From Lachnospiraceae bacterium (GTDB lineage: Bacteria > Bacillota > Clostridia > Lachnospirales > Lachnospiraceae), in assembly GCA_015057515.1 (NCBI GenBank), contig SVED01000004.1, positions 1 through 61,316 of the forward strand: a stretch of 61,316 nt of DNA. Reading direction: 5' to 3'. The notes beneath the pieces were generated by a model that was not told the origin of the DNA, ran no database searches, and saw only the letters and a list, made by a program, of their open reading frames with translations. A program made the translations under genes and the position numbers. Positions 1 to 61,316 of this stretch are shown here, one piece after another. Each line of letters opens with the position of its first letter. Position 1 is the first letter of the stretch.

Positions 1-1
1 A

Positions 2-2464
2 ATGTCAGCCTTCGGACCATATTCAGACAGAGTTGAGCTTGACTTAAGTAAATTAGGGAAAATGGGAATCTATCTTATTACAGGTGATACGGGAGCAGGT
101 AAAACCACAATATTTGATGCTATAACCTATGCGCTATATGGTGAACCAAGTGGCAACAACAGAAAAGCAACCATGTTCAGAAGCGATTTTGCAAGAGATG
201 ATCAAATCACCAGAGTAACACTTACTTTTTCTTACGGGGAAAGGCTGTATTATGTGGTGCGAACCCCAAAGCATGAAATTATAAAGGCAAATGGAAAAAC
301 TGAGATAAAGCAAAAATTAGATGCAACAATATATGAACTTCCCAAGCCAGATAGTAAGCTGGATGACTGCCCTATTTTGGCTACAGGTGCTACAGCGGTT
401 ACGGACAAGGTGATTGAGATAATGGGAATTGACAGGGATCAGTTTGTAAATGTATGTATGATAGCCCAAGGGGAATTTATGAAATTTTTATTGGCGAAAT
501 CATCGGATAGAGCAAAAATATTTAGAAATATTTTCAAAACAGGTATATACAAACAACTGGAAAAGTCTCTCGGAATAAAAACAAATCATCTAAGTCATGA
601 GCTGGAATTAAAAAAACAGTCAATTATTCAGTATGCCAAGGGTGGAGATATTGGAGATAAAGAGGAAGTGGCAGGCCTTGTTGAAAAAGGTAATATATAT
701 GTATTGCCAACCTTTATTGAAGCCTTGGATGAAGTATGTGCTATAGATAGGGGAAATATGTCCCTTGTCAAGGAAGAAAAGAAAAAGCTAAAGAGCGAAC
801 AGGAAAGGTTATTAAAGACTATTGCCAAAGAGAAGGAAAAGCAAAAAAACGTTGAAGAATTAAAAAAAGTCCTTAATACCCATAAGAAAAATTATGAAAC
901 CCTGTTACCGAAACTTGAAAAAGCTAAGACTGCGTACATTGTAGAAGAAAATCGTAAAGACGAGGAAAGGACTCTTGTTGCTACTGCAAAAAGGATTGAG
1001 GAATCATTGCCATTTTATTGTAGTCTTACAGCCTTGTATGAGGAAGAAAGCAAAAAGCAGGATTTGTATAATGGGGCCTGTGAAAAGGTAACAATTTGTA
1101 ATGAAAATATTCAAACTCAGAAAAATAAAAATCAGGCAGGAGAAAGGCTCTTGGAGGAAAAGACCAATGCTTATAATCAATTGGAGAAAGATAAGCAAAA
1201 GGCTTCAAAGACCTATGAAACTATGTCCGACATTTTTTTGAGAAATCAAGCAGGGATTATGGCTGCATCTCTAGAAGATGGAATGGAATGTCCTGTGTGT
1301 GGCTCTAAAAATCATCCTAAAAAACAACCTATGTCAAAGGAGGTATGTAGCCAGGAGGAGCTAAAACAGGCTAAGGAAAAACGTGATAATCTGGAAGAGC
1401 AGCAAATAACGCTAAGCAAGGAGTTGGCTGAAAAAAGAGAGGAAAATAAAAAATCCATAGCAAGGCTGGATGCTATGAATCAGGAATTAACTAAATTAAC
1501 TGCAACCGCAACAGCTTTAAATATTGAACTCACAGAAATAAAAACAAAGCTCAATACTCAAGCTGGACAACTTCCATTTAAGACTCAGGCAGAGGCTGAA
1601 AAGGCTATGGAGAAGAATTTAAAAAACGCACAGGCCATAGCCGAAAAATATGAGAAGGCAAAGACAAACTTGGATAAGTATCTGGTGGATGAAAAAACCC
1701 TGAAGGAACTTATAAAAAAGGCTGAAGAAAATCTTTCCCAAAAAGAGGAAAAACTTGAGGATATAAGTGAGTTTGAGACAAGAGAAGGTCAATGTAAGGA
1801 GCAATTGACTCTTCTCGAAAAGAGAGAAAAAGAGATTAATATCAGACTTACTAATAACAATAAAGCTAAGGAAAATATTCTTTCCCAAATGGATGAATAT
1901 TATAATCTGGAAGGAACTTATAAAGTATATGAGCAGCTTTCACATACTGCCTCTGGTGGTGGCTTTGGGCAGGGGAAATTTAATTTTGAAAGCTATGTTC
2001 AGGCAGTATATTTTGAGCAGATTCTTGAGCTTGCAAATTATCGTCTTGGTAAAATGACAGGTGGAAGGTATGTGTTACTTCGTCGTAAGGAGGGTATGGC
2101 AAAAAATAGTCAGGCTGGGCTTGAAGTAAATGTATTAGACAACAATACTGGAAAAGTCAGAGCAGGAGAAACCATGTCAGGAGGCGAGGCGTTTATGGCA
2201 TCCTTATCTATGGCATTAGGTATGTCAGATGTTATATCCGCCAGTCAGGGAGGAATAAAACTGGAGTCTATGTTTATTGATGAAGGCTTTGGTGGGCTTG
2301 ATGCAAATTTCTTAGAAAGAGCACTGGAAATACTCACAAGCTTAAGCGATGGAGAAAGCGGAAACAGACCAGTTGGAATAATATCTCACATAGAGCTTTT
2401 GAAGGAAAGAATAGATAATAAAATATCTGTAGAAAGAACTATAAATGGTAGCAAAATTAATTGA
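2..2464 (+). CDS. sbcC: SbcC, ATPase subunit of the SbcCD nuclease (5' end cut by window)
   Basis: SMC/Rad50-like ATPase that works with the SbcD nuclease to cut DNA hairpins and blocked DNA ends. The visible 820 residues show Walker A GDTGAGKTT at about 28-36, a Q-loop region near 155, long charged coiled-coil halves, a zinc-hook CPVCG near residue 430 at the coiled-coil tip, the ABC signature MSGGEAF near 724 and Walker B FIDEGFGGLD near 760. The first visible ATG is probably internal, because family members normally carry several residues before the 'FGPY' stretch. The start and sbcD would therefore lie upstream. A 7-bp GC hairpin with a T-tract follows about 100 bp downstream. A nuclease partner for long palindromes sits beside a long palindromic element at 3.9 kb. 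Confidence 0.95.
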   Translation: MSAFGPYSDRVELDLSKLGKMGIYLITGDTGAGKTTIFDAITYALYGEPSGNNRKATMFRSDFARDDQITRVTLTFSYGERLYYVVRTPKHEIIKANGKTEIKQKLDATIYELPKPDSKLDDCPILATGATAVTDKVIEIMGIDRDQFVNVCMIAQGEFMKFLLAKSSDRAKIFRNIFKTGIYKQLEKSLGIKTNHLSHELELKKQSIIQYAKGGDIGDKEEVAGLVEKGNIYVLPTFIEALDEVCAIDRGNMSLVKEEKKKLKSEQERLLKTIAKEKEKQKNVEELKKVLNTHKKNYETLLPKLEKAKTAYIVEENRKDEERTLVATAKRIEESLPFYCSLTALYEEESKKQDLYNGACEKVTICNENIQTQKNKNQAGERLLEEKTNAYNQLEKDKQKASKTYETMSDIFLRNQAGIMAASLEDGMECPVCGSKNHPKKQPMSKEVCSQEELKQAKEKRDNLEEQQITLSKELAEKREENKKSIARLDAMNQELTKLTATATALNIELTEIKTKLNTQAGQLPFKTQAEAEKAMEKNLKNAQAIAEKYEKAKTNLDKYLVDEKTLKELIKKAEENLSQKEEKLEDISEFETREGQCKEQLTLLEKREKEINIRLTNNNKAKENILSQMDEYYNLEGTYKVYEQLSHTASGGGFGQGKFNFESYVQAVYFEQILELANYRLGKMTGGRYVLLRRKEGMAKNSQAGLEVNVLDNNTGKVRAGETMSGGEAFMASLSMALGMSDVISASQGGIKLESMFIDEGFGGLDANFLERALEILTSLSDGESGNRPVGIISHIELLKERIDNKISVERTINGSKIN

Positions 2465-2488
2465 CAAATTCAATTAATAGTGTATTCT
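2461..2488 (+). promoter_or_regulatory. Candidate sigma-A promoter for the AI-2E exporter gene
   Basis: A perfect TTGACA at 2461-2466 overlaps the sbcC stop codon. It is followed after 16 bp by TATTCT, a four-of-six match to the -10 consensus. Transcription from here would give a leader of about 150 nt that contains the terminator-like hairpin at 2563-2592 before the start at 2645. Confidence 0.45.
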
Positions 2489-2562
2489 ATAAGGGTAGCG
2501 GAAAAATTAGCCGGTAAAGGTAAATATTAGGCTTACCAGAGAATATATTTGTCAATAATATT

Positions 2563-2592
2563 GCCGGGAGACTTTGTTTTCCCGGCTTTTTT
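2563..2592 (+). terminator. Intrinsic terminator after sbcC, or attenuator ahead of the exporter
   Basis: Perfect 7-bp stem GCCGGGA/TCCCGGC with a loop of about 10 nt and six T immediately after. It lies downstream of sbcC and also within the leader predicted from the promoter at 2461, so it could act as an attenuator. An upstream GCCGG at about 2510 could compete for the 3' half of the stem. Confidence 0.8.
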
Positions 2593-2644
2593 CATATTAT
2601 ATTTAGGACTAGCTATTTTAAATAACTATAAGGAGCGTAAGAAA

Positions 2645-3898
2645 ATGAAAGAAAAGAAGCAGGCACTACAGACAGTGCTTTTTATAATCACGTTTACAGT
2701 ATTGCTGGTATATTTGGTGAATCATACTGGTGTTATAGTATATTTCTTCGGAAGACTTATATCACTGATTATGCCATTTATAATAGGATGTGCTATTGCA
2801 TTCATAATAAATTTGCCAATGCGTAGCATAGAAAATAGTCTCTTTAAAAAACCAGAAGGTGCCTTGTATAAGCATAAAAGAACAATCAGTATGCTTTTCT
2901 CTTATATTTTGGTGTTTGCTGTAGTGTTTTTAGTAATTTTCAAGGTTATGCCTGAGGTTAGAGATACTATAATTGCTATTGGTGAAAAGTTCCCAGGATT
3001 TTTAGAGAAAACCAAATCGTGGCTTGTGAAATATACAGAAAAATATCCAGAGATAACTGCTGAGATAATGAATATTGAGATAGATTGGGACGAAGTAGTA
3101 GGTGTCTTTTCTGATAAGGGCGGTACCATCTTATCCACTACAGTATCCATATTCTCTTCAATAATCAGCACAATTATAAATATAACTGTTGGATTTGTAT
3201 TTTCCTTATACATCCTTACACAGAAAGAGAAACTTGGCAGACAGTCAAAGATGGTTATATATGCAGCATGCAAGGAGAGTACAGCAGATGAAATTATGGT
3301 ATTCACGAAGATTGCAAATACTGCCTTCTCAAGATTTTTTGCCTGTCAGTTCAGGGAGGGTATTATCCTTGGTGCAATGTTTGCAATTTCAATGACAATT
3401 TTTAATATACCATTTGCTCTTACAGTTGGTGTACTCATTGGATTTACAGCTCTTATACCTGTATTTGGTGCATTTATTGGTTGTTTTATTGCAACCTTCC
3501 TCATACTTGTTGATTCACCGGAAAAGGTTATATGGTTTTTAGTGCTTTTCCTTGTACTTCAGTTTATTGAAAATAATTTTATTTATCCAAAGCTTGTAGG
3601 TGGCGATGTGGGACTCTCCGCTATATGGGTACTTCTTGCTGTTTTGGTAGGTGGAGATCTCTTTGGAGTAGTGGGTATGTTCGTGTTCATACCACTTGTT
3701 TCAGTTCTTTATGCATACTTTAGAAGTATCGTATTTAGAAAGCTTAAAAAGAAAGATATAGATGTAGATAAGAAAGAGGTTCCCGATGATGTTATGCCTC
3801 TGATGAATAATAAACGCAGGCTTTTCCAGGCTAAGAGCAAATCCAAAGCTCAGGCCCAAGAAAAACCGGAAACCACAAAAGAAGAACCACCCCAGTAA
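2645..3898 (+). CDS. AI-2E family transporter (PerM/YtvI type membrane protein)
   Basis: Integral membrane protein of the AI-2E exporter/PerM family. Substrates in this family are varied and cannot be read from sequence. The 417-residue product has two N-terminal hydrophobic segments, a soluble segment of about 100 residues and a cluster of hydrophobic helices in the second half, as is typical. The C-terminus is a charged tail rich in K, Q and E. The reading frame is open from a TTG at 2549, but I chose ATG 2645 because AGGAG at 2631-2635 is well placed and the upstream part of the frame overlaps a terminator hairpin. The gene ends 24 bp before element copy 1 and converges with the gene at 4437. 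Confidence 0.85.
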   Translation: MKEKKQALQTVLFIITFTVLLVYLVNHTGVIVYFFGRLISLIMPFIIGCAIAFIINLPMRSIENSLFKKPEGALYKHKRTISMLFSYILVFAVVFLVIFKVMPEVRDTIIAIGEKFPGFLEKTKSWLVKYTEKYPEITAEIMNIEIDWDEVVGVFSDKGGTILSTTVSIFSSIISTIINITVGFVFSLYILTQKEKLGRQSKMVIYAACKESTADEIMVFTKIANTAFSRFFACQFREGIILGAMFAISMTIFNIPFALTVGVLIGFTALIPVFGAFIGCFIATFLILVDSPEKVIWFLVLFLVLQFIENNFIYPKLVGGDVGLSAIWVLLAVLVGGDLFGVVGMFVFIPLVSVLYAYFRSIVFRKLKKKDIDVDKKEVPDDVMPLMNNKRRLFQAKSKSKAQAQEKPETTKEEPPQ

Positions 3899-3921
3899 AC
3901 AAGGTTCAAAATCTGCAGATG

Positions 3922-4406
3922 ATTTATTTTATAGGTATGTACACCCTGTATGCCACCCATATGCTGTAGTATTTCCTTGCAACTTTACGGGTTATAAGGA
4001 ATCCTACGGCTCGCACTTTCGATTTTTGATTACGTGCCGCTTCAGGAACTCGCCTGTCCCTTAAGGTCTTGTGGGTATAATTAGTCAACCAGCTAGCTTG
4101 TACCAAATATCAAGGTTTTATCAATTGCGATGAAGGCGCCGCGGAAGCGATGTTTGAGGTACGAGTTCGCGAGAGCGGCGCCCAATCAAACATCGCAATT
4201 GTAAAACCTTAGATATTTGCACAAGCGTAACGCTGGGGACTAATTATACCTACAAGAACTAAAGGGACAGACTCAAACATCCTTCCCGCGGCACGATTAA
4301 TCGAAAGTGTCTGCGCCTAGGATTACTAATAACCCTAGTTGTCAGCGGAAATACTACAGCATATGGATTGGCATACGCTGATGTATATTATGTTTATAAA
4401 ATAAAT
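3922..4406. repeat. Long quasi-palindromic element, copy 1 (inverted orientation, no apical hairpin)
   Basis: Imperfect inverted repeat filling the gap between two convergent genes. The core at about 3977-4343 matches copies 2 and 3 in reverse orientation. Outer arms unique to this copy include a perfect 20-bp pair (3957-3976 with 4347-4366) and a 12-bp pair (3922-3933 with 4395-4406). Unlike the other copies it lacks the roughly 70-bp apical hairpin, so the centre is only a short loop between the two GGCGCC blocks. Both arms carry TATAATTAG pointing inward. It contains no credible gene. No named repeat family was recognised. Confidence 0.85.
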
Positions 4407-4436
4407 TATGGGTAGATGGCCTGCCACCTTGGGGGA

Positions 4437-5180
4437 TTAGTGCTCGTATCTTTGAAGGAGGTCCTTGGTGTAGGTGCCATCCTTGTTGTATACTACGAGA
4501 GCTGGCTCCACTTTTACCATAGGTTTACCACCCTTTGATGCTTCAATAAGTACCATGTTTGGTTCCTTATCCTGATAAGGTTGTACCATGCATAGACGTT
4601 TTAATTCCAGCTTGTACATGGAAAGTGTTCGAATAATCTCTGCAAGGCGAAAAGGCTTATGAACCATAACAAAATTGCCACCCTCTTTGAGAAGGTATGC
4701 GGCTGCATTAATTACGTCTTCCAAACTAACCAGTATCTCATGTCTGGCAATATTCTTAGGTGCCATAGCATTTTCAAGGCCATGGTTTTGAGTTATATAT
4801 GGTGGATTAGATGTCACAATATCAAAAGAGGCTGCCTTGAACAAACAAGGCACCTCTTTAATATCTCCACATACTATGTCTATATCCTGTTCTAGTTGAT
4901 TGTATGCCACACTACGTCTTGCCATATCTGCACTATATTCTTGAATCTCTAATCCTGTAAAATGAGATCCCTTGTTTCTTCCACGCATTAAAAGTGGAAT
5001 AACACCGGTGCCAGTCCCCAGGTCTATAACCTGTCCTTTTGGCTTTGGTGTTGCATAATCTGACAAGAGTACAGCATCCATACCAAAACAAAAAGTATCT
5101 GGATTCTGGATAATGTGATATCCTCTGCATTGAAGATCATCCAACCTCTCACCTGCTTTTAGTATATCACTACTCATCAT
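4437..5180 (-). CDS. yabB: tRNA1(Val) adenine-N6 methyltransferase-like protein (YabB/TrmN6 family)
   Basis: Class I SAM-dependent methyltransferase of the YabB/TrmN6 family, whose E. coli member methylates A37 of tRNA1(Val). The 247 residues show SAM motif I VIDLGTGTG at 51-59 and the N6-adenine catalytic NPPY at 125-128, preceded by a hydrophobic strand. The length is typical. It overlaps the 3' end of ricT by 11 bp and is last in the tmk operon, the same neighbourhood as in Bacillus. Two consecutive ATG codons are possible starts. The RNA substrate is inferred from the family. Confidence 0.85.
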   Translation of the reverse strand: MMSSDILKAGERLDDLQCRGYHIIQNPDTFCFGMDAVLLSDYATPKPKGQVIDLGTGTGVIPLLMRGRNKGSHFTGLEIQEYSADMARRSVAYNQLEQDIDIVCGDIKEVPCLFKAASFDIVTSNPPYITQNHGLENAMAPKNIARHEILVSLEDVINAAAYLLKEGGNFVMVHKPFRLAEIIRTLSMYKLELKRLCMVQPYQDKEPNMVLIEASKGGKPMVKVEPALVVYNKDGTYTKDLLQRYEH

Positions 5181-6081
5181 CTAACTTAGACTTTCCTTCC
5201 TTACGCTCTAATGCTTCAAGTTTCTTAAGCTCTGCGTCACTTATCTTGTCGTCGTTGTATCTCTTCTTTCGCTTAAATCTTAAGTCATCTACTTTGTACT
5301 CTTCAATCTCCTTTGTGTCATCTTCCTGAGTAACAATTATCTTTACCTTCTGTCTGAGTACATTTACAGATGCTACCTCTCCCTTTTTGCCATCAACGGT
5401 TTTCACAAAATCTCCTACATTTGGCAAACGATCATTTAAATACTCGTAGGTATCCTGCTCATGTTTAAGACAACACATTAGTCTGCCACAAACGCCTGAT
5501 ATCTTGGTAGGATTGAGTGAAAGGTTTTGTTCCTTTGCCATTTTAATGGATACAGGCACAAACTCGGAAAGATGCTTATTACAGCAAAGCTCTCGGCCGC
5601 ATATTCCTATACCACCCACTATCTTAGTCTCATCACGTACTCCTATCTGGCGTAACTCTATACGAGTTTTAAATACTGCTGCCAAATCTTTTACCAGCTC
5701 TCTGAAATCAATTCGTCCATCTGCAGTAAAATAAAACAATACCTTGTTGTTGTCAAATGTATACTCTGCATCTATAAGTTTCATTTCAAGGTTATGCTTT
5801 GCTATTTTCTCAAGACATATATCGTATGCTTTTTTGCAGTTTTCCTTGTTTGCAATATATCTGGCTTCATCATCTTCATTTGCAAGTCGAATAATTGGTT
5901 TTAGCGCTGATGACATTTTTGTCTCATCAATCTCTCTTCTGCCCAGTACAACTTTGCCGTACTCTACTCCTCTTGCAGTCTCTACTATAACGTGTTGTCC
6001 AACCTCCACTTCATGATTTCCCGGATCAAAGAAATATATCTTTCCGTTATCTCTAAAGCGAACTCCTATAACTTCCTTCAT
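5170..6081 (-). CDS. ricT: RicT/YaaT, PSP1 domain protein
   Basis: PSP1-domain protein. In Bacillus, RicT forms an iron-sulfur complex with RicA and RicF that supports RNase Y-dependent mRNA maturation, competence and sporulation. The 303-residue product carries cysteines in two short motifs, CGRELCC at 161-167 and CGRLMCC at 198-204, the expected metal-ligand clusters. The C-terminal tail is lysine/glutamate-rich. It starts one base after the holB stop and overlaps yabB by 11 bp, so translation is probably coupled. RicA and RicF are not in this window. Confidence 0.9.
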   Translation of the reverse strand: MKEVIGVRFRDNGKIYFFDPGNHEVEVGQHVIVETARGVEYGKVVLGRREIDETKMSSALKPIIRLANEDDEARYIANKENCKKAYDICLEKIAKHNLEMKLIDAEYTFDNNKVLFYFTADGRIDFRELVKDLAAVFKTRIELRQIGVRDETKIVGGIGICGRELCCNKHLSEFVPVSIKMAKEQNLSLNPTKISGVCGRLMCCLKHEQDTYEYLNDRLPNVGDFVKTVDGKKGEVASVNVLRQKVKIIVTQEDDTKEIEEYKVDDLRFKRKKRYNDDKISDAELKKLEALERKEGKSKLDDE

Positions 6082-6082
6082 G

Positions 6083-7069
6083 TTAAATCTCCTTTAGTGT
6101 GAGCAATAATAGCTCCATAGTTACGTCAAAATTAGCATTTACCTCTAATCTCTGCTTAGCTCTGGCTATGGCCTCCACCTTATCCTCAATAGCCTTATAT
6201 GAATGAACCTGAGCCTGTTTTCTCATAGTTGAATACTCTCCCTTAAATAAGAGCTTATCTATGTTTCCTGTAACCTTAAGCATAAGCACATCTCTGTACC
6301 ACATCATCATAAGGTCTAAATAATCATTTATGGATACTTTAAATTTGTCAATCTGCTCCATAGCAAAGGCCAAATCATCAACATCCATATCCTGTATTTT
6401 CTTTAAAACTGCTACTACTGAGTCTATAACCTGAACATATTCACTGTTAGTTGCAAGCTTTATAGCTTTACCCAGATTTCCCTGGGCGAAATCCAGACAG
6501 AAATATGCCTTTTCCTCTGTAAGTCCCATCTCCTTCATAAGATACTGCAACATATCACGCTCTCTTATAGGCTTTGTGTTAAGCACTATACAACGTGATA
6601 ATACTGTCTCCAGCATCTTGCTGAGATTTGCTGTAAGCAAAATAATAATACCATACTCTGGTGGTTCTTCAATAGTTTTTAGGAGTGCATTCTGAGCCTG
6701 AGCATTCATAAGATGAGCATCAGGAATAACATATATCTTATACTTACTCTCATAAGGCTTAGTGCTTATAGGCTCAATCACTTGATTTCTTATCTCTTCA
6801 ACAGATATGATATTTGGTTTTTCGTGAGTAACTGTAACAATATCAGGGTGATTGCCTGATACATACTTCACACATGATTTACATTTCCCACAAGCCTCCA
6901 AACCGCCCTCTTCACACTGAAGAGTTGCCACAAAAGCTCTGGCTAAAAGCTTTTTACCACTATCAACCTCGCCGTTAATTATATAAGCGTGGCTAATTTT
7001 ATCCATCTCAATACTGCTTCTAAAATGTCTTATTATATCCTCGTGACCAACAATATTTTTAAAGTACAT
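6083..7069 (-). CDS. holB: DNA polymerase III delta' subunit
   Basis: Clamp-loader delta' subunit of the replicative polymerase, an AAA+ protein that helps load the beta clamp. The 328-residue product has a degenerate P-loop region (GEVDSGKK near residue 36), a zinc-binding cysteine cluster (C, then CGKCKSC) near 53-67 and a conserved segment AQNALLKTIEEPP that matches clamp-loader family proteins. The frame opens at a GTG three codons earlier, but AGGAGG lies eight bases before ATG 7069, which decides the start. It sits in the tmk-yaaR-holB-ricT-yabB operon. Confidence 0.9.
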   Translation of the reverse strand: MYFKNIVGHEDIIRHFRSSIEMDKISHAYIINGEVDSGKKLLARAFVATLQCEEGGLEACGKCKSCVKYVSGNHPDIVTVTHEKPNIISVEEIRNQVIEPISTKPYESKYKIYVIPDAHLMNAQAQNALLKTIEEPPEYGIIILLTANLSKMLETVLSRCIVLNTKPIRERDMLQYLMKEMGLTEEKAYFCLDFAQGNLGKAIKLATNSEYVQVIDSVVAVLKKIQDMDVDDLAFAMEQIDKFKVSINDYLDLMMMWYRDVLMLKVTGNIDKLLFKGEYSTMRKQAQVHSYKAIEDKVEAIARAKQRLEVNANFDVTMELLLLTLKEI

Positions 7070-7081
7070 ACGCCACACCTC

Positions 7082-7522
7082 CTAGGTAGAAATATCAAGT
7101 AACAAGCCTCTTATATCATCAATCTTGCCAAGTATTGCAAGATTATCTTTCTCTTCCTTAAGCAACTCTGTAGCAAGTTCATCTAAGTTCTTATCCACCT
7201 GACGAACTATGCCATATACTCTGTGCCTTCCCCTTCTATCAAGGAAATTTTCTCTGGAAAATTCGTGGGAACGGGATACTATCTCATTCATAAATTCTTT
7301 GACTGTAGAACGATACTTCTTCATGTCTTTAATATCCATGTGCTTGGCTATCTTAGCACCCTGCTCTTCAATCTCCTTCATAAGAGATGTAAGCTTCTCC
7401 TGAAGCTGACTCTCTTCTATATTTTTTACGAGAGTAAACTTGAAATCTTCATTAGTTGCAACGGAATTCTTAGGTGCTTCCATTTGCGTAAGCTGCTGCA
7501 ATTGATTTACTTTTATATCCAT
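7082..7522 (-). CDS. yaaR: YaaR family protein (DUF327)
   Basis: Member of the YaaR/DUF327 family, small helical cytosolic proteins without a proven biochemical role. They are recognised by length (146 residues here) and by their fixed position between tmk and holB in many Firmicutes. The visible sequence is charged and helical, with conserved segments around [12 protein letters not shown] and [15 protein letters not shown]. It starts 36 bp after tmk and ends 12 bp before holB, so it is co-transcribed. No catalytic motif is visible. Confidence 0.85.
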
Positions 7523-7558
7523 AGCTACTCTCCTTTCCTAAAATATAGCACGTTAATT

Positions 7559-8185
7559 CTATCTATTGAGCACTGCCTCCACATACTTAACTATTTTGTT
7601 GTGTATATCCTCAATAGTCATAGTGGCATCAATAGATTTGATTCTATCAGGGTTAAGAGTTGCCAAATCTCTATATCCCTGAGCTACCCTCTCATGAAAC
7701 TCTAAAGTCTCAAGCTCCATGCGGTCAAGTTCTGCCTGCTTCTTCTTTCGGCTGATACCCACCTTGGCAGGAAGATCCATATGAATAGTCAAATCAGGCA
7801 TAACACCCTGGATTGCATAACTATTAATCTGGTATGCCGTCTCAACGCCAAGACCTCTTGCCATGCCCTGATAAACCGCTGAAGAATCCACAAATCTATC
7901 GCTGATTACTGCCTTACCTGCTTCCAGCGCTGGTTTAATAACCTGGCTCACAAGCTGAGCTCTTGCTGAGGCATACAACAAAGCCTCCGTCATATATCCC
8001 ATCTCAACATAATCCTTGTTGAGAATAATTTCTCTGATAGCTTCACTTATTACTGTTCCTCCCGGCTCTCTGGTTATAATAATCTCATCATAACCCTTTG
8101 CCTCAAGGTAGCTTTTTAATAGCTCTATCTGAGTACTTTTGCCGGAACCATCTGGTCCCTCCATCGAAATGAATATTCCCTGCAT
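7559..8185 (-). CDS. tmk: Thymidylate kinase
   Basis: Phosphorylates dTMP to dTDP in DNA precursor synthesis. P-loop GPDGSGKST lies near residues 10-18, the DRF motif (ISDRFVDSS) near 93-101 and the lysine/arginine-rich LID region RKKKQAELDR near 145. The frame is open from a TTG at 8209, with ATG codons at 8197 and 8185. I chose 8185 because it gives the family-typical 'QGIFISMEGPDG' beginning and has GGAG six bases upstream; 8197 is also possible. It is first in the operon, and the leader begins just downstream of a strong sigma-28-like promoter at 8215-8241. Confidence 0.93.
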   Translation of the reverse strand: MQGIFISMEGPDGSGKSTQIELLKSYLEAKGYDEIIITREPGGTVISEAIREIILNKDYVEMGYMTEALLYASARAQLVSQVIKPALEAGKAVISDRFVDSSAVYQGMARGLGVETAYQINSYAIQGVMPDLTIHMDLPAKVGISRKKKQAELDRMELETLEFHERVAQGYRDLATLNPDRIKSIDATMTIEDIHNKIVKYVEAVLNR

Positions 8186-8214
8186 ATCTATCTCCATAAA
8201 ACCTTCCAAATATT

Positions 8215-8241
8215 ATATCGGCACATCGAAGAACCTTTTTA
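8215..8241 (-). promoter_or_regulatory. Sigma-28 (SigD/FliA)-type promoter for the tmk operon
   Basis: On the minus strand the sequence reads TAAA, 15 bp, then GCCGATAT, an exact match to the Gram-positive SigD consensus. A TATAAT overlaps the -10 region but has no good -35 at 17 bp, so sigma-A use cannot be excluded. A further TATAAT lies upstream at about 8270-8275 with a weak -35. Confidence 0.6.
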
Positions 8242-8340
8242 TATACATCATTTAAAGCTTTGCATATACACATATAATTATAACACTATAAAGAGATTTT
8301 TTCCACTAGAATAAATGTGGTAACCAGGATTATATGAAAT

Positions 8341-8387
8341 AAAAGCATGCCAGCAAGGGCAATCATTGCCCTACCAGCATGCTTTTT
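8341..8387 (-). terminator. Intrinsic terminator after the ABC transporter gene
   Basis: Long hairpin with outer stem AAAAGCATGC/GCATGCTTTT and inner stem GGGCAAT/ATTGCCC. It has a T-run on either strand and could work in both directions. It lies 20 bp downstream of the transporter stop codon and upstream of the tmk promoter. Confidence 0.85.
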
Positions 8388-8406
8388 ATTAGATATAATC
8401 TTAGGT

Positions 8407-11394
8407 TTATTCAGTTCTAAGCGCCACAACAGGATCCTTTTTAGCTGCACTTCTTGAAGGAATTATACCTGCAATAAGTGTAAGACATACGCTGATAACA
8501 ACAAGGATTATAGCTGCCGGTACTGGCAGATATGCACTTAGGTTGTTTATTTTTGTAATGTTGTGCATCACTATGTTGATTGGGATACAAAGCAGATACG
8601 TTACTACTACTCCCAACAAACCTGATGCAAAACCAACTATCATAGTTTCTGCGTTGAACATACGTGATACGTTCTTCTTTGATGCACCGATAGCACGAAG
8701 AATACCAATCTCCTTTGTTCTCTCCTGAACAGAGATAAGTGTAATTACACCAATCATAATGGATGAAACTATAAGTGATATAGCAACAAAAGCAATAAGT
8801 ACGTATGTTATGGCATTGATAATGGTTGTAATGGATGACATCATAATACCAAGGTAATCTGTGTACTTAATCTTCTGTAGCTCCTCAACATCATTGTTAT
8901 AATCCTCGATGGCATCAACTATAGTATCCTTTTCCTCAAAGGATGAAGCATATATGTTTATAGTTGCCGGTGAATCTAAATCAATATATCCCATTGCAAG
9001 AAGATTATCCTCGTATGTTGAATCTGAGAAAGTCATAATCTCATCATAGTAAAGAGCACATTGCTCAGCTGTAAATGAGTCCATAGCCATATTAAGTCCC
9101 GCCACAAGCTCTGCTGTGCTAAGAGCCTGCATTTGAGCAATAACCTGCTCTGCATATTGGGCCTTAATCTGCTCACTCATCATCTGACCGAAGAATTCTG
9201 CCATCTCCTCATCAGACATAGAGCCAAAGTACGCCATAATCTCATCCTTGTTAATACCTACCTCTGCGCTCATAGCATCAGCAAGAGTGGCCTCAATATC
9301 CTCTCTTGTCATAGTTGAGAGAACCTCTTGTACCTGTTGCTGCACAAACTCAGGTGCTGGAATACAACTAATTGCAATGTAAGCAGCTGCTTGCTCACTT
9401 CTATCAAGAGAATCAATATATTCTCTGAAGGCTGCTTCCTTTTCCTCGTTAGTAAGATTTCCAGTTGATGAATCAAATGGTAATCCAGTGATAACATCGG
9501 TTTCTGGGCTTGCAAGCTGTGCGTCGATAACCTCTGCATCACGACTTTCGTTTATAATATACTCTGTAAGGGCACGTGTATAGCATATACTACTTGTAAG
9601 CATAGCTACATCGGTATCTTCACTAGGCTTTATAATACCTGTTACCTTAAGTGACAAACCATTGTCATAGAGGTACTTAAGACCTGTCTCAGTTTCTCTT
9701 AAATCTGTGTACAAGCCAGTAGATGGGTCATAGCTGTAACAGTCTGAATTAAGAATAACTCTATACTCAGATGCACAGATTTCTTCGTAAGACCAACTGA
9801 CCTCTTCTCTTTCCCCGAGGTCAGTTCGATTTATAGCTGCATCGGCAAGAATGTCAATATCCTCCTCCGACACAAGACCTAATGCATAAAGTGTTATATC
9901 ATCTAATTCGTTATTTCTATCTAATACAAGAACTATCTCATCATAGCTGTTTGGCCAGGAACCATAAACCAAGTCATACTGCTCCAGTACCAAATCATTT
10001 ACTGGGGCACCATCGTTACCAGGGAGGAGCTCCTGCCACAGACTTACACTGTAAGACATAGAAGCCATAGGTGATGCCTCCTGCATAGCCATCATTGACG
10101 ACATATCTATGCCTACATATTCCAGCATCAAATCCATTATAGTTTCTTCAAGGTTGGTGGTTATTATCTTGCCATCAACACTTTCTGTATATATCTGTAA
10201 ATCTAAATCATATGTATACTGAATACCATTTACCGCTGAAGAAAGTGGTGTTCCCTCTGTAGCAACCTCAGCCTCAAGATGTTCCTTAAAAGTTTTAAGA
10301 TCATTATGAGTTTCCTGAATGCTATTCATTGCATCTATCATATCATAGAGAGCAGACTGCTTATATACCGCGTCCATCGGATGCTTCTCTTCCTCACCAG
10401 AGGTATTGACAAATGCTTCTACAAGAGCTGACATCTCAACTGTTGATGCCTCCAATGTAAGAGGATAAGCTGATAAGGTACTTTCCTGCACATCATTAAT
10501 ATATCGGGTCATTCCCTGCGAAATAGAAAGGATAAGAGCTATACCAATAATACCTATTGAACCAGCAAAGGCTGTAAGGGTTGTTCTTCCCTTCTTTGTA
10601 AATAAGTTCTTAAGGGACAGCATAAAGGATGTACTAAAGGACATAGAAGGCTTTTTTTCCTTCTTTTTCTTAGGTGTAGCCTCTTCCTTCTTAGCATCCT
10701 CCTTAAGCTCCTCCTCAGTAAGAGGCTTAGAGTCATCTGTTATCTTTCCATCTAACATTCTGATGATACGTGAAGAATACTGCTCTGCCAATTCTGGGTT
10801 ATGAGTTACCATGATGATGAGTCTATCCTTTGATATTTCCTTCAATATCTCCATAACCTGAACACTTGTCTCTGTATCAAGGGCTCCTGTTGGCTCATCT
10901 GCAAGAATTATATCCGGATTATTTACAAGGGCACGGGCAATAGCAACTCTCTGCATCTGTCCACCAGACATCTCTCCCGGTTTCTTAGTAAGCTGATCCC
11001 CAAGTCCCACGTCCTCAAGTGCTTTCTTTGCTCTCTGGCGTCTCTCCGCCTTAGATACACCTGAAAGAGTAAGGGCAAGTTCTACATTCTGCAATACTGA
11101 CTGATGTGGTATAAGGTTATAGCTCTGGAACACAAAGCCTATTGAGTGGTTACGATACGCATCCCAATCTCTATCCTTATACTCCTTTGTGGATCTGCCG
11201 TTGATAATCAAATCTCCCTCTGTGTATCCGTCAAGTCCACCTATAATATTAAGCATTGTGGTTTTACCACAACCAGACTGTCCAAGTATTGAAACAAACT
11301 CGGACTTTCTGAACTTTAGATCTATCCCCTTCAAGGCATGAACTACACCATTACCTGCAGGGTAATCCTTTTTAATTCCTTTTAACTCTAACAT
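8407..11394 (-). CDS. ABC transporter, fused ATP-binding and FtsX/MacB-type permease
   Basis: Single-chain half of a MacB-like (type VII) ABC system, a class used for peptide or antimicrobial export and for mechanotransmission. From ATG 11394 (995 residues) there is Walker [10 protein letters not shown] at about 38-46, signature [10 protein letters not shown], Walker [11 protein letters not shown], a lysine-rich linker, a first membrane segment near 270-290, an extracytoplasmic region of more than 500 acidic residues, and three C-terminal membrane segments with the FtsX hallmark [16 protein letters not shown]. The frame extends to GTG 11451, but that codon overlaps the -10 of a good promoter, so a start at 11394 (or 11424) is required. 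The outer domain is unusually large. Substrate unknown. Confidence 0.88.
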
Positions 11395-11442
11395 CCTTTT
11401 GTTCTTACCTTTCTTAAAAACCATTAAAAAATTCCACTCTTC

Positions 11443-11470
11443 ATTGTACACAGTTTTTGCCTAAAGTCAA
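11443..11470 (-). promoter_or_regulatory. Sigma-A promoter for the ABC transporter
   Basis: Minus-strand TTGACT at 11465-11470, 16 bp spacer, TACAAT at 11443-11448. Predicted transcription begins near 11436, which rules out the GTG at 11451 as the translation start. Confidence 0.65.
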
Positions 11471-11510
11471 CAAAAATAATGTGAAATTTTAATGAACGGT
11501 TCTGTACAGA

Positions 11511-12551
11511 TTATGGTAGAATTCTTTGGTTTTGTGGATTCCAGAGATTAAGGAGTTTTTCTCTTATTGGAGTGTAATGCTCTCCTGTTAATCCAAAATC
11601 CATCTCCTTGTATGTCCAAACAGCACACCCTATATTGTATCTGCGAAAGACCTTGCCCACATCGGTAAACCAACGCAAGGTATCCTCCACAGGTGCTTGG
11701 TCAATGACTCCGAATTCGCCACAGTAAAGAGAAACTCCTGCATTTTCAGAAACCTTTATAGCTTCCTCTATCATTTCCGTTATGAATTCAACTCCCATAG
11801 TCTGTGATTTGGCCAAGGATACCACTTCACCCTGATAACCAAGCTTGGCAGATTCCTTTACAAAATAATCCATTGTCTCAGGATAGGTAACAGTTTGATA
11901 TGGATCCATAGTTTGTACCCAATATGCCTTTTGATGAGTAAACAAAAGTGGCTCATAAAAATGGAAGGTAAATATAATATTTTCATCCATAGGCATATCC
12001 AGAAGCTTTAGTGTTTTTACACTGTTCCACTGTATACCACCATATATAATTATAGAGGTGGGAGCAATTTTTCTGATAGCCTTAACTGTTTTTCTGATAA
12101 GGGCATTCCAGGCCTCTGCGTTTTCCTTTTCCACTACTTCATTGAGAAGTTCAAAAGCAACATTGTCATATGAGCTATATTCTCCTACTATTCTAATCCA
12201 CAAGTTAACAAAACGTTCCTGTAACTCCCATGAAGCAAAGAGATTATTTTTCTTTTGATCACCTGCGTCATTGAAATCATAACCATAGGCCTTATGTAAA
12301 TCAATAACTATATTCAGATTATGAGACTTTGCCCACTCAATTACCCTTCGTACCCTGTCGTAGCCCTCACTTATAATATATCCGTTTTCTTTCTCAAATA
12401 TTTCATAGTCTACTGCAAGTCTGACGTGGTCAAACCCCCACTCACTTATCTGCTTAATATCCTCTTCATGTATAAATGTATCGTAATGCTCCTTCGTGTG
12501 CTTGCACTGGGACAAATATCCCCCAAGATTGATTCCTCTTTCTAACTTCAT
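11511..12551 (-). CDS. Glycoside hydrolase family 5 protein, no signal peptide
   Basis: TIM-barrel glycosidase of the GH5 (cellulase-like) family. Over 346 residues it shows the acid/base glutamate in the LNEV motif (E138), a conserved HFYEP at 197-201, the nucleophile in CGEFG (E279) and a barrel-closing aromatic in VWTYKEMDFG near 311. The N-terminus MKLERGINLGGYLSQ goes directly into the catalytic domain. There is no signal peptide, binding module or anchor, so it probably acts in the cytosol on imported oligosaccharides such as cello- or manno-oligomers. That fits a plant-fibre-degrading Lachnospiraceae. AGGAGG lies ten bases before the ATG. Substrate not decidable by eye. Confidence 0.85.
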   Translation of the reverse strand: MKLERGINLGGYLSQCKHTKEHYDTFIHEEDIKQISEWGFDHVRLAVDYEIFEKENGYIISEGYDRVRRVIEWAKSHNLNIVIDLHKAYGYDFNDAGDQKKNNLFASWELQERFVNLWIRIVGEYSSYDNVAFELLNEVVEKENAEAWNALIRKTVKAIRKIAPTSIIIYGGIQWNSVKTLKLLDMPMDENIIFTFHFYEPLLFTHQKAYWVQTMDPYQTVTYPETMDYFVKESAKLGYQGEVVSLAKSQTMGVEFITEMIEEAIKVSENAGVSLYCGEFGVIDQAPVEDTLRWFTDVGKVFRRYNIGCAVWTYKEMDFGLTGEHYTPIREKLLNLWNPQNQRILP

Positions 12552-12641
12552 AACCTAATGCCTCCTACATTTTCTTACATTTGAATCATATCAAAACAGG
12601 GTCTATACCACTATTGTTTTAATGTCTTTTTTTATGTTTTT

Positions 12642-12670
12642 ATGATATAATATATTTAAGTTAAATACAA
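12642..12670 (-). promoter_or_regulatory. Candidate sigma-A promoter for the GH5 gene
   Basis: Minus-strand TTGTAT, 17 bp, TATCAT, about 90 bp upstream of the GH5 start in an AT-rich gap of 215 bp. The same -10 hexamer is used by the candidate promoter at 20247. Confidence 0.45.
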
Positions 12671-12728
12671 ATAGAGTTTTATCCTACGAAAAAATAAATT
12701 TGTGATATACATTAAAATTTAAAACAAA

Positions 12729-12760
12729 AACAGGGCCAGTAAATCTCTACCAGCCCTGTT
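12729..12760 (-). terminator. Intrinsic terminator of the ATP synthase operon
   Basis: Stem AACAGGGC/GCCCTGTT with a 16-nt loop. On the minus strand it is followed by TTTTTGTTTT. It begins 6 bp after the atpC stop codon. Confidence 0.85.
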
Positions 12761-12766
12761 TATTAT

Positions 12767-13168
12767 TTATACTCTTTTACTAAGCTGCATTCTGACGAGG
12801 GAACGCTTCAAAGCCAACTCCGCACGGTTCAAGTCCTGACTGCTATCCTTGATACGTCGCTCAGCTCTCACCCTTGCTTCCTCTGCTCTTTTTTCATCAA
12901 TCTCATCCGGCCACTCAACGCTCTCCGCTAATATGGTAATGGAATCACCAAGTATCTCCGCGAAGCCTGAGTGAAGGGCAGCTATTTTTTCTCCTTCTGA
13001 GTCCACTACTTTCAACACACCCGGGGATATAACTACAGTTGTAGGTATGTGTCTTGGGTAAATACCCATAATTCCCTCTGTTGTGTTGAACTCTATAAAG
13101 GAAACCTGTCCCTCATAAAAAACTCTGTCTGGAGCTATTATTTTAACTTCCATTGATTTGTCTGCCAT
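12767..13168 (-). CDS. atpC: ATP synthase epsilon subunit
   Basis: Epsilon subunit of the F1 central stalk, which couples rotation and restrains ATP hydrolysis. The 133-residue product has the N-terminal beta-sandwich (conserved EGIMGIYPRHIP near 53-64) and a C-terminal helical hairpin rich in A, E and R. The open frame starts at 13216, inside atpD. I chose ATG 13168 because GAGG lies five bases upstream and this avoids the overlap. It is the last gene of the operon, followed by a strong terminator. Confidence 0.93.
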   Translation of the reverse strand: MADKSMEVKIIAPDRVFYEGQVSFIEFNTTEGIMGIYPRHIPTTVVISPGVLKVVDSEGEKIAALHSGFAEILGDSITILAESVEWPDEIDEKRAEEARVRAERRIKDSSQDLNRAELALKRSLVRMQLSKRV

Positions 13169-13199
13169 ATATGCCTCACTTTCTGTAACTTCTATGAGG

Positions 13200-14820
<1,621 letters not shown>

Positions 14821-14822
14821 TA

Positions 14823-15677
14823 TTAACTTATCGCATCGGCACCCGCAATTATCTCAGTAAGCTCCTGAGTAATTGCACTCTGTCTAGCTCTATTGTACTT
14901 GAGGGACAGGCTTCCAATCATGTCCTCCGCATTGTTTGTTGCAGAATCCATAGCCTGCATTCTGGCTCCATTTTCACTGGCAACCGACTCTAAAAATGCA
15001 CCAAATATAATGTTCGACATATACTTTGGAACTACTAAGTCTAATACCTCCTCCGGGGTTGGTTCAAAGTTCATAAGAAGCTTGTCGTCAACCTCTCTTT
15101 CCTCGAAGTCATCCTCGGAAAGTGGTAAGAGTTTAACCAGCTTTGGCTCCTGAGTAACAGTGTTCTTGAAGTTAGTATAAGCGATATATATTTCTCCTAT
15201 TTCTCCCATAGAATACTGTGTCAAAAGCTCCTTTGTTATCTGAGTCGCATCTGAAAACAAAGGGGAGTTAATAACCTCTGAATAATCCTTATGGATATTG
15301 TAGCCTTTTCTGGCAAGGCCTTCTATACCCTTTTTACCTACAGCATATATATAATCCTCCTTGGAGAAATCACCGCCGGTAATAAGCTTTACAATGTTAC
15401 TGTTATATCCACCGGCAAGTCCTCTGTTAGAAGTAATAACGATAACTGCCTTTTTGCTGTTGTCAGTTTCCTGTAGGTATCTGTGGTTAACATTCTTAGT
15501 CATAGCAAGGATTGAACATATAGTCTCATAGAGCATATTAAAATATGGTTTATTGCTCTCAGCTTTACCTCTGGCTTTTTGAAGCTTTACGGTTGCAACC
15601 AGCTTCATAGCCTTGGTTATCTGCTGAGTGCTCTGGACGCTTTCTTTACGTCTTTTTATGTCTCTCATTGATGCCAA
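14823..15677 (-). CDS. atpG: ATP synthase gamma subunit
   Basis: Gamma subunit, the rotating central shaft of F1. The 284-residue protein starts with the conserved MASMRDIKRRKESVQSTQQI helix and ends with the matching long C-terminal helix (NAEDMIGSLSLKYNRARQ, ITQELTEI). The central domain contains the conserved ITSNRGLAGGYN strand. The length is typical. It begins 18 bp after atpA and precedes the repeat-containing spacer. Confidence 0.96.
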   Translation of the reverse strand: MASMRDIKRRKESVQSTQQITKAMKLVATVKLQKARGKAESNKPYFNMLYETICSILAMTKNVNHRYLQETDNSKKAVIVITSNRGLAGGYNSNIVKLITGGDFSKEDYIYAVGKKGIEGLARKGYNIHKDYSEVINSPLFSDATQITKELLTQYSMGEIGEIYIAYTNFKNTVTQEPKLVKLLPLSEDDFEEREVDDKLLMNFEPTPEEVLDLVVPKYMSNIIFGAFLESVASENGARMQAMDSATNNAEDMIGSLSLKYNRARQSAITQELTEIIAGADAIS

Positions 15678-15695
15678 GACTTTTCACCTCACTAA

Positions 15696-17222
<1,527 letters not shown>

Positions 17223-17246
17223 TTAAATTCTAATATGCGAAATGTA

Positions 17247-17786
17247 TTACGCTTTAGCAAGAGTCTTTGACATATTATCAATCTTTGTTTTAATACTGCT
17301 GTCAACTACTCTGTCTTCAATTCTGATTATAAGACCACCGATAATGGATTTGTCTACCTGATAGTCAATCTCCATTGTTGCATATGATGTAGTCTCAATT
17401 AACCTTTTTTCTATAGCAGCCTTCTGGCTGTCTGATAAGTTTGTAGCGCTTACTACACTGGCTATACCAATGTTCTTCGCCTTCTTAACCTGCTTGATAA
17501 AATAATTGAATATATCAATAAGTGAGGCACTGTGTCCCTTCTCCATGACCATAATCATAAGACCGGTTATCTCGTCGGACACTCTCTTTCCAAACACATT
17601 CTCAATGATATCCTTTTTCTCTGACTTCTCAATCTGTGGATGAGCAAGAAGCTTGATAATTTCAGGATTCTCGTTAAGAATCTCTATAAGCTGAATAACC
17701 TCCTCATATAAACTATCCAAAATATTTTCCTCAAGGGCTAACTCAAAAAGCGCATTGCCATAGGTTGTATCTACTTGTTTAGCCAT
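17247..17786 (-). CDS. atpH: ATP synthase delta subunit
   Basis: Delta (OSCP-like) subunit, the clamp between the peripheral stalk and the top of F1. The 179 residues are mostly helical at the N-terminus (YGNALFELALEENIL) and end with the conserved DRVVDSSIKTKIDNM region. It overlaps the atpF 3' end by 16 bp, so translation is likely coupled. Length and position are typical. Confidence 0.94.
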   Translation of the reverse strand: MAKQVDTTYGNALFELALEENILDSLYEEVIQLIEILNENPEIIKLLAHPQIEKSEKKDIIENVFGKRVSDEITGLMIMVMEKGHSASLIDIFNYFIKQVKKAKNIGIASVVSATNLSDSQKAAIEKRLIETTSYATMEIDYQVDKSIIGGLIIRIEDRVVDSSIKTKIDNMSKTLAKA

Positions 17787-18331
17787 GTATCATCACCCAT
17801 TTCCTTTAAGGTCTCATCTATGAGCTCAGCCTGCTTCTTATCATCCATTGAAGACTCTACAATCTTGCCTGCCATAGCAGTTGCAACTCCGATAATCTCC
17901 TGCTTAACCTCATCCTTAACCTTGTTTCTTTCTAAAACAGCTTCCTGATTGGCTCTTGAAATAATTCTTGAAGCCTCTTCTTTAGCCTCTGCAACAATAG
18001 ATTCTTCGTTTTTAACAGCTTTCTTTCTTGCTGCAGAAAGAATCTCACTTGCTTCGTCATCTGCTTGTTTAATTTTCTCTTCGTACTCTGCCTTTAGCTT
18101 TGCAGCCTCTTCCTTATCACTTGCAGCACTGGCAAGATCACCCTGTATCTTTGCCTGTCTGTCTGCAAGAATTTTCTTTACAGGCTCAATTAAGATGTAA
18201 GACAAGAATATGAATAAGAGAAAAACAGCAAGTCCCTGCACTAGTACGTCAAAAAGCAATTGCGCATCTAAACCAAATATTCTCTCCTGAGAACCAGTAA
18301 GTAACGCAACGCTGAAATTAGCAACTGTCAC
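17771..18331 (-). CDS. atpF: ATP synthase b subunit
   Basis: Peripheral-stalk b subunit. The 186-residue protein has one N-terminal membrane helix at about 28-52 (hydrophobic LAVFLLFIFLSYIL followed by IEPV), then a long alanine/lysine/glutamate-rich helix that dimerises and reaches up to the delta subunit. It uses a GTG start at 18331, supported by AAGGAGG seven bases upstream. It overlaps atpH by 16 bp. Confidence 0.94.
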   Translation of the reverse strand: MTVANFSVALLTGSQERIFGLDAQLLFDVLVQGLAVFLLFIFLSYILIEPVKKILADRQAKIQGDLASAASDKEEAAKLKAEYEEKIKQADDEASEILSAARKKAVKNEESIVAEAKEEASRIISRANQEAVLERNKVKDEVKQEIIGVATAMAGKIVESSMDDKKQAELIDETLKEMGDDTWLNK

Positions 18332-18392
18332 TCTTAATCCTCCTTTCGGTTATATGATTTGCATCACAAACCAGATATAATAATTCGTTGTC

Positions 18393-18665
<273 letters not shown>

Positions 18666-18721
18666 TTATAAAAATCTTGTTATGCTTATTGCATATTATT
18701 ACCTCATTGCATTCATAGAGG

Positions 18722-19456
18722 TTATCCCTCTACATTTCTCTTGTTCGCTACAAATGTCATAGTGAGCATACAGAATACATATGCCTGGATAGCACCTGAG
18801 AACAAGTCAAAATACACATGAAGCGCTGACGGAATACCAATCTTGAAAAAGATAGGAAGCATACCATAGTAAAGCGCCATCATTACTGTTCCAGCTAATA
18901 CATTACCGAAAAGACGCAATGAAAGTGAAACAGGTGTCGCAATTTCACTGATAACATTGATAGGGAAGAATAGGAATATTGGTTCAAACATTCCCTTCAA
19001 ATAACCCCACTTTTGGTATCTTATAGCTGCGTACTGAATCATAGTAAATGATACCAGTGCGATAAAAAGTGTGGTGCCGTAATCAGCTGTCGGTGGTCTA
19101 AGACCAAACAATCCTGATATATTCGATATAAATACGAATAAAAACAGCGTACCAACATAGTTGATATACTTTTTACCAGCCTTGCCCATAGTGCCATTAA
19201 CAAAGTTAATCAATGCTCCTATAACAAGCTCAACACCTGCTGCAAACTTGCTTGGTGCATCTTTTGTTTTTAAAACACTCCTCCTTGCAAATATTGCAAG
19301 AACCGCAATGGCAAGAATGACAATAAATGTACAAATATGGGTGGTTGTAATATATACCGTCGTGCCAAAGAAATCTATTGGATAGAGCTGATGAATATAA
19401 AAGTCCGGATCATCACGCAATATCACATTGAATCCTGTGGCCACACCATTAGCCAT
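18722..19456 (-). CDS. atpB: ATP synthase a subunit
   Basis: Stator a subunit that forms the ion half-channels beside the c ring. It has 244 residues with five to six hydrophobic segments and the essential arginine in SLRLFGNVLAG near residue 185. The C-terminal helix contains the conserved FDLFSGAIQAYVF. The frame extends to 19516, but AAGGAGG eight bases before ATG 19456 decides the start. It is the first large subunit gene of the operon, preceded by atpI and atpZ. Confidence 0.95.
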   Translation of the reverse strand: MANGVATGFNVILRDDPDFYIHQLYPIDFFGTTVYITTTHICTFIVILAIAVLAIFARRSVLKTKDAPSKFAAGVELVIGALINFVNGTMGKAGKKYINYVGTLFLFVFISNISGLFGLRPPTADYGTTLFIALVSFTMIQYAAIRYQKWGYLKGMFEPIFLFFPINVISEIATPVSLSLRLFGNVLAGTVMMALYYGMLPIFFKIGIPSALHVYFDLFSGAIQAYVFCMLTMTFVANKRNVEG

Positions 19457-19475
19457 ATGTTCACCCTCCTTTTTA

Positions 19476-19889
19476 TTATTTTTGTTGTATATCAAGAGTG
19501 TTGTCCACTCCATCAATCTTTGTTATATGTTTTCTTATGAATGGGTTAATCATAGCAGAAAACTTAAGTGTCAAAAGCCCTATAGTTACTCCCACAAATG
19601 CTGCCCAGTGTAGGACAATAGCCACTGTCATAAGAATCAAACATATCAATATACGTGTGATACTTTTTAGTGTGGCTTTCCCCTTGGCACTTTTAGGGTC
19701 CATAGATAGAATCAAATCTAAGGTATCGTATATTCCATAGGCTTGAGCGCACGCTCCAGCACCTCCCACCAATATGCCCAAAGCATATATCCATATAGGT
19801 CTCATAAAAATGCAACCTATAACCAAAAATATAGCTGTACATATAAGTATGCCTATATAAAGTTCCTTTAAAACTCTACGACTCTCCAT
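19476..19889 (-). CDS. atpI: ATP synthase subunit I-like protein
   Basis: Small hydrophobic protein (137 residues, four predicted membrane segments) in the position of AtpI, a factor that assists c-ring assembly in several bacteria. Sequence conservation in this family is low, so the call rests on membrane topology, length and its place directly before atpB. It overlaps the upstream atpZ gene by 14 bp. Confidence 0.75.
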   Translation of the reverse strand: MESRRVLKELYIGILICTAIFLVIGCIFMRPIWIYALGILVGGAGACAQAYGIYDTLDLILSMDPKSAKGKATLKSITRILICLILMTVAIVLHWAAFVGVTIGLLTLKFSAMINPFIRKHITKIDGVDNTLDIQQK

Positions 19890-20103
19890 TGTCCTGTCCT
19901 ATATATTTCTTAATCAAAATATAAACCGATCTAAAGCCTGCAACAACACCTAAAATGATAAACCATACCATTAGCTTGGTTCCGAAATGCTTATCTATAA
20001 GATATCCTGCTCCTACACACAAAAAAATGGTAGTTAGCATAGTAAATCCAATCTGGGTAATAAGATACAGCATCCTCAATACTTGATTGTTGTTATCATT
20101 CAT
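19876..20103 (-). CDS. atpZ: AtpZ/AtpI family small membrane protein
   Basis: A 75-residue protein with two hydrophobic helices separated by a short polar loop (GYLIDKHFGTK), the pattern of the AtpZ/AtpI family found at the head of many Firmicute ATP synthase operons. AtpZ has been implicated in ion transport or assembly of the complex; the exact role here is inference. The frame opens at 20130, but I chose ATG 20103, which follows a GGGGAAG block. It is first in the operon, about 30 bp from the predicted transcription start. Confidence 0.75.
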   Translation of the reverse strand: MNDNNNQVLRMLYLITQIGFTMLTTIFLCVGAGYLIDKHFGTKLMVWFIILGVVAGFRSVYILIKKYIGQDNGES

Positions 20104-20141
20104 AAATAGACTTCCCCACCTTAAGTTCACACATACAAACT

Positions 20142-20170
20142 ATTATATCCTATTAGAAATATTTTTTCAA
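20142..20170 (-). promoter_or_regulatory. Sigma-A promoter of the atp operon
   Basis: Minus-strand TTGAAA at 20165-20170, exactly 17 bp, TATAAT at 20142-20147. It stands about 40 bp before atpZ. It is divergent from the promoter at 20247-20275. Confidence 0.8.
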
Positions 20171-20246
20171 TAAATTACCTTCTTATTTATATTATATTTC
20201 ACAAAATTTAGCACTTTTTCAAAAAATAATCTTATAAAATCTATAT

Positions 20247-20275
20247 TTGTGGATTTACAAGGTTTATGTTATCAT
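20247..20275 (+). promoter_or_regulatory. Sigma-A promoter for the Sua5-type gene
   Basis: TTGTGG, 17 bp, TATCAT on the plus strand, about 40 bp upstream of the ATG at 20317. Confidence 0.6.
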
Positions 20276-20316
20276 ATTTTAAGAGAAATATTTATTCTAC
20301 GAGGTGGATAAACACT

Positions 20317-21402
20317 ATGAATACAAACTATGACCCCAATAGCATAAATACTATTATTGCCCAAGTTGAGAATGAGAATGCACTCCCTATGGCGGTTTCT
20401 GCTCTAAAGCAGGGTGGCTTGGTAGCATTTCCGACGGAAACTGTTTATGGCTTAGGTGCAAATGCTTTAGACGAGACGGCGGCTGCCAAAATATATGCAG
20501 CTAAAGGCAGACCTAGCGATAACCCCCTTATTGTTCATATAGCTAACACAAAAGATGTATATGAGCTAGCATCCAACGTGCCAGAGAAGGCAGTTATGCT
20601 TATGGAAGCCTTTTGGCCAGGTCCCTTAACTATCATTCTACCAAAAAAGGATATTGTTCCTGACGGAACTACAGGTGGGTTAAAAACAGTAGCTATACGA
20701 ATGCCTTCTCACCCTGCAGCTCTTGACCTTATCAAGAAAAGCGGACTCTACATAGCTGCCCCTAGTGCCAACACTTCCGGACGACCATCACCAACCACCG
20801 CTTTACACGTGGCAGAGGATATGATGGGAAAAATAGACGTCATTTTAGATGGTGGTGCCGTAGGCATAGGCATCGAGTCAACCATAGTGGATTTGACCGA
20901 TGATACACCTTCCATTTTACGACCTGGTTTTGTAACAAAATCTATGCTGGAAAATGTCATAGGTCCAGTAAATATCGACCCAGCACTTATTAATCTGGAT
21001 CCTACTCTACGACCTAAAGCACCCGGAATGAAATATACCCATTATGCACCTAAGGGTGAACTTACTGTCGTTGAAGCAGATCCTTCAAAAGGACTTTCAT
21101 CTACGAAAGATATCATAGATGTTATAAATGAACTTACTGAGGATAAGATTTCCCAAGGGTATAAGGTTGCTGTTATAACAACTCAGGACAATGCTCCATT
21201 TTACATTTCCAACAATGTGCTAATAGCTGGCGAGGAAGGCAAGGGAGAAACTATTGCTGCAAAGCTTTACTCAATACTACGACAATGCGATGACCTTAAT
21301 GTTGATTTTATTTACAGCGAAGCCTTTAATCACGGCGAGCTTGGAAGCGCCATTATGAACCGACTTCTTAAGGCTGCCGGTCAAAGAGTAATTACGGTAT
21401 AG
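20317..21402 (+). CDS. ywlC: L-threonylcarbamoyladenylate synthase (Sua5 type)
   Basis: Makes threonylcarbamoyl-AMP for the t6A37 modification of tRNAs. The 361-residue protein has an N-terminal YrdC domain with the KGRPSDNP signature near 74-81, PTETVYGLG near 39-47 and SANTSGRPSPT near 150-160. A Sua5 C-terminal domain follows the PGMKYTHYAPKGEL linker, so it is the long two-domain form. ATG 20317 is preceded by GAGGTGG at a nine-base distance; the in-frame codons upstream lack a ribosome site. It is divergent from the atp operon. Confidence 0.92.
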   Translation: MNTNYDPNSINTIIAQVENENALPMAVSALKQGGLVAFPTETVYGLGANALDETAAAKIYAAKGRPSDNPLIVHIANTKDVYELASNVPEKAVMLMEAFWPGPLTIILPKKDIVPDGTTGGLKTVAIRMPSHPAALDLIKKSGLYIAAPSANTSGRPSPTTALHVAEDMMGKIDVILDGGAVGIGIESTIVDLTDDTPSILRPGFVTKSMLENVIGPVNIDPALINLDPTLRPKAPGMKYTHYAPKGELTVVEADPSKGLSSTKDIIDVINELTEDKISQGYKVAVITTQDNAPFYISNNVLIAGEEGKGETIAAKLYSILRQCDDLNVDFIYSEAFNHGELGSAIMNRLLKAAGQRVITV

Positions 21403-21405
21403 ATA

Positions 21406-21434
21406 TTGACTTATATTAGAGCAAACCATATAAT
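21406..21434 (+). promoter_or_regulatory. Sigma-A promoter for rpiB
   Basis: TTGACT at 21406-21411, 17 bp, TATAAT at 21429-21434, about 40 bp before the rpiB ATG. Near-consensus. Confidence 0.75.
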
Positions 21435-21472
21435 TTATTTAGTTTTGTAATAGAAAAAGGGAGGACTTTTTT

Positions 21473-21898
21473 ATGATAGCAATCGGTTGCGACCACGGTG
21501 CATTCGAACTAAAATTAGAGATTATTAAACACCTTCAAAATCGCGGTTTTGAAGTTAAGGATATGGGGTGTAATGATACTAACTCCTGTGATTATCCTAT
21601 ATATGCAAAGGCTGTTGCAGATGAAGTTGCAAGTGGCAATGCCGAGCTTGGCATCCTTGTTTGCGGTACCGGCATTGGTATGTCTATGGCAGCCAACAAG
21701 GTGGAAGGTATTCGTGCGGCTCTTTGTGCAGACTGTTTCTCAGCTCAGGCAACAAGAGAGCACAACAACGCCAACATCCTTTGTATGGGTGCAAGAACAA
21801 CTGGTGTTGGACTTGCCCTTATGATTGTTGACAGGTTTGTTGATACACCTTTTTCAAATGATGAAAGACACATAAGAAGAATAAATATGTATTCATAA
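21473..21898 (+). CDS. rpiB: Ribose-5-phosphate isomerase B
   Basis: Interconverts ribose 5-phosphate and ribulose 5-phosphate in the pentose phosphate pathway; some relatives act on allose or galactose phosphates. The 141 residues show GCDHGAFELK at 4-13, DYPIYAKAVA near 41-50 and the catalytic-cysteine region CGTGIGMSMAANK near 64-76. GGGAGG precedes the ATG. A near-consensus promoter lies upstream and a terminator hairpin downstream, so it is likely monocistronic. Confidence 0.92.
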   Translation: MIAIGCDHGAFELKLEIIKHLQNRGFEVKDMGCNDTNSCDYPIYAKAVADEVASGNAELGILVCGTGIGMSMAANKVEGIRAALCADCFSAQATREHNNANILCMGARTTGVGLALMIVDRFVDTPFSNDERHIRRINMYS

Positions 21899-21903
21899 GA
21901 TAT

Positions 21904-21940
21904 TGTTCCAGAACCTATTTGGGGTTTTGGAACATATTTT
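21904..21940 (+). terminator. Terminator after rpiB
   Basis: A 12-bp stem TGTTCCAGAACC/GGTTTTGGAACA with one G-T wobble, followed by TATTTTAT. It lies only 24 bp before the next gene and leaves no room for a separate promoter, so that gene may depend on read-through. Confidence 0.75.
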
Positions 21941-21963
21941 ATACCTATGAAAGGATTTTTACT

Positions 21964-23136
21964 ATGAAGATTATTTTTTGTAGATGGAAAAGTATATGTG
22001 AGGACGGTATAACTAACGCTATCAAGCGAATGGGACATACTTTGGTTGCCTTAGACCGACCTTTTACAAGTGTAGACTACGACAAGGAGTACCTTCAGGT
22101 TTTAGTTAAGCTTGTTCAGGATAACCCTGACGCTTCCTGCGTCTTATCTGTTAACTTTCAGCCTATAGTTGCCCGTGCCTGTAAGGTTCTTAAGATTCCT
22201 TATCTTTCATGGACCGTGGACTGCCCAAGCTTCCAGCTCTACTCCCAGACTGTAGCTTACCCAACCAATCGTATTTTCCTGTTGGACCGCATGCAAGCCG
22301 AGAAGTTTTCTCCTCTGAACCCGGAAAATATTTTCCATCTGCCTTTAGGCTGCGACCTGGAAACCTGGGACAGCGTAAAGGTTACTGCTGAGGACCACAA
22401 GATGTACGATTGTGATATTTCCTTCGTGGGCTCCCTTTATTCTGAAAAATGTAAATATAATGTCATTGAAAAGGATTTGGACGACTATACCAAGGGATAC
22501 GTTGATGCCCTTATCAACGCCCAGCTAAATGTGTACGGTTACAATTTCCTAGAAGATTCCATCTCCGATGAATGGGCAGAACGCTTTAAGGCGCAAGCCG
22601 GATGGATTCCTCTTGCAGAGGATTATATTGAGGATGTAAAAGGCATCGTAGCCGATACCTTTATCGGTTATAAATGTACTGAACAGGAGCGAATTCGTAC
22701 CCTTGATGCCATAAGCCAGCACTTTAATATGGACCTTTGGACTCTCAGTGATACCTCTATGCTTCCACGCATCAACAACCGTGGTGGTGCGGACTCTGTC
22801 ACTATGATGCCAAAGATTATAAAATGTAGCAAAATTAATCTTAATATGACTAATCGACCTATCAAAACCGGACTACCATTGCGCATCTTCGACCTTATGG
22901 GTGCAGGTGGCTTCGTTCTATCCAACTATCAGTCCGAAATCCCAGAGCACTTTATCCCAGGAGAAGACATAGTCCTCTACGACAGCATCCCAGACATGCT
23001 CTCCAAGATAGACTACTATCTCTCCCACGAGGAAGAGCGCCTTGCCATCGCCCAAAGCGGATACGAAAAAATCAAGAAATTCCACACCTACGACATCAAG
23101 CTTCAAACCATGTTCCAGATGGCGGGACTACTGTAA
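21964..23136 (+). CDS. CgeB/DUF3880-type glycosyltransferase
   Basis: A 390-residue cytosolic protein resembling the DUF3880 plus GT1-like glycosyltransferase arrangement found near flagellar and surface-glycan genes of Clostridia. Visible conserved parts are the SWTVDCP segment near 79-85, PLGCDLETWD near 122-131, CDISFVGSLYSEK near 145-157 and the C-terminal donor-site region GLPLRIFDLMGAGGFVLSNYQ. The longer frame starts at 21919 inside the terminator; ATG 21964 has AAAGGA eight bases upstream. The stop codon is inside the left outer arm of element copy 2. The acceptor is unknown; flagellin or a surface polymer is likely from context. Confidence 0.75.
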   Translation: MKIIFCRWKSICEDGITNAIKRMGHTLVALDRPFTSVDYDKEYLQVLVKLVQDNPDASCVLSVNFQPIVARACKVLKIPYLSWTVDCPSFQLYSQTVAYPTNRIFLLDRMQAEKFSPLNPENIFHLPLGCDLETWDSVKVTAEDHKMYDCDISFVGSLYSEKCKYNVIEKDLDDYTKGYVDALINAQLNVYGYNFLEDSISDEWAERFKAQAGWIPLAEDYIEDVKGIVADTFIGYKCTEQERIRTLDAISQHFNMDLWTLSDTSMLPRINNRGGADSVTMMPKIIKCSKINLNMTNRPIKTGLPLRIFDLMGAGGFVLSNYQSEIPEHFIPGEDIVLYDSIPDMLSKIDYYLSHEEERLAIAQSGYEKIKKFHTYDIKLQTMFQMAGLL

Positions 23137-23748
23137 GCAAGCCCCTGACTTTTGCCTACAATACTAAGGAACATCCACCCAGGCCCTTTGCCTTGTGGCG
23201 GCGGTTAGTGGTTTTCCCGCAGACAACACAGGGTTCTTAGCAATCCTAGGCGCAAGGGCTTTCGATAAATCGTGCCGCGGGAAGGATGTCTGAGATTGCC
23301 CCTTTAGGTCTTGTAGGTATAATTAGTCCCCAGCCTACGCTTGTGCATATATCTAAGATTTTACAATTGCGATGTATGATTAGGCGCCGCTTACACCAAC
23401 TCTGTCCATCTCGTCAGATTTGCCCCAAAAAGAAACGGGACCTCGTTTCTTTTTGGGGCAAATCTGACGAGATGGGACCTCAAACACGGTTTCCGCGGCG
23501 CCTTCATCGCAATTGTAAAACCTTGATATATGGTACAAGCTAGCTAGTTGACTAATTATACCCACAAGACCTTAAGGGGCAGTCGAGTTCCTAGAGCGGC
23601 ACGTAATCAAAAATCGAAAGTCCGAGCCGTAGGATTTCTTAGAACCCGTCGACGTTGCAAGGGAAAACCACTAACCACCGCCACAAGGCAAAGGGCCTGG
23701 GTGGATGTTCCTTAGTATTGTAGGCAAAAGTCAGGGGCTTGCTTACAG
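23131..23748. repeat. Long quasi-palindromic element, copy 2
   Basis: A 618-bp inverted repeat between two convergent glycosyltransferase genes. The outer arms are 88 bp (23131-23218 with 23661-23748) with a single mismatch and include the last Leu codon and stop (CTGTAA) of both genes. The core at about 23221-23660 matches copies 1 and 3, including shared unpaired bulges. The centre is a perfect 32-bp stem (23407-23438 with 23445-23476). Each arm carries an inward TATAATTAG. Open frames across it are palindrome artefacts. No known family recognised. Confidence 0.9.
23407..23476. terminator. Apical bidirectional terminator-like hairpin of element copy 2
   Basis: Perfect 32-bp stem with a six-base loop GGACCT. 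Next to the loop the stem contains CCCCAAAAAGAAACG paired with CGTTTCTTTTTGGGG, so each strand has a T-run after the tip stem. This is the layout of a bidirectional intrinsic terminator serving both convergent genes. Confidence 0.7.
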
Positions 23749-24786
23749 TTCCTCCGGCATCTGCCACTGGCTAAGCTCGGTGTCGTAGTGTGTTGCCATT
23801 TCCTGATACTGTGGATTTTGGGTGATGGCGGCTAATTCTTTGTAGCAGTGTACTAAACCTTGTAATGGCAGGTCTCCACTGCAATGTATGTCGATAATGC
23901 TTACTGTTTCGTATGCTGCGTTTAGGTACCAGACTATAGCTTCATCATAGTCCCCTTGAGCTTGGTAGTAGGCTCCCAAATCGTAGCACATCTCAGAGCA
24001 TGGTGTTTCCATCATATCACGAAGTGCATACTTGAAAAGGTTGGCAGGATCATTGCTAAGGCGATAATGTCTTGCAAGGACGCATGCCGCTTCCTTTCCC
24101 CTGTCGGAAAGTGGATTTAACTGCCATAGTTCTTGGAAGATGGCATAGGCCTTAATAAAATCTTCCGGCTCTCCCATCTTGAGAAGCTGCTGGGCATACA
24201 TACGATAAAGCTTATCTGAAAGCTTACCTTGGGCAGCATATTCCTTGAGAAAGATTCTAAAGTCACGCTTGCCATGAAGGGCTAGAGGCTTATGAATAAT
24301 CTCAATATCGCTATTGAAAACTACCGGGTCAATTCTTACTGTCTCGTGAATAGGGTCAATCCATGTATAGGTTCTAAGACGCTTGAACAACTTTGGTCTG
24401 TACTCTTTTTTTGCGTTAAGAAGACTGCCGTCCTCAGAAACTGTCACATACTTCATCTGAACCATCTCAATCTCAGGAAGCATACATTTCTTGAGAATCT
24501 TGAAACGTGTACGGTTTTCTTCATCTAAAATTTCGTCTGCATCCGGCGCATATATGTAATCCATTGTTGCCTTTGAAAAGGAAAAATTCCTAGCTGCAGA
24601 AAAATCATCTATCCACTGAAAATCATATATTTTGTCAGTATATTTTGCAGCAATTTCCTTTGTTCTGTCAGTAGAACCTGTATCCACTATGATAATCTCA
24701 TCCATAAGGTCCGCCACTGTGTCAAGACAACGGGCAAGTATGGATTCTTCATTTTTTACAATCATACATAAGCTTATAGTTATCAT
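23743..24786 (-). CDS. Family 2 glycosyltransferase with C-terminal TPR-like region
   Basis: GT-A fold glycosyltransferase, similar in build to SunS-type or lipopolysaccharide-core GT2 enzymes. From ATG 24786 (347 residues) the N-terminus is MITISLCMIVKNEE, followed by VDTGSTDRT near 35-43 and the metal-binding YAPDADEIL near 79-87. The C-terminal 150 residues are helical repeats of TPR type (EAIVWYLNAAYE). The frame opens at ATG 24849, but ATG 24786 fits the domain boundary. A nine-codon leader frame (24783-24812) with a strong AAGGAG site ends in an ATGA overlap with this start, suggesting coupled re-initiation. The 3' end lies within the arm of element copy 2. Confidence 0.8.
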   Translation of the reverse strand: MITISLCMIVKNEESILARCLDTVADLMDEIIIVDTGSTDRTKEIAAKYTDKIYDFQWIDDFSAARNFSFSKATMDYIYAPDADEILDEENRTRFKILKKCMLPEIEMVQMKYVTVSEDGSLLNAKKEYRPKLFKRLRTYTWIDPIHETVRIDPVVFNSDIEIIHKPLALHGKRDFRIFLKEYAAQGKLSDKLYRMYAQQLLKMGEPEDFIKAYAIFQELWQLNPLSDRGKEAACVLARHYRLSNDPANLFKYALRDMMETPCSEMCYDLGAYYQAQGDYDEAIVWYLNAAYETVSIIDIHCSGDLPLQGLVHCYKELAAITQNPQYQEMATHYDTELSQWQMPEEL

Positions 24787-24857
24787 ATCCTTAGTATGGT
24801 GCAGGGCACCATATACTCCTTTCTTATGAGTTATAGTTGTGTAAAACATTTTTCATT

Positions 24858-26993
24858 TTAGTATATCCTGGCTATTATCTGGCTCTCATAGACTGGGTCT
24901 TTCACATCCAAAACTATGTCTCCACCAGCCACTTCATTATTGTACTTGGTTTTGACTTGTGTCTTCTTACCTTTTCCTGCAAGCATCCACTCATACTCAA
25001 TATCAATATGACCTATATCTAATGCCTGATAGCCTTCCTTTGAAAGATCATGAGCCAATACTGTTGCAGTGGCTCCCATGGCAATTAAAACCAGTCTGTC
25101 CTTATCCTGCTTTAGAGCTACCTCTAAAATATCATCATATCGGTCAAAAGCATCCACTGCAGGGCCAAGGATTCGCTTAATATCTAAGGCATTATCAAAC
25201 AAATCATTTCCCACACCCATTCGAGTTTTTTCACCCTCAATAATAAGGAGTTTTCTACCCTCCCATATTCGCCTTAGCTTGTCAAATCTTTTTCTTGGTG
25301 CATCTGTATTGTTATCAATATAGCTGGCATAAGGTCTGGTCACATATGTATCATAGTATGTTCTGTTCATATCAAGGAGTTCATAATGCTCCTTTCTCAC
25401 CTGCTCAGACATATATGCACGAATATTGTATCTGCAATCATCGTTGTATTTAGACAAATCCCCATAGGTGTCGGCGATACATATAAGAAGGTTATCTTGT
25501 TTGGAATTAAGTACATCCTTCAATCGCATGCCCAATGCTTTGTCTGCTCGCTGGAATTTTTGACGATTGTCTCCTGCTATAACTGCAAATTCGCCATCCC
25601 CAAAACGGCTCATGGATTTACCCTCATTTATAATGAGGTCTATGGCCTTGTCACCATCTAAAACTGTAGGGTAAATTGGGTCTGTATCTCCTGCAAACAT
25701 CTCATATTTCAAATTATTTACTGAGCAATTCATTGCATATTGATTGGCTGAAAGCTGGGATATGTGTTTGTATGCCTGTTCCATTTCCTGCTGAAGATTA
25801 ACTATGGCTCCATTTTGAGATTTCATAGCCTTCATTAGCTTCAATATGTCCTTTTGTGAACTACAATTTTCATCTGTATTTACTTTTTTCTTCGAATTCG
25901 TGTTAGAATTATGTAAACCTATCTCGTTTGTTTCTCTACCCGCTTTTTCAATACCCGAAACCTTATATTCCTTAAATATAGGTCGGTTTACTGAGCTTAT
26001 AACCGGTAAACCAAACAAATCCGCCATATCAACATGGGTAATATTATCCAGGTTTCTATTTGTGATATAAGCATCTACCTGACCAAACAGACCTCTCTCG
26101 TCAATTACATTCCCTATATATAAGTTTACATAACATTCAACATCCTCATATTGAGCAAAGATTTCGTTAAGCAGCGCCAATTTGTCCTCTAGGAACTCAT
26201 CCTCCCTAAGATAAAGCAAAAGCTCTGTATTTGTGCCTGCGTAGCTTTTTACAAATGCATCGATAACCTGTGGATAGGTTGGATAATCCTGTTCAAAATC
26301 AGGAATATAAAGCAAAATCTTATCCTCACCACAACCTGCCTTTTCCATAGGTATTATCTTAACTGGTTCTATGGATGTAAGATCCTTTACAGCATCCTTT
26401 ATATGCTTTTCTATGAACTTATCTATGTCTCCATATAAGTCATGAGCACAAGCTCTCACCTTTTCCTCCGTCCAGTTCCACCATCTTATTAGGCTTAATT
26501 TGTCAATTTGATCTTGATTAAACCTGTAACCGATAATCTTTGCCGGGTTACCTGCTACAACTGCGTATGCCGGAACATCCTTGGTAACAACAGCCTCCGC
26601 AGAAACCACCGCGCCATTTCCAATAGTAACGCCACTCAATATAGTGGCATGCTCACCTATCCAACAATCGTTCATTATGTGAATATGGCCTTTGCGCTTT
26701 GTAAACTTTGGTCGCTGATAATCAACCCCACTAATGCGGCCCTGGCACACCTTTTTGTAATCATGATTCATATCCACCACAAAGGTTACATCATGGGCTA
26801 TGGCTGAATAACGGCCAACCTGCACACTATACACCAAACTCTTATCCAATACGTTATCAACTATAACCTCTTCAATATAACTATCCCTGCCTATTGTAAG
26901 AACAGGAAAATTCTTTTTCTCCTTTAGAACATCACTTGTATATTCCACTTCTTTTTTCACACTATATTCAGGAATGTTTAACTTAAATCTCAT
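24858..26993 (-). CDS. Multidomain sugar enzyme: CatB-like acetyltransferase, GT-like middle, GT-D (DUF1792) glycosyltransferase
   Basis: A 711-residue fusion. Residues about 60-158 form a left-handed beta-helix acyltransferase of CatB type ([30 protein letters not shown]). Residues about 200-370 look like the nucleotide-sugar half of a GT-B enzyme ([26 protein letters not shown]). A coiled-coil linker lies near 375-425. Residues about 450-700 match the GT-D/DUF1792 glycosyltransferase family, with the [11 protein letters not shown] metal-site motif near 464-474. It sits between a flagellin-like gene and a GT2 gene, so it probably builds or acetylates a flagellar or surface glycan. I have not seen this three-part fusion described. 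Confidence 0.75.
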
Positions 26994-27042
26994 AATTACC
27001 CTCCAAATATACCTACTCCGTTAGTATCTATAGTAACACAAA

Positions 27043-27074
27043 TTCCCTGACTGCAATAACTTACAATCAGGGAA
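27043..27074 (-). terminator. Candidate terminator after the flagellin-like gene
   Basis: Stem TTCCCTGA/TCAGGGAA with a 16-nt loop starting 12 bp after the stop codon. The tail on the minus strand is only moderately T-rich (TTTGTGTT), so termination may be partial and allow expression of the 711-residue fusion gene. Confidence 0.5.
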
Positions 27075-27085
27075 ATATAAACATA

Positions 27086-27832
27086 CTAAATAAAGAAGTT
27101 ATTTCGCTTCTGCTCCTGCTCCATCTGTTTTTTCTGCATATTGATTCGAAGCTGCTCTAAAATAGTATTTCGCTGCAAATCAGTTATCTCCTCCGCCATA
27201 TTGGTATCTCTTATAAGGCTATTTGCCATAGTCAAATTATAAGATGCGTACTGGTTGCTCATAACGGTATAGGAAAGTCTGTTGGTTTTAGCTCCTATCT
27301 CTGAGCGAGCCTGATTAACCTTCTTTAAGGCTTTGTCAATATCTCTTATGTCAAAATCCTTAGTAACATCAAAATCCGCAATACCTAATGCCTCAAGGGA
27401 AGCATTTGCCATATGTATAGTCTGTCCCTTACCTGAGGGATTTGTGGCCAAATTCATATCAGCCATACTTCCATCTAAAAGCTTAAGTCCGTTAAACTGA
27501 GTATTTTTCGCAGTGTCTGCAATAGCCTTTTTAAGCTCATCTATCTCCCTTTGTATCATAGAAAGCTCTTCCTTTGAATTAAGAGCTGAATTGGAAGCCT
27601 TAACACCAAGCTCCCTAATACGTCCTAAGGCATCCTGCATACTACCTAATGCTCCATCAGCAACGTTTAGCATTGCTCCGCCAATCTCGGCATTATCAGT
27701 TGCAACATCGTACAGGTTTGACTGATTCTCTAATTTCTGTGATATTGCCAAACCCGCCGCATCATCTGCAGCACTGTTAATCTTATATCCTGATGATAAG
27801 TTCTTGTAGTTATTTTCTATTGATAGGGACAT
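27086..27832 (-). CDS. Divergent flagellin-like protein
   Basis: A 248-residue relative of flagellin. It keeps the core signature LSSGYKINSAADDAAGLAIS, a D1-type central helix (FNGLKLLDGS) and the C-terminal LTMANSLIRDTNMAEE helix. It lacks the N-terminal 25-30 residues (INTNRxLG part of D0), and its C-terminus is a charged Q/K/E/N-rich tail instead of the normal flagellin end, so it may not polymerise like ordinary flagellin. It could be a minor filament, cap-proximal or regulatory variant. ATG 27832 is chosen over TTG 27838 because AAGGAG lies seven bases upstream. It sits inside the glycosylation island, away from the main flagellins. Confidence 0.75.
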   Translation of the reverse strand: MSLSIENNYKNLSSGYKINSAADDAAGLAISQKLENQSNLYDVATDNAEIGGAMLNVADGALGSMQDALGRIRELGVKASNSALNSKEELSMIQREIDELKKAIADTAKNTQFNGLKLLDGSMADMNLATNPSGKGQTIHMANASLEALGIADFDVTKDFDIRDIDKALKKVNQARSEIGAKTNRLSYTVMSNQYASYNLTMANSLIRDTNMAEEITDLQRNTILEQLRINMQKKQMEQEQKRNNFFI

Positions 27833-27864
27833 AGGCAAGCTCCTTTCTTACTAATTCTATATCT

Positions 27865-27911
27865 GGTAATTGCAAAACTCAATATACTTTTTCCTGAGTT
27901 TCGCAATTGCC
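27865..27911. repeat. Long hairpin between maf and the flagellin-like gene
   Basis: Inverted repeat of about 17 bp (GGTAATTGCAAAACTCA with TGAGTTTCGCAATTGCC, one mismatch) and a 13-nt loop. It starts 8 bp after the stop of the Maf gene and has no clear T-tract, so it may be an mRNA processing or stability structure rather than a terminator. Confidence 0.55.
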
Positions 27912-27918
27912 TACAATT

Positions 27919-29640
27919 CTATATTTTGTAATAATCCTTCAGAGAAATTATCTCCATACCTTCTACAAAAGAACCTCCCTCTGAGGCATCATAAACTGTC
28001 ATTGTAACATCACTTTCCTTAAGACGCTTTTCCATCCAATGTCTGTACATATCAAAAAGGTTGCTGGTGGTAAGTTCTACCTTACAAATGCTATACTGTT
28101 CATCATCACTCCACTCAAGCTGGTATCCTTTCACCTTTTGCATATCCTCTATGTCGTTGGCAATACGTCTGGAGGTTCCTTCTGCATGAGCCAAATTATC
28201 TGTGTAAGCTAAATCTAATCCCATAAAAGCTATGCTTTTGCACTCAAGGGCAATACACAAATCAAGGGCAGTTGTAGCTACTGAGCCTCCTGTCTGATAG
28301 GTTTGAGTCCCCAGCTTCCTTGCCTCTTCTTCTGCTCTATCATAGTCCTTCTGAAATACAATATATTTGGGTCCCTCATACTTCTTTGCAAAGCCTCTAT
28401 AAGCTGTAGATAAATATATCATCGGTATATTAGAATCCAGATATCCGCTAACCTGTTTAAAAACCCTCCTATTGGCATCGGAAACTATGACATAATCCAC
28501 ATCAATCCCCATAGCCATAAGCTTTCTAAACACTGTGCCAGTGGCGATTACAAGTGTATTCTCTGGTTTGTCCCGGAGTAACTCAACGTTTTTATCAAGG
28601 GATGGACCTGCTGCCACAATAATGGCTTTTTTATCTTTAAATTTATCCTTTAGCACGTCTACTACGTCAGTTTTATGCGTAATATTTTCTCTAAAATTAC
28701 ATTCCATAAGAACTGATGCATTACGAATACCACTGTCGCGGATAAAAATCTTTTCCAGTTTATCTTTAATGTCCTTGTTCTCAATATGACGCATAGAAGG
28801 ATAATGTATAAGAAAACAGTCCCTCATCCCCATCTCTAGATTTTTAGCAATAGCCTTAGACATTTCTTTGAAATCTGGATCATATATAAGGGTAATTCTT
28901 GGATTAGTCCAAAGCCATCTCATATCTCTAGCAAGCATAGCCTGTAAAATAACCTCTATACTACTCTCATATATATGTACTGTCACACCTTCGTCAAGTT
29001 TACATAACTCCTCAATATGATATCCAAGCCCAAGACCTAACACTGTGTAGGAATCTGCTGTAACATCAAAATAATGCTTGGCAAAATCTCTGGCCTCCAG
29101 CTGTGGATTTACATTGCTGTGAAGATAATACTGACCCTTTTCGTCCATGGTTGCCATAGTATATAAACCACTGTTTGTAGGCTCGAGCCAATATGGATAA
29201 GCCTCAGACTGTAACCATCTTCTCTGCTCCTCTTTGACTAAGGCGGAAAGCTTATTATCCCTTTCTTCGAGACCTGCAATATTCTCATCCCAGTTCTCTT
29301 GGAAAAACATAATGTCACAGGAATTTCTCATAGTCTCCTGAACATTTAGCAGGAAAGGTATAAGCTGTATCTCAATCAAATCTGCAATAAGTACATAGTC
29401 ATCTGCCTTTTGGGCGTCCATAATAGAAGTCAGAAAATCTCCTATACCAAGCTCAGTCACGTCCACACCTATAACGCCCTTATGCTCCATACAGCCGGCA
29501 ATATATCCAGACATTTCCTTTGTAAGAAGCATAAGATTACGGAAAACCTTGTCATAATTTTGGATGTGAGCATAGCTCACAATCAGCTGACTCTTAAATT
29601 GCAAACTTATATTGGTATTGTATAATTCACGAATGGTCAT
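27919..29640 (-). CDS. maf: Motility accessory factor (Maf), DUF115/MptE-like glycosyltransferase
   Basis: A 573-residue protein of the motility-associated factor family. These proteins transfer nonulosonic acids such as pseudaminic or legionaminic acid to flagellin Ser/Thr before export. The central DUF115 domain is recognisable by AIIVAAGPSLDKNVELL near 343-359, DYVIVSDANRR near 390-400 and FMGLDLAYTDNLAHAEG near 478-494. It lies 35 bp downstream of the neuB-type gene and is probably co-transcribed with it from the sigma-28-like promoter at 31217. A second paralogue is at 41576. Confidence 0.85.
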   Translation of the reverse strand: MTIRELYNTNISLQFKSQLIVSYAHIQNYDKVFRNLMLLTKEMSGYIAGCMEHKGVIGVDVTELGIGDFLTSIMDAQKADDYVLIADLIEIQLIPFLLNVQETMRNSCDIMFFQENWDENIAGLEERDNKLSALVKEEQRRWLQSEAYPYWLEPTNSGLYTMATMDEKGQYYLHSNVNPQLEARDFAKHYFDVTADSYTVLGLGLGYHIEELCKLDEGVTVHIYESSIEVILQAMLARDMRWLWTNPRITLIYDPDFKEMSKAIAKNLEMGMRDCFLIHYPSMRHIENKDIKDKLEKIFIRDSGIRNASVLMECNFRENITHKTDVVDVLKDKFKDKKAIIVAAGPSLDKNVELLRDKPENTLVIATGTVFRKLMAMGIDVDYVIVSDANRRVFKQVSGYLDSNIPMIYLSTAYRGFAKKYEGPKYIVFQKDYDRAEEEARKLGTQTYQTGGSVATTALDLCIALECKSIAFMGLDLAYTDNLAHAEGTSRRIANDIEDMQKVKGYQLEWSDDEQYSICKVELTTSNLFDMYRHWMEKRLKESDVTMTVYDASEGGSFVEGMEIISLKDYYKI

Positions 29641-29675
29641 ATGTATCCCCTCTTGCCTGAAGCCAAAGCCTCAAA

Positions 29676-31166
29676 TTACCATTTTCTAAGTATAGTCTTT
29701 CTCGCAATAGGATCTAATTTTTCAATCTTTGGATCCTCATAATATGAATCACTCTTCATAGCGGTTGTTGAAACCTCTTCAAATATAGCTCCATTTACAG
29801 AAGTGAAGTTATGCTTCTCTCCTCGTAAAACAGTCTGCATATCACCTGGCTTCATATATGTTGTAACACCTTCCTTTTCAACGGTAAGATCGCCATAAAG
29901 AAGCTGGAAGGTTTCTTCCTTAACCTTGTGGGCATGGGTAGGATGCTTCTGTCCCGGAAGAACAATGAGAAGCTTCTTACAGTACTCTCTGTTAATGATA
30001 TTGATAATAATTGCACCAGTCTGGCGGAAATGTTTCATGCCATAGTGATGTGAAAGTTCAACCTCATAATCATCACCTAGAGAAATTCCTGCTTCATAAA
30101 GCATACCCTTTGCATCGTGAACCACACTACGCACATGACCAATATCTGTGGTCTTGCGCTTCTCATGAAGTTCCTCATTAGCCTTATAATCTCTGGAAGC
30201 TACTATGCCTTCCTCAAATTCACCGCTTGTCATCTGCTTGTCATGACATGGCATAGCAAAGAAAACATCATCAGCTGTAAGTTCTTCCCCTGCCGCAACA
30301 TCTCTCTTAAGATAAACACCTCTCATAAGGGATGTAAGGGAATCCAACTCTTCCTGACTTACATATTTGTCTTTTTTCTTCATGCCACAAATAAGCTTTG
30401 CATTTTCAGCTGCCGCCACCCATTTATCTGCCTGCTCAGGATTCATAGAGTAAGCGTTTAGAGTGATAGTCTCAGTAGGAAGTCCTACATGTCTTTCAAG
30501 TATTTTTGAACCCTTTGCTACTGCAAGCATAGCAACAGTGTTGTCATCCGGGTCCTCATGACCTGAATAACCTACAATAACATCAGGATATCTCTTGTTA
30601 AGTCTGTCTATAAAATCAAGCTGTAATCTCTCCTTTGGAGCAGGATACTCTGCCACACAATGAAGGAGTGCAAAATTCTTCCTTCTGTGAGAGAAGAAGT
30701 TATATATCTTGTCTATATCACTTAGGCTCTTTCCACCTGTTGAAATAATAATCGGCTTACTGGTTGTGGCAATCTTAGTAAGAAGAGGCCAATCTAGTGC
30801 TGAACAGCTAGCAACCTTTATAATATCCACGCCCATATCCATGCACCAATCAACACCATCCTCATCAAAAGGAGTGCTCATAGCAATAAGACCCTCATCA
30901 TGAATAGCATCCACAAGCTGAGAAAACTCCTCATAGCTAAGTCTGGTTCCCTCGAATCTAGGAATGTGCTTTACGTCTGTACGTCCCTTGTAATCAGGAT
31001 GAATAAAGGTATCAAGATTTCTAAACTGAAGCTTTACAGCCGCTTTAACATTATATTTTCTCGCAATTTTTGCCATGGCATGAATAATATCAATACCATG
31101 TTCTACGGAACCCTGATGACTGTTAGCCATCTCAAATATGTATAAATCTTCGAAAATCTTGTTCAT
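29676..31166 (-). CDS. neuB: NeuB-family nonulosonate synthase with SAF and C-terminal cupin domains
   Basis: Condenses a hexosamine derivative with phosphoenolpyruvate to make a sialic-acid-like sugar. The 496-residue product has the NeuB TIM barrel (EMANSHQGS near 12-20, VKLQFRN near 43-49, MSTPFDEDGVDW near 95-106, STGGKSLSDI near 140-149), a SAF/antifreeze-like part (KRDVAAGEELTADDV near 290-304) and an extra cupin near 395-475 with HPTHAHKVKEE. Plain NeuB is about 340 residues, so the cupin is an addition. The exact product (pseudaminic, legionaminic or sialic type) cannot be decided. Confidence 0.85.
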   Translation of the reverse strand: MNKIFEDLYIFEMANSHQGSVEHGIDIIHAMAKIARKYNVKAAVKLQFRNLDTFIHPDYKGRTDVKHIPRFEGTRLSYEEFSQLVDAIHDEGLIAMSTPFDEDGVDWCMDMGVDIIKVASCSALDWPLLTKIATTSKPIIISTGGKSLSDIDKIYNFFSHRRKNFALLHCVAEYPAPKERLQLDFIDRLNKRYPDVIVGYSGHEDPDDNTVAMLAVAKGSKILERHVGLPTETITLNAYSMNPEQADKWVAAAENAKLICGMKKKDKYVSQEELDSLTSLMRGVYLKRDVAAGEELTADDVFFAMPCHDKQMTSGEFEEGIVASRDYKANEELHEKRKTTDIGHVRSVVHDAKGMLYEAGISLGDDYEVELSHHYGMKHFRQTGAIIINIINREYCKKLLIVLPGQKHPTHAHKVKEETFQLLYGDLTVEKEGVTTYMKPGDMQTVLRGEKHNFTSVNGAIFEEVSTTAMKSDSYYEDPKIEKLDPIARKTILRKW

Positions 31167-31216
31167 ATGTAAGCCCTCCTTGGTTTATATGTTTTTGCAA
31201 AACTCCCTATATGTAT

Positions 31217-31243
31217 ATATCGACATTTCATAAATATATTTTA
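31217..31243 (-). promoter_or_regulatory. Sigma-28-type promoter for neuB-maf
   Basis: Minus strand: TAAA, 15 bp, GTCGATAT, seven of eight bases matching the SigD -10 consensus. It lies about 50 bp upstream of the neuB start, and a matching site precedes the tagF-like gene at 40677. Confidence 0.6.
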
Positions 31244-31244
31244 A

Positions 31245-31271
31245 CAAAAAAACCTTCACATGGATATAAGG
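31245..31271 (-). terminator. Weak terminator-like hairpin after the GNAT gene
   Basis: Imperfect short hairpin CCTT...AAGG followed on the minus strand by seven T. It lies about 20 bp after the GNAT stop and immediately before the neuB promoter. Confidence 0.35.
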
Positions 31272-31291
31272 AAATTACTCTGCAATATACA

Positions 31292-31735
31292 TCACAATTC
31301 TTTTCCCATCAGAATCCATTCATTTTCTTTTTCTAATTTTTTATATCCATTTTTCTCATAAAAAGATATAGCCTTAAGATTGTTACTATGTGTCTTCAAT
31401 TGTAGGCTTCTGCACCCTAGCGTTTTTGCCTTTTCTTCTGTTTTTTTCAAAACAATTCCACCTATTCCTTTATTCTGGGCGCCCCTTTTTACAGCAATAG
31501 ATGATAAATATGCAATCTCTCGATTCATATACGCAGATACCATGGCTACTATTTGATTATCCTCACAGTATAAAAGATTTTCTCCATACTGGGCCAGTTT
31601 TTCTGCATATTCAGCAATATTAACCCGCTCTGATAAAGCCGGAATAAAATCCTTATCTACCGCACACAAAAAATCATTCAAATATTGCTTTACATCTTCA
31701 CCCTTTATCCATTTTACCTTATCTACTACACACAT
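31292..31735 (-). CDS. GNAT family N-acetyltransferase
   Basis: A 147-residue acetyl-CoA-dependent transferase. It has the GNAT fold with the acetyl-CoA loop in RGAQNKGIGGIVLKKTEE near 84-101 and the terminal strand-helix NNLKAISFYEKNGYKKLEKE. It overlaps the 3' end of the pyruvyltransferase gene by 17 bp and is last in the glycan operon that begins with the tagF-like gene. By context it may acetylate an amino sugar, as PseH does in pseudaminic acid synthesis, but a protein target is also possible. Confidence 0.75.
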   Translation of the reverse strand: MCVVDKVKWIKGEDVKQYLNDFLCAVDKDFIPALSERVNIAEYAEKLAQYGENLLYCEDNQIVAMVSAYMNREIAYLSSIAVKRGAQNKGIGGIVLKKTEEKAKTLGCRSLQLKTHSNNLKAISFYEKNGYKKLEKENEWILMGKEL

Positions 31736-33026
31736 TTTTTATTTCCTCAAATATATTTACAGCCTGCGTCTTAACTTTCTCAACAGCTTCCTTAAGTGCT
31801 TCTCTTTCAATTATCAAATTGTTTAAACATATACCTACTTTTTCTTTGATAGCAGCTGCATTTTCTGGCTTACAAACATATTTTTCCATATTTACAATAC
31901 TGGAAAAACCTGACATTTTATCGCTATATATAACTCTGCCGTCATATTCAATAAATATGGTCGGTACACACTGGCTTACTGCTGCTACGGAAGCATGAAC
32001 TCTACCAGTTATCAAAATATCCATCTTAGAAATCAGACTTTTTATATCTGCAGGTAAGAGAGGTTCATCTACCAAACATACCTGTTCTTTGAACTGCGGA
32101 TACTTCTTTAATAACACACCATAAAAATCATTCAATATATCAAAATCTCTTCCAGACTTTAATTTAAAATGCGGAGGAAGTTCGAAACCATTGGTGTGGG
32201 AAAAAATCAACAAATTTGCTTTTTGTTCCTCAAGAATGTATCTTGCAACTTCAATGAAATTATCATACTGCCACTCTTCTCTTGGCCACATATCATATGG
32301 TCCAACAGGCATATTAAATCCGCCAAAGGTTAAGCCAACTACCTTCTTATTGTTTTCTTTGGTACTTTTTATCCAATCAGTCCATTTAGACTCGTATTGA
32401 TAATTCGGTTCAAACAAGTATGATGGGCAAGGTGCCCACACAACATTCTCTGTACTTATTCCCCATTTTTTTAAATTACTCTCGGAGATCTTTTCTCGTA
32501 TAACAACTTTAGTAAAATGTTGAAAAACATCCTTAGCTAAATCCGGATCATCAACCTTGGAAAATGGTCCCGGTGTAACGGCATATAATATGGTTTTCTT
32601 ACCTAATACCTGAGCAGACTTCATTTTTAAACAATCTACCAAAAAACGCTTGTGACCCACGTGTTCCGCGTTATCACCCCACATATCTCCCGATACATTT
32701 AATATTAAATCTGCGTTTTTTATTGCTTCCAAATAAGGCGTAGTTGTATCCTCCACCTCTCCTAACGCTACCTTTAAATCCTTATATGCCTGGTTAACAT
32801 CCTCTTCACCTCTCCAGGCATAATACAAATCCATAGGAAGCACTTCTACATGTTCTCTCTCAACGAACTCTTTACTCATCTGAAAGGTGGTTTTAATAAC
32901 AGCCTCAGGAAAATGCTTATGCAATTGTCTAACTAATGGTTCAACAATATAATAATTACCTATATTGCCATATTCCAATCTCCCCCAGTGTAATGTACAC
33001 AAACCTGTAACAAATATCTCTTTCAT
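31719..33026 (-). CDS. Polysaccharide pyruvyl transferase family protein
   Basis: A 435-residue protein of the CsaB/WcaK pyruvyltransferase family, which adds ketal pyruvate to sugars of cell-wall polymers and exopolysaccharides. Visible are an N-terminal GNIGNYY nucleotide-loop-like segment near 22-28, LNVSGDMWGD near 109-118, the conserved LITGRVHASVAA in the C-terminal half and FIEYDGR shortly after. ATG 33026 is chosen over 33050 because AGGAGG lies nine bases before it. The frame overlaps the GNAT gene by 17 bp, and it lies 28 bp downstream of the WbqC gene. Confidence 0.75.
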   Translation of the reverse strand: MKEIFVTGLCTLHWGRLEYGNIGNYYIVEPLVRQLHKHFPEAVIKTTFQMSKEFVEREHVEVLPMDLYYAWRGEEDVNQAYKDLKVALGEVEDTTTPYLEAIKNADLILNVSGDMWGDNAEHVGHKRFLVDCLKMKSAQVLGKKTILYAVTPGPFSKVDDPDLAKDVFQHFTKVVIREKISESNLKKWGISTENVVWAPCPSYLFEPNYQYESKWTDWIKSTKENNKKVVGLTFGGFNMPVGPYDMWPREEWQYDNFIEVARYILEEQKANLLIFSHTNGFELPPHFKLKSGRDFDILNDFYGVLLKKYPQFKEQVCLVDEPLLPADIKSLISKMDILITGRVHASVAAVSQCVPTIFIEYDGRVIYSDKMSGFSSIVNMEKYVCKPENAAAIKEKVGICLNNLIIEREALKEAVEKVKTQAVNIFEEIKNVCSR

Positions 33027-33054
33027 AACTATACCTCCTATAGCTACCAAAAAA

Positions 33055-33762
33055 TTATCTTTCTATTATGATGTCATCCATCATTTGGATTATTTCTTCC
33101 TTATCACAAAACATCATTACATCTATTATTGATAATCTCTCTTGAAATTCTACTTTCCCTTGAAAATAAGGTTTTACATTTTGAATCAAAAAAAGTAGTT
33201 CTATATTGTTTTTCTCATACTTTTCAGGATTAAAAAATGTTTTCCCGCCTTCCGGGTTAATGTAGGTATCATAACCTAAATGCTTTGTAATGTTCAAAGC
33301 CCATTCATCTGGCTCATTTATTACCATCTCAGGAAGATGCATATTAGAACAAATATTACTTTTTAAATCTAGGCCAATGTAATTACAGGTCTCCTTTATG
33401 CTATCTATCGCCAGAGAGGATATATCCTCATAGTTATTATAAATAAGCTCTCTAACCATATTATATACCTCATTAAAATGAGGTGCCTTATTTTTATAAT
33501 AGGATAGACGTCCTAATATTTTCTCTCTCCATGGTTCCCTATAATTAATATGTACCTGATTTATGGGAGTTTCTCTTTTTGACTTTTCCACTGGAACAGT
33601 AATATAATCTGCTCCTTTATCGCAAAGAACTCGATTTCTATTTATCCACCCTTTTCTTATATACTGGGGAGTATCAAAAAAAACAAAGTAATCTGTATTT
33701 TTTATCAATGAAAAATAACCTATATATGGGAAAAAATATGGCTGCATAATAGCAATTTTCAT
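33055..33762 (-). CDS. WbqC-like family protein
   Basis: A 235-residue member of the WbqC family, starting with the typical MKIAIMQPYFFPYIGYFSLI and carrying the conserved DTPQYIRKGWINRNR near 50-64 and NPEGGKTFF near 170-178. WbqC proteins occur in O-antigen and glycan clusters and have been linked to modification of amino sugars made by DegT-type aminotransferases. The chemistry is not established. The nearby DegT aminotransferase gene (34851) fits that association. Confidence 0.8.
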   Translation of the reverse strand: MKIAIMQPYFFPYIGYFSLIKNTDYFVFFDTPQYIRKGWINRNRVLCDKGADYITVPVEKSKRETPINQVHINYREPWREKILGRLSYYKNKAPHFNEVYNMVRELIYNNYEDISSLAIDSIKETCNYIGLDLKSNICSNMHLPEMVINEPDEWALNITKHLGYDTYINPEGGKTFFNPEKYEKNNIELLFLIQNVKPYFQGKVEFQERLSIIDVMMFCDKEEIIQMMDDIIIER

Positions 33763-33778
33763 ACTGGTTCCTCCCTTT

Positions 33779-34858
33779 TTAACTTAAATACATATATTTT
33801 CTAATATTTGAATCTTCACTCAGTTTGTTAATTTCTAACTGCAACTCATCCAGAAATTCTTTTGTCCACTTTTTATCTAATATGTCCATCAAAAGCTTCA
33901 TGTCATTTCTTACAAGCATAATTGAATTATTTTTATAATCAGGACATATTTCCAGAATCTTATCTTGGATATATTCTATTGTTTCGTATGGTATTGGATC
34001 ATATGTCAGCAAAAACTTCCAAAAAGTTTTTACCAAAAAAGTACGGGCAAAAATATATTCTACCAATTCTTTATTTGTTTCCAACAAACCTCTGCTTTTA
34101 CACTCATTGTAAAATACAAGTGCCACCTTGCAGCGTTCAAATTGAACTTTGCTATTTTTCTTTGCATCATGAGAATAGCTGCCAATATAATTTCTATAGT
34201 TGTATAAAGGTTCATTTAATCGTGCAATATTTGTGGCATACATTGCAACTAAGCCGGAAAAGAAATTGTCCGTAAATCCTGTACGATTCGCTCCATCATT
34301 ATAAAAAATCACATTTTCATCAAGAAATTCTTTGCGATACATTTTGTTCCATGCATAGGTCGCCCCAGGAATTATAGATTTCTTTGCACAGGCAACACGT
34401 GTTTCTTCATCTCCTATACTATAAAAAGTCACTCCCTGTCCTAATTTTCTGCTCACCTTGTAAATATTTTCATCTACATCCGTATAGTTAAATCTATACT
34501 CTACATAGTCAAGACAAGGATTATCATTTACAATCGCCAAAAGCATTTCAAACGCATTATGCTCATACCAGTCATCTTGGTCGAGAAATAAAATATATTC
34601 ACCCGTTGCATAATCAAGACCTATATTACGATTTACCTCACCTGTTCCCAGACTATTTTCCTTCCGCAATATCAAGCATATATTTTCTGGATACTTTCCC
34701 TCATATTCCTTAACTATGTCTACTGTAGAATCGGTGGATGCATCATCAATAATTATCATCTCAATCTGTCCCATACCTACAGTCTGGTTAATAACGGAAT
34801 CCAGGCATTTTCTAATATATTTCTCTCCATTATAGGTAAGAATAATTACACTAATCAC
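33779..34858 (-). CDS. Family 2 glycosyltransferase
   Basis: A 359-residue GT-A fold transferase. The N-terminus MISVIILTYNGEKYIRKCLD, the IIDDASTDST nucleotide-binding motif near 36-45 and the metal-binding LFLDQDDW near 91-98 are clear. The second half is helical and resembles acceptor domains of teichoic-acid or capsule GT2 enzymes. It overlaps the DegT gene by 8 bp, so translation is coupled. Donor and acceptor unknown. Confidence 0.85.
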   Translation of the reverse strand: MISVIILTYNGEKYIRKCLDSVINQTVGMGQIEMIIIDDASTDSTVDIVKEYEGKYPENICLILRKENSLGTGEVNRNIGLDYATGEYILFLDQDDWYEHNAFEMLLAIVNDNPCLDYVEYRFNYTDVDENIYKVSRKLGQGVTFYSIGDEETRVACAKKSIIPGATYAWNKMYRKEFLDENVIFYNDGANRTGFTDNFFSGLVAMYATNIARLNEPLYNYRNYIGSYSHDAKKNSKVQFERCKVALVFYNECKSRGLLETNKELVEYIFARTFLVKTFWKFLLTYDPIPYETIEYIQDKILEICPDYKNNSIMLVRNDMKLLMDILDKKWTKEFLDELQLEINKLSEDSNIRKYMYLS

Positions 34859-36068
34859 CCTTTTTTCCTCCTAAAATAATTTTGCATATTCTGTCAACAA
34901 TTTCCAATGGCAAATCTGCATATAAAGGTAATACCAACACCTGCTCTGAAATCTTTTTTGCAATAGGAGTTTTGTTTTGGTCAAACCTACCCTCATAACA
35001 CTGAAAACCACTAGTAAGAGGATAAAAATATTTTCGCGAAAATATGTTTTCTAATTTAAGCTCATCGTATATTTCGTCCCTTGTTTTTGAAAATTGTTCG
35101 GTAACCACTATCGGAAAATAAGCATAATTGTGAACAACACCCTCTTGATCTTTTAATAGTTTTATACCATCAACTTTACTGAACCAGTCTCTATAACGTT
35201 TGACTCGAACTTTTCGTTTTTCAATTTCTGCATCTATGTGCTTTAGATTACACAAGCCCATAGCCGCCTGAAATTCATTCATCTTGGCATTAGCTCCAAC
35301 TCCATCTATCTCTATTTCCGACATAATTCCAAAATTCTTTAACCGATAGAGTTTTTCGCCTATGCTGTGGTCTGAAAAAATTGCAGCACCGCCTTCAATA
35401 CTGTTAAATACCTTTGTTGCATGAAAACTAAGAATAGAAACATCTCCGAAATTTGATACATTTATCATGCCGTCTTTTGAAGGTATAGTATCTTTTAACT
35501 CATCACATATTTGAGATATGGCTACCTTTTCTCCAAAAGTGTGGGCGGCATCGTAAATTACTTTTAAATTATGCTTTTTTGCAATTTGATATATTGCATT
35601 TACATCACAAAGCTGACCATACACATGAACAGGCACAATAGCCGTGGTATCCGGTGTAATCAAATCTTCTATTAGGTCAACATCAATTGTGTAATTATCT
35701 TCTCGAATATCACAAAAAACTGGTGTAAGTCCATTTCTAACAATAGCATGTGTGGTTGACGCGAATGTAAATGGCGTTGTAATTACTTCTCCGCTTAATC
35801 CCATAGCTTGAAGGGACATCTCCAACGCCATATGCCCATTAACCATTAATGAAAGCTCTGGAGCACACAGATATTCTTCTAACTCACTCTGAAATTGTTT
35901 GCATAAGGTTCCATTGTTTGTCATCCATGCAGAATCCCAGATAGGTTGAATCATATTAACATACTCTTCGAAAGAAGGCATAGATGATCTGGTTACTAAT
36001 ACCTTTTCATACTGAGTCGCGCTAGCATCTGTATTCAATTTAGATAACTGTTCTTTAGGATTATTCAA
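34851..36068 (-). CDS. DegT/DnrJ/EryC1/StrS family sugar aminotransferase
   Basis: PLP-dependent enzyme that aminates keto-sugar nucleotides. The 405 residues contain the PFTFASTTHAI loop near 99-109, PVHVYGQLCD near 146-155, YDAAHTFG near 172-179 (the aspartate contacts the PLP nitrogen) and the PLP lysine in SFHATKVFNSIEGG (K219). It probably supplies an amino-deoxy sugar for the surface or flagellar glycan made by this operon, and could also act as the PseC step of pseudaminic acid synthesis. It follows the LicD gene by 7 bp. Confidence 0.85.
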   Translation of the reverse strand: MNNPKEQLSKLNTDASATQYEKVLVTRSSMPSFEEYVNMIQPIWDSAWMTNNGTLCKQFQSELEEYLCAPELSLMVNGHMALEMSLQAMGLSGEVITTPFTFASTTHAIVRNGLTPVFCDIREDNYTIDVDLIEDLITPDTTAIVPVHVYGQLCDVNAIYQIAKKHNLKVIYDAAHTFGEKVAISQICDELKDTIPSKDGMINVSNFGDVSILSFHATKVFNSIEGGAAIFSDHSIGEKLYRLKNFGIMSEIEIDGVGANAKMNEFQAAMGLCNLKHIDAEIEKRKVRVKRYRDWFSKVDGIKLLKDQEGVVHNYAYFPIVVTEQFSKTRDEIYDELKLENIFSRKYFYPLTSGFQCYEGRFDQNKTPIAKKISEQVLVLPLYADLPLEIVDRICKIILGGKKGD

Positions 36069-36075
36069 AGCAATT

Positions 36076-37395
36076 CTACCCTCTCTTTTTGTAATACTTC
36101 TTCATCCACTTCTTATCCGGTGGATAATTGTGCTCACTGTCAAAACATATAATATTATGCTTTACGTATCTTTTATCTTCGGGTGGCAATGTCATATAGT
36201 CCCCGTACATTACCGTTAAATATCTGTCACAATTTCCAGGAACTGGATACTCGCCGTCCTCAAACTGCATATACTTCACTGGATAAATATCTTTTAAATC
36301 ATAAAAAAGTTTCTTATTGTAAGGCGCAAACATATCAGCAACTAATGTAGAATCACTGTCAAGGTATCTTGTAAGCACCCTGTTCATCTCAGCAAAAACC
36401 TTTTTTGATGAATACTTTTTGTACTTGTAATACTGCTGATTTGCAAAATATTTTTTTATTGGATTCTTGCCATCATATGCATTCCATTTTTTCATAAATA
36501 CATATTTTGATTTTATGGTCTCAAATTCATTACGCATTTCGTCCTGCGTTTTTTCCTCCTCCGGAACTGTATCAAAAGGAAATATATCAAGATAAAATCC
36601 ATGATGTATTCGCAGGTGACTTGTCTCCCTATTTACTAAAGCTGTATTATCCTTAAACACCTTGGCATGTCCCACATAATAATCCGGTACATCTCCTGCA
36701 TCTATGAGAAGAAAGCCTTCCTTTAGTTCCTTTCTGGCAACTTCTAAAAATCTGGTATAATCCTTTCTTAACATACCTATATCAATATCGTCATCCCAAG
36801 GAATAAATCCCTGATGTCTTACTGCTCCAAGAGCACTTCCTGCACATAGAAAGTACGGTATGTCATGTTTTTCACAAACTCTTTTCACCTCATGAAGAAG
36901 GGGCATCAGTTCTATTTGAATCTTCTCAGTAAGGGCTCTGTTATTGTTTTCATCCTGCTCCATATCCTTGCCGGCTAATATATCCTTTGCGGTGAGCTTT
37001 CTTTTTACAATCTCATCCACGTCATGAATGATACACTCTACATTCTGATCCTTTAGTATGTTGTAGTTTTGAACAAAATGCTTTTGATTCATCATCAAGA
37101 TAACATCTACGTCACCATTTTTTATATCGTAGCATTGTACTATCTCTCTACCCGCAATATAAGTTCCTACCTTATCCTTTTTTATGTCTATGGCACAAGA
37201 AACATATCCCGTTTTCTTGTCTACTATATGTAAAAAAGCAGTTCCCTTCACTCCACCGCCCCAGATGGCTATCTTTTTGCCCTGGTCAGTGTAATGTTTT
37301 AAAACCTGAGCCACAGCATCCTTTGTAGGTTTATAGTAATCCTCATAAGCAACCCTGGCCCCATATTCTTTTTTCCAATTAGTCCACTTTCCCAT
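36076..37395 (-). CDS. LicD family phosphotransferase with N-terminal Rossmann-like module
   Basis: LicD proteins transfer phosphocholine or a similar phospho-alcohol from a CDP carrier to sugars of teichoic acids and glycans. The LicD domain occupies about 170-400 and contains CAGSALGAVRHQGFIPWDDD with the catalytic DDDID near 201-205. Residues about 38-130 form a separate Rossmann-like domain (KIAIWGGGVKGTAF). A comparable domain starts the next gene upstream (KRVALWGAGRKNT), so the two proteins probably share a binding partner or substrate. It lies in the middle of the glycan operon. Confidence 0.82.
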   Translation of the reverse strand: MGKWTNWKKEYGARVAYEDYYKPTKDAVAQVLKHYTDQGKKIAIWGGGVKGTAFLHIVDKKTGYVSCAIDIKKDKVGTYIAGREIVQCYDIKNGDVDVILMMNQKHFVQNYNILKDQNVECIIHDVDEIVKRKLTAKDILAGKDMEQDENNNRALTEKIQIELMPLLHEVKRVCEKHDIPYFLCAGSALGAVRHQGFIPWDDDIDIGMLRKDYTRFLEVARKELKEGFLLIDAGDVPDYYVGHAKVFKDNTALVNRETSHLRIHHGFYLDIFPFDTVPEEEKTQDEMRNEFETIKSKYVFMKKWNAYDGKNPIKKYFANQQYYKYKKYSSKKVFAEMNRVLTRYLDSDSTLVADMFAPYNKKLFYDLKDIYPVKYMQFEDGEYPVPGNCDRYLTVMYGDYMTLPPEDKRYVKHNIICFDSEHNYPPDKKWMKKYYKKRG

Positions 37396-37449
37396 AATAA
37401 TACTCCCGTACCTTTTTAAATCCTATTCCAGATGCAATATCCTTTAATA

Positions 37450-39264
37450 TCATTTCATAAATTCAGGAAAACTTATCTCCCACTTCTCACAAATCTTTTT
37501 CCTGATGTCCTGTCCCTTTTCTGTGTCTATGACATTATCTGTGCCGCCAGTCAAAAATACTTCTTCCTTACCGGTAGCAGTAACCATATAGGAACCCTCC
37601 TCAGTGACAAAACACTGTATACCATCTATGTATTCTTCCAAGCCCATTTTCTGAGCGTATTCTCTAAGTTTTTTGTAGTGAATCTTATAATATTGATATA
37701 CCGCTATATCCCTATTTGGAATTTGGAGCACTCCATTCAGCATAAGCCCCTTATGTATTTCACAAAAATCATAGAGACTTACCAGATTTTCATTCCAGGA
37801 TGGCGTAATACCTGCTCCCTTAATGAAGAAGGTTACATTTACACATCTATCCTGATTGTTATAGTACATAAAGTAAGGCTTCTTCTCCGACTCATCAAAG
37901 ACCACCTGAGAGTGGTCAGAAAACAGTGTAAATAAAACGTCCTTGCTAAGATAAGACTCATAGTATGCAAATATTTTATCTACATAGCTTTTGCACTCTT
38001 CTAACTGTCTTGGAACATAGGCTGAGGTATCTTTTACACCTACGTCCACAAATCCGCTAACCTTAGGTTCTTTATTGTGATATCCACAGATAAGTGGAAA
38101 ATGTAGTTCATAAGGTACATACATAAAGTTAAAGGTTTTACCTGTAGCACACGCCATATCTGTATATAATTTCCATAATTTTGAAGGCAGATAAACCTGT
38201 CTGATAAAATCTGCTTCTTTAGTATTATGGATAATTTGGTATCCCTCTGATATGTACATCCTAATGCTATAACCCTGTGTTTTGGCTAAAGGAAGTAATT
38301 CAAACTCATCAAAATCTGCCAGTATATTGTTTTCGTAAACATTTTCCTCGTAAGGGTACTTTTGCTTCACAACTGAAATCATACTTTCATAGGTAGTTAC
38401 CCCTGTGGACTTTGCCTTGGTAAATACTGTGGCATCTTTCAGATACTCCTTAAGCATATCTGCCTGGTAATTCCCAGTGTCATCCTTGTGAAATACGTCC
38501 ATAGCGCGAAGGGAATCTATAAAAATAATAACTATATCATCCTTCTTCTTACTGTTGATAAGCTTTATTTCTTCCTCCATAGCTGTAAGTTCCGAGAAGA
38601 AATCCTTCACAAGCTCCCAATCCTTGTATTCCTTTTCCTGATAAATATTTCCATAATATCTTCCGTGATAAAAATCTTGAATGGAAAGATAAGCTCCTAT
38701 AAGCTTTCTAAGTTTTTCTCCCTTTAACTCCGCGTTAGATTCCTCATACTCTTTTCTCAACCTGTACAAAGAGGTATATATGTTGCTCTCTTCATAAAAT
38801 TTGTGGTATATCTCCATACCTCTATTTTTGAGTTCACCATATATGTCTATATACTCACAATCCGGAACATAGCTTCTTAAATCCTTTACTATGGAATCCG
38901 CCTGAACCTTGGAGGCTATAATGACCAAATCAATATTATTCTCCTTAATCTGAGCAGGGGAAATAATAGGATATCCCAAAAACTCATCCCCCCACAGTTC
39001 CTCTAAAGAATCAATAAGGCAACACATCCCCTGAATATAGGTTGTGTACTTCTTTAGTATAATGGCAGCGTGACTGTTGTCGGTATTTTTTCTACCCGCT
39101 CCCCAAAGAGCAACTCTTTTTCCATCACATCTGGTTTTGAACATATCCATAAGTATATTGTGAATCTCAGTAGAGTCACTTGGTTCCCTGTAGGACAAAC
39201 CGGCATTTTTTATCATCTCATCCAATCTGAGCTCATATTTATTTTTTAAAGAATCCTTTTGCAT
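37450..39264 (-). CDS. Alkaline-phosphatase/sulfatase-fold transferase with N-terminal Rossmann-like module
   Basis: A 604-residue protein. Its second half follows the LTA synthase/phosphoethanolamine-transferase pattern: a metal-site aspartate in IIFIDSLRAMD near 246-256, a candidate threonine nucleophile in TGVTTYESM near 287-295, a histidine in PYELHFP near 384-390 and SDHSQ near 449-453. Residues about 47-145 form a Rossmann-like module like that of the neighbouring LicD protein. No membrane helices or signal peptide are visible, unlike classic LTA synthases, so it would act in the cytosol on a lipid-linked or protein-linked glycan. ATG 39264 is chosen because of AAGGAG five bases upstream. 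The exact reaction is unknown. Confidence 0.65.
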   Translation of the reverse strand: MQKDSLKNKYELRLDEMIKNAGLSYREPSDSTEIHNILMDMFKTRCDGKRVALWGAGRKNTDNSHAAIILKKYTTYIQGMCCLIDSLEELWGDEFLGYPIISPAQIKENNIDLVIIASKVQADSIVKDLRSYVPDCEYIDIYGELKNRGMEIYHKFYEESNIYTSLYRLRKEYEESNAELKGEKLRKLIGAYLSIQDFYHGRYYGNIYQEKEYKDWELVKDFFSELTAMEEEIKLINSKKKDDIVIIFIDSLRAMDVFHKDDTGNYQADMLKEYLKDATVFTKAKSTGVTTYESMISVVKQKYPYEENVYENNILADFDEFELLPLAKTQGYSIRMYISEGYQIIHNTKEADFIRQVYLPSKLWKLYTDMACATGKTFNFMYVPYELHFPLICGYHNKEPKVSGFVDVGVKDTSAYVPRQLEECKSYVDKIFAYYESYLSKDVLFTLFSDHSQVVFDESEKKPYFMYYNNQDRCVNVTFFIKGAGITPSWNENLVSLYDFCEIHKGLMLNGVLQIPNRDIAVYQYYKIHYKKLREYAQKMGLEEYIDGIQCFVTEEGSYMVTATGKEEVFLTGGTDNVIDTEKGQDIRKKICEKWEISFPEFMK

Positions 39265-39362
39265 AGCTTCTCCTTTTTTAACCATATTTCATCAACAGTT
39301 TTTGGAACTTTGCTGTCACACAAATATCCACCAATATAAACAAACCAGTACAAACTTGTTAA

Positions 39363-40610
39363 CTATTTCTCAAGTATATTAATAATACTTTCACATAATC
39401 TGTGACTTGACTCACCATCCACCTCATCAAAATGAAAACTTCTTCTCTTTCGTCTGGCTTCAAGTTTATCGTCTACATAAAATATATTATCTATGGCTTG
39501 TTCGAGCTCTTCCTGAGTGTATACCTTTTTCTCAGGCATATATTCCTCATAGTCAAAATAGCACTCTCTACTGCTTGTAACATATTCCTCATAGTCAAAA
39601 GGAAATGCCACTGCAGGTCTGTCAAGAAACATATAATCCAGATATATGGATGAGTAATCTGCCACCATAAAATCACAGTACGGAAGTATGGTCGCAGGGT
39701 CTACATCTGCATCTATGTTAAAAATGTTAGATAAATCAATATCCTCAAATCTTTTTTTAAGTTTTGACTTAATATGTAGCTTGTTGCACCATATATAATC
39801 TCTGGTTGCCAGAAAATCATTGAGCTTTTCTAGGTCTATTACATCAAAAAACTTAGTCTCACTCTCTCTAAAGGTAGGAGTATAGAAGATGATTTTCTTT
39901 TCAGATTTCCTGAATTCCTCAAGCTGGGTTACTGTTTTTTTCTCATCCTCATTTAAAATGTCTGTCATATCTCCCCTGAGAAGTATATCATTTCTAGGAT
40001 GACCTACCACCAAGGTATGCTCCAAAGATGTTCCAAATGCCCCTGCAAGTATTGGCGCCATTTGCTTAGATGTTGCTAAGACATAATGATGAGGTTTCTC
40101 ATCTGTGATACGTCTCGGCATGGTTTTAAATCTCTCCCAAGCATTACGAGGATTACGATAGTAATCAAACTTATTATCCTGATTAATCTTTTTAGTAGCA
40201 GTTCCATGCCACAAATTTATCTTCTTAGTTCCACCACTAAGCCAAAAGCTTATGTCCTTAGAGTAATTGTCAAATATGTATACCTTTCCTCTAAGGCAGT
40301 ACCACATACCCTTAAAGGAATGGTTATAATAAGCCTCATAACCTTTTTCCTGCAAAAACCGAACAACCTCCTTGTTGTGGCTTATCCATATGCCTCGGAT
40401 ATTTTTGCCCTTGTTTAATTTGGCTACATCATCTTTAAACTGATTAACATACAGATATGCATACCTTGGATTATCCGCGAATCTTCTTCCGAAGGTTGAA
40501 CCAAACAACCAGATATTTTTGCTTCGTGGAAACAAAAAAGACAACCAATAAATTGGAAGCAAAAATAACTGTCCCCAGTATTTTATTCCGTTGGTCATCT
40601 TCTTTATCAT
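39363..40610 (-). CDS. TagF/TagB-like CDP-glycerol (polyol-phosphate) transferase
   Basis: A 415-residue protein of the CDP-glycerol glycerophosphotransferase family, which builds wall teichoic acid and related phosphopolymers. Visible are an N-terminal amphipathic or hydrophobic segment (YWGQLFLLPIYWLSFLFP), the catalytic-histidine segment LWHGTATKKIN near 135-145, VGHPRNDILL near 200-209 and the donor-site VADYSSIYLDYMFLDRPA near 312-329. It heads the glycan operon, about 70 bp downstream of a sigma-28-like promoter. ATG 40610 is preceded by GGAGG; a TTG one codon earlier is also possible. A flagellar or flagellin-linked phosphopolymer is an inference. Confidence 0.82.
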   Translation of the reverse strand: MIKKMTNGIKYWGQLFLLPIYWLSFLFPRSKNIWLFGSTFGRRFADNPRYAYLYVNQFKDDVAKLNKGKNIRGIWISHNKEVVRFLQEKGYEAYYNHSFKGMWYCLRGKVYIFDNYSKDISFWLSGGTKKINLWHGTATKKINQDNKFDYYRNPRNAWERFKTMPRRITDEKPHHYVLATSKQMAPILAGAFGTSLEHTLVVGHPRNDILLRGDMTDILNEDEKKTVTQLEEFRKSEKKIIFYTPTFRESETKFFDVIDLEKLNDFLATRDYIWCNKLHIKSKLKKRFEDIDLSNIFNIDADVDPATILPYCDFMVADYSSIYLDYMFLDRPAVAFPFDYEEYVTSSRECYFDYEEYMPEKKVYTQEELEQAIDNIFYVDDKLEARRKRRSFHFDEVDGESSHRLCESIINILEK

Positions 40611-40676
40611 CAATATAATCCTCCGTGATATCTGATATTAAAAATCCGTTTTTAATAGTAATTCCCCGATATGATT

Positions 40677-40703
40677 ATATCGACATTTTATATGAAATTG
40701 TTA
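40677..40703 (-). promoter_or_regulatory. Sigma-28-type promoter for the tagF-licD-degT glycan operon
   Basis: Minus strand: TAAC, 15 bp, GTCGATAT. The -10 is identical to that of the neuB promoter at 31217. It begins about 65 bp before the tagF-like gene. Confidence 0.5.
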
Positions 40704-40739
40704 ATGTTTTTCTATGATTTTGTGAGGAAAAGTTTGTAC

Positions 40740-41459
40740 TTATAATGTCTTAGTAAGTTGCTCCTTAGCTCTTAAAAATTCTTCCTCTGTATCTATGTCA
40801 AAATTCTCTTCCATCTTGTATCCAACAATGTGTTTGCCAGACATAGAATTCATATCAAATATAACTCTTGGTCTAAAAACATCTATGCAAGCGTTTTGAT
40901 AATACACCACTGGAAGCTCCTGTCTAGGCATATTGTAACACTCCGGAATATTAGTTATAAGTGGTCTAATTCTTACACATTTATCCTCTTTAAAAGCTAA
41001 TCCCTCATCTAAAAGCCACATCTTATATGGCACCTCTGTGGCCTTGCTCATACTTCGAACAGAATCTATAGCTTCATCCTTCATGCAAATATCTATCATA
41101 GCGTCTATGTCCTCAACCCGTCTAATAGGATAGGTTGGGCGCAACTGTACCACTATGTCTGCCTGATAGCCTTCCTTCTCTTCTAAATAGGTTAGGGCAT
41201 GTCTGAAAACATCTATATCCAATGCTGTATCAGTGGCATACTCTGCCGGCCTTATAAAAGGCACCTCTGCCCCATATTTTCTTGCTATATCTGCATATTC
41301 CTCGCTGTCTGTACTTACTATTACTCTGTTAATGTACTTTGAAGAAAGTGCATGGGAAATAGAGTAAGCAATCATTGGCTTACCCCCTATATCGCGTATG
41401 TTTTTGTGAGGCACCGACTTAGAGCCGGACCTAGCAGGTATTATAGCTAATATATTCAT
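40740..41459 (-). CDS. neuA: CMP-nonulosonate (acylneuraminate) cytidylyltransferase
   Basis: Activates a sialic-acid-like sugar with CTP, making the CMP donor used by Maf-type glycosyltransferases. The 239 residues start with the typical NILAIIPARSGSKSVPHKNI and contain VSTDSEEYADIARKYGA near 48-64 and VVQLRPTYPIRR near 101-112. Length and motifs fit NeuA/PseF. It works with the NeuB-type synthase at 29676. There is no strong ribosome site upstream; instead an AT-rich 19-bp palindrome lies at 41472-41490. Confidence 0.9.
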   Translation of the reverse strand: MNILAIIPARSGSKSVPHKNIRDIGGKPMIAYSISHALSSKYINRVIVSTDSEEYADIARKYGAEVPFIRPAEYATDTALDIDVFRHALTYLEEKEGYQADIVVQLRPTYPIRRVEDIDAMIDICMKDEAIDSVRSMSKATEVPYKMWLLDEGLAFKEDKCVRIRPLITNIPECYNMPRQELPVVYYQNACIDVFRPRVIFDMNSMSGKHIVGYKMEENFDIDTEEEFLRAKEQLTKTL

Positions 41460-41575
41460 ATTGTTGCATATAATTCAATTATATTGAATTATCCCCTTTC
41501 ATTTTATATACCTTTTTACACTCTAAAATGTACCTGGGCTTTTTCTACTTCTCAAACAAATTTTTACAACAACTT

Positions 41576-43414
41576 TTACAATGGATTGTCTGGCATGGTT
41601 TCTATGCAGTAATCTATTTCCTTTATAATTTCCGGTATGGCATCCGATATTCGCTGATAATATTTTTCACTTTTCTTGTAAAGGCGAATGGATTCCTTAA
41701 TATCGTCCTCATCCTCCATATACATATCATCAGCCATCTCAATATCTGCATCCGCCACATACTTGGTTATATATATACGCTCTTCTGAAGCCAAAAGCTT
41801 GCTCTCCACATTTGCCATATTGGCGTTTATTCTCTTTAGTTCCTTTACATTAAAATCTCCTCGTTCCAGCATAAGGGCACCCATCCTTGCATCTGCTGCC
41901 GCGTTAAGGAACAATTTTCTAAGATTTCGCATATTGTTTTTAAGCTGATTGAATCCTTCAGTAACAATATGATAATTCTCTCCCACAAAACGTACTGGTG
42001 GCTTATTCAAAAGAGTATTTATATCATATATCTCTTGACAATAGGTATCTATAGCCTGACGAAGAGTCATAATTGTTGTATGTTCCTTATAGGCACCACC
42101 CTCTGTGGCATCTATAATTTCAATATCCCGAAATTGATACCCAATCTCCTCTATCCATCTTATATAGTTACGATAATCCTTTCTGGTAAGAATATCATTT
42201 CCCTCTAAATCCTTCACATAGGCAAGACCCATATCAAGATCCTCAACCTTTGCTTCCTCCTCATCTGCGTGGACCATATTTCCAGTAAGGGCCAAGTCCT
42301 GACCTACTAAAATTATTTTTCTAAAGCCCCAGGAAATCATATGTCCAATGGCAGCTGTAGACACAGAACCGCCTGATTCAATGGTACATATTTCACTGCC
42401 AGCTTCTTCAAACAATCTTGCCCAAAGTAAGGAATCTGAAGAATTAAATATTAAATTCTTTGGTTTAACATGTGCCAAAACTTTTGCATTGGTATCCATA
42501 TCTGCTAAAAATGGAATATCACTAAGGTCCCCCACATTAAAATGCTTTTTTGATTTATGATAGTCCACAGAAATAATCATGTCTGGTATAATATCTCTTG
42601 ATATAACCTTAGGTATGGCAGTATCAACTACCAATATAAGGGCCTTACCCTTTGCCTCTTTTAAAAGTTCCACATTCTTCGTCAAAGAAGGTCCCGCAGA
42701 TACAATAATAACCGGCATATTTTCTGGAAAAATTCCTACATAATCTCTACCGCTACGACATCCGACTAGTCTCTTTGTATTGTATAGACCATTTTTACAA
42801 CATCTTACACCGTACTCTGTAACAGTAACTTCCTCTGCACGTACTCTATCATATTGTTCATTTAAAATATGCTCTATTTTTCTACAAGACTCTGGAAATA
42901 GTTCTTTATATTTAGGCAAAATCATATGCACATTTGTGTTTCGGTTATAAATCTGAATATAATCAGACATTATCAGTCCAAAATGTGAATCATCTATACC
43001 TTCCACCACAAGAAATACATTTTTGTCAGCAAGTATATCTGTTATATCCACAGATTTAACAACCTCCATAAACACAGCTATGGATGGCTCATATACTACA
43101 CAGTGTACGTTTTTGATCCTTTTCTTTACAAATTCCTTGAGGAAGGCACCATTTGCTAAACCGATTATAGTGAGCACTGATTCATCTGGCATTCCAACCA
43201 CATCAGACATATACTTCTCTGCCTCTCTTGCTGGATTGTAGGTAGAATTTAAATACACGACTGTATCACCCTTGCAGTATTTTACTATTTTTTCACCATT
43301 TTTAGCTTCCTCCATCACAACAAGACCATCATCATATTCCTTTTCTTTGATGACAGCCTCGTATAAATCCGGACGAACGTCGCATAATGCTTTAAGATTA
43401 TTCTCGTAAATCAT
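41576..43414 (-). CDS. maf: Motility accessory factor (Maf), second DUF115 paralogue
   Basis: A 612-residue Maf-family protein, expected to transfer a CMP-activated nonulosonic acid to flagellin. It shows VIIVSAGPSLTKNVELL near 234-250, DMIISVDYHKSKK near 281-293, ESGGSVSTAAIGHM near 343-356 and LVGQDLALTGNMVHADE near 364-380. The C-terminal 150 residues are helical. It lies between a small gene near the flagellins and the neuA-type gene. Only modest similarity to the paralogue at 27919 is visible outside the DUF115 motifs, so the two may differ in donor or in target flagellin. Confidence 0.85.
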   Translation of the reverse strand: MIYENNLKALCDVRPDLYEAVIKEKEYDDGLVVMEEAKNGEKIVKYCKGDTVVYLNSTYNPAREAEKYMSDVVGMPDESVLTIIGLANGAFLKEFVKKRIKNVHCVVYEPSIAVFMEVVKSVDITDILADKNVFLVVEGIDDSHFGLIMSDYIQIYNRNTNVHMILPKYKELFPESCRKIEHILNEQYDRVRAEEVTVTEYGVRCCKNGLYNTKRLVGCRSGRDYVGIFPENMPVIIVSAGPSLTKNVELLKEAKGKALILVVDTAIPKVISRDIIPDMIISVDYHKSKKHFNVGDLSDIPFLADMDTNAKVLAHVKPKNLIFNSSDSLLWARLFEEAGSEICTIESGGSVSTAAIGHMISWGFRKIILVGQDLALTGNMVHADEEEAKVEDLDMGLAYVKDLEGNDILTRKDYRNYIRWIEEIGYQFRDIEIIDATEGGAYKEHTTIMTLRQAIDTYCQEIYDINTLLNKPPVRFVGENYHIVTEGFNQLKNNMRNLRKLFLNAAADARMGALMLERGDFNVKELKRINANMANVESKLLASEERIYITKYVADADIEMADDMYMEDEDDIKESIRLYKKSEKYYQRISDAIPEIIKEIDYCIETMPDNPL

Positions 43415-43470
43415 ATACCTTTTTCCTTTTATGTAGTTTGATATATCTATGGCAGCGCAGGGCTACATAA

Positions 43471-43737
43471 CTATCCTACCTGGTCTAATATCTCAATAAG
43501 CTCATAGGATATAATATCTGCCAAAAGTGTACCATCCTTATTTTCCATAGCAGCAAGCGCTGGTGTAAGGGCATCATTTATAAGTCTTCCCCGAAGCTCC
43601 TCGTCTGTAATCTGGGATGCAATAAGTGCAATCTCTGGTAAAACAGTACCCATCTTTGCCATACCAAGATTTACATCTCCTTTATACAAAATGTCTGCTA
43701 CTTCCTGAAGTTTGGTTTTAGTAGTTGATATATCCAT
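43471..43737 (-). CDS. Small helical protein between flagellin and maf, unknown function
   Basis: An 88-residue protein I do not recognise. ATG 43737 is preceded by GGGAGG, so the longer frame to 43818 is rejected (it would run into the flagellin terminator). The sequence is predicted helical and acidic, with a conserved-looking GDVNLGMAKMGTVLPEIALI stretch and no Cys, signal peptide or membrane segment. It lies between the flagellin terminator and the Maf gene, which suggests a role in flagellin handling or glycosylation, for example as a chaperone or a Maf partner. This is inference from position only. Confidence 0.75.
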   Translation of the reverse strand: MDISTTKTKLQEVADILYKGDVNLGMAKMGTVLPEIALIASQITDEELRGRLINDALTPALAAMENKDGTLLADIISYELIEILDQVG

Positions 43738-43806
43738 ATTAACCTCCCTAATATTATAAATATACTTACTTTTGCTGGATTGCCTGAAATTTGTATATTT
43801 TAAAAT

Positions 43807-43832
43807 AGGCTGACTCACATTAGAGTCAGCCT
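43807..43832 (-). terminator. Terminator of flagellin gene 1
   Basis: Perfect 10-bp stem AGGCTGACTC/GAGTCAGCCT with a six-base loop, 21 bp after the flagellin stop, followed on the minus strand by TATTTTAAAAT. Confidence 0.85.
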
Positions 43833-43852
43833 GTATGTATCAATAATATAAA

Positions 43853-44665
43853 TTACTGAATAAGTGAAAGTACTCCCTGAGTAGACTGGTTAGCCTGTGA
43901 AAGCATTGACTGTGCAGCCTGCTGAAGAATATTTGACTTAGTGTAGTTAGACATCTCAGTCGCCATATCTGTATCTCTGATTGTTGACTCAGCTGATGTT
44001 AAGTTCTCTGAGTAGTTTTCAAGATTGTTGATTGTGTAATCAAGTCTGTTCTGCTTAGCACCAAGAAGTGATCTAGCATCTGAAACCTTGATGATCGCCT
44101 TAGATATAAGTGATATAGCCTGTGATGCATTTGCATGACTATCTACAGTAATATCTACAATACCAAGCTCTGTAGCATTCATCTTTGCAATAGAAATCTT
44201 CATATTCTCACCGTAGTTTGCACCAACCTGAAGATACTTGCCAGTATAATCGCCGTTAAGAAGCTTAGTTCCGTTAAATGCTGCCTTTGAAGAAATAGCA
44301 TCAACCTCTGCAATAAGCTCTGTCATTTCTGCTGCAATAGCATTACGATCTTCTGTTGCGTTAACATCGTTGGCTGCCTTAGTAGCAAGCTCACCCATTC
44401 TCTGAAGAATGCTGTGAATCTCGTTCATGTTACCTTCTGCTGTCTGGATAAGAGATACACCATCCTCTGAATTCTTAACTGACTGGTTGATACCTCTGAT
44501 CTGATTTCTCATCTTCTCACTTATAGAAAGTCCTGCTGCATCATCAGCTGCTCTGTTTACTGCATAACCTGATGATAACTTCTCAGTTGACTTAGAAACT
44601 GCCTTTACGTTCTGTCCTAACATTCTGTTTGTATTAATTGCCTGCATATTGTGCTGTACTACCAT
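43853..44665 (-). CDS. fla1: Flagellin (copy 1)
   Basis: Major filament protein. Its 270 residues consist almost entirely of the conserved D0/D1 helices: N-terminal NMQAINTNRMLG, LSSGYAVNRAADDAAGLSIS, a short central NGTKLLNGDYTGKYLQVG part, and C-terminal STIRDTDMATEM to SQANQSTQGVLSLIQ. The outward D2/D3 domain is missing, so the filament should be smooth and thin. AAGGAGG precedes the ATG. A sigma-28-like promoter lies about 105 bp upstream and a strong terminator follows. It is over 90% identical by eye to the flagellin at 45455. Confidence 0.96.
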   Translation of the reverse strand: MVVQHNMQAINTNRMLGQNVKAVSKSTEKLSSGYAVNRAADDAAGLSISEKMRNQIRGINQSVKNSEDGVSLIQTAEGNMNEIHSILQRMGELATKAANDVNATEDRNAIAAEMTELIAEVDAISSKAAFNGTKLLNGDYTGKYLQVGANYGENMKISIAKMNATELGIVDITVDSHANASQAISLISKAIIKVSDARSLLGAKQNRLDYTINNLENYSENLTSAESTIRDTDMATEMSNYTKSNILQQAAQSMLSQANQSTQGVLSLIQ

Positions 44666-44767
44666 AATAATTCCTCCTTGAAATACATTCCTTTTATTTT
44701 ATATTTTCTCCTATTGTATAAAGCAAAATTCGATATACAATATGTTGTACAACTTACTTACACTATG

Positions 44768-44795
44768 TATATCGGAACTTACTCCCAATACTTAA
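44768..44795 (-). promoter_or_regulatory. Sigma-28 promoter of flagellin gene 1
   Basis: Minus strand: TTAA, 15 bp, TCCGATAT. The leader is about 95 nt, with an 8-bp hairpin (ATTGTATA/TATACAAT) followed by three GGA motifs, the last being the ribosome site; CsrA binding is possible. The left arm of element copy 3 begins about 30 bp upstream. Confidence 0.75.
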
Positions 44796-44823
44796 CACCT
44801 TTTTTAATTTTTTTTAAAAAATT

Positions 44824-45389
44824 TCTCATAATACATTTTATCTCGATTTTTGAAATGTGGTATGTCAACATATATATACAATAATTTCTGAAGACAACTA
44901 GGGTTCTTAATAATCCTAGGCTGAAGGGCTTTCGATAAATCGTGCCGCGGGAAGGATGTCTGAGACTGCCCCTTTAGTTCTTGTAGGTATAATTAGTTCC
45001 CAGCGTTACGCTTGTGCAAATATCTAAGGTTTTAAAATTGCGATGAAGGCGCCGCTCTCACCAACTCGGCCCATCTCATAAGATTCACAAAAAAGAGAAC
45101 GTGACCTCGTTCTCTTTTTTGTGAATCTTATGAGATGGAACCTCAAACACGGTTTCCGCGGCGCCTTCATCGCAATTTATAAAACCTTGATATTTGGTAC
45201 AAGCTAGCTGGTTAACTAATTATACCTACAAGAACTAAAAGGGCAGACGAGTTCCTGGAGCGGCACGTAATCAAAAATCGAAAGCCCGAGCCGTAGGATT
45301 ACTTAGAAACCGTAGAGTTGCGAAGAAATTATTGTATATATATGTTGACATACCATTTTAAGTTTATATGTATAAAATGTATTATGAGA
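44824..45389. repeat. Long quasi-palindromic element, copy 3 (between the two flagellin genes)
   Basis: A 566-bp inverted repeat. Locus-specific outer arms are an 18-bp pair (44824-44841 with 45372-45389) and a perfect 31-bp pair (44859-44889 with 45324-45354). The core at about 44893-45333 matches copy 2 in the same orientation and copy 1 inverted. The apex is a perfect 31-bp stem (45071-45101 with 45108-45138). Bulges in the core occur at the same places as in the other copies. It fills the gap between flagellin 2's terminator and flagellin 1's promoter. No gene is contained. Confidence 0.9.
45071..45138. terminator. Apical bidirectional terminator-like hairpin of element copy 3
   Basis: Perfect 31-bp stem with loop TGACCT. 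The tip stem GAGAACG/CGTTCTC is flanked by A6 and T6, a classic two-way intrinsic terminator. The sequence differs from the copy 2 apex at several positions, but both sides of the stem changed together. Confidence 0.75.
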
Positions 45390-45402
45390 ATACCCCCATA
45401 AA

Positions 45403-45443
45403 ACGAAATATGGCTGACCCACGAAGGAGCCAGCCTATTTCGT
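45403..45443 (-). terminator. Terminator of flagellin gene 2
   Basis: Stem ACGAAATA/TATTTCGT extended by GGCTG/CAGCC, with a 14-nt loop. It starts 12 bp after the stop codon and is followed on the minus strand by TTTTAT. Confidence 0.8.
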
Positions 45444-45454
45444 CAATAATTAAA

Positions 45455-46267
45455 TTACTGAAGTAATGAAAGTACACCCTGAGTAGACTGATTTGCCTGA
45501 GCAAGCATTGACTGTGCAGCCTGCTGAAGAATGCTAGTCTTAGTATAGTTAGTCATCTCTGATGCCATATCAGTATCTCTGATTGTTGACTCAGCTGATG
45601 TTAAGTTCTCAGCGTAGTTCTCAAGGTTGTTGATTGTGTAATCAAGTCTGTTCTGCTTAGCACCAAGAAGTGATCTAGCGTCAGAAACCTTGATGATTGC
45701 CTTGCTGATGAGAGACATTGCATTTGAAGCGTTAGCGTGTGAATCAACAGTGATATCCTTAACGCCAAGCTCAGTTGCATTCATAGCCTGAATAGAAATC
45801 TTCATGTTCTCACCATAGTTAGCACCTACCTGGAGATACTTACCAGTGTAATCACCGTTAAGAAGCTTAGTTCCGTTGAATGCTGCCTTTGAAGAAATAG
45901 AATCGATCTCAGCGATGAGCTCTGTCATCTCAGCCTTGATTGCGTTACGATCTTCAGTTGCATTAACGTCGTTAGCTGCCTTAGTAGCAAGCTCACCCAT
46001 TCTCTGAAGAATGCTGTGAATCTCATTCATGTTACCTTCTGCTGTCTGGATAAGTGATACGCCATCCTCTGAGTTCTTAACTGACTGGTTAATACCTCTG
46101 ATCTGGTTTCTCATCTTCTCAGAAATTGAAAGTCCTGCTGCATCATCAGCTGCTCTGTTTACTGCATAACCTGATGATAACTTCTCAGTTGACTTTGCTA
46201 CTGCCTTAACGTTCTGTCCTAACATTCTGTTAGTGTTGATTGCCTGCATGTTGTGCTGTACTACCAT
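45455..46267 (-). CDS. fla2: Flagellin (copy 2)
   Basis: Major filament protein of 270 residues with the same D0/D1-only build as copy 1 and over 90% identity by eye. Differences cluster in the middle (for example NAIKAEMTELIAEIDSIS) and near the C-terminus (MASEMTNYTKTSILQ, VLSLLQ). The longer frame to 46327 is rejected because AAGGAGG stands before ATG 46267. The leader is about 135 nt and contains several hairpins, one with an AAGGAC loop of CsrA type, so its translation may be under separate control from copy 1. Confidence 0.96.
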   Translation of the reverse strand: MVVQHNMQAINTNRMLGQNVKAVAKSTEKLSSGYAVNRAADDAAGLSISEKMRNQIRGINQSVKNSEDGVSLIQTAEGNMNEIHSILQRMGELATKAANDVNATEDRNAIKAEMTELIAEIDSISSKAAFNGTKLLNGDYTGKYLQVGANYGENMKISIQAMNATELGVKDITVDSHANASNAMSLISKAIIKVSDARSLLGAKQNRLDYTINNLENYAENLTSAESTIRDTDMASEMTNYTKTSILQQAAQSMLAQANQSTQGVLSLLQ

Positions 46268-46288
46268 AATAATTCCTCCTTGAATATA

Positions 46289-46308
46289 ATGTCGCGTCCT
46301 TGCGACAT
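46289..46308 (-). promoter_or_regulatory. Candidate CsrA-binding hairpin in the flagellin 2 leader
   Basis: In the mRNA sense a 7-bp stem ATGTCGC/GCGACAT presents the hexaloop AAGGAC, which is the classic GGA-in-loop CsrA/RsmA site. It lies just upstream of the AAGGAGG ribosome site, which offers a second GGA. Two further hairpins (one with a CUUCGG tetraloop) lie upstream in the leader. csrA and fliW are encoded 3.5 kb away. Confidence 0.6.
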
Positions 46309-46404
46309 GTACTAGTGGCACTGCCACCGTTAATAGTTTGTATGTTATACTCCGAAGAGTTATAACCTGGTTACTGTGGAACCTTGTTTTGTTCCTTACA
46401 CTCT

Positions 46405-46433
46405 ATATATCGGAATAATATTCCAATACTTAA
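46405..46433 (-). promoter_or_regulatory. Sigma-28 promoter of flagellin gene 2
   Basis: Minus strand: TTAAG, then TCCGATAT about 15 bp on, nearly identical to the flagellin 1 promoter. It begins about 140 bp upstream of the ATG. Confidence 0.75.
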
Positions 46434-46465
46434 CCCTTTTTTTGAAAAAAATTTAATTTTTTTAA

Positions 46466-46948
46466 TTATTTTTTTCTATCGTATAAAATAGAGTCATTTA
46501 CCACGCCGTTTGACATAGACTTGTAATACTTATTAGCAACCTTCTTGGACTGTTTAGCCTGCCTAACACCTTTGAATCCTATAGAAAAAGCTTGTTCTAA
46601 GGTTGCTCTGTTACGCTCCTCTAAAACCTCAATCTGCATACCTAAATCAACACATTCCTTAATATGTGATTGCATATCCTTAAGCTGCGGTCCATAAAAC
46701 TCCTGGTTGCTTAAAATCTCTGTTCTAACTCTATCATACAAAGAAGTAAAGCCTTTGTCAATCTCATTTACGTTATTGATAAGGATTTCTTTTCTATCTA
46801 TAATTTCGCCAAAAGCATCCTCATCAAACTTCTTGGCCTTGGCCAGCTCTTCCTGTTTTTTTGTGAGCTCCCAAATCTCTGTGAGATAGTTTTTCTTTCT
46901 CACCAAAGACTCCTGCATAATATTAACATAGGTTGCTGTCTGATTCAT
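46466..46948 (-). CDS. fliT: FliT/FlgN-like flagellar chaperone
   Basis: A 160-residue coiled, charged protein directly after fliS, the place of the FliD chaperone FliT. Direct sequence similarity is weak, but the size, helical content (KKQEELAKAKKFDEDAFGEI; DRKEILINNVNEIDKGF) and position support a FliT or FlgN-type export chaperone. ATG 46948 is chosen, as the GTG at 46960 is part of the ribosome site. It is the last gene of the flaG-fliD-fliS-fliT unit. Confidence 0.65.
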   Translation of the reverse strand: MNQTATYVNIMQESLVRKKNYLTEIWELTKKQEELAKAKKFDEDAFGEIIDRKEILINNVNEIDKGFTSLYDRVRTEILSNQEFYGPQLKDMQSHIKECVDLGMQIEVLEERNRATLEQAFSIGFKGVRQAKQSKKVANKYYKSMSNGVVNDSILYDRKK

Positions 46949-46966
46949 ACAATACCTCACTTATAG

Positions 46967-47362
46967 TTACTTAGTATCTAATACAAGCTGTGGTCCCTTG
47001 GTCTGAGACATAATCTGCTTCCATATATCTCTTATGCTTCTAAGCTCTTCTAAAGCCCTATCCAACATCTCTGCGTCTTTTTTCATATTCGCTTCAATAA
47101 GCAATGCAAATATGTAATTATACAGAGTCTCAAAATCCTTTGCTACAGGATATTTGTGATCTAATGTAGATATAAGCTCTACTATAATGTTACGACATTT
47201 TTGGATATTGATGTTGACAGTTTCATAATCACGTTTTTCCAGTGCAACCTGAGCTATATTTGCAAATTTTACTGCACCCTCATACAACATAAGTGTGAGT
47301 TCTGCCTGAGTTGCTGTCTGTATTTTGTTACTGCCATATGCCTTTGCTGCCTTGTATGCCAT
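46967..47362 (-). CDS. fliS: Flagellin export chaperone FliS
   Basis: Binds the C-terminal helix of unassembled flagellin and prevents early polymerisation. It also binds FliW in other Firmicutes. The 131 residues include the typical N-terminal AAKAYGSNKIQTATQAELTL and LMLYEGAVKF, and a helical bundle throughout. It lies between fliD and the fliT-like gene, 34 bp after fliD. Confidence 0.93.
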   Translation of the reverse strand: MAYKAAKAYGSNKIQTATQAELTLMLYEGAVKFANIAQVALEKRDYETVNINIQKCRNIIVELISTLDHKYPVAKDFETLYNYIFALLIEANMKKDAEMLDRALEELRSIRDIWKQIMSQTKGPQLVLDTK

Positions 47363-47396
47363 ATGCCGTAGCCTCCCTAAATCCTATTGTGTTATA

Positions 47397-48914
47397 TTAC
47401 ATTCCCATAAGTGATGCAAGATATGATTGCTGGGACTGAAGCTTAGCCATTGCTGCTTCCATAGCTGCAAACTGGTCATAGTACTTATCTTCAATCTTCT
47501 GAAGTTTCTCTTCCCACTTTTCTATCTCGTCATCGTAATCATCGATATCATCATCCATAGACAAGTTGTCATATACTGTAAATGCACTACTTCTTCCAAC
47601 CTTAAGAGACATAGCATCTGAAAGCTTGCTATATAACTGGAAACCAATACCCTTCTTCTCTGTTGTACCAGCAAGTACATCATCAAATATGTCTGGCTTT
47701 TCCTCTAACATCTGCTTAAGTTTGTTAGGCTCTGATGAATAAAGAGGATCATCCTCATCACCAAGTATATGTAACTTACCCTTTTCAGAATAATCACCTG
47801 TTACTATTCCCAATGATGCCAATGAATACTTAGATGTAGTACCATCATCATTAGTAACAGTAATCGACTGATTAAGAATACTTCTCATTGATGAGAGTAA
47901 ACTACCGATAGTTGAGTCTCTTCTAAGAAGTCCCTGCTTAGCCTTCTCCTCCCACTTCTCAAGCTGTGTATCGGAAAGATGAGCCTTCTCCTCCTCAGTA
48001 AGAGGATCATAATCTGTTGTTTTTTCATCATAGAGCTTGTTCATTTCATCAATAAGCTCATTGTATTTTTTAACGAAATTCTTAATCTTATCGTATGTTC
48101 CCTGAGTATCTGTAGAAATTTCAATAGTCATAGGTGAATCTGAAACTGCCTTTGCAGTTATAGTTAAACCATTGATATCGAAAGTATTGTTACTGTTAGT
48201 GTACTCCACACCATTGTACTCCATAATAGCATCCTTGGCATCAATCTTAGTTGCTTCTGAACCAAGACCAAGTATCTCAAGTGCCTCTGCATTAGTAGAG
48301 GTAATAGTGAAGTCATTCGCAGCTCCTGAACCAATAGAGTTCACATAAAATCTGCCCTGCTTTGCGTCGAAGCTGGCTGATACACCAAGCTTTGATAAAC
48401 CTGCTGCAAAGCTATCCATAGTAGTATCATCATCTACAACAAACTCTTTGCCGTTAACAGAAAATGATGTACCTACTGCAATACCTAAATCTGCAAGCTT
48501 GGTTGAACCCTTAATGTCAGCACTGGTAAATTCAGTGTCTCCATTTGTAAAAGTCTTACCTGCTGCCTTTATGTTGGCACCTGTAAGATATGCTGATGAT
48601 GCAAGCTGCTTAACTGTAAATGTATGTGTTCCATTTGCAGCATTAGCCTTAGCTGTAACACTTGCCTTAGACTCATCACTAACCTTAGCTGATTTACCTC
48701 TATATGTGCTGTTAGTCTTAAGAGCTGACAGCTCATTCTTAAAGAAATCATAAATCTTAGTATTGAGATCTTGCCATGCTTCCTGCTTCCACTCTAAGCG
48801 TTGCTTCTCCTTGCGAACTTCATCAACCTTTACAGAACTAGCCTTAACTAATTCTGCAACCATGCTTTCTGTATCCATACCGGATGCAAGTCCGGTCATT
48901 CTGATTCCAGCCAT
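47397..48914 (-). CDS. fliD: Flagellar filament cap protein FliD
   Basis: Cap at the tip of the filament that guides flagellin insertion. The 505-residue product has the FliD_N start (GIRMTGLASGMDTESMV), flagellin-hook IN-type repeats in the middle and the C-terminal FliD_C coiled region (KKYNELIDEMNKLYDE; ending LASLMGM). AAGGAG precedes the ATG. It lies 85 bp after flaG in the same direction and is probably co-transcribed from the promoter at 49530. Confidence 0.93.
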   Translation of the reverse strand: MAGIRMTGLASGMDTESMVAELVKASSVKVDEVRKEKQRLEWKQEAWQDLNTKIYDFFKNELSALKTNSTYRGKSAKVSDESKASVTAKANAANGTHTFTVKQLASSAYLTGANIKAAGKTFTNGDTEFTSADIKGSTKLADLGIAVGTSFSVNGKEFVVDDDTTMDSFAAGLSKLGVSASFDAKQGRFYVNSIGSGAANDFTITSTNAEALEILGLGSEATKIDAKDAIMEYNGVEYTNSNNTFDINGLTITAKAVSDSPMTIEISTDTQGTYDKIKNFVKKYNELIDEMNKLYDEKTTDYDPLTEEEKAHLSDTQLEKWEEKAKQGLLRRDSTIGSLLSSMRSILNQSITVTNDDGTTSKYSLASLGIVTGDYSEKGKLHILGDEDDPLYSSEPNKLKQMLEEKPDIFDDVLAGTTEKKGIGFQLYSKLSDAMSLKVGRSSAFTVYDNLSMDDDIDDYDDEIEKWEEKLQKIEDKYYDQFAAMEAAMAKLQSQQSYLASLMGM

Positions 48915-48999
48915 AGTAATTCTCCTTCCTAACTGACCGCCTCAGCGGTACTTCCTTGTTAACTAACTCACTAGCTTCCCTGCCTGTGAAATACGTAAA

Positions 49000-49431
49000 C
49001 TATCTCTTCTCGTCAACCATAAGTCCTGCAAGTTCCCATGCCTTTGCAAGCATATCTAATGCTTTCTCTGGTGGAATCTCACGGATAACTTCATCTGTGT
49101 CGCTGTCTGTCACAGTGATAGAGATACGATTAGTGTCCTCATGATACTTGAAGCTACACTGTGTCTTTCTAAGGTTACTCTTAATCTGCTTGTTAATGTC
49201 ATCTACTGCTGACTTAACCTTCTCAGGTGATATTTCCTTATCTGACTGAACTCCTGCTCTGTCAGCATTAGAATCCCCTGACTGAGAATATCCACTTCTA
49301 CCCTGAGTGGTCACTGGAGCTACTCTGTCTACTTTTACCTGTGTTGTTGCCACTGCAGCTTCCGGCGCCTCAACTCTAGTAGCTGGTTTGATATTCATTG
49401 TTCCTACGCCACCTATTCTGTCGATTGCCAT
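49000..49431 (-). CDS. flaG: FlaG family flagellar protein
   Basis: A 143-residue protein. The C-terminal 70 residues match FlaG (LRKTQCSFKYHEDTNRISIT, then IREIPPEKALDMLAKAWEL), and the first half is a disordered V/A/T-rich stretch. FlaG influences filament length in several bacteria. It is the first gene of the flaG-fliD-fliS-fliT unit; GGAGG lies nine bases before the ATG. The leader upstream contains a GCCCTAA/TTAGGGC hairpin. Confidence 0.85.
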   Translation of the reverse strand: MAIDRIGGVGTMNIKPATRVEAPEAAVATTQVKVDRVAPVTTQGRSGYSQSGDSNADRAGVQSDKEISPEKVKSAVDDINKQIKSNLRKTQCSFKYHEDTNRISITVTDSDTDEVIREIPPEKALDMLAKAWELAGLMVDEKR

Positions 49432-49480
49432 TTTAATACACCTCCATGTGCTTAATTCTCATCCTTTGAGAGATTGATTC

Positions 49481-49506
49481 GCCCTAAAAATAAGCCTAGT
49501 TAGGGC
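49481..49506 (-). promoter_or_regulatory. Leader hairpin upstream of flaG
   Basis: Perfect 7-bp inverted repeat GCCCTAA/TTAGGGC with a 12-nt loop, between the flaG promoter and start. No T-run follows directly, so a stability or translational-control element is more likely than a terminator. Confidence 0.4.
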
Positions 49507-49529
49507 ATAACTACTTACTGCTATCTATA

Positions 49530-49557
49530 ATATCGTCAAATTATAAATAAAAATTTA
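49530..49557 (-). promoter_or_regulatory. Candidate sigma-28 promoter of flaG-fliD-fliS-fliT
   Basis: Minus strand: TAAA, 16 bp, GACGATAT (seven of eight to the SigD -10). It lies about 95 bp before flaG and directly follows the csrA terminator. Confidence 0.45.
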
Positions 49558-49584
49558 CACTTGGAGTAAAAAAACTCCAAATGT
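49557..49584 (-). terminator. Terminator after csrA
   Basis: Ten-base-pair stem ACATTTGGAG/CTCCAAGTGT with one wobble, loop of T and A, then AAATTTTTATTT on the minus strand. It starts 30 bp after the csrA stop. Confidence 0.7.
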
Positions 49585-49614
49585 AGATTTTATTATACCA
49601 TATAGAATAAAAAA

Positions 49615-49830
49615 TTAGAATAATTTCTTGAGACTTTCTATATCCAATGTGTTAACAGTTTCTCTGTTAGCTTCCTGAATCTGAGCATATATCTCTTTAC
49701 GGTATACTGGAACACTCTTAGGTGCTGAGATACCAATCTTAATCTGCTCACCCTTTACTTCAAGGACAGTGATTTCTATATCGCTACCTATCATAATGGA
49801 TTCGCCCTGTTTTCTTGATAGTGCTAACAT
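49615..49830 (-). CDS. csrA: Carbon storage regulator CsrA
   Basis: Small dimeric RNA-binding protein that represses translation by binding GGA motifs. In Bacillus it blocks hag mRNA until FliW releases it. The 71 residues start [15 protein letters not shown] and contain [18 protein letters not shown], with the RNA-contacting region and the conserved arginine (YRKEIY). ATG 49830 is chosen over 49839 because AAGGAGG is nine bases upstream. It starts right at the fliW stop, so the two are co-translated. Likely targets here are the flagellin leaders. Confidence 0.96.
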
Positions 49831-49831
49831 A

Positions 49832-50296
49832 TTACACACCCTCCTTCGTCTTTAACTTCTCGATTGCATCATACACGTTGTACTTTATCTCATAATCCTG
49901 ATTCTCTACTATAACCTGCATAGCCTTTCTATCTACAGTATTGATGATGAAAGGTGCCTTTAGGTTTGCAGTCATCTTTGTTATATCAGATGGTATAGAC
50001 ATAGCAACAAATATAAGGATATCCGCGTCAGCTGGATCGCCGATAATCTTTGTAAGCTCGTCCTCTATTACTGGTGCATACTCATCCATAATATCAATAG
50101 GGTTAATAACCGGAAGAACCATAAGTGGCTCATCCATTGACTGTAACCAGCTTATCTTTGATCTCTCTTCTCTGTCTGAATCATAGATAAGAGCAAAATT
50201 CTTGAGATTCTCAAATCCAATAATACCCATAGGGAAATGAATTATCTTCTCGTCTTCGATGTCAATTGTTCCAAAAAATTTTGTTTCTGCTACCAT
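49832..50296 (-). CDS. fliW: Flagellar assembly factor FliW
   Basis: Protein antagonist of CsrA that is itself held by free flagellin, forming a homeostatic switch. The 154-residue product has the typical [20 protein letters not shown] near 14-33, [14 protein letters not shown] near 52-65 and [15 protein letters not shown]-like C-terminal strand. It precedes csrA, as in Bacillus. GGAGG is located before the ATG. Confidence 0.95.
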
Positions 50297-50333
50297 TAAA
50301 ACACCCTCCTAACTTTTATTTGCTCTGGTCATA

Positions 50334-51863
50334 TTAAATATAGTCCAGCAATGTTTTGGTTAATATGTTACCTGTTGCAGCAAGGGCTGATTCGTACACC
50401 AGCTCTGCTTCGTTGAAATCTATGATGGTTGCATCTGTTTCAATGTCTTCGTTCTGAGACTTAAGTTCTTTGAAAGATGCATACTGCTCATCAACTCTTG
50501 TGCTAATCATCTCAAGCTTTGACATACGACTTCCTACATCCGACATCATAGCTGAGGTTTGATCCATATATGTTTGGAAATTAGTGATATTGTTAGAGAA
50601 TGTCTTTTGCATATTCTCTTTTTTAACTGCTATCTCTACATCAATATCCTTAAGCATTTGATTAATCTGTTTAACTGCTGCCTCGTCTGAAGAATACTGT
50701 ACATCCTCTAACATACTCTTAAGCTTAACCTGAGTCTCCTCTGCTGCCTGTAAGTCCTTAAGCGCATAGATAAGGTCGTTTATATCGTTAGCCATATCTG
50801 GAGATATAATCTTATTTCCTTCGGTATTTACCTGAAGACTCTGGTTGAAGTTAACTTCATAATATATATTCTGGCCACCTTCGGTCAAGGTGTATTCAAT
50901 ATCCTTTACTGAACCATCAGTCTGAACCACATACTGTGTGCAATCAAAGTAATGTTCTGGTCTAAGGTCTGAAGGTTCGAATTCCTTCTTCGCGTAATCA
51001 ACCTGAATATCCTGTGCGGTTTTTAAGGTATTGTAAACATTCTCGCCAAATATAATCTCACCAGTCTCTTCTATAACATGAATGTCATCAGGACCTACAT
51101 TGTAATATTCATCAGCGTCCTCAGTGCTAAGCACTGTAATACCAAAGCCTGATAAATCCATGCCATTGCCATTTGCATCTGTTGCTGAAAGAGAAAATAC
51201 ATTGGTTCCATCATTGTTTACGTCATCAATACCCTCGTACGCTAAATTGAGTCTATATACCATCTCAGGATTAGGCTGCTCATATGTAGCTGTACCATCA
51301 ATGTATGCATCTACATTTGTGTAATCAACACCATCAACTACTACATTCTTTGTGTCAAGTGCAGTTGCTGAAAAATGCTGTGTAATATCATATGAATATA
51401 TAGAAGTATCCTCTGTCTCAGTAAAAGTTAGAGCTCTGTCAGTCTTGAATCCTGAGAAAATGTATCTTCCTGCATATGTAGAGTTACCTTCGCCAAACAT
51501 CATGTCCTGAAGCTGCTGCAAGCTATCAATAATGGAGCTTCTGTCATCTGAGCTAAAGGAATCAGTAGAACCCTGTACACAATAGGTTTCGATATCCTCA
51601 ATTCTCTTTACGATGTTCTCTAAAGAGGTGGTTGATATATCTAACCATGACTGTGCATCTGGAATATTTTTCTCCTTATACTGTTGAAGCTGATTTACAG
51701 TTGTTCTAAGCTTCAAAGCTCTTATGGCGATAACAGGGTCTTCTGATGCCTGGCTAATCTTCTTGCCAGAAGTCATCTGCTGTGTACGTCTATTAACTTC
51801 ATTCATGCTTTTTTGCATATTGCGGAGAGAGTTTCCTGTAATCATCTGGTTTGTAATTCTCAT
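50334..51863 (-). CDS. flgL: Flagellar hook-filament junction protein FlgL
   Basis: Second hook-associated protein (HAP3). At 509 residues it is longer than the roughly 300 of Bacillus FlgL. The N-terminus MRITNQMITGNSLRNMQ and KISQASEDPVIAIRALKLRT and the C-terminal helix (ATIIDFNEAELVYESALAAT) are the family hallmarks; about 200 extra residues in the middle form a variable, probably exposed domain. AGGAGG precedes the ATG. It lies 24 bp after flgK. Confidence 0.93.
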   Translation of the reverse strand: MRITNQMITGNSLRNMQKSMNEVNRRTQQMTSGKKISQASEDPVIAIRALKLRTTVNQLQQYKEKNIPDAQSWLDISTTSLENIVKRIEDIETYCVQGSTDSFSSDDRSSIIDSLQQLQDMMFGEGNSTYAGRYIFSGFKTDRALTFTETEDTSIYSYDITQHFSATALDTKNVVVDGVDYTNVDAYIDGTATYEQPNPEMVYRLNLAYEGIDDVNNDGTNVFSLSATDANGNGMDLSGFGITVLSTEDADEYYNVGPDDIHVIEETGEIIFGENVYNTLKTAQDIQVDYAKKEFEPSDLRPEHYFDCTQYVVQTDGSVKDIEYTLTEGGQNIYYEVNFNQSLQVNTEGNKIISPDMANDINDLIYALKDLQAAEETQVKLKSMLEDVQYSSDEAAVKQINQMLKDIDVEIAVKKENMQKTFSNNITNFQTYMDQTSAMMSDVGSRMSKLEMISTRVDEQYASFKELKSQNEDIETDATIIDFNEAELVYESALAATGNILTKTLLDYI

Positions 51864-51887
51864 CTTGTCAACCTCCTTACTTTAGTA

Positions 51888-53756
51888 TTATACTCCAGTC
51901 TCATTTATAAGCTTATCATATACCTCGTTCAAAACGGATATAACCTTTGATGCCAGATTATAAAGGTTCTGGAACTTTGTCAGGTTAGACGCTTCTTCGT
52001 TTTGATCTACACCTGATACTGACTGTCTCTGGTTATCTATTGTATATCTGATATCATCCTGATTCGCAGTAAATGCTTCTGCCTTAGCAATATCTACTGC
52101 AAGGGTTGTGGTAATTGACTGTAAGTACTGTGAAACAGAACCTTGTTCAAACATACTCTGATCAGTCATACCATATATAATCTTGTCAACAATAGGTCTT
52201 GCATCTACATTACCCTGAGCTATGTCGTCCTCGTAGGAAACAACAACCTTTGCCGGATCAGCTTTCCAAGCTGAATTGAGCTCCCAGTTAAGGGCTGTAA
52301 GTCTGTAATATGTAGAATCTGTGGAGGATATTGTACCTTCCCCTTCCATAGAACCCTTTAACACGTAATCATTACCCTGTACGTCTAATGCTGTAAACAT
52401 ATCCAGACCAGGATCTCCATTTTCATCTACTCCCGATGCTGTAAGATCATTCATATAATCAGAGAAGGTTCTAACCATCTCATTAAGTCTTGCCATATAA
52501 TACGGAATACCCTTTGTCACTATATTTTCGCCAATTCGTCCGGTATGACCAACCATTCCTTCTGGGAAAATAGCTGTGATTTCCACGTTCTTATCGTTAT
52601 ACATGGTCATATTATCAAATGTAAAGTTGTTGATATATCCGTCCTCATCATACTCCGCTGACCAACCGTCATACATATACTCTCTTCCATTTAGAGTTAT
52701 AACACCCTGTGCCGGAATATTAAGTTGATTTACGTGAATAGATGAATCTGCTTCTATGGTAACTGTCGGTGGGTTGTCTGTTGTAGCTTTGATAGTTCCC
52801 TGGAACGCTTCCCCATTGTTACCATCTCTTATATCAAACAGGCCTGAAAGCCTACCTGTTGTGTCCATAACGTCAAACTTTTCGCCAGATGTACCATCTG
52901 CACACTGCCAATATACATCAACCAGACCTTCAACGTCATTTTGGTTGACATTCTCGCCTCTAGGCACAACCATAAGCTGATTAACTTCCATCTCATCTAC
53001 AAGAATTCTGCCATTTATTCTAATAGACATACTCTCTGCTGCTGAAGGAACTGCATCTGTGCCCACACCATACATAATACTTTTTTCTTCTACATCCACG
53101 TCAACGTACTCAGAAAGCTTGTCTATACATACACCTCTTTTATCTCTTAAGTCGTTAGCATTTGCACCCTTAAGCTCCACGTTAATAATCTGCTGTGTAA
53201 GCTCAAATATCTGCTGCGCCAATGAATTAATCTCGCTGACAGCAAGCTCTACCTCATCATTGATAGATTTCTGAGTGTTCTGAAAATTGTTAGCCATCTC
53301 ATTCATAACATCTGTAAATGAGTCTGCTGTTAATGTGTAAGATATTCTTGTAGTGTAGTCTGCCGGATTATCAGCTAAATCCTGCAATGCCTGAGACATT
53401 TGAGATAACCACTCTGTATATCCTGTCTCTCCCGACATCTCATTCATGTATGTCTGAAGCTGTGACAGCTTGTCATTTTGCATATCATATCTACTATGCT
53501 TGGAGTTTGCCGCCCAGTACTTGTTGTCATAGAATTCGTTGCGAAGTCTATCTATACTTGTACCGGAAATACCTGTACCCATCATACCATATGGCTGGCT
53601 ATAGCTAACTGGATTTGATGCTGAAGCCATAATCTCCTGACGAGAAAATCCCTCTATATTTGCATTTGAAATATTGTGTGAAGTGGTATTCAAAGCTGAT
53701 TGAAAATAATTCAAGCCTGATAAACCAGTATTTAATCCTAAAAATGTTGATGGCAT
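51888..53756 (-). CDS. flgK: Flagellar hook-associated protein FlgK (paralogue 1)
   Basis: HAP1, first junction protein between hook and filament. The 622 residues start with TFLGLNTGLSGLNYFQSALN, SHNISNANIEGFSRQE and end with the conserved NLTKFQNLYNLASKVISVLNEVYD helix. AGGAGG precedes the ATG. It follows a second FlgK gene by 13 bp. The two share ends but differ in the centre, so they may form different junctions or function as a hetero-assembly. Confidence 0.92.
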   Translation of the reverse strand: MPSTFLGLNTGLSGLNYFQSALNTTSHNISNANIEGFSRQEIMASASNPVSYSQPYGMMGTGISGTSIDRLRNEFYDNKYWAANSKHSRYDMQNDKLSQLQTYMNEMSGETGYTEWLSQMSQALQDLADNPADYTTRISYTLTADSFTDVMNEMANNFQNTQKSINDEVELAVSEINSLAQQIFELTQQIINVELKGANANDLRDKRGVCIDKLSEYVDVDVEEKSIMYGVGTDAVPSAAESMSIRINGRILVDEMEVNQLMVVPRGENVNQNDVEGLVDVYWQCADGTSGEKFDVMDTTGRLSGLFDIRDGNNGEAFQGTIKATTDNPPTVTIEADSSIHVNQLNIPAQGVITLNGREYMYDGWSAEYDEDGYINNFTFDNMTMYNDKNVEITAIFPEGMVGHTGRIGENIVTKGIPYYMARLNEMVRTFSDYMNDLTASGVDENGDPGLDMFTALDVQGNDYVLKGSMEGEGTISSTDSTYYRLTALNWELNSAWKADPAKVVVSYEDDIAQGNVDARPIVDKIIYGMTDQSMFEQGSVSQYLQSITTTLAVDIAKAEAFTANQDDIRYTIDNQRQSVSGVDQNEEASNLTKFQNLYNLASKVISVLNEVYDKLINETGV

Positions 53757-53769
53757 ATGGGTTCACCTC

Positions 53770-55587
53770 CTATGCTCCTAAAGTAGTAATGAGATGTTCT
53801 ATCATCTCTGAAACTGTTGAAATGTATCTTGAAGATGCATTGTAAGCGTGCTGGAACTTAATCAGGTTAGAAAGCTCTTCGTCTGAAGAAACACCTACAA
53901 CGCCCTGTCTAAGGTTTTCTATGTCGTTTACTGATTGCTCCTGAGTCTCAGCTAAGGAATTAAATGTATAACCTCTATCCGCCAAATCCTCCATCATACC
54001 AGCGTAATAATCCATGAAATTACACTCTACCAAGGAATTTGGGCTAACAGTGGCGAATTTTTCATTCCACAATCCAAGCATGGCATCTACAACTTCCTGA
54101 GCCTCTTCACCGGTCTCTCTTGTGAGTGGGAGAAGTGATGGATCCTTCAATAATGCTGGGTTAACTGTTACATTGCCTGTAGAATACAGTGTAGAGAAAT
54201 CATCAGGATTCTCCTCGTTGTATACCTGAACTGTATGTACAGTTCCATCGGCAAAAACAACAGTCTGTTCTGTATATCTTGGCATTGTATCTCGTGAAAA
54301 TAGCTCTGTACCAGGAAATTCATTGCCCGCTCCCATACCAAGACCTGCCGCTTCCTCGTCCAATATGGTAATAGTACTTCCATCAGCAAGCTCAACTTCT
54401 TTATTTGGACAAAGAATGTCGTTCATTCCAGTAACCATAGCGTTAACTAATACGTCAAACTGTGCCATAAGATTTGTAACTGTGTATGGCTCAACATATG
54501 TATTAAAGTACGCTAAATCTGTAACATACTGGTTAAGATCTGTCTCGTACTGTGTCATAGCCGCCTGATAATCTGCGTCTGTTTCATAATTCTCTGCTAT
54601 AGGCTTGTCTGGCTTAACCGGTACGTCAGTATAGTTACTTACAAAATATCCTCTTGACATTAAAAGGCCCTTCAGGGAACCTACATCTGTGCTAGCTTCA
54701 GTTGATGGAATCTTGTTGATATTAAAAAGTGCATCCTGGTCATCTTTCCATACCGGCATATAAAAGTCTGTGGAATCCTCAACAAAAGCATAATCTCTTA
54801 TATATTTTTCATTTTCGCAAACTCTAACAGCTTCCAGTTCATAGGTTCTGCCTCTGGTGACAAGACATCTACCTTCTATGAATACCTCCACTGTTCCGTC
54901 GCTGTTATTTACGTATTCTGTATTTACAAGTCCACTGAGTTCATCAATGGCTTTATTTCTTGCGTCTTTATAATCATTAGCATTCTCTATGCCTGATGCC
55001 TCGGCAGAAAGAATGTCTTTATTCAACTCTAAAATGGTGGTTGCCAGTTCATTTATACGGGAAACCTGCTGTTCAATCTCTAGGTTGAGGTTTCTCTGAT
55101 AACTAATAAGACTGGATCTTACCCCCTGAACTCTGTCCAAAAATGTTTGGGCAGTGGAAATAAAAGAGCTTCGGGTTACTATACTGTTAGACTCCTTCTG
55201 CATCTCCTGCAATGCCAACCAAAGGTCATTCATGCAGGTATTGAAGTCCATACCCTCAAGCTCACCAAAATAATTCTCAATCTCCGCTACTGTCTCATAC
55301 TGAGCCTTGTAATAGTTCATACGACCATTCTCAGTTCTGTATGCTTTGTCAGCAAAATTATCTCTTACCTGCTTAATCTCTGCTGTTACAACACCGAGAC
55401 CGGACTTGTTGGTAACAATGCCATCTCTACAGAGAAGATTGTAGCTTCTGTCTGTGAGCATAACCTGCTGTCTGCTGTAGCCATCAGTTTGGGTATTCAT
55501 TAAGTTGTGTGCGGTTGTGTTAAGGGCATATTGATTAGTCTGAAGACCTGTTACACCTACTGACAACCTTCCCATGGTTCCACCCAT
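53770..55587 (-). CDS. flgK: Flagellar hook-associated protein FlgK (paralogue 2)
   Basis: A second HAP1-type protein of 605 residues. The N-terminus SVGVTGLQTNQYALNTTAHN, then QTDGYSRQQVML, and C-terminus SDEELSNLIKFQHAYNASSRYIS match FlgK. The middle domain is unlike that of paralogue 1. Most bacteria have a single flgK, so this tandem pair is notable. The ATG at 55587 has AGGTG five bases upstream; ATG 55575 is an alternative. It lies 11 bp after flgN. Confidence 0.9.
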   Translation of the reverse strand: MGGTMGRLSVGVTGLQTNQYALNTTAHNLMNTQTDGYSRQQVMLTDRSYNLLCRDGIVTNKSGLGVVTAEIKQVRDNFADKAYRTENGRMNYYKAQYETVAEIENYFGELEGMDFNTCMNDLWLALQEMQKESNSIVTRSSFISTAQTFLDRVQGVRSSLISYQRNLNLEIEQQVSRINELATTILELNKDILSAEASGIENANDYKDARNKAIDELSGLVNTEYVNNSDGTVEVFIEGRCLVTRGRTYELEAVRVCENEKYIRDYAFVEDSTDFYMPVWKDDQDALFNINKIPSTEASTDVGSLKGLLMSRGYFVSNYTDVPVKPDKPIAENYETDADYQAAMTQYETDLNQYVTDLAYFNTYVEPYTVTNLMAQFDVLVNAMVTGMNDILCPNKEVELADGSTITILDEEAAGLGMGAGNEFPGTELFSRDTMPRYTEQTVVFADGTVHTVQVYNEENPDDFSTLYSTGNVTVNPALLKDPSLLPLTRETGEEAQEVVDAMLGLWNEKFATVSPNSLVECNFMDYYAGMMEDLADRGYTFNSLAETQEQSVNDIENLRQGVVGVSSDEELSNLIKFQHAYNASSRYISTVSEMIEHLITTLGA

Positions 55588-55598
55588 ACGCTCACCTC

Positions 55599-56075
55599 TT
55601 ATCTCTTCTTAAACATGTCTCTGCTGTACTCCGCAGTCTCTGGAGCACGGTTTAAATTCTGCATAAGGTTAATATTATACTCAATCATAGAAAGTGACTC
55701 TTGAATCAAATTCTGATTGTGACTGTTAACCGATTTTAGTTTCTTTGCCAGTTTTCCTAACTTTTCATTAATTTCCAAAAGTGGGGTGTGGAACTCTGGC
55801 TGTCCCTCGAGAAACTCAACTATGTCAACTATCTTAAGCTCTGCGTTACTCTTATTGAGAACTGAAGCAATGTTGGCCATAGTTTGTCTCCTATTACTTT
55901 CAAGACCTGTAACTGTATCCACTAAGAGTTGCTCCTTGTCAGTAGTATCTCTAAGTCTGTCCAGGTCGTTAGATACGATAGCAGATGTCTTTTCCATGGA
56001 CACCTGAAGGAGTTGTTCGTATACAGCGTATTCTTCATTAAGTCCTGTTATTAAATTCTCAATTAAGCTTGCCAT
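55599..56075 (-). CDS. flgN: Flagellar export chaperone FlgN
   Basis: Chaperone for FlgK and FlgL. A 158-residue helical protein with the FlgN pattern (LIENLITGLNEEYAVYEQLL, LRDTTDKEQLLVDTVTGLE) and a polar C-terminus (AEYSRDMFKKR). The order flgM-flgN-flgK-flgL is the same as in Bacillus (yvyG). AAGGAG is found before the ATG. Confidence 0.88.
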   Translation of the reverse strand: MASLIENLITGLNEEYAVYEQLLQVSMEKTSAIVSNDLDRLRDTTDKEQLLVDTVTGLESNRRQTMANIASVLNKSNAELKIVDIVEFLEGQPEFHTPLLEINEKLGKLAKKLKSVNSHNQNLIQESLSMIEYNINLMQNLNRAPETAEYSRDMFKKR

Positions 56076-56099
56076 ATCAAAAACTCCTTTTCTTTAATA

Positions 56100-56381
56100 C
56101 TATCTTGATGCATACGCGCTCATAAGCTTTGTTGCAAAATCTTCGTTGCTAACTTCGTAAGTACCATTTGCCATTCTGGTCTTAATGTCATTGACTAAAG
56201 ACTCTCTAACGTCAGGTGTAGTTGCAAGTGCACTTTTAGCAGTCTGCATATCTTTGCCTACGCTTGAAAATGAAACTTCATCCCTGAAGCTTGCATAGCT
56301 GGTACTAGTAGCTGTGTTAGACTTCTTAGAGCTGTTGGTTCCATAGAGCTGGCTAATCATATTATAAGTACCAATTCGCAT
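56100..56381 (-). CDS. flgM: Anti-sigma-28 factor FlgM
   Basis: Holds the flagellar sigma factor inactive until the hook is finished and FlgM is exported. The 93-residue protein has a disordered N-terminal half and the family C-terminal helices (RESLVNDIKTRMANGTYEV, EDFATKLMSAY). AAGGAGG precedes the ATG. Preceded by its own sigma-28-like promoter, it fits the usual feedback loop. Confidence 0.9.
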   Translation of the reverse strand: MRIGTYNMISQLYGTNSSKKSNTATSTSYASFRDEVSFSSVGKDMQTAKSALATTPDVRESLVNDIKTRMANGTYEVSNEDFATKLMSAYASR

Positions 56382-56415
56382 AATAATCCCTCCTTGAAAA
56401 ATATTTTACACTTAT

Positions 56416-56443
56416 TTTATCGGATAGATTGGAAATATCATAA
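56416..56443 (-). promoter_or_regulatory. Candidate sigma-28 promoter of flgM
   Basis: Minus strand: TTATGA near the -35 and TCCGATAA as -10, similar to the flagellin promoters, about 35 bp before the flgM ATG. The -35 is weaker than in the flagellin sites. Confidence 0.5.
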
Positions 56444-56461
56444 CCCCTTTTTTAAAATAAA

Positions 56462-56857
56462 TTATTCCAGGAATCTCATTTTTCCAGCAGCACTGCCCTT
56501 TGGGTTCTTCTCAACCTTATAAGTATAGGCCTGATTAAAGGCTTTTTCCAAACCTCCTGCACATTCATTACAGAATCTTCCACTGTGAATCATACGTCCA
56601 CATCTCTCGCATTCCAGGCCAACAAGAGAGTCATCTGTAAATGTAAGTCGTTCCTCACGAACCCATCTTCTAATCTGTCTTGGGGTAGTTTCACAGGCTT
56701 CTGCCACCTCATCTACATTACTTCCCGGATTATCTCTAACATACTGCTTAACCACGTTGAAGGTTTCCTCTAACTTATTTTTGCAACCGCCACACAGCGG
56801 GTCACCTGTGATGTAATTAAATAATCTCTTACAGTTTCTACAATTCTTAAGTTCCAT
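56462..56857 (-). CDS. yvyF: YvyF-type flagellar operon protein (TIGR03826 family)
   Basis: A 131-residue zinc-finger and helix-turn-helix protein. CRNCKRLF (6-13), CGGCKNK near 22-28, and in the C-terminal half CERCGRM and CNECAGG give two four-cysteine sites. The middle region VDEVAEACETTPRQIRRWVRE looks like an HTH. YvyF family proteins always lie between comFC and flgM; the function is not established, though a role in flagellar gene control is suspected. Its ATG is one base after the comFC stop. Confidence 0.88.
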   Translation of the reverse strand: MELKNCRNCKRLFNYITGDPLCGGCKNKLEETFNVVKQYVRDNPGSNVDEVAEACETTPRQIRRWVREERLTFTDDSLVGLECERCGRMIHSGRFCNECAGGLEKAFNQAYTYKVEKNPKGSAAGKMRFLE

Positions 56858-56858
56858 A

Positions 56859-57551
56859 TTAGTTCCCCTTTCCTATGCATATACTTGTGTAATACACGCC
56901 AGACACTCCTATTTGTTGTAAAATCTTTGTGCATGCTTCAATAGTTGCGCCAGTTGTATATATATCATCCACCAGTAAAACTCTTTTATATTGTACTATC
57001 TCCTTGGCGGAATAAAAAGCGTTTTTTAGATTTTTCTCCCTTTCTATACTGTCTAGTTCTTTTTGGGGGAGAGTGTTTCTATCCCTGAACAATATTTCGT
57101 CATCTACAGGAATTCTCATTAGTTCTCCAAGCCTATCTGCTATGATTTTCGCTTGATTATAACCTCTTTTTTTTAATTTTTTTGGGTGAATAGGTACCGG
57201 AATAAGCGCCTCCACCCCAAGGTTTGCTATACTCTTGCCATGAATTTTAACTATCTCTCTGGCAAAATATTCGGCATAGGACCTTTTGTTCTTGTATTTT
57301 AAGGCACCCACCGCCTCCGACACCGGCTCCACATAAGCTAAGGCAGGAAATCCCTTCACAAAGCTTCTGGTATGATTGCTACAATCCTGGCAAAACTCAT
57401 CCTCCTCCGAATCAATCTCCTTGCCACATTTTAGGCAAAATGGCTCTGACAAGTAGGTTATCTTTGGAATACACTCGCTACAGCAATAACTTTCCTTGCG
57501 AGAGAGCAGTTCCCCACAGAACATACAAGCTGGAGGATATATAATATCCAA
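56859..57551 (-). CDS. comFC: ComFC, phosphoribosyltransferase-like competence protein
   Basis: A 230-residue protein of the ComF/GntX family, needed in other species for DNA uptake in transformation. Zinc-finger cysteines lie at the N-terminus (CMFCGE, CCSEC, CLKCGKE, CQDC), and the PRPP-binding loop VLLVDDIYTTGATI is near 193-206. The start is a TTG at 57551 with AAGGG almost adjacent, so the exact start is uncertain. comFA and comFB, its partners in Bacillus, are absent here; recD2 lies upstream instead. Confidence 0.88.
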   Translation of the reverse strand: MDIIYPPACMFCGELLSRKESYCCSECIPKITYLSEPFCLKCGKEIDSEEDEFCQDCSNHTRSFVKGFPALAYVEPVSEAVGALKYKNKRSYAEYFAREIVKIHGKSIANLGVEALIPVPIHPKKLKKRGYNQAKIIADRLGELMRIPVDDEILFRDRNTLPQKELDSIEREKNLKNAFYSAKEIVQYKRVLLVDDIYTTGATIEACTKILQQIGVSGVYYTSICIGKGN

Positions 57552-57567
57552 ACCCTTTTTTATTAGT

Positions 57568-59889
57568 TTATTCGTTATCCATCATCTCCTGTAATCTTAG
57601 GGCAAGAGAGGTGTACCTCTTTTGCTCTTCTGTATTATCAATCATCTGATTTACCATATTTAAGTTACCAACAATAACAACCATTCGTTTTGCTCTTGTT
57701 ATGGCAGTGTATAATAAATTCCTGTTGAGCAGCTTTCTTGTTCCGGTAAGTAAAGGTATAATAACGGCTGGATATTCACTGCCCTGGGATTTGTGAATAG
57801 TCATGGCAAAAGCATGCTCTAACTCATCTAACTCATTGTATCCATAAACTGCCTCTCTGCCATCATCAAATAATATGGTTACTTCCTCATCATAGTCGCT
57901 GATATGTGTTATAGCGCCCACATCTCCGTTAAATACGCCTATACCTTCATCTAACACATATCCATATCTTGGATTGCCATCCTTATCCACTGCATATACC
58001 TTCCACTCTTTTTTGTAGTTATTTCTAATCTGCATAACCTTGTCACCACAGCGGAAAGATACATCGTTTTTCTTTTTTTCCAGCTTTGACTTTCCAGGTG
58101 GATTTAGAAGCTCCTGAAGACGTCGATTCAAATTTTCCACTCCCACCTCATACTTACGCATAGGGGTCAGAACCTGAATATCCATGGAATTAATGTTTAA
58201 ATACTTAGGCAAATTATCCGATATAAGTACTTTAACTTCTTCTATTATATTGTTTGCGCCATTTCTAGGTATAAAAAAGAAATCCCTGCTCTTGTTGTTT
58301 ATCTCAAGGTGTTCTCCTCTGTTTATTTTGTGGGCGTTGAAAACTATATCGCTGCCCTCTTCCTGCCTGTATATTTTTTTCAAAGTAGCAACGGGAAAAC
58401 AATCTGAATTTATTATATCTTTTAATATATTTCCTGCTCCTACGGAAGGAAGCTGATTTACATCTCCCACAAGGATAAGTCTGGTTCCGTAGCTTATAGC
58501 CTGTAAAAGGGAATAGAAAATGAAACTGTCCACCATAGACATCTCATCTACAATAATCGCATCACATTCCAAAGGGTTTGTTGCATTACGGCCAAATTTT
58601 AGACTCTTCGTGGAATCCTCTACAAGCGCACCATTAAATTCTAGTAGTCTATGTATGGTCTGGGCCGGCCAGCCTGTCTGCTCTGTCATACGTTTCGCCG
58701 CACGGCCTGTAGGCGCACAAAGACTTATTTCCATACCCTTTCCGGTAAAATATTTGATAATAGTATCTATAATGGTTGTCTTTCCCGTACCTGGACCACC
58801 TGTAACTACTGCTACTCCAGCAGTAATAGCTGATTTAACTGCCTTTCGCTGTTCCTCGTCCAAATCTAAACCATTTTTTTGTTCTATATCCAAAAGGCTA
58901 TTTTCTAATTCATCCTCAGAAATATCATATTTGAGTTGGAGGTCCAACAACATTCTTGCTGTATTTAACTCCACATAGTAATGAACGTTGGCATAAACCA
59001 CAGGTATATGATCTATTTCTTTTATAATTACCTTGCTCTCTATAGCAAGCTCATTTAACTGGTCTTCAATGAGCTCATACGCCGTATCGTAGGCAGTTTG
59101 GGCACTGGTGACATCCGCATATTCTGCATAGCCATAAGACATTTCATTGTAATCCAAAGAACCTCTTGTAAGCTCCACAGCCTTTCTTATAAGCATATCC
59201 TTAGGAAGATACATATGCCCCTCAGAAACTGCCATATTGAGAACATAAATCAAGGCAGAGCGAAGTCTATATACCGAATTTTCATCTATGCCCATTTTTC
59301 TGGCAATGTCATCTGCCATTTTAAATCCTACACCAGGTATATCCTCAGCAATTTTATATGGATTACCCTTGATAATCTCATATAGGCTATCACCATATTC
59401 GTTATATATTTTCATAGCGAGATTTATGGATATACCATACTCACTTAAAAATATAATTACCTCCTGAAATTCTCTTTTTTCTGCATAAGACACAGCAATA
59501 GCTCTGGCCTTTCGCTCAGAGATTCCACTTATCTCCGCCAGACGTTCAGGTTCATCTTCAATTATTCTCAGGGTATCAAGCTTGAATTTCTTAACTATCT
59601 TTTTGGCCAATACCTGACCAATACCTTTGATAATGCCTGAAGAAAGATACCTTTCAATCCCCAGGGTATCTTTGGGCATAGTAATCTCACAGGATGTGAA
59701 ATTGAATTGAATATCGTAAGTTGGATGGTGTACGTACTCCCCTTCCGCAACAATATAAAGACCCTCTCCTATTCCAAAGAGGGTCCCCACAAATATTTCT
59801 TCTCCATCGTCGTTGGATACGGTAAATACGGCGTAACCATTTTCTTCGTTTTTAAATATTATACTCTCAACGTAGCCTTCTCTTGTCAT
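57568..59889 (-). CDS. recD2: RecD2-type ATP-dependent 5'-3' helicase
   Basis: SF1B helicase not tied to RecBC, with roles in recombination and replication stress. The 773 residues include the N-terminal YVESIIFKNEENGYAVFTV domain, helix-hairpin-helix segments near 85-200, Walker A GGPGTGKTT at 364-372, Walker B IIVDEMSMVD near 439-448, VGDVNQLPSVGAG near 472-484, and motif VI region YTAITRAKRMVVIVG near 733-747. It is between flgJ-type and comFC genes; the spacings of 18 and 16 bp suggest co-transcription with flagellar genes. Confidence 0.92.
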   Translation of the reverse strand: MTREGYVESIIFKNEENGYAVFTVSNDDGEEIFVGTLFGIGEGLYIVAEGEYVHHPTYDIQFNFTSCEITMPKDTLGIERYLSSGIIKGIGQVLAKKIVKKFKLDTLRIIEDEPERLAEISGISERKARAIAVSYAEKREFQEVIIFLSEYGISINLAMKIYNEYGDSLYEIIKGNPYKIAEDIPGVGFKMADDIARKMGIDENSVYRLRSALIYVLNMAVSEGHMYLPKDMLIRKAVELTRGSLDYNEMSYGYAEYADVTSAQTAYDTAYELIEDQLNELAIESKVIIKEIDHIPVVYANVHYYVELNTARMLLDLQLKYDISEDELENSLLDIEQKNGLDLDEEQRKAVKSAITAGVAVVTGGPGTGKTTIIDTIIKYFTGKGMEISLCAPTGRAAKRMTEQTGWPAQTIHRLLEFNGALVEDSTKSLKFGRNATNPLECDAIIVDEMSMVDSFIFYSLLQAISYGTRLILVGDVNQLPSVGAGNILKDIINSDCFPVATLKKIYRQEEGSDIVFNAHKINRGEHLEINNKSRDFFFIPRNGANNIIEEVKVLISDNLPKYLNINSMDIQVLTPMRKYEVGVENLNRRLQELLNPPGKSKLEKKKNDVSFRCGDKVMQIRNNYKKEWKVYAVDKDGNPRYGYVLDEGIGVFNGDVGAITHISDYDEEVTILFDDGREAVYGYNELDELEHAFAMTIHKSQGSEYPAVIIPLLTGTRKLLNRNLLYTAITRAKRMVVIVGNLNMVNQMIDNTEEQKRYTSLALRLQEMMDNE

Positions 59890-59907
59890 AGCTTATGAGA
59901 CCTTTCC

Positions 59908-60279
59908 TTACTGTTCAGTTTGAATCTGTGTAATGGAAGTAGGTCCTTGATTTCTTATCATAGCATCATACATCTGCTGGGCAAGACCAAATCCACCCTG
60001 ATTCACTGCTGCCTTGGCATACTCCTGTACCTGCATATCACCAAAATATTCAGTATACTGATTTTCTTCCTCGTCAGCTTTTATAATGGTTTTTTGCATA
60101 CCTTTGTATATCTGTTCTATCATGTACTGTTCGAATTCCTTGCAGGCCTCCATCATTTTTTCATCAGTTACCTGACCTTTATTTGCACTGTTTAAGGTGT
60201 TCTCTAGGCCTGAAGTGCTGGTCTGGTTAATGATTGATGAATAATCGGTTCCTGAAACTCCATTCATGGATATTGGCAT
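59908..60279 (-). CDS. flgJ: Rod-binding protein, FlgJ N-terminal domain type
   Basis: A 123-residue protein with the FlgJ rod-assembly motif ACKEFEQYMIEQIYKGMQKT near 49-68 and the C-terminal NQGGFGLAQQMYDAMIRNQ. The peptidoglycan-hydrolysing domain of E. coli FlgJ is missing, as in many Firmicutes. The frame extends to 60363 through repeat sequence, but GAGGTG before ATG 60279 fixes the start. It follows flgG across a repeat-rich spacer. Confidence 0.85.
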   Translation of the reverse strand: MPISMNGVSGTDYSSIINQTSTSGLENTLNSANKGQVTDEKMMEACKEFEQYMIEQIYKGMQKTIIKADEEENQYTEYFGDMQVQEYAKAAVNQGGFGLAQQMYDAMIRNQGPTSITQIQTEQ

Positions 60280-60323
60280 ATTATCACCTCGTTTGTATTG
60301 TGGAATGGTTGAGCATATCGTAC

Positions 60324-60432
60324 CTTCGCTTCGCGTCGGTCCGTGGCTTCGACTATTTTGCATATCTTATTTCGATAGTTGAGCCACTACGTACCTCCTC
60401 TCCGCTTCGCTTCGCGTCGGTCCGTGGCTTCG
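60324..60432. repeat. 28-bp direct repeat pair in the flgG-flgJ spacer
   Basis: An identical 28-bp unit rich in CTTCG occurs at 60324-60351 and 60405-60432, 81 bp apart. Its CGCTTCG block is shared with the repeat spacer at 14731-14818. The second copy is inserted into one arm of the hairpin at 60374-60515. Confidence 0.75.
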
Positions 60433-60515
60433 CCATATGTGAATAGTGATAAATAGCCCTTTGTGAGCAAGCTCACAGGTCTATTTATCACTATTCACGC
60501 ATGGCTCAACTATCG
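60374..60515 (-). terminator. Nested inverted repeat downstream of flgG
   Basis: The outer arms CGATAGTTGAGCCA and TGGCTCAACTATCG enclose a 17-bp stem TGAATAGTGATAAATAG/CTATTTATCACTATTCA, which in turn encloses TGTGAGC/GCTCACA. The right outer arm overlaps the last codons of flgG. There is no strong T-run, so it could limit downstream transcription or stabilise the mRNA rather than act as a clean terminator. Confidence 0.55.
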
Positions 60516-61316
60516 CAAATTATTAGCCTGTTGCATCATTTCGTCGGTTGCTTGGATGGCTTTTGAGTTCATTTCATAAGCTCGCTGAGCTACGATTAGA
60601 TTGACCATCTCATCTGCAACGTCTACATTTGATCCTTCAGTATAGAACTGAAGCACCTTTGTTGCAGTAAGGTTAGGGTTTCCATCCTCTGGCACAGGAT
60701 CGCCTGAAGCTACTGTTGCCTCATAATTGTTGTTTCCCGCCTTGGTAAGTCCCGCTGGATTGTTAAACTGAACCAATCCAAACTTAACCTCGTAACCATT
60801 GTTAGTGAGAGGAACTACATTGCCATCCTCTCCCGGAAATCCTATAACTCCGTTATATCCTATAGATACATCTGTAGCAACAAATGTGTCTGGAAGAATT
60901 ATCTCGTTACCATTTTGATCTAATACCGGATAACCATCTGCTGTACATAGAAGATTTCCTCCAGCTACCGGTGAAACATTAAATGTACCGTCTCTTGTAT
61001 ACTGAATATCACCACTTGCATTTCTAATTGTAAAGAAACCGTCACCTTCAAGTGCTATACTAAAAGCATTGTCAGAAGCTTGAAGATTTCCCTGTGTAAA
61101 CTGCGCTGTAATAGCAGACACACGGCTACCAAGACCTACCTCTGCTGCTACAGGCTTAAGCTCACCTGCATTGTTTGTTGAAGTAGACTGAAGATTTTGA
61201 TAAAGGAGTGCCTTAAAGCTAGCCTCCTGAGTCTTATAACCTGTGGTGTTAACGTTTGCTAAATTGTTTGCTATTGTATCAACATTTGTCTGCTGAGCGC
61301 TCATTCCTGAGGCCGC
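60510..61316 (-). CDS. flgG: Flagellar rod protein FlgG/FlgF type (5' end cut by window)
   Basis: Hook-basal-body rod protein. The visible 268 residues begin within the conserved N-terminal helix (AASGMSAQQTNVDTIANNLA, then NVNTTGYKT) and end with the FlgG-type C-terminus (VDVADEMVNLIVAQRAYEMN). The central strands ALEGDGFFTIRN and YTRDGTFNV are present. The start codon lies to the right of the window. FlgG is the better match in the C-terminal region, but FlgF cannot be excluded without the N-terminus. Confidence 0.9.
   Translation of the reverse strand, partial: AASGMSAQQTNVDTIANNLANVNTTGYKTQEASFKALLYQNLQSTSTNNAGELKPVAAEVGLGSRVSAITAQFTQGNLQASDNAFSIALEGDGFFTIRNASGDIQYTRDGTFNVSPVAGGNLLCTADGYPVLDQNGNEIILPDTFVATDVSIGYNGVIGFPGEDGNVVPLTNNGYEVKFGLVQFNNPAGLTKAGNNNYEATVASGDPVPEDGNPNLTATKVLQFYTEGSNVDVADEMVNLIVAQRAYEMNSKAIQATDEMMQQANNLR

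What the first reader, a model, noticed from the sequence alone, without database searches (positions are those of the whole stretch)
3922..45389. Three copies of an uncharacterised long quasi-palindromic element with a conserved core
Intervals 3922-4406, 23131-23748 and 44824-45389 are imperfect inverted repeats of 485-618 bp with a shared core of about 370-440 bp. The two arms of the core are not identical, and the same unpaired bulges recur in all copies: for example GGGAAGGATGTCTGAGA opposite TCCAGGAACTCG, and CAGCGTTACGCTTGTG opposite CAGCTAGCTTGTA. Copy 1 is inverted relative to the others. Several arm changes are matched on both sides: TGTCCC in both arms of copy 1 versus TGCCC in copies 2 and 3, and CACTTTCG versus GGCTTTCG. 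Conserved asymmetry plus covariation suggests selection on a fold (RNA or cruciform) or a mobile palindrome with its own spreading mechanism.
Basis: partly seen in the sequence, partly recalled or inferred. Interest (0 to 1): 0.88.

Follow-up and report, generated by a model that had tools for sequence, protein, structure and literature searches.

The report
Nested mobile hairpin repeats in Lachnospiraceae
The three long near-palindromes belong to a mobile repeat family, apparently undescribed, in gut bacteria of one family; each is built from two copies of a 150-base hairpin whose odd unpaired bulges are strictly conserved while the paired bases change together, so evolution seems to be preserving a fold.

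Summary
Observation confirmed. The three copies (about 3911-4417, 23116-23763, 44823-45390) are real quasi-palindromes without an Rfam match. Their unit is a ~150-nt hairpin module (strands p and q) with three conserved asymmetric loops; each window copy holds two modules, the inner one nested inverted in the tip of the outer. On 20 modules 28 of 42 pairs change on both sides; 95.7% of cells pair, 77.8% when shuffled. A covariance model finds it in 14 of 37 genus genomes (9 strongly), 5 of 377 others of the family sample and 0 of 390 others of a partly overlapping class sample. In four species a ~540-bp version is 89-96% identical at mostly unrelated sites: mobile. 28 of 47 classified loci lie between convergent genes (one call corrected). 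Outer arms are often site-unique; in one copy an arm repeats, inverted, the neighbouring gene's end. G-U outnumbers A-C mismatches in one strand sense. Best reading: a non-autonomous mobile hairpin read as a folded single strand. The mobiliser is unknown; Y1 transposases are absent from 8 of 8 carriers tested.

The parts
3911..4417 (-). Copy 1 (W1), whole element; ends ATCTGCAGAT... / ...GGGTAGAT
   Evidence: self-palindrome; the other copy in this genome (C35 end + C97 start) stays similar up to about these ends
4272..4343 (-). W1 outer module, strand p
3978..4052 (-). W1 outer module, strand q
4088..4237 (+). W1 inner module (p-tip-q), inverted relative to the outer one
   Evidence: covariance model R1, 142 bits, E 1.9e-35; this sequence was in the training set
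23116..23763 (+). Copy 2 (W2), whole palindrome, reaching the stop codons of both convergent genes
23131..23218 (+). W2 left base arm, found only at this site
   Evidence: I4, 94% complementary; no other match over it listed in own genome or genus (which scored 8 candidates per genome)
23661..23748 (+). W2 right base arm
23222..23294 (+). W2 outer module, strand p
23584..23659 (+). W2 outer module, strand q
23328..23549 (-). W2 inner module with a long tip stem
   Evidence: R1, 111 bits, E 3.6e-27
44823..45390 (+). Copy 3 (W3), whole element, between two tandem flagellin genes
44823..44841 (+). W3 left terminal inverted repeat TTCTCATAATACATTTTAT; near copies end three other elements of this genome (L039, L042, L043)
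45372..45390 (+). W3 right terminal inverted repeat
44893..44964 (+). W3 outer module, strand p
45248..45322 (+). W3 outer module, strand q
44999..45212 (-). W3 inner module with a long tip stem
   Evidence: R1, 108 bits, E 2.8e-26

Best explanation
A family of non-autonomous mobile elements whose unit is a ~150-nt hairpin module. SHOWN: two strands p and q pair around three conserved asymmetric loops (p: GACAAYTAG, CGATRAA, TGTYTGAG; q: CGAGTT, TAATCAAANATCG, CGTARAGTTGC; a few copies depart at single bases); modules occur singly or nested, the inner one inverted or, in one species, in the same sense; copies move; most sit at gene 3' ends. INFERRED: the loops are read on a folded single strand, most likely single-stranded DNA exposed during replication or transposition, by a mobilising protein acting in trans; nesting arises because a module inserts at the apex of another hairpin. 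INFERRED, with one clear case: base, middle and tip stems need only stay paired, and replication template switching keeps them paired, swaps their sequence and extends the palindrome into flanking DNA until it meets coding sequence that cannot be overwritten.
For: Module covariation: 28 of 42 pairs with two-sided changes, 95.7% of cells paired against 77.8% shuffled and 31-40% when slid. Two-module build: outer p aligns with the reverse complement of the inner right strand, outer q with that of the inner left strand. Same-sense nesting in G030 (L272). A one-module copy in G009 (L202) beside L201, cut at a contig end, with a nearly identical outer p followed by an inner module at the apex. Mobility: the C35 and C97 contig ends match W1 at 97.9% over 195 nt and about 95% over 226 nt, arms included, with different flanks; ten loci of a ~540-bp version (two cut by contig ends) in four species 89-96% identical, only one pair of loci sharing a flanking gene. 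Single-strand reading: G-U 47 against A-C 1 cells (13 against 1 pairs) in the 33 best model rows, 30 of them distinct; 23 against 7 in alignment A2, which was not fitted to structure. Flank-templated arm: L272's right arm repeats, inverted and imperfectly, the last ~38 nt of the left gene, whose end peptide is conserved in orthologues (own translation). Template switching can build and repair stems (PMC8794818, abstract and start of the introduction read).
Against: No mobilising gene found: 0 of 8 tested carriers of this module in the genus has a Y1 transposase, and no autonomous copy was recognised in 30 of 202 loci with the terminal repeat (no protein search of them was run). No target-site duplication seen. 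The G-U excess also fits RNA; the model counts G-U as a pair, so its rows lean that way. It is weaker elsewhere: weak model rows 57 G-U against 30 A-C, outer modules of A2 12 against 7, base arms 48 against 29, second-family core 29 against 18, and many cells are copies of one event. The count of further pair types is not above shuffles (45 against 48). Apex insertion rests on few cases, and L202 could be a deletion product. The model did not list the L272 or L265 sites at E 0.01 (for L272), so their kinship rests on alignment A2 (L272) or on my eye (L265). W2's arms match nothing else listed, so their source is unproven. Most genomes are multi-contig assemblies, and several contigs break inside the palindromes.
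Confidence: 0.5

Rival explanations
1. A structured RNA family: the module works in RNA, for example as an mRNA 3' UTR element for stability, processing or termination, and was spread by an unrelated mobile carrier.
For: Strong covariation with a G-U excess. By simple ORF of 47 classified loci lie between convergent genes (29 called, one corrected by eye) against 8-10% of neighbouring gene pairs in sampled DNA of this genus; 52 of the 56 palindrome ends at those 28 loci overlap or lie within 65 bp of a called stop codon (hand count). The inverted pair of modules gives each strand one p-q module, as two convergent transcripts would need.
Against: Apparent one-module copies in tandem contexts are not in the sense of the upstream gene: 4 sense, 7 antisense (hand count). 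The second family lies in divergent regions in 5 of 14 located copies and is 2 sense, 2 antisense in tandem ones. One R1 copy is divergent too. No Rfam family at gathering score in the window.
Confidence: 0.22
2. A giant bidirectional terminator or insulator: the hairpin ends convergent transcription; the loops are incidental or tune termination.
For: Convergent placement. The ~540-bp version typically ends in AAAAGGGGCTGTC...GACAGCCCCTTTT. Several tips have A-tract/stem/T-tract form (own reading). Stem-loops near convergent 3' ends are general in bacteria (PMC1590033, passages read).
Against: The terminator scan finds none inside copies 2 and 3, and in copy 1 two short stems with 4 and 3 G-C pairs near its right end (0.6 expected by chance). 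Some copies lie outside a separate terminator-like hairpin (own reading, L042 and L049). It does not explain conserved asymmetric loops.
Confidence: 0.12
3. An ordinary DNA-level MITE: double-stranded recognition of terminal repeats by a DDE transposase, with palindromic arms homogenised by template switching or gene conversion and no selection on any folded strand.
For: Shared terminal repeats: GGGGCTGTCRCAGTAAGGATT with up to 3 mismatches occurs 79, 41, 53 and 29 times in G014, G028, G001 and G036, none for the reversed control. Different cores sit inside the same ends (L336).
Against: Symmetric homogenisation should erase the asymmetric loops and give equal G-U and A-C mismatches; the loops are strongly conserved, and the best model rows show 47 against 1. 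Terminal repeats differ between lineages while the module is shared.
Confidence: 0.14
4. Members of the REP/RAYT or IS200-IS605 kind.
For: Palindromic repeats with conserved mismatches and modules in opposite orientation, as in BIMEs (PMC2817692, abstract read). The second family's carrier G062, in another genus, does have Y1 genes.
Against: No Y1 transposase in 8 of 8 tested carriers of this module in the genus, including G014, called 100% complete, with 79 matches to the terminal repeat. G030, which also carries the second family, has none.
Confidence: 0.02

Closest known systems
ERIC / NEMIS (Correia) / YPAL (RU-2) / RUP / Rickettsia palindromic elements (bacterial MITE-like palindromic repeats; PMC2229807 and PMC1590033, passages read)
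   Same: Non-autonomous, multicopy, intergenic, long imperfect hairpins, some near gene ends
   Different: Sizes given in the passages read are about 100-170 bp. Here about 180-790 bp, built of modules that can nest, with conserved asymmetric loops, dense covariation and often site-unique arms; found here only in genomes of one family
REP / BIME with RAYT (PMC2817692, abstract read)
   Same: Palindromes with conserved features, paired in opposite orientation
   Different: 20-40 bp units (start of the PMC3733652 abstract as listed), not nested; tied to a Y1 transposase, absent in the carriers tested here
Enterococcus faecalis Efa repeats (PMC1590033, one passage; details recalled)
   Same: Firmicute repeat in intergenic space, thought to fold into RNA hairpins
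   Different: No sequence comparison made here; described as similar in size to NEMIS and ERIC
Integron attC sites (recalled, no call)
   Same: Imperfect hairpins recognised as folded single-stranded DNA by unpaired bases, with a variable tip
   Different: Recalled size 57-141 bp, cassette arrays and an integron integrase; not searched for here
Rfam structured RNAs
   Same: Covarying stems around conserved loops
   Different: No family at gathering score in the window. In 9 loci at E up to 1: miRNA-type models match the long perfect tip stems of L060 and L044 (best E 6.9e-6, far below gathering), other hits lie in flanks (L20 leader, a cut tRNA, plastid 3' UTR, MIR172)

Membership tests
MITE (non-autonomous DNA transposon) | Many near-identical copies at unrelated sites | tested here: met
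   W1 and the C35/C97 halves; ten loci of a ~540-bp version in four species
MITE (non-autonomous DNA transposon) | Terminal inverted repeats shared among copies | tested here: met
   Within lineages: TTCTCATAATACATTTTAT type, GGGGCTGTCRCAG type; not one repeat for all lineages, and W2 has neither
MITE (non-autonomous DNA transposon) | Target-site duplication | tested here: inconclusive
   None evident by eye in flanks; a TCC match at C35/C97 only
MITE (non-autonomous DNA transposon) | A parent transposon with the same ends | tested here: inconclusive
   None recognised in the 30 loci fetched out of 202 matches; read by eye and by repeat pairing, without a protein search
REP/RAYT | Y1 (RAYT) transposase in the genome | tested here: not met
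   0 of 8 tested carriers of the module in the genus, Pfam PF01797; 6 further carriers were not tested
Structured RNA family | Covarying base pairs beyond column shuffles | tested here: met
   four of five measures 0/500; further pair types 482/500; phylogeny-aware R-scape not available
Structured RNA family | Transcription of the module | not testable with these tools
   no RNA-seq
Structured RNA family | Match to a known Rfam family | tested here: not met
Bidirectional intrinsic terminator | G-C-rich stem followed by T-run on both strands | tested here: inconclusive
   searches find none inside copies 2 and 3, two weak ones in copy 1; the ~540-bp version has such ends
Integron attC | Integron integrase and cassette array | not tested
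   no integrase search was made

The most novel reading that the evidence does not exclude
A new class of mobile element whose transposition signal is a folded strand, not terminal DNA: a 150-nt hairpin with three asymmetric loops, which inserts at the apex of other hairpins (so that elements nest inside one another in either orientation) and whose stems are written from neighbouring DNA by template switching. Several other cores (second, third and fourth types) at the same loci would then be parallel members of one such system.
Probability: 0.25. Interest if true: 0.88.

Novelty: new variant of a known kind. Interest (0 to 1): 0.68.

Why it matters
It gives a natural system in which stem sequence is nearly free, loop sequence is fixed, and copies of one module exist inside and outside other hairpins. 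That lets one ask, by comparison alone, how long palindromes are made, kept and extended in bacteria, where they are expected to be unstable (general knowledge), and whether compensatory changes come from selection or from template switching, a question raised for RNA genes (PMC8794818, abstract). It also warns that covariation by itself does not prove an RNA gene, and that assemblies can break at such elements. If a mobilising protein that reads the folded strand is found, it would be a new kind of transposition signal.

Tried and rejected
Known phage or plasmid repeat: no blastn match of the copy-3 core in either collection.

Exact-motif scans of 397 family genomes, of the genome contigs and of viral contigs gave mostly chance 17-mers. 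Of the 81 loci outside the own genome, 11 carried a palindrome and one (L090) a half element at a contig end; all 12 come from the two relatives named there RGIG8516 and RGIG8967.

Strand-neutral DNA: over whole elements G-U and A-C mismatches are equal (90 and 85, 18 elements). This first looked like evidence against any strand preference; it can be explained by the inner module being inverted. The module-wise count is rough: 16 of 18 elements were counted, 13 with both modules, and about six outer q strands were cut wrongly; replace it for the modules. One search crashed and was rewritten.

Arms captured from elsewhere: W2's arms have no further match listed in own genome or genus; arms of other copies were not searched on their own.

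REP/RAYT: rejected for this module. Autonomous parent among terminal-repeat loci: none recognised.

Terminators at the tips: my reading of A-tract/T-tract tips is not backed by the scan.

Literature: searches listed no paper that, by title or start of abstract, describes these elements. The lists are capped (for example 10 of 446, 15 of 110), only open-licence PMC papers are held, and PMC2267715 on stem-loop families was listed but not read. Subscription papers and ISfinder are not covered.
Full report
WHAT IS THERE. The three intervals are genuine quasi-palindromes. Copy 1 spans 3911-4417, copy 2 23116-23763 and copy 3 44823-45390. Copies 1 and 2 lie between convergent genes: an AI-2E-type transporter gene and a methyltransferase-type gene, and two glycosyltransferase-type genes. 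Copy 3 lies between two tandem flagellin genes. No Rfam family reaches its gathering score. The own genome, an incomplete assembly of 117 contigs, holds further copies or halves on contigs C27, C35, C56, C68, C73, C80 and C97. By blastn only 2 of 144 other relatives carry matches; contig lengths identify them as Lachnospiraceae MAGs RGIG8516 and RGIG8967.

ANATOMY. Aligning 13 copies and folding 11 shows blocks of fixed sequence, which are the unpaired loops and their rims, separated by stems whose sequence differs from copy to copy but stays mostly paired: the base arms, the middle stem and the tip stem. The core is two related modules. On the element strand the left outer arm (p) aligns with the reverse complement of the right inner arm, and the right outer arm (q) with that of the left inner arm. 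The element is therefore p - rc(q) - tip - rc(p) - q: one hairpin nested, inverted, in the tip of another. Both strands then carry one module in the p-q sense. In genome G030 a relative (L272) has both modules in the same sense. In G009 one copy (L202) has a single module closed by a short tip, while L201 of the same genome, cut at a contig end, has a nearly identical outer p followed by an inner module at that place; L044 is a complete two-module copy of that genome.

FOLD UNDER SELECTION. On 20 modules from 12 elements, 11 of G000, G009 and G033 and one of G030 (alignment A2, p and q joined by a linker), 42 pairs are predicted and 28 have two-sided changes. Counted on that alignment, 95.7% of 837 cells pair against 77.8% in shuffles; two-sided cells are 174 against 62.7; slid structures reach 31-40% pairing. 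Against this: the number of further pair types (45) is not above shuffles (48), the shuffles ignore relatedness, and the structure was predicted from the same alignment.

STRAND SENSE. If arms were kept alike simply as double-stranded DNA, G-U and A-C mismatches should be equally common. Over whole elements they are, 90 and 85, but the inner module is inverted. Read in the p-q sense, the 33 best model rows (30 distinct) give 47 G-U and 1 A-C cells, in 13 and 1 pairs; the 23 weaker rows (20 distinct) give 57 and 30. The model treats G-U as a pair, so its rows lean that way. A2, not fitted to the structure, gives 12 and 7 for outer, 11 and 0 for inner modules. Base arms give 48 and 29, middle stems 10 and 6, tips 3 and 4 (rough). 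So one strand sense seems to be read as a folded single strand, RNA or DNA; the count cannot tell which, and many cells are copies of one event.

DISTRIBUTION. A covariance model R1 hits 14 of 37 genomes of the genus at E up to 0.01, the own one included: 9 with a best E below 1e-9 and 5 (G007, G015, G019, G022, G023) only between 1e-4 and 1e-2. The nine weak loci I looked at in G004 and these five all lie in long palindromes, and their tips look alike. In a sample of the family R1 hits 5 of 377 others, in 5 genera, again in palindromes, of 176-668 bp. In a sample of the class, which partly overlaps the former, it hits 0 of 390 others. Searches used stricter filters that lose weak matches. R1 did not list L272, although its modules were in the training set, nor the G009 site of L265; so the model misses copies.

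MOBILITY. The ends of contigs C35 and C97 are halves of an element 97.9% (195 nt) and about 95% (226 nt) identical to copy 1, base arms included, with other flanks; the outermost ~22 bp are swapped between the two sides, as if the interior had inverted relative to the ends. That the two contig ends are one element is inferred. In G001, G014, G028 and G036 a ~540-bp two-module version is 89-96% identical between ten loci, two of them cut; only one pair of loci shares a flanking gene. Its end sequence occurs 79, 41, 53 and 29 times in G014, G028, G001 and G036 with up to 3 mismatches, and never reversed. Some of these are short palindromes without a module, and one (L336) encloses a different core that by eye resembles the one in G033 L259. 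No transposase was recognised in the 30 fetched loci, though no protein search was run on them. No Y1 transposase occurs in 8 of 8 tested carriers of the module; it does occur in G062, a carrier of the second family only.

PLACE. By simple ORF calls (70 aa or more) on 50 loci, 29 are convergent, 17 tandem, 1 divergent and 3 unclear; copy 3 was miscalled and is tandem, giving 28, 18 and 1 of 47. Neighbouring gene pairs in the window and 20 sampled stretches of G030 and G005 are 8-10% convergent. Loci are not independent. Of the 56 palindrome ends at the 28 convergent loci, 52 overlap a called stop codon or lie within 65 bp of one (hand count). Apparent one-module copies in tandem settings read 4 in the sense and 7 against the sense of the upstream gene (hand count), which speaks against a cis-acting mRNA role.

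THE SAME SITE IN OTHER SPECIES. The site of the C73 copy is bounded by the same two convergent gene ends in several species. G027 has about 10 bp between the stops, an empty site; G033 has a different ~430-bp palindrome. In G009 and G030 the left gene is followed by an element with W-like motifs, in G003 by a palindrome that by eye shares a core with one in G005. The gene pair of copy 2 is adjacent in G030 too, with yet another palindrome between, which belongs to a second family found in 2 of 117 relatives, G030 and G062 of another genus. In G062 all six listed copies have CA|GC before and GC|GTCC after arms that all differ. Of 14 located copies of that family 5 are convergent, 4 tandem and 5 divergent. 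So different cores share one style: fixed asymmetric core, site-unique arms.

WHERE ARMS COME FROM. In L272 the left arm includes the conserved coding end of the left gene (RIKAAIAKLS or close to it in orthologues, own translation), and the right arm carries an imperfect inverted copy of it. That is direct evidence that flanking DNA was copied across the hairpin. Template switching can create and repair stems (PMC8794818, abstract and start of the introduction). For the other copies this is inference.

VERDICT. The best-supported reading is a non-autonomous mobile hairpin family recognised as a folded single strand. Shown: modular anatomy, covariation, wide but patchy occurrence, mobility, 3'-end placement. 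Inferred: single-strand recognition, apex insertion, template switching as the general source of arms. Unknown: the mobilising protein, and whether RNA or DNA is read. It works like known bacterial palindromic repeats (ERIC, NEMIS, REP) but is larger, nested and structurally constrained, and fails the REP/RAYT test. The listings of searches, capped and limited to open-licence papers, show no description of it.

Noticed in passing
L206:18262-18562, L207:3273-3491, L210:1923-2170 (G030); L226-L238 (G030, G062): Second family of quasi-palindromes with its own ~130-bp conserved core and site-unique arms, in two genera; in G062 all six listed copies have fixed outer ends (CA|GC, GC|GTCC) around different arms.
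   Followed up: partly
L259:209-640 (G033) and L336:1118-1534: Third type of palindrome core (by eye, CACGCT.TCGCTCGTCTC...); in L336 it sits inside the same terminal repeats that elsewhere enclose the R1 modules.
   Followed up: partly
L225:6062-6332 (G005, one-contig genome) and L268/L273 (G003): Fourth core with CGCCATCCATGGCT shared, by eye, by two species; one of them is a one-contig genome, which argues against an assembly artefact.
   Followed up: no
L326, L331, L345 near 1501: A short terminator-like hairpin GGGGCTGTCRCAG...AAGCCC is repeated at gene ends in the G001/G014/G028/G036 group also without a module.
   Followed up: no
window 43849-44148 and 45451-45750: Two tandem flagellin genes share an 86% identical 300-bp stretch, with copy 3 between the genes.
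   Followed up: no
window 60324-60445: Short direct repeat, 85% identical, followed by a 74-bp palindrome at 60432-60505.
   Followed up: no
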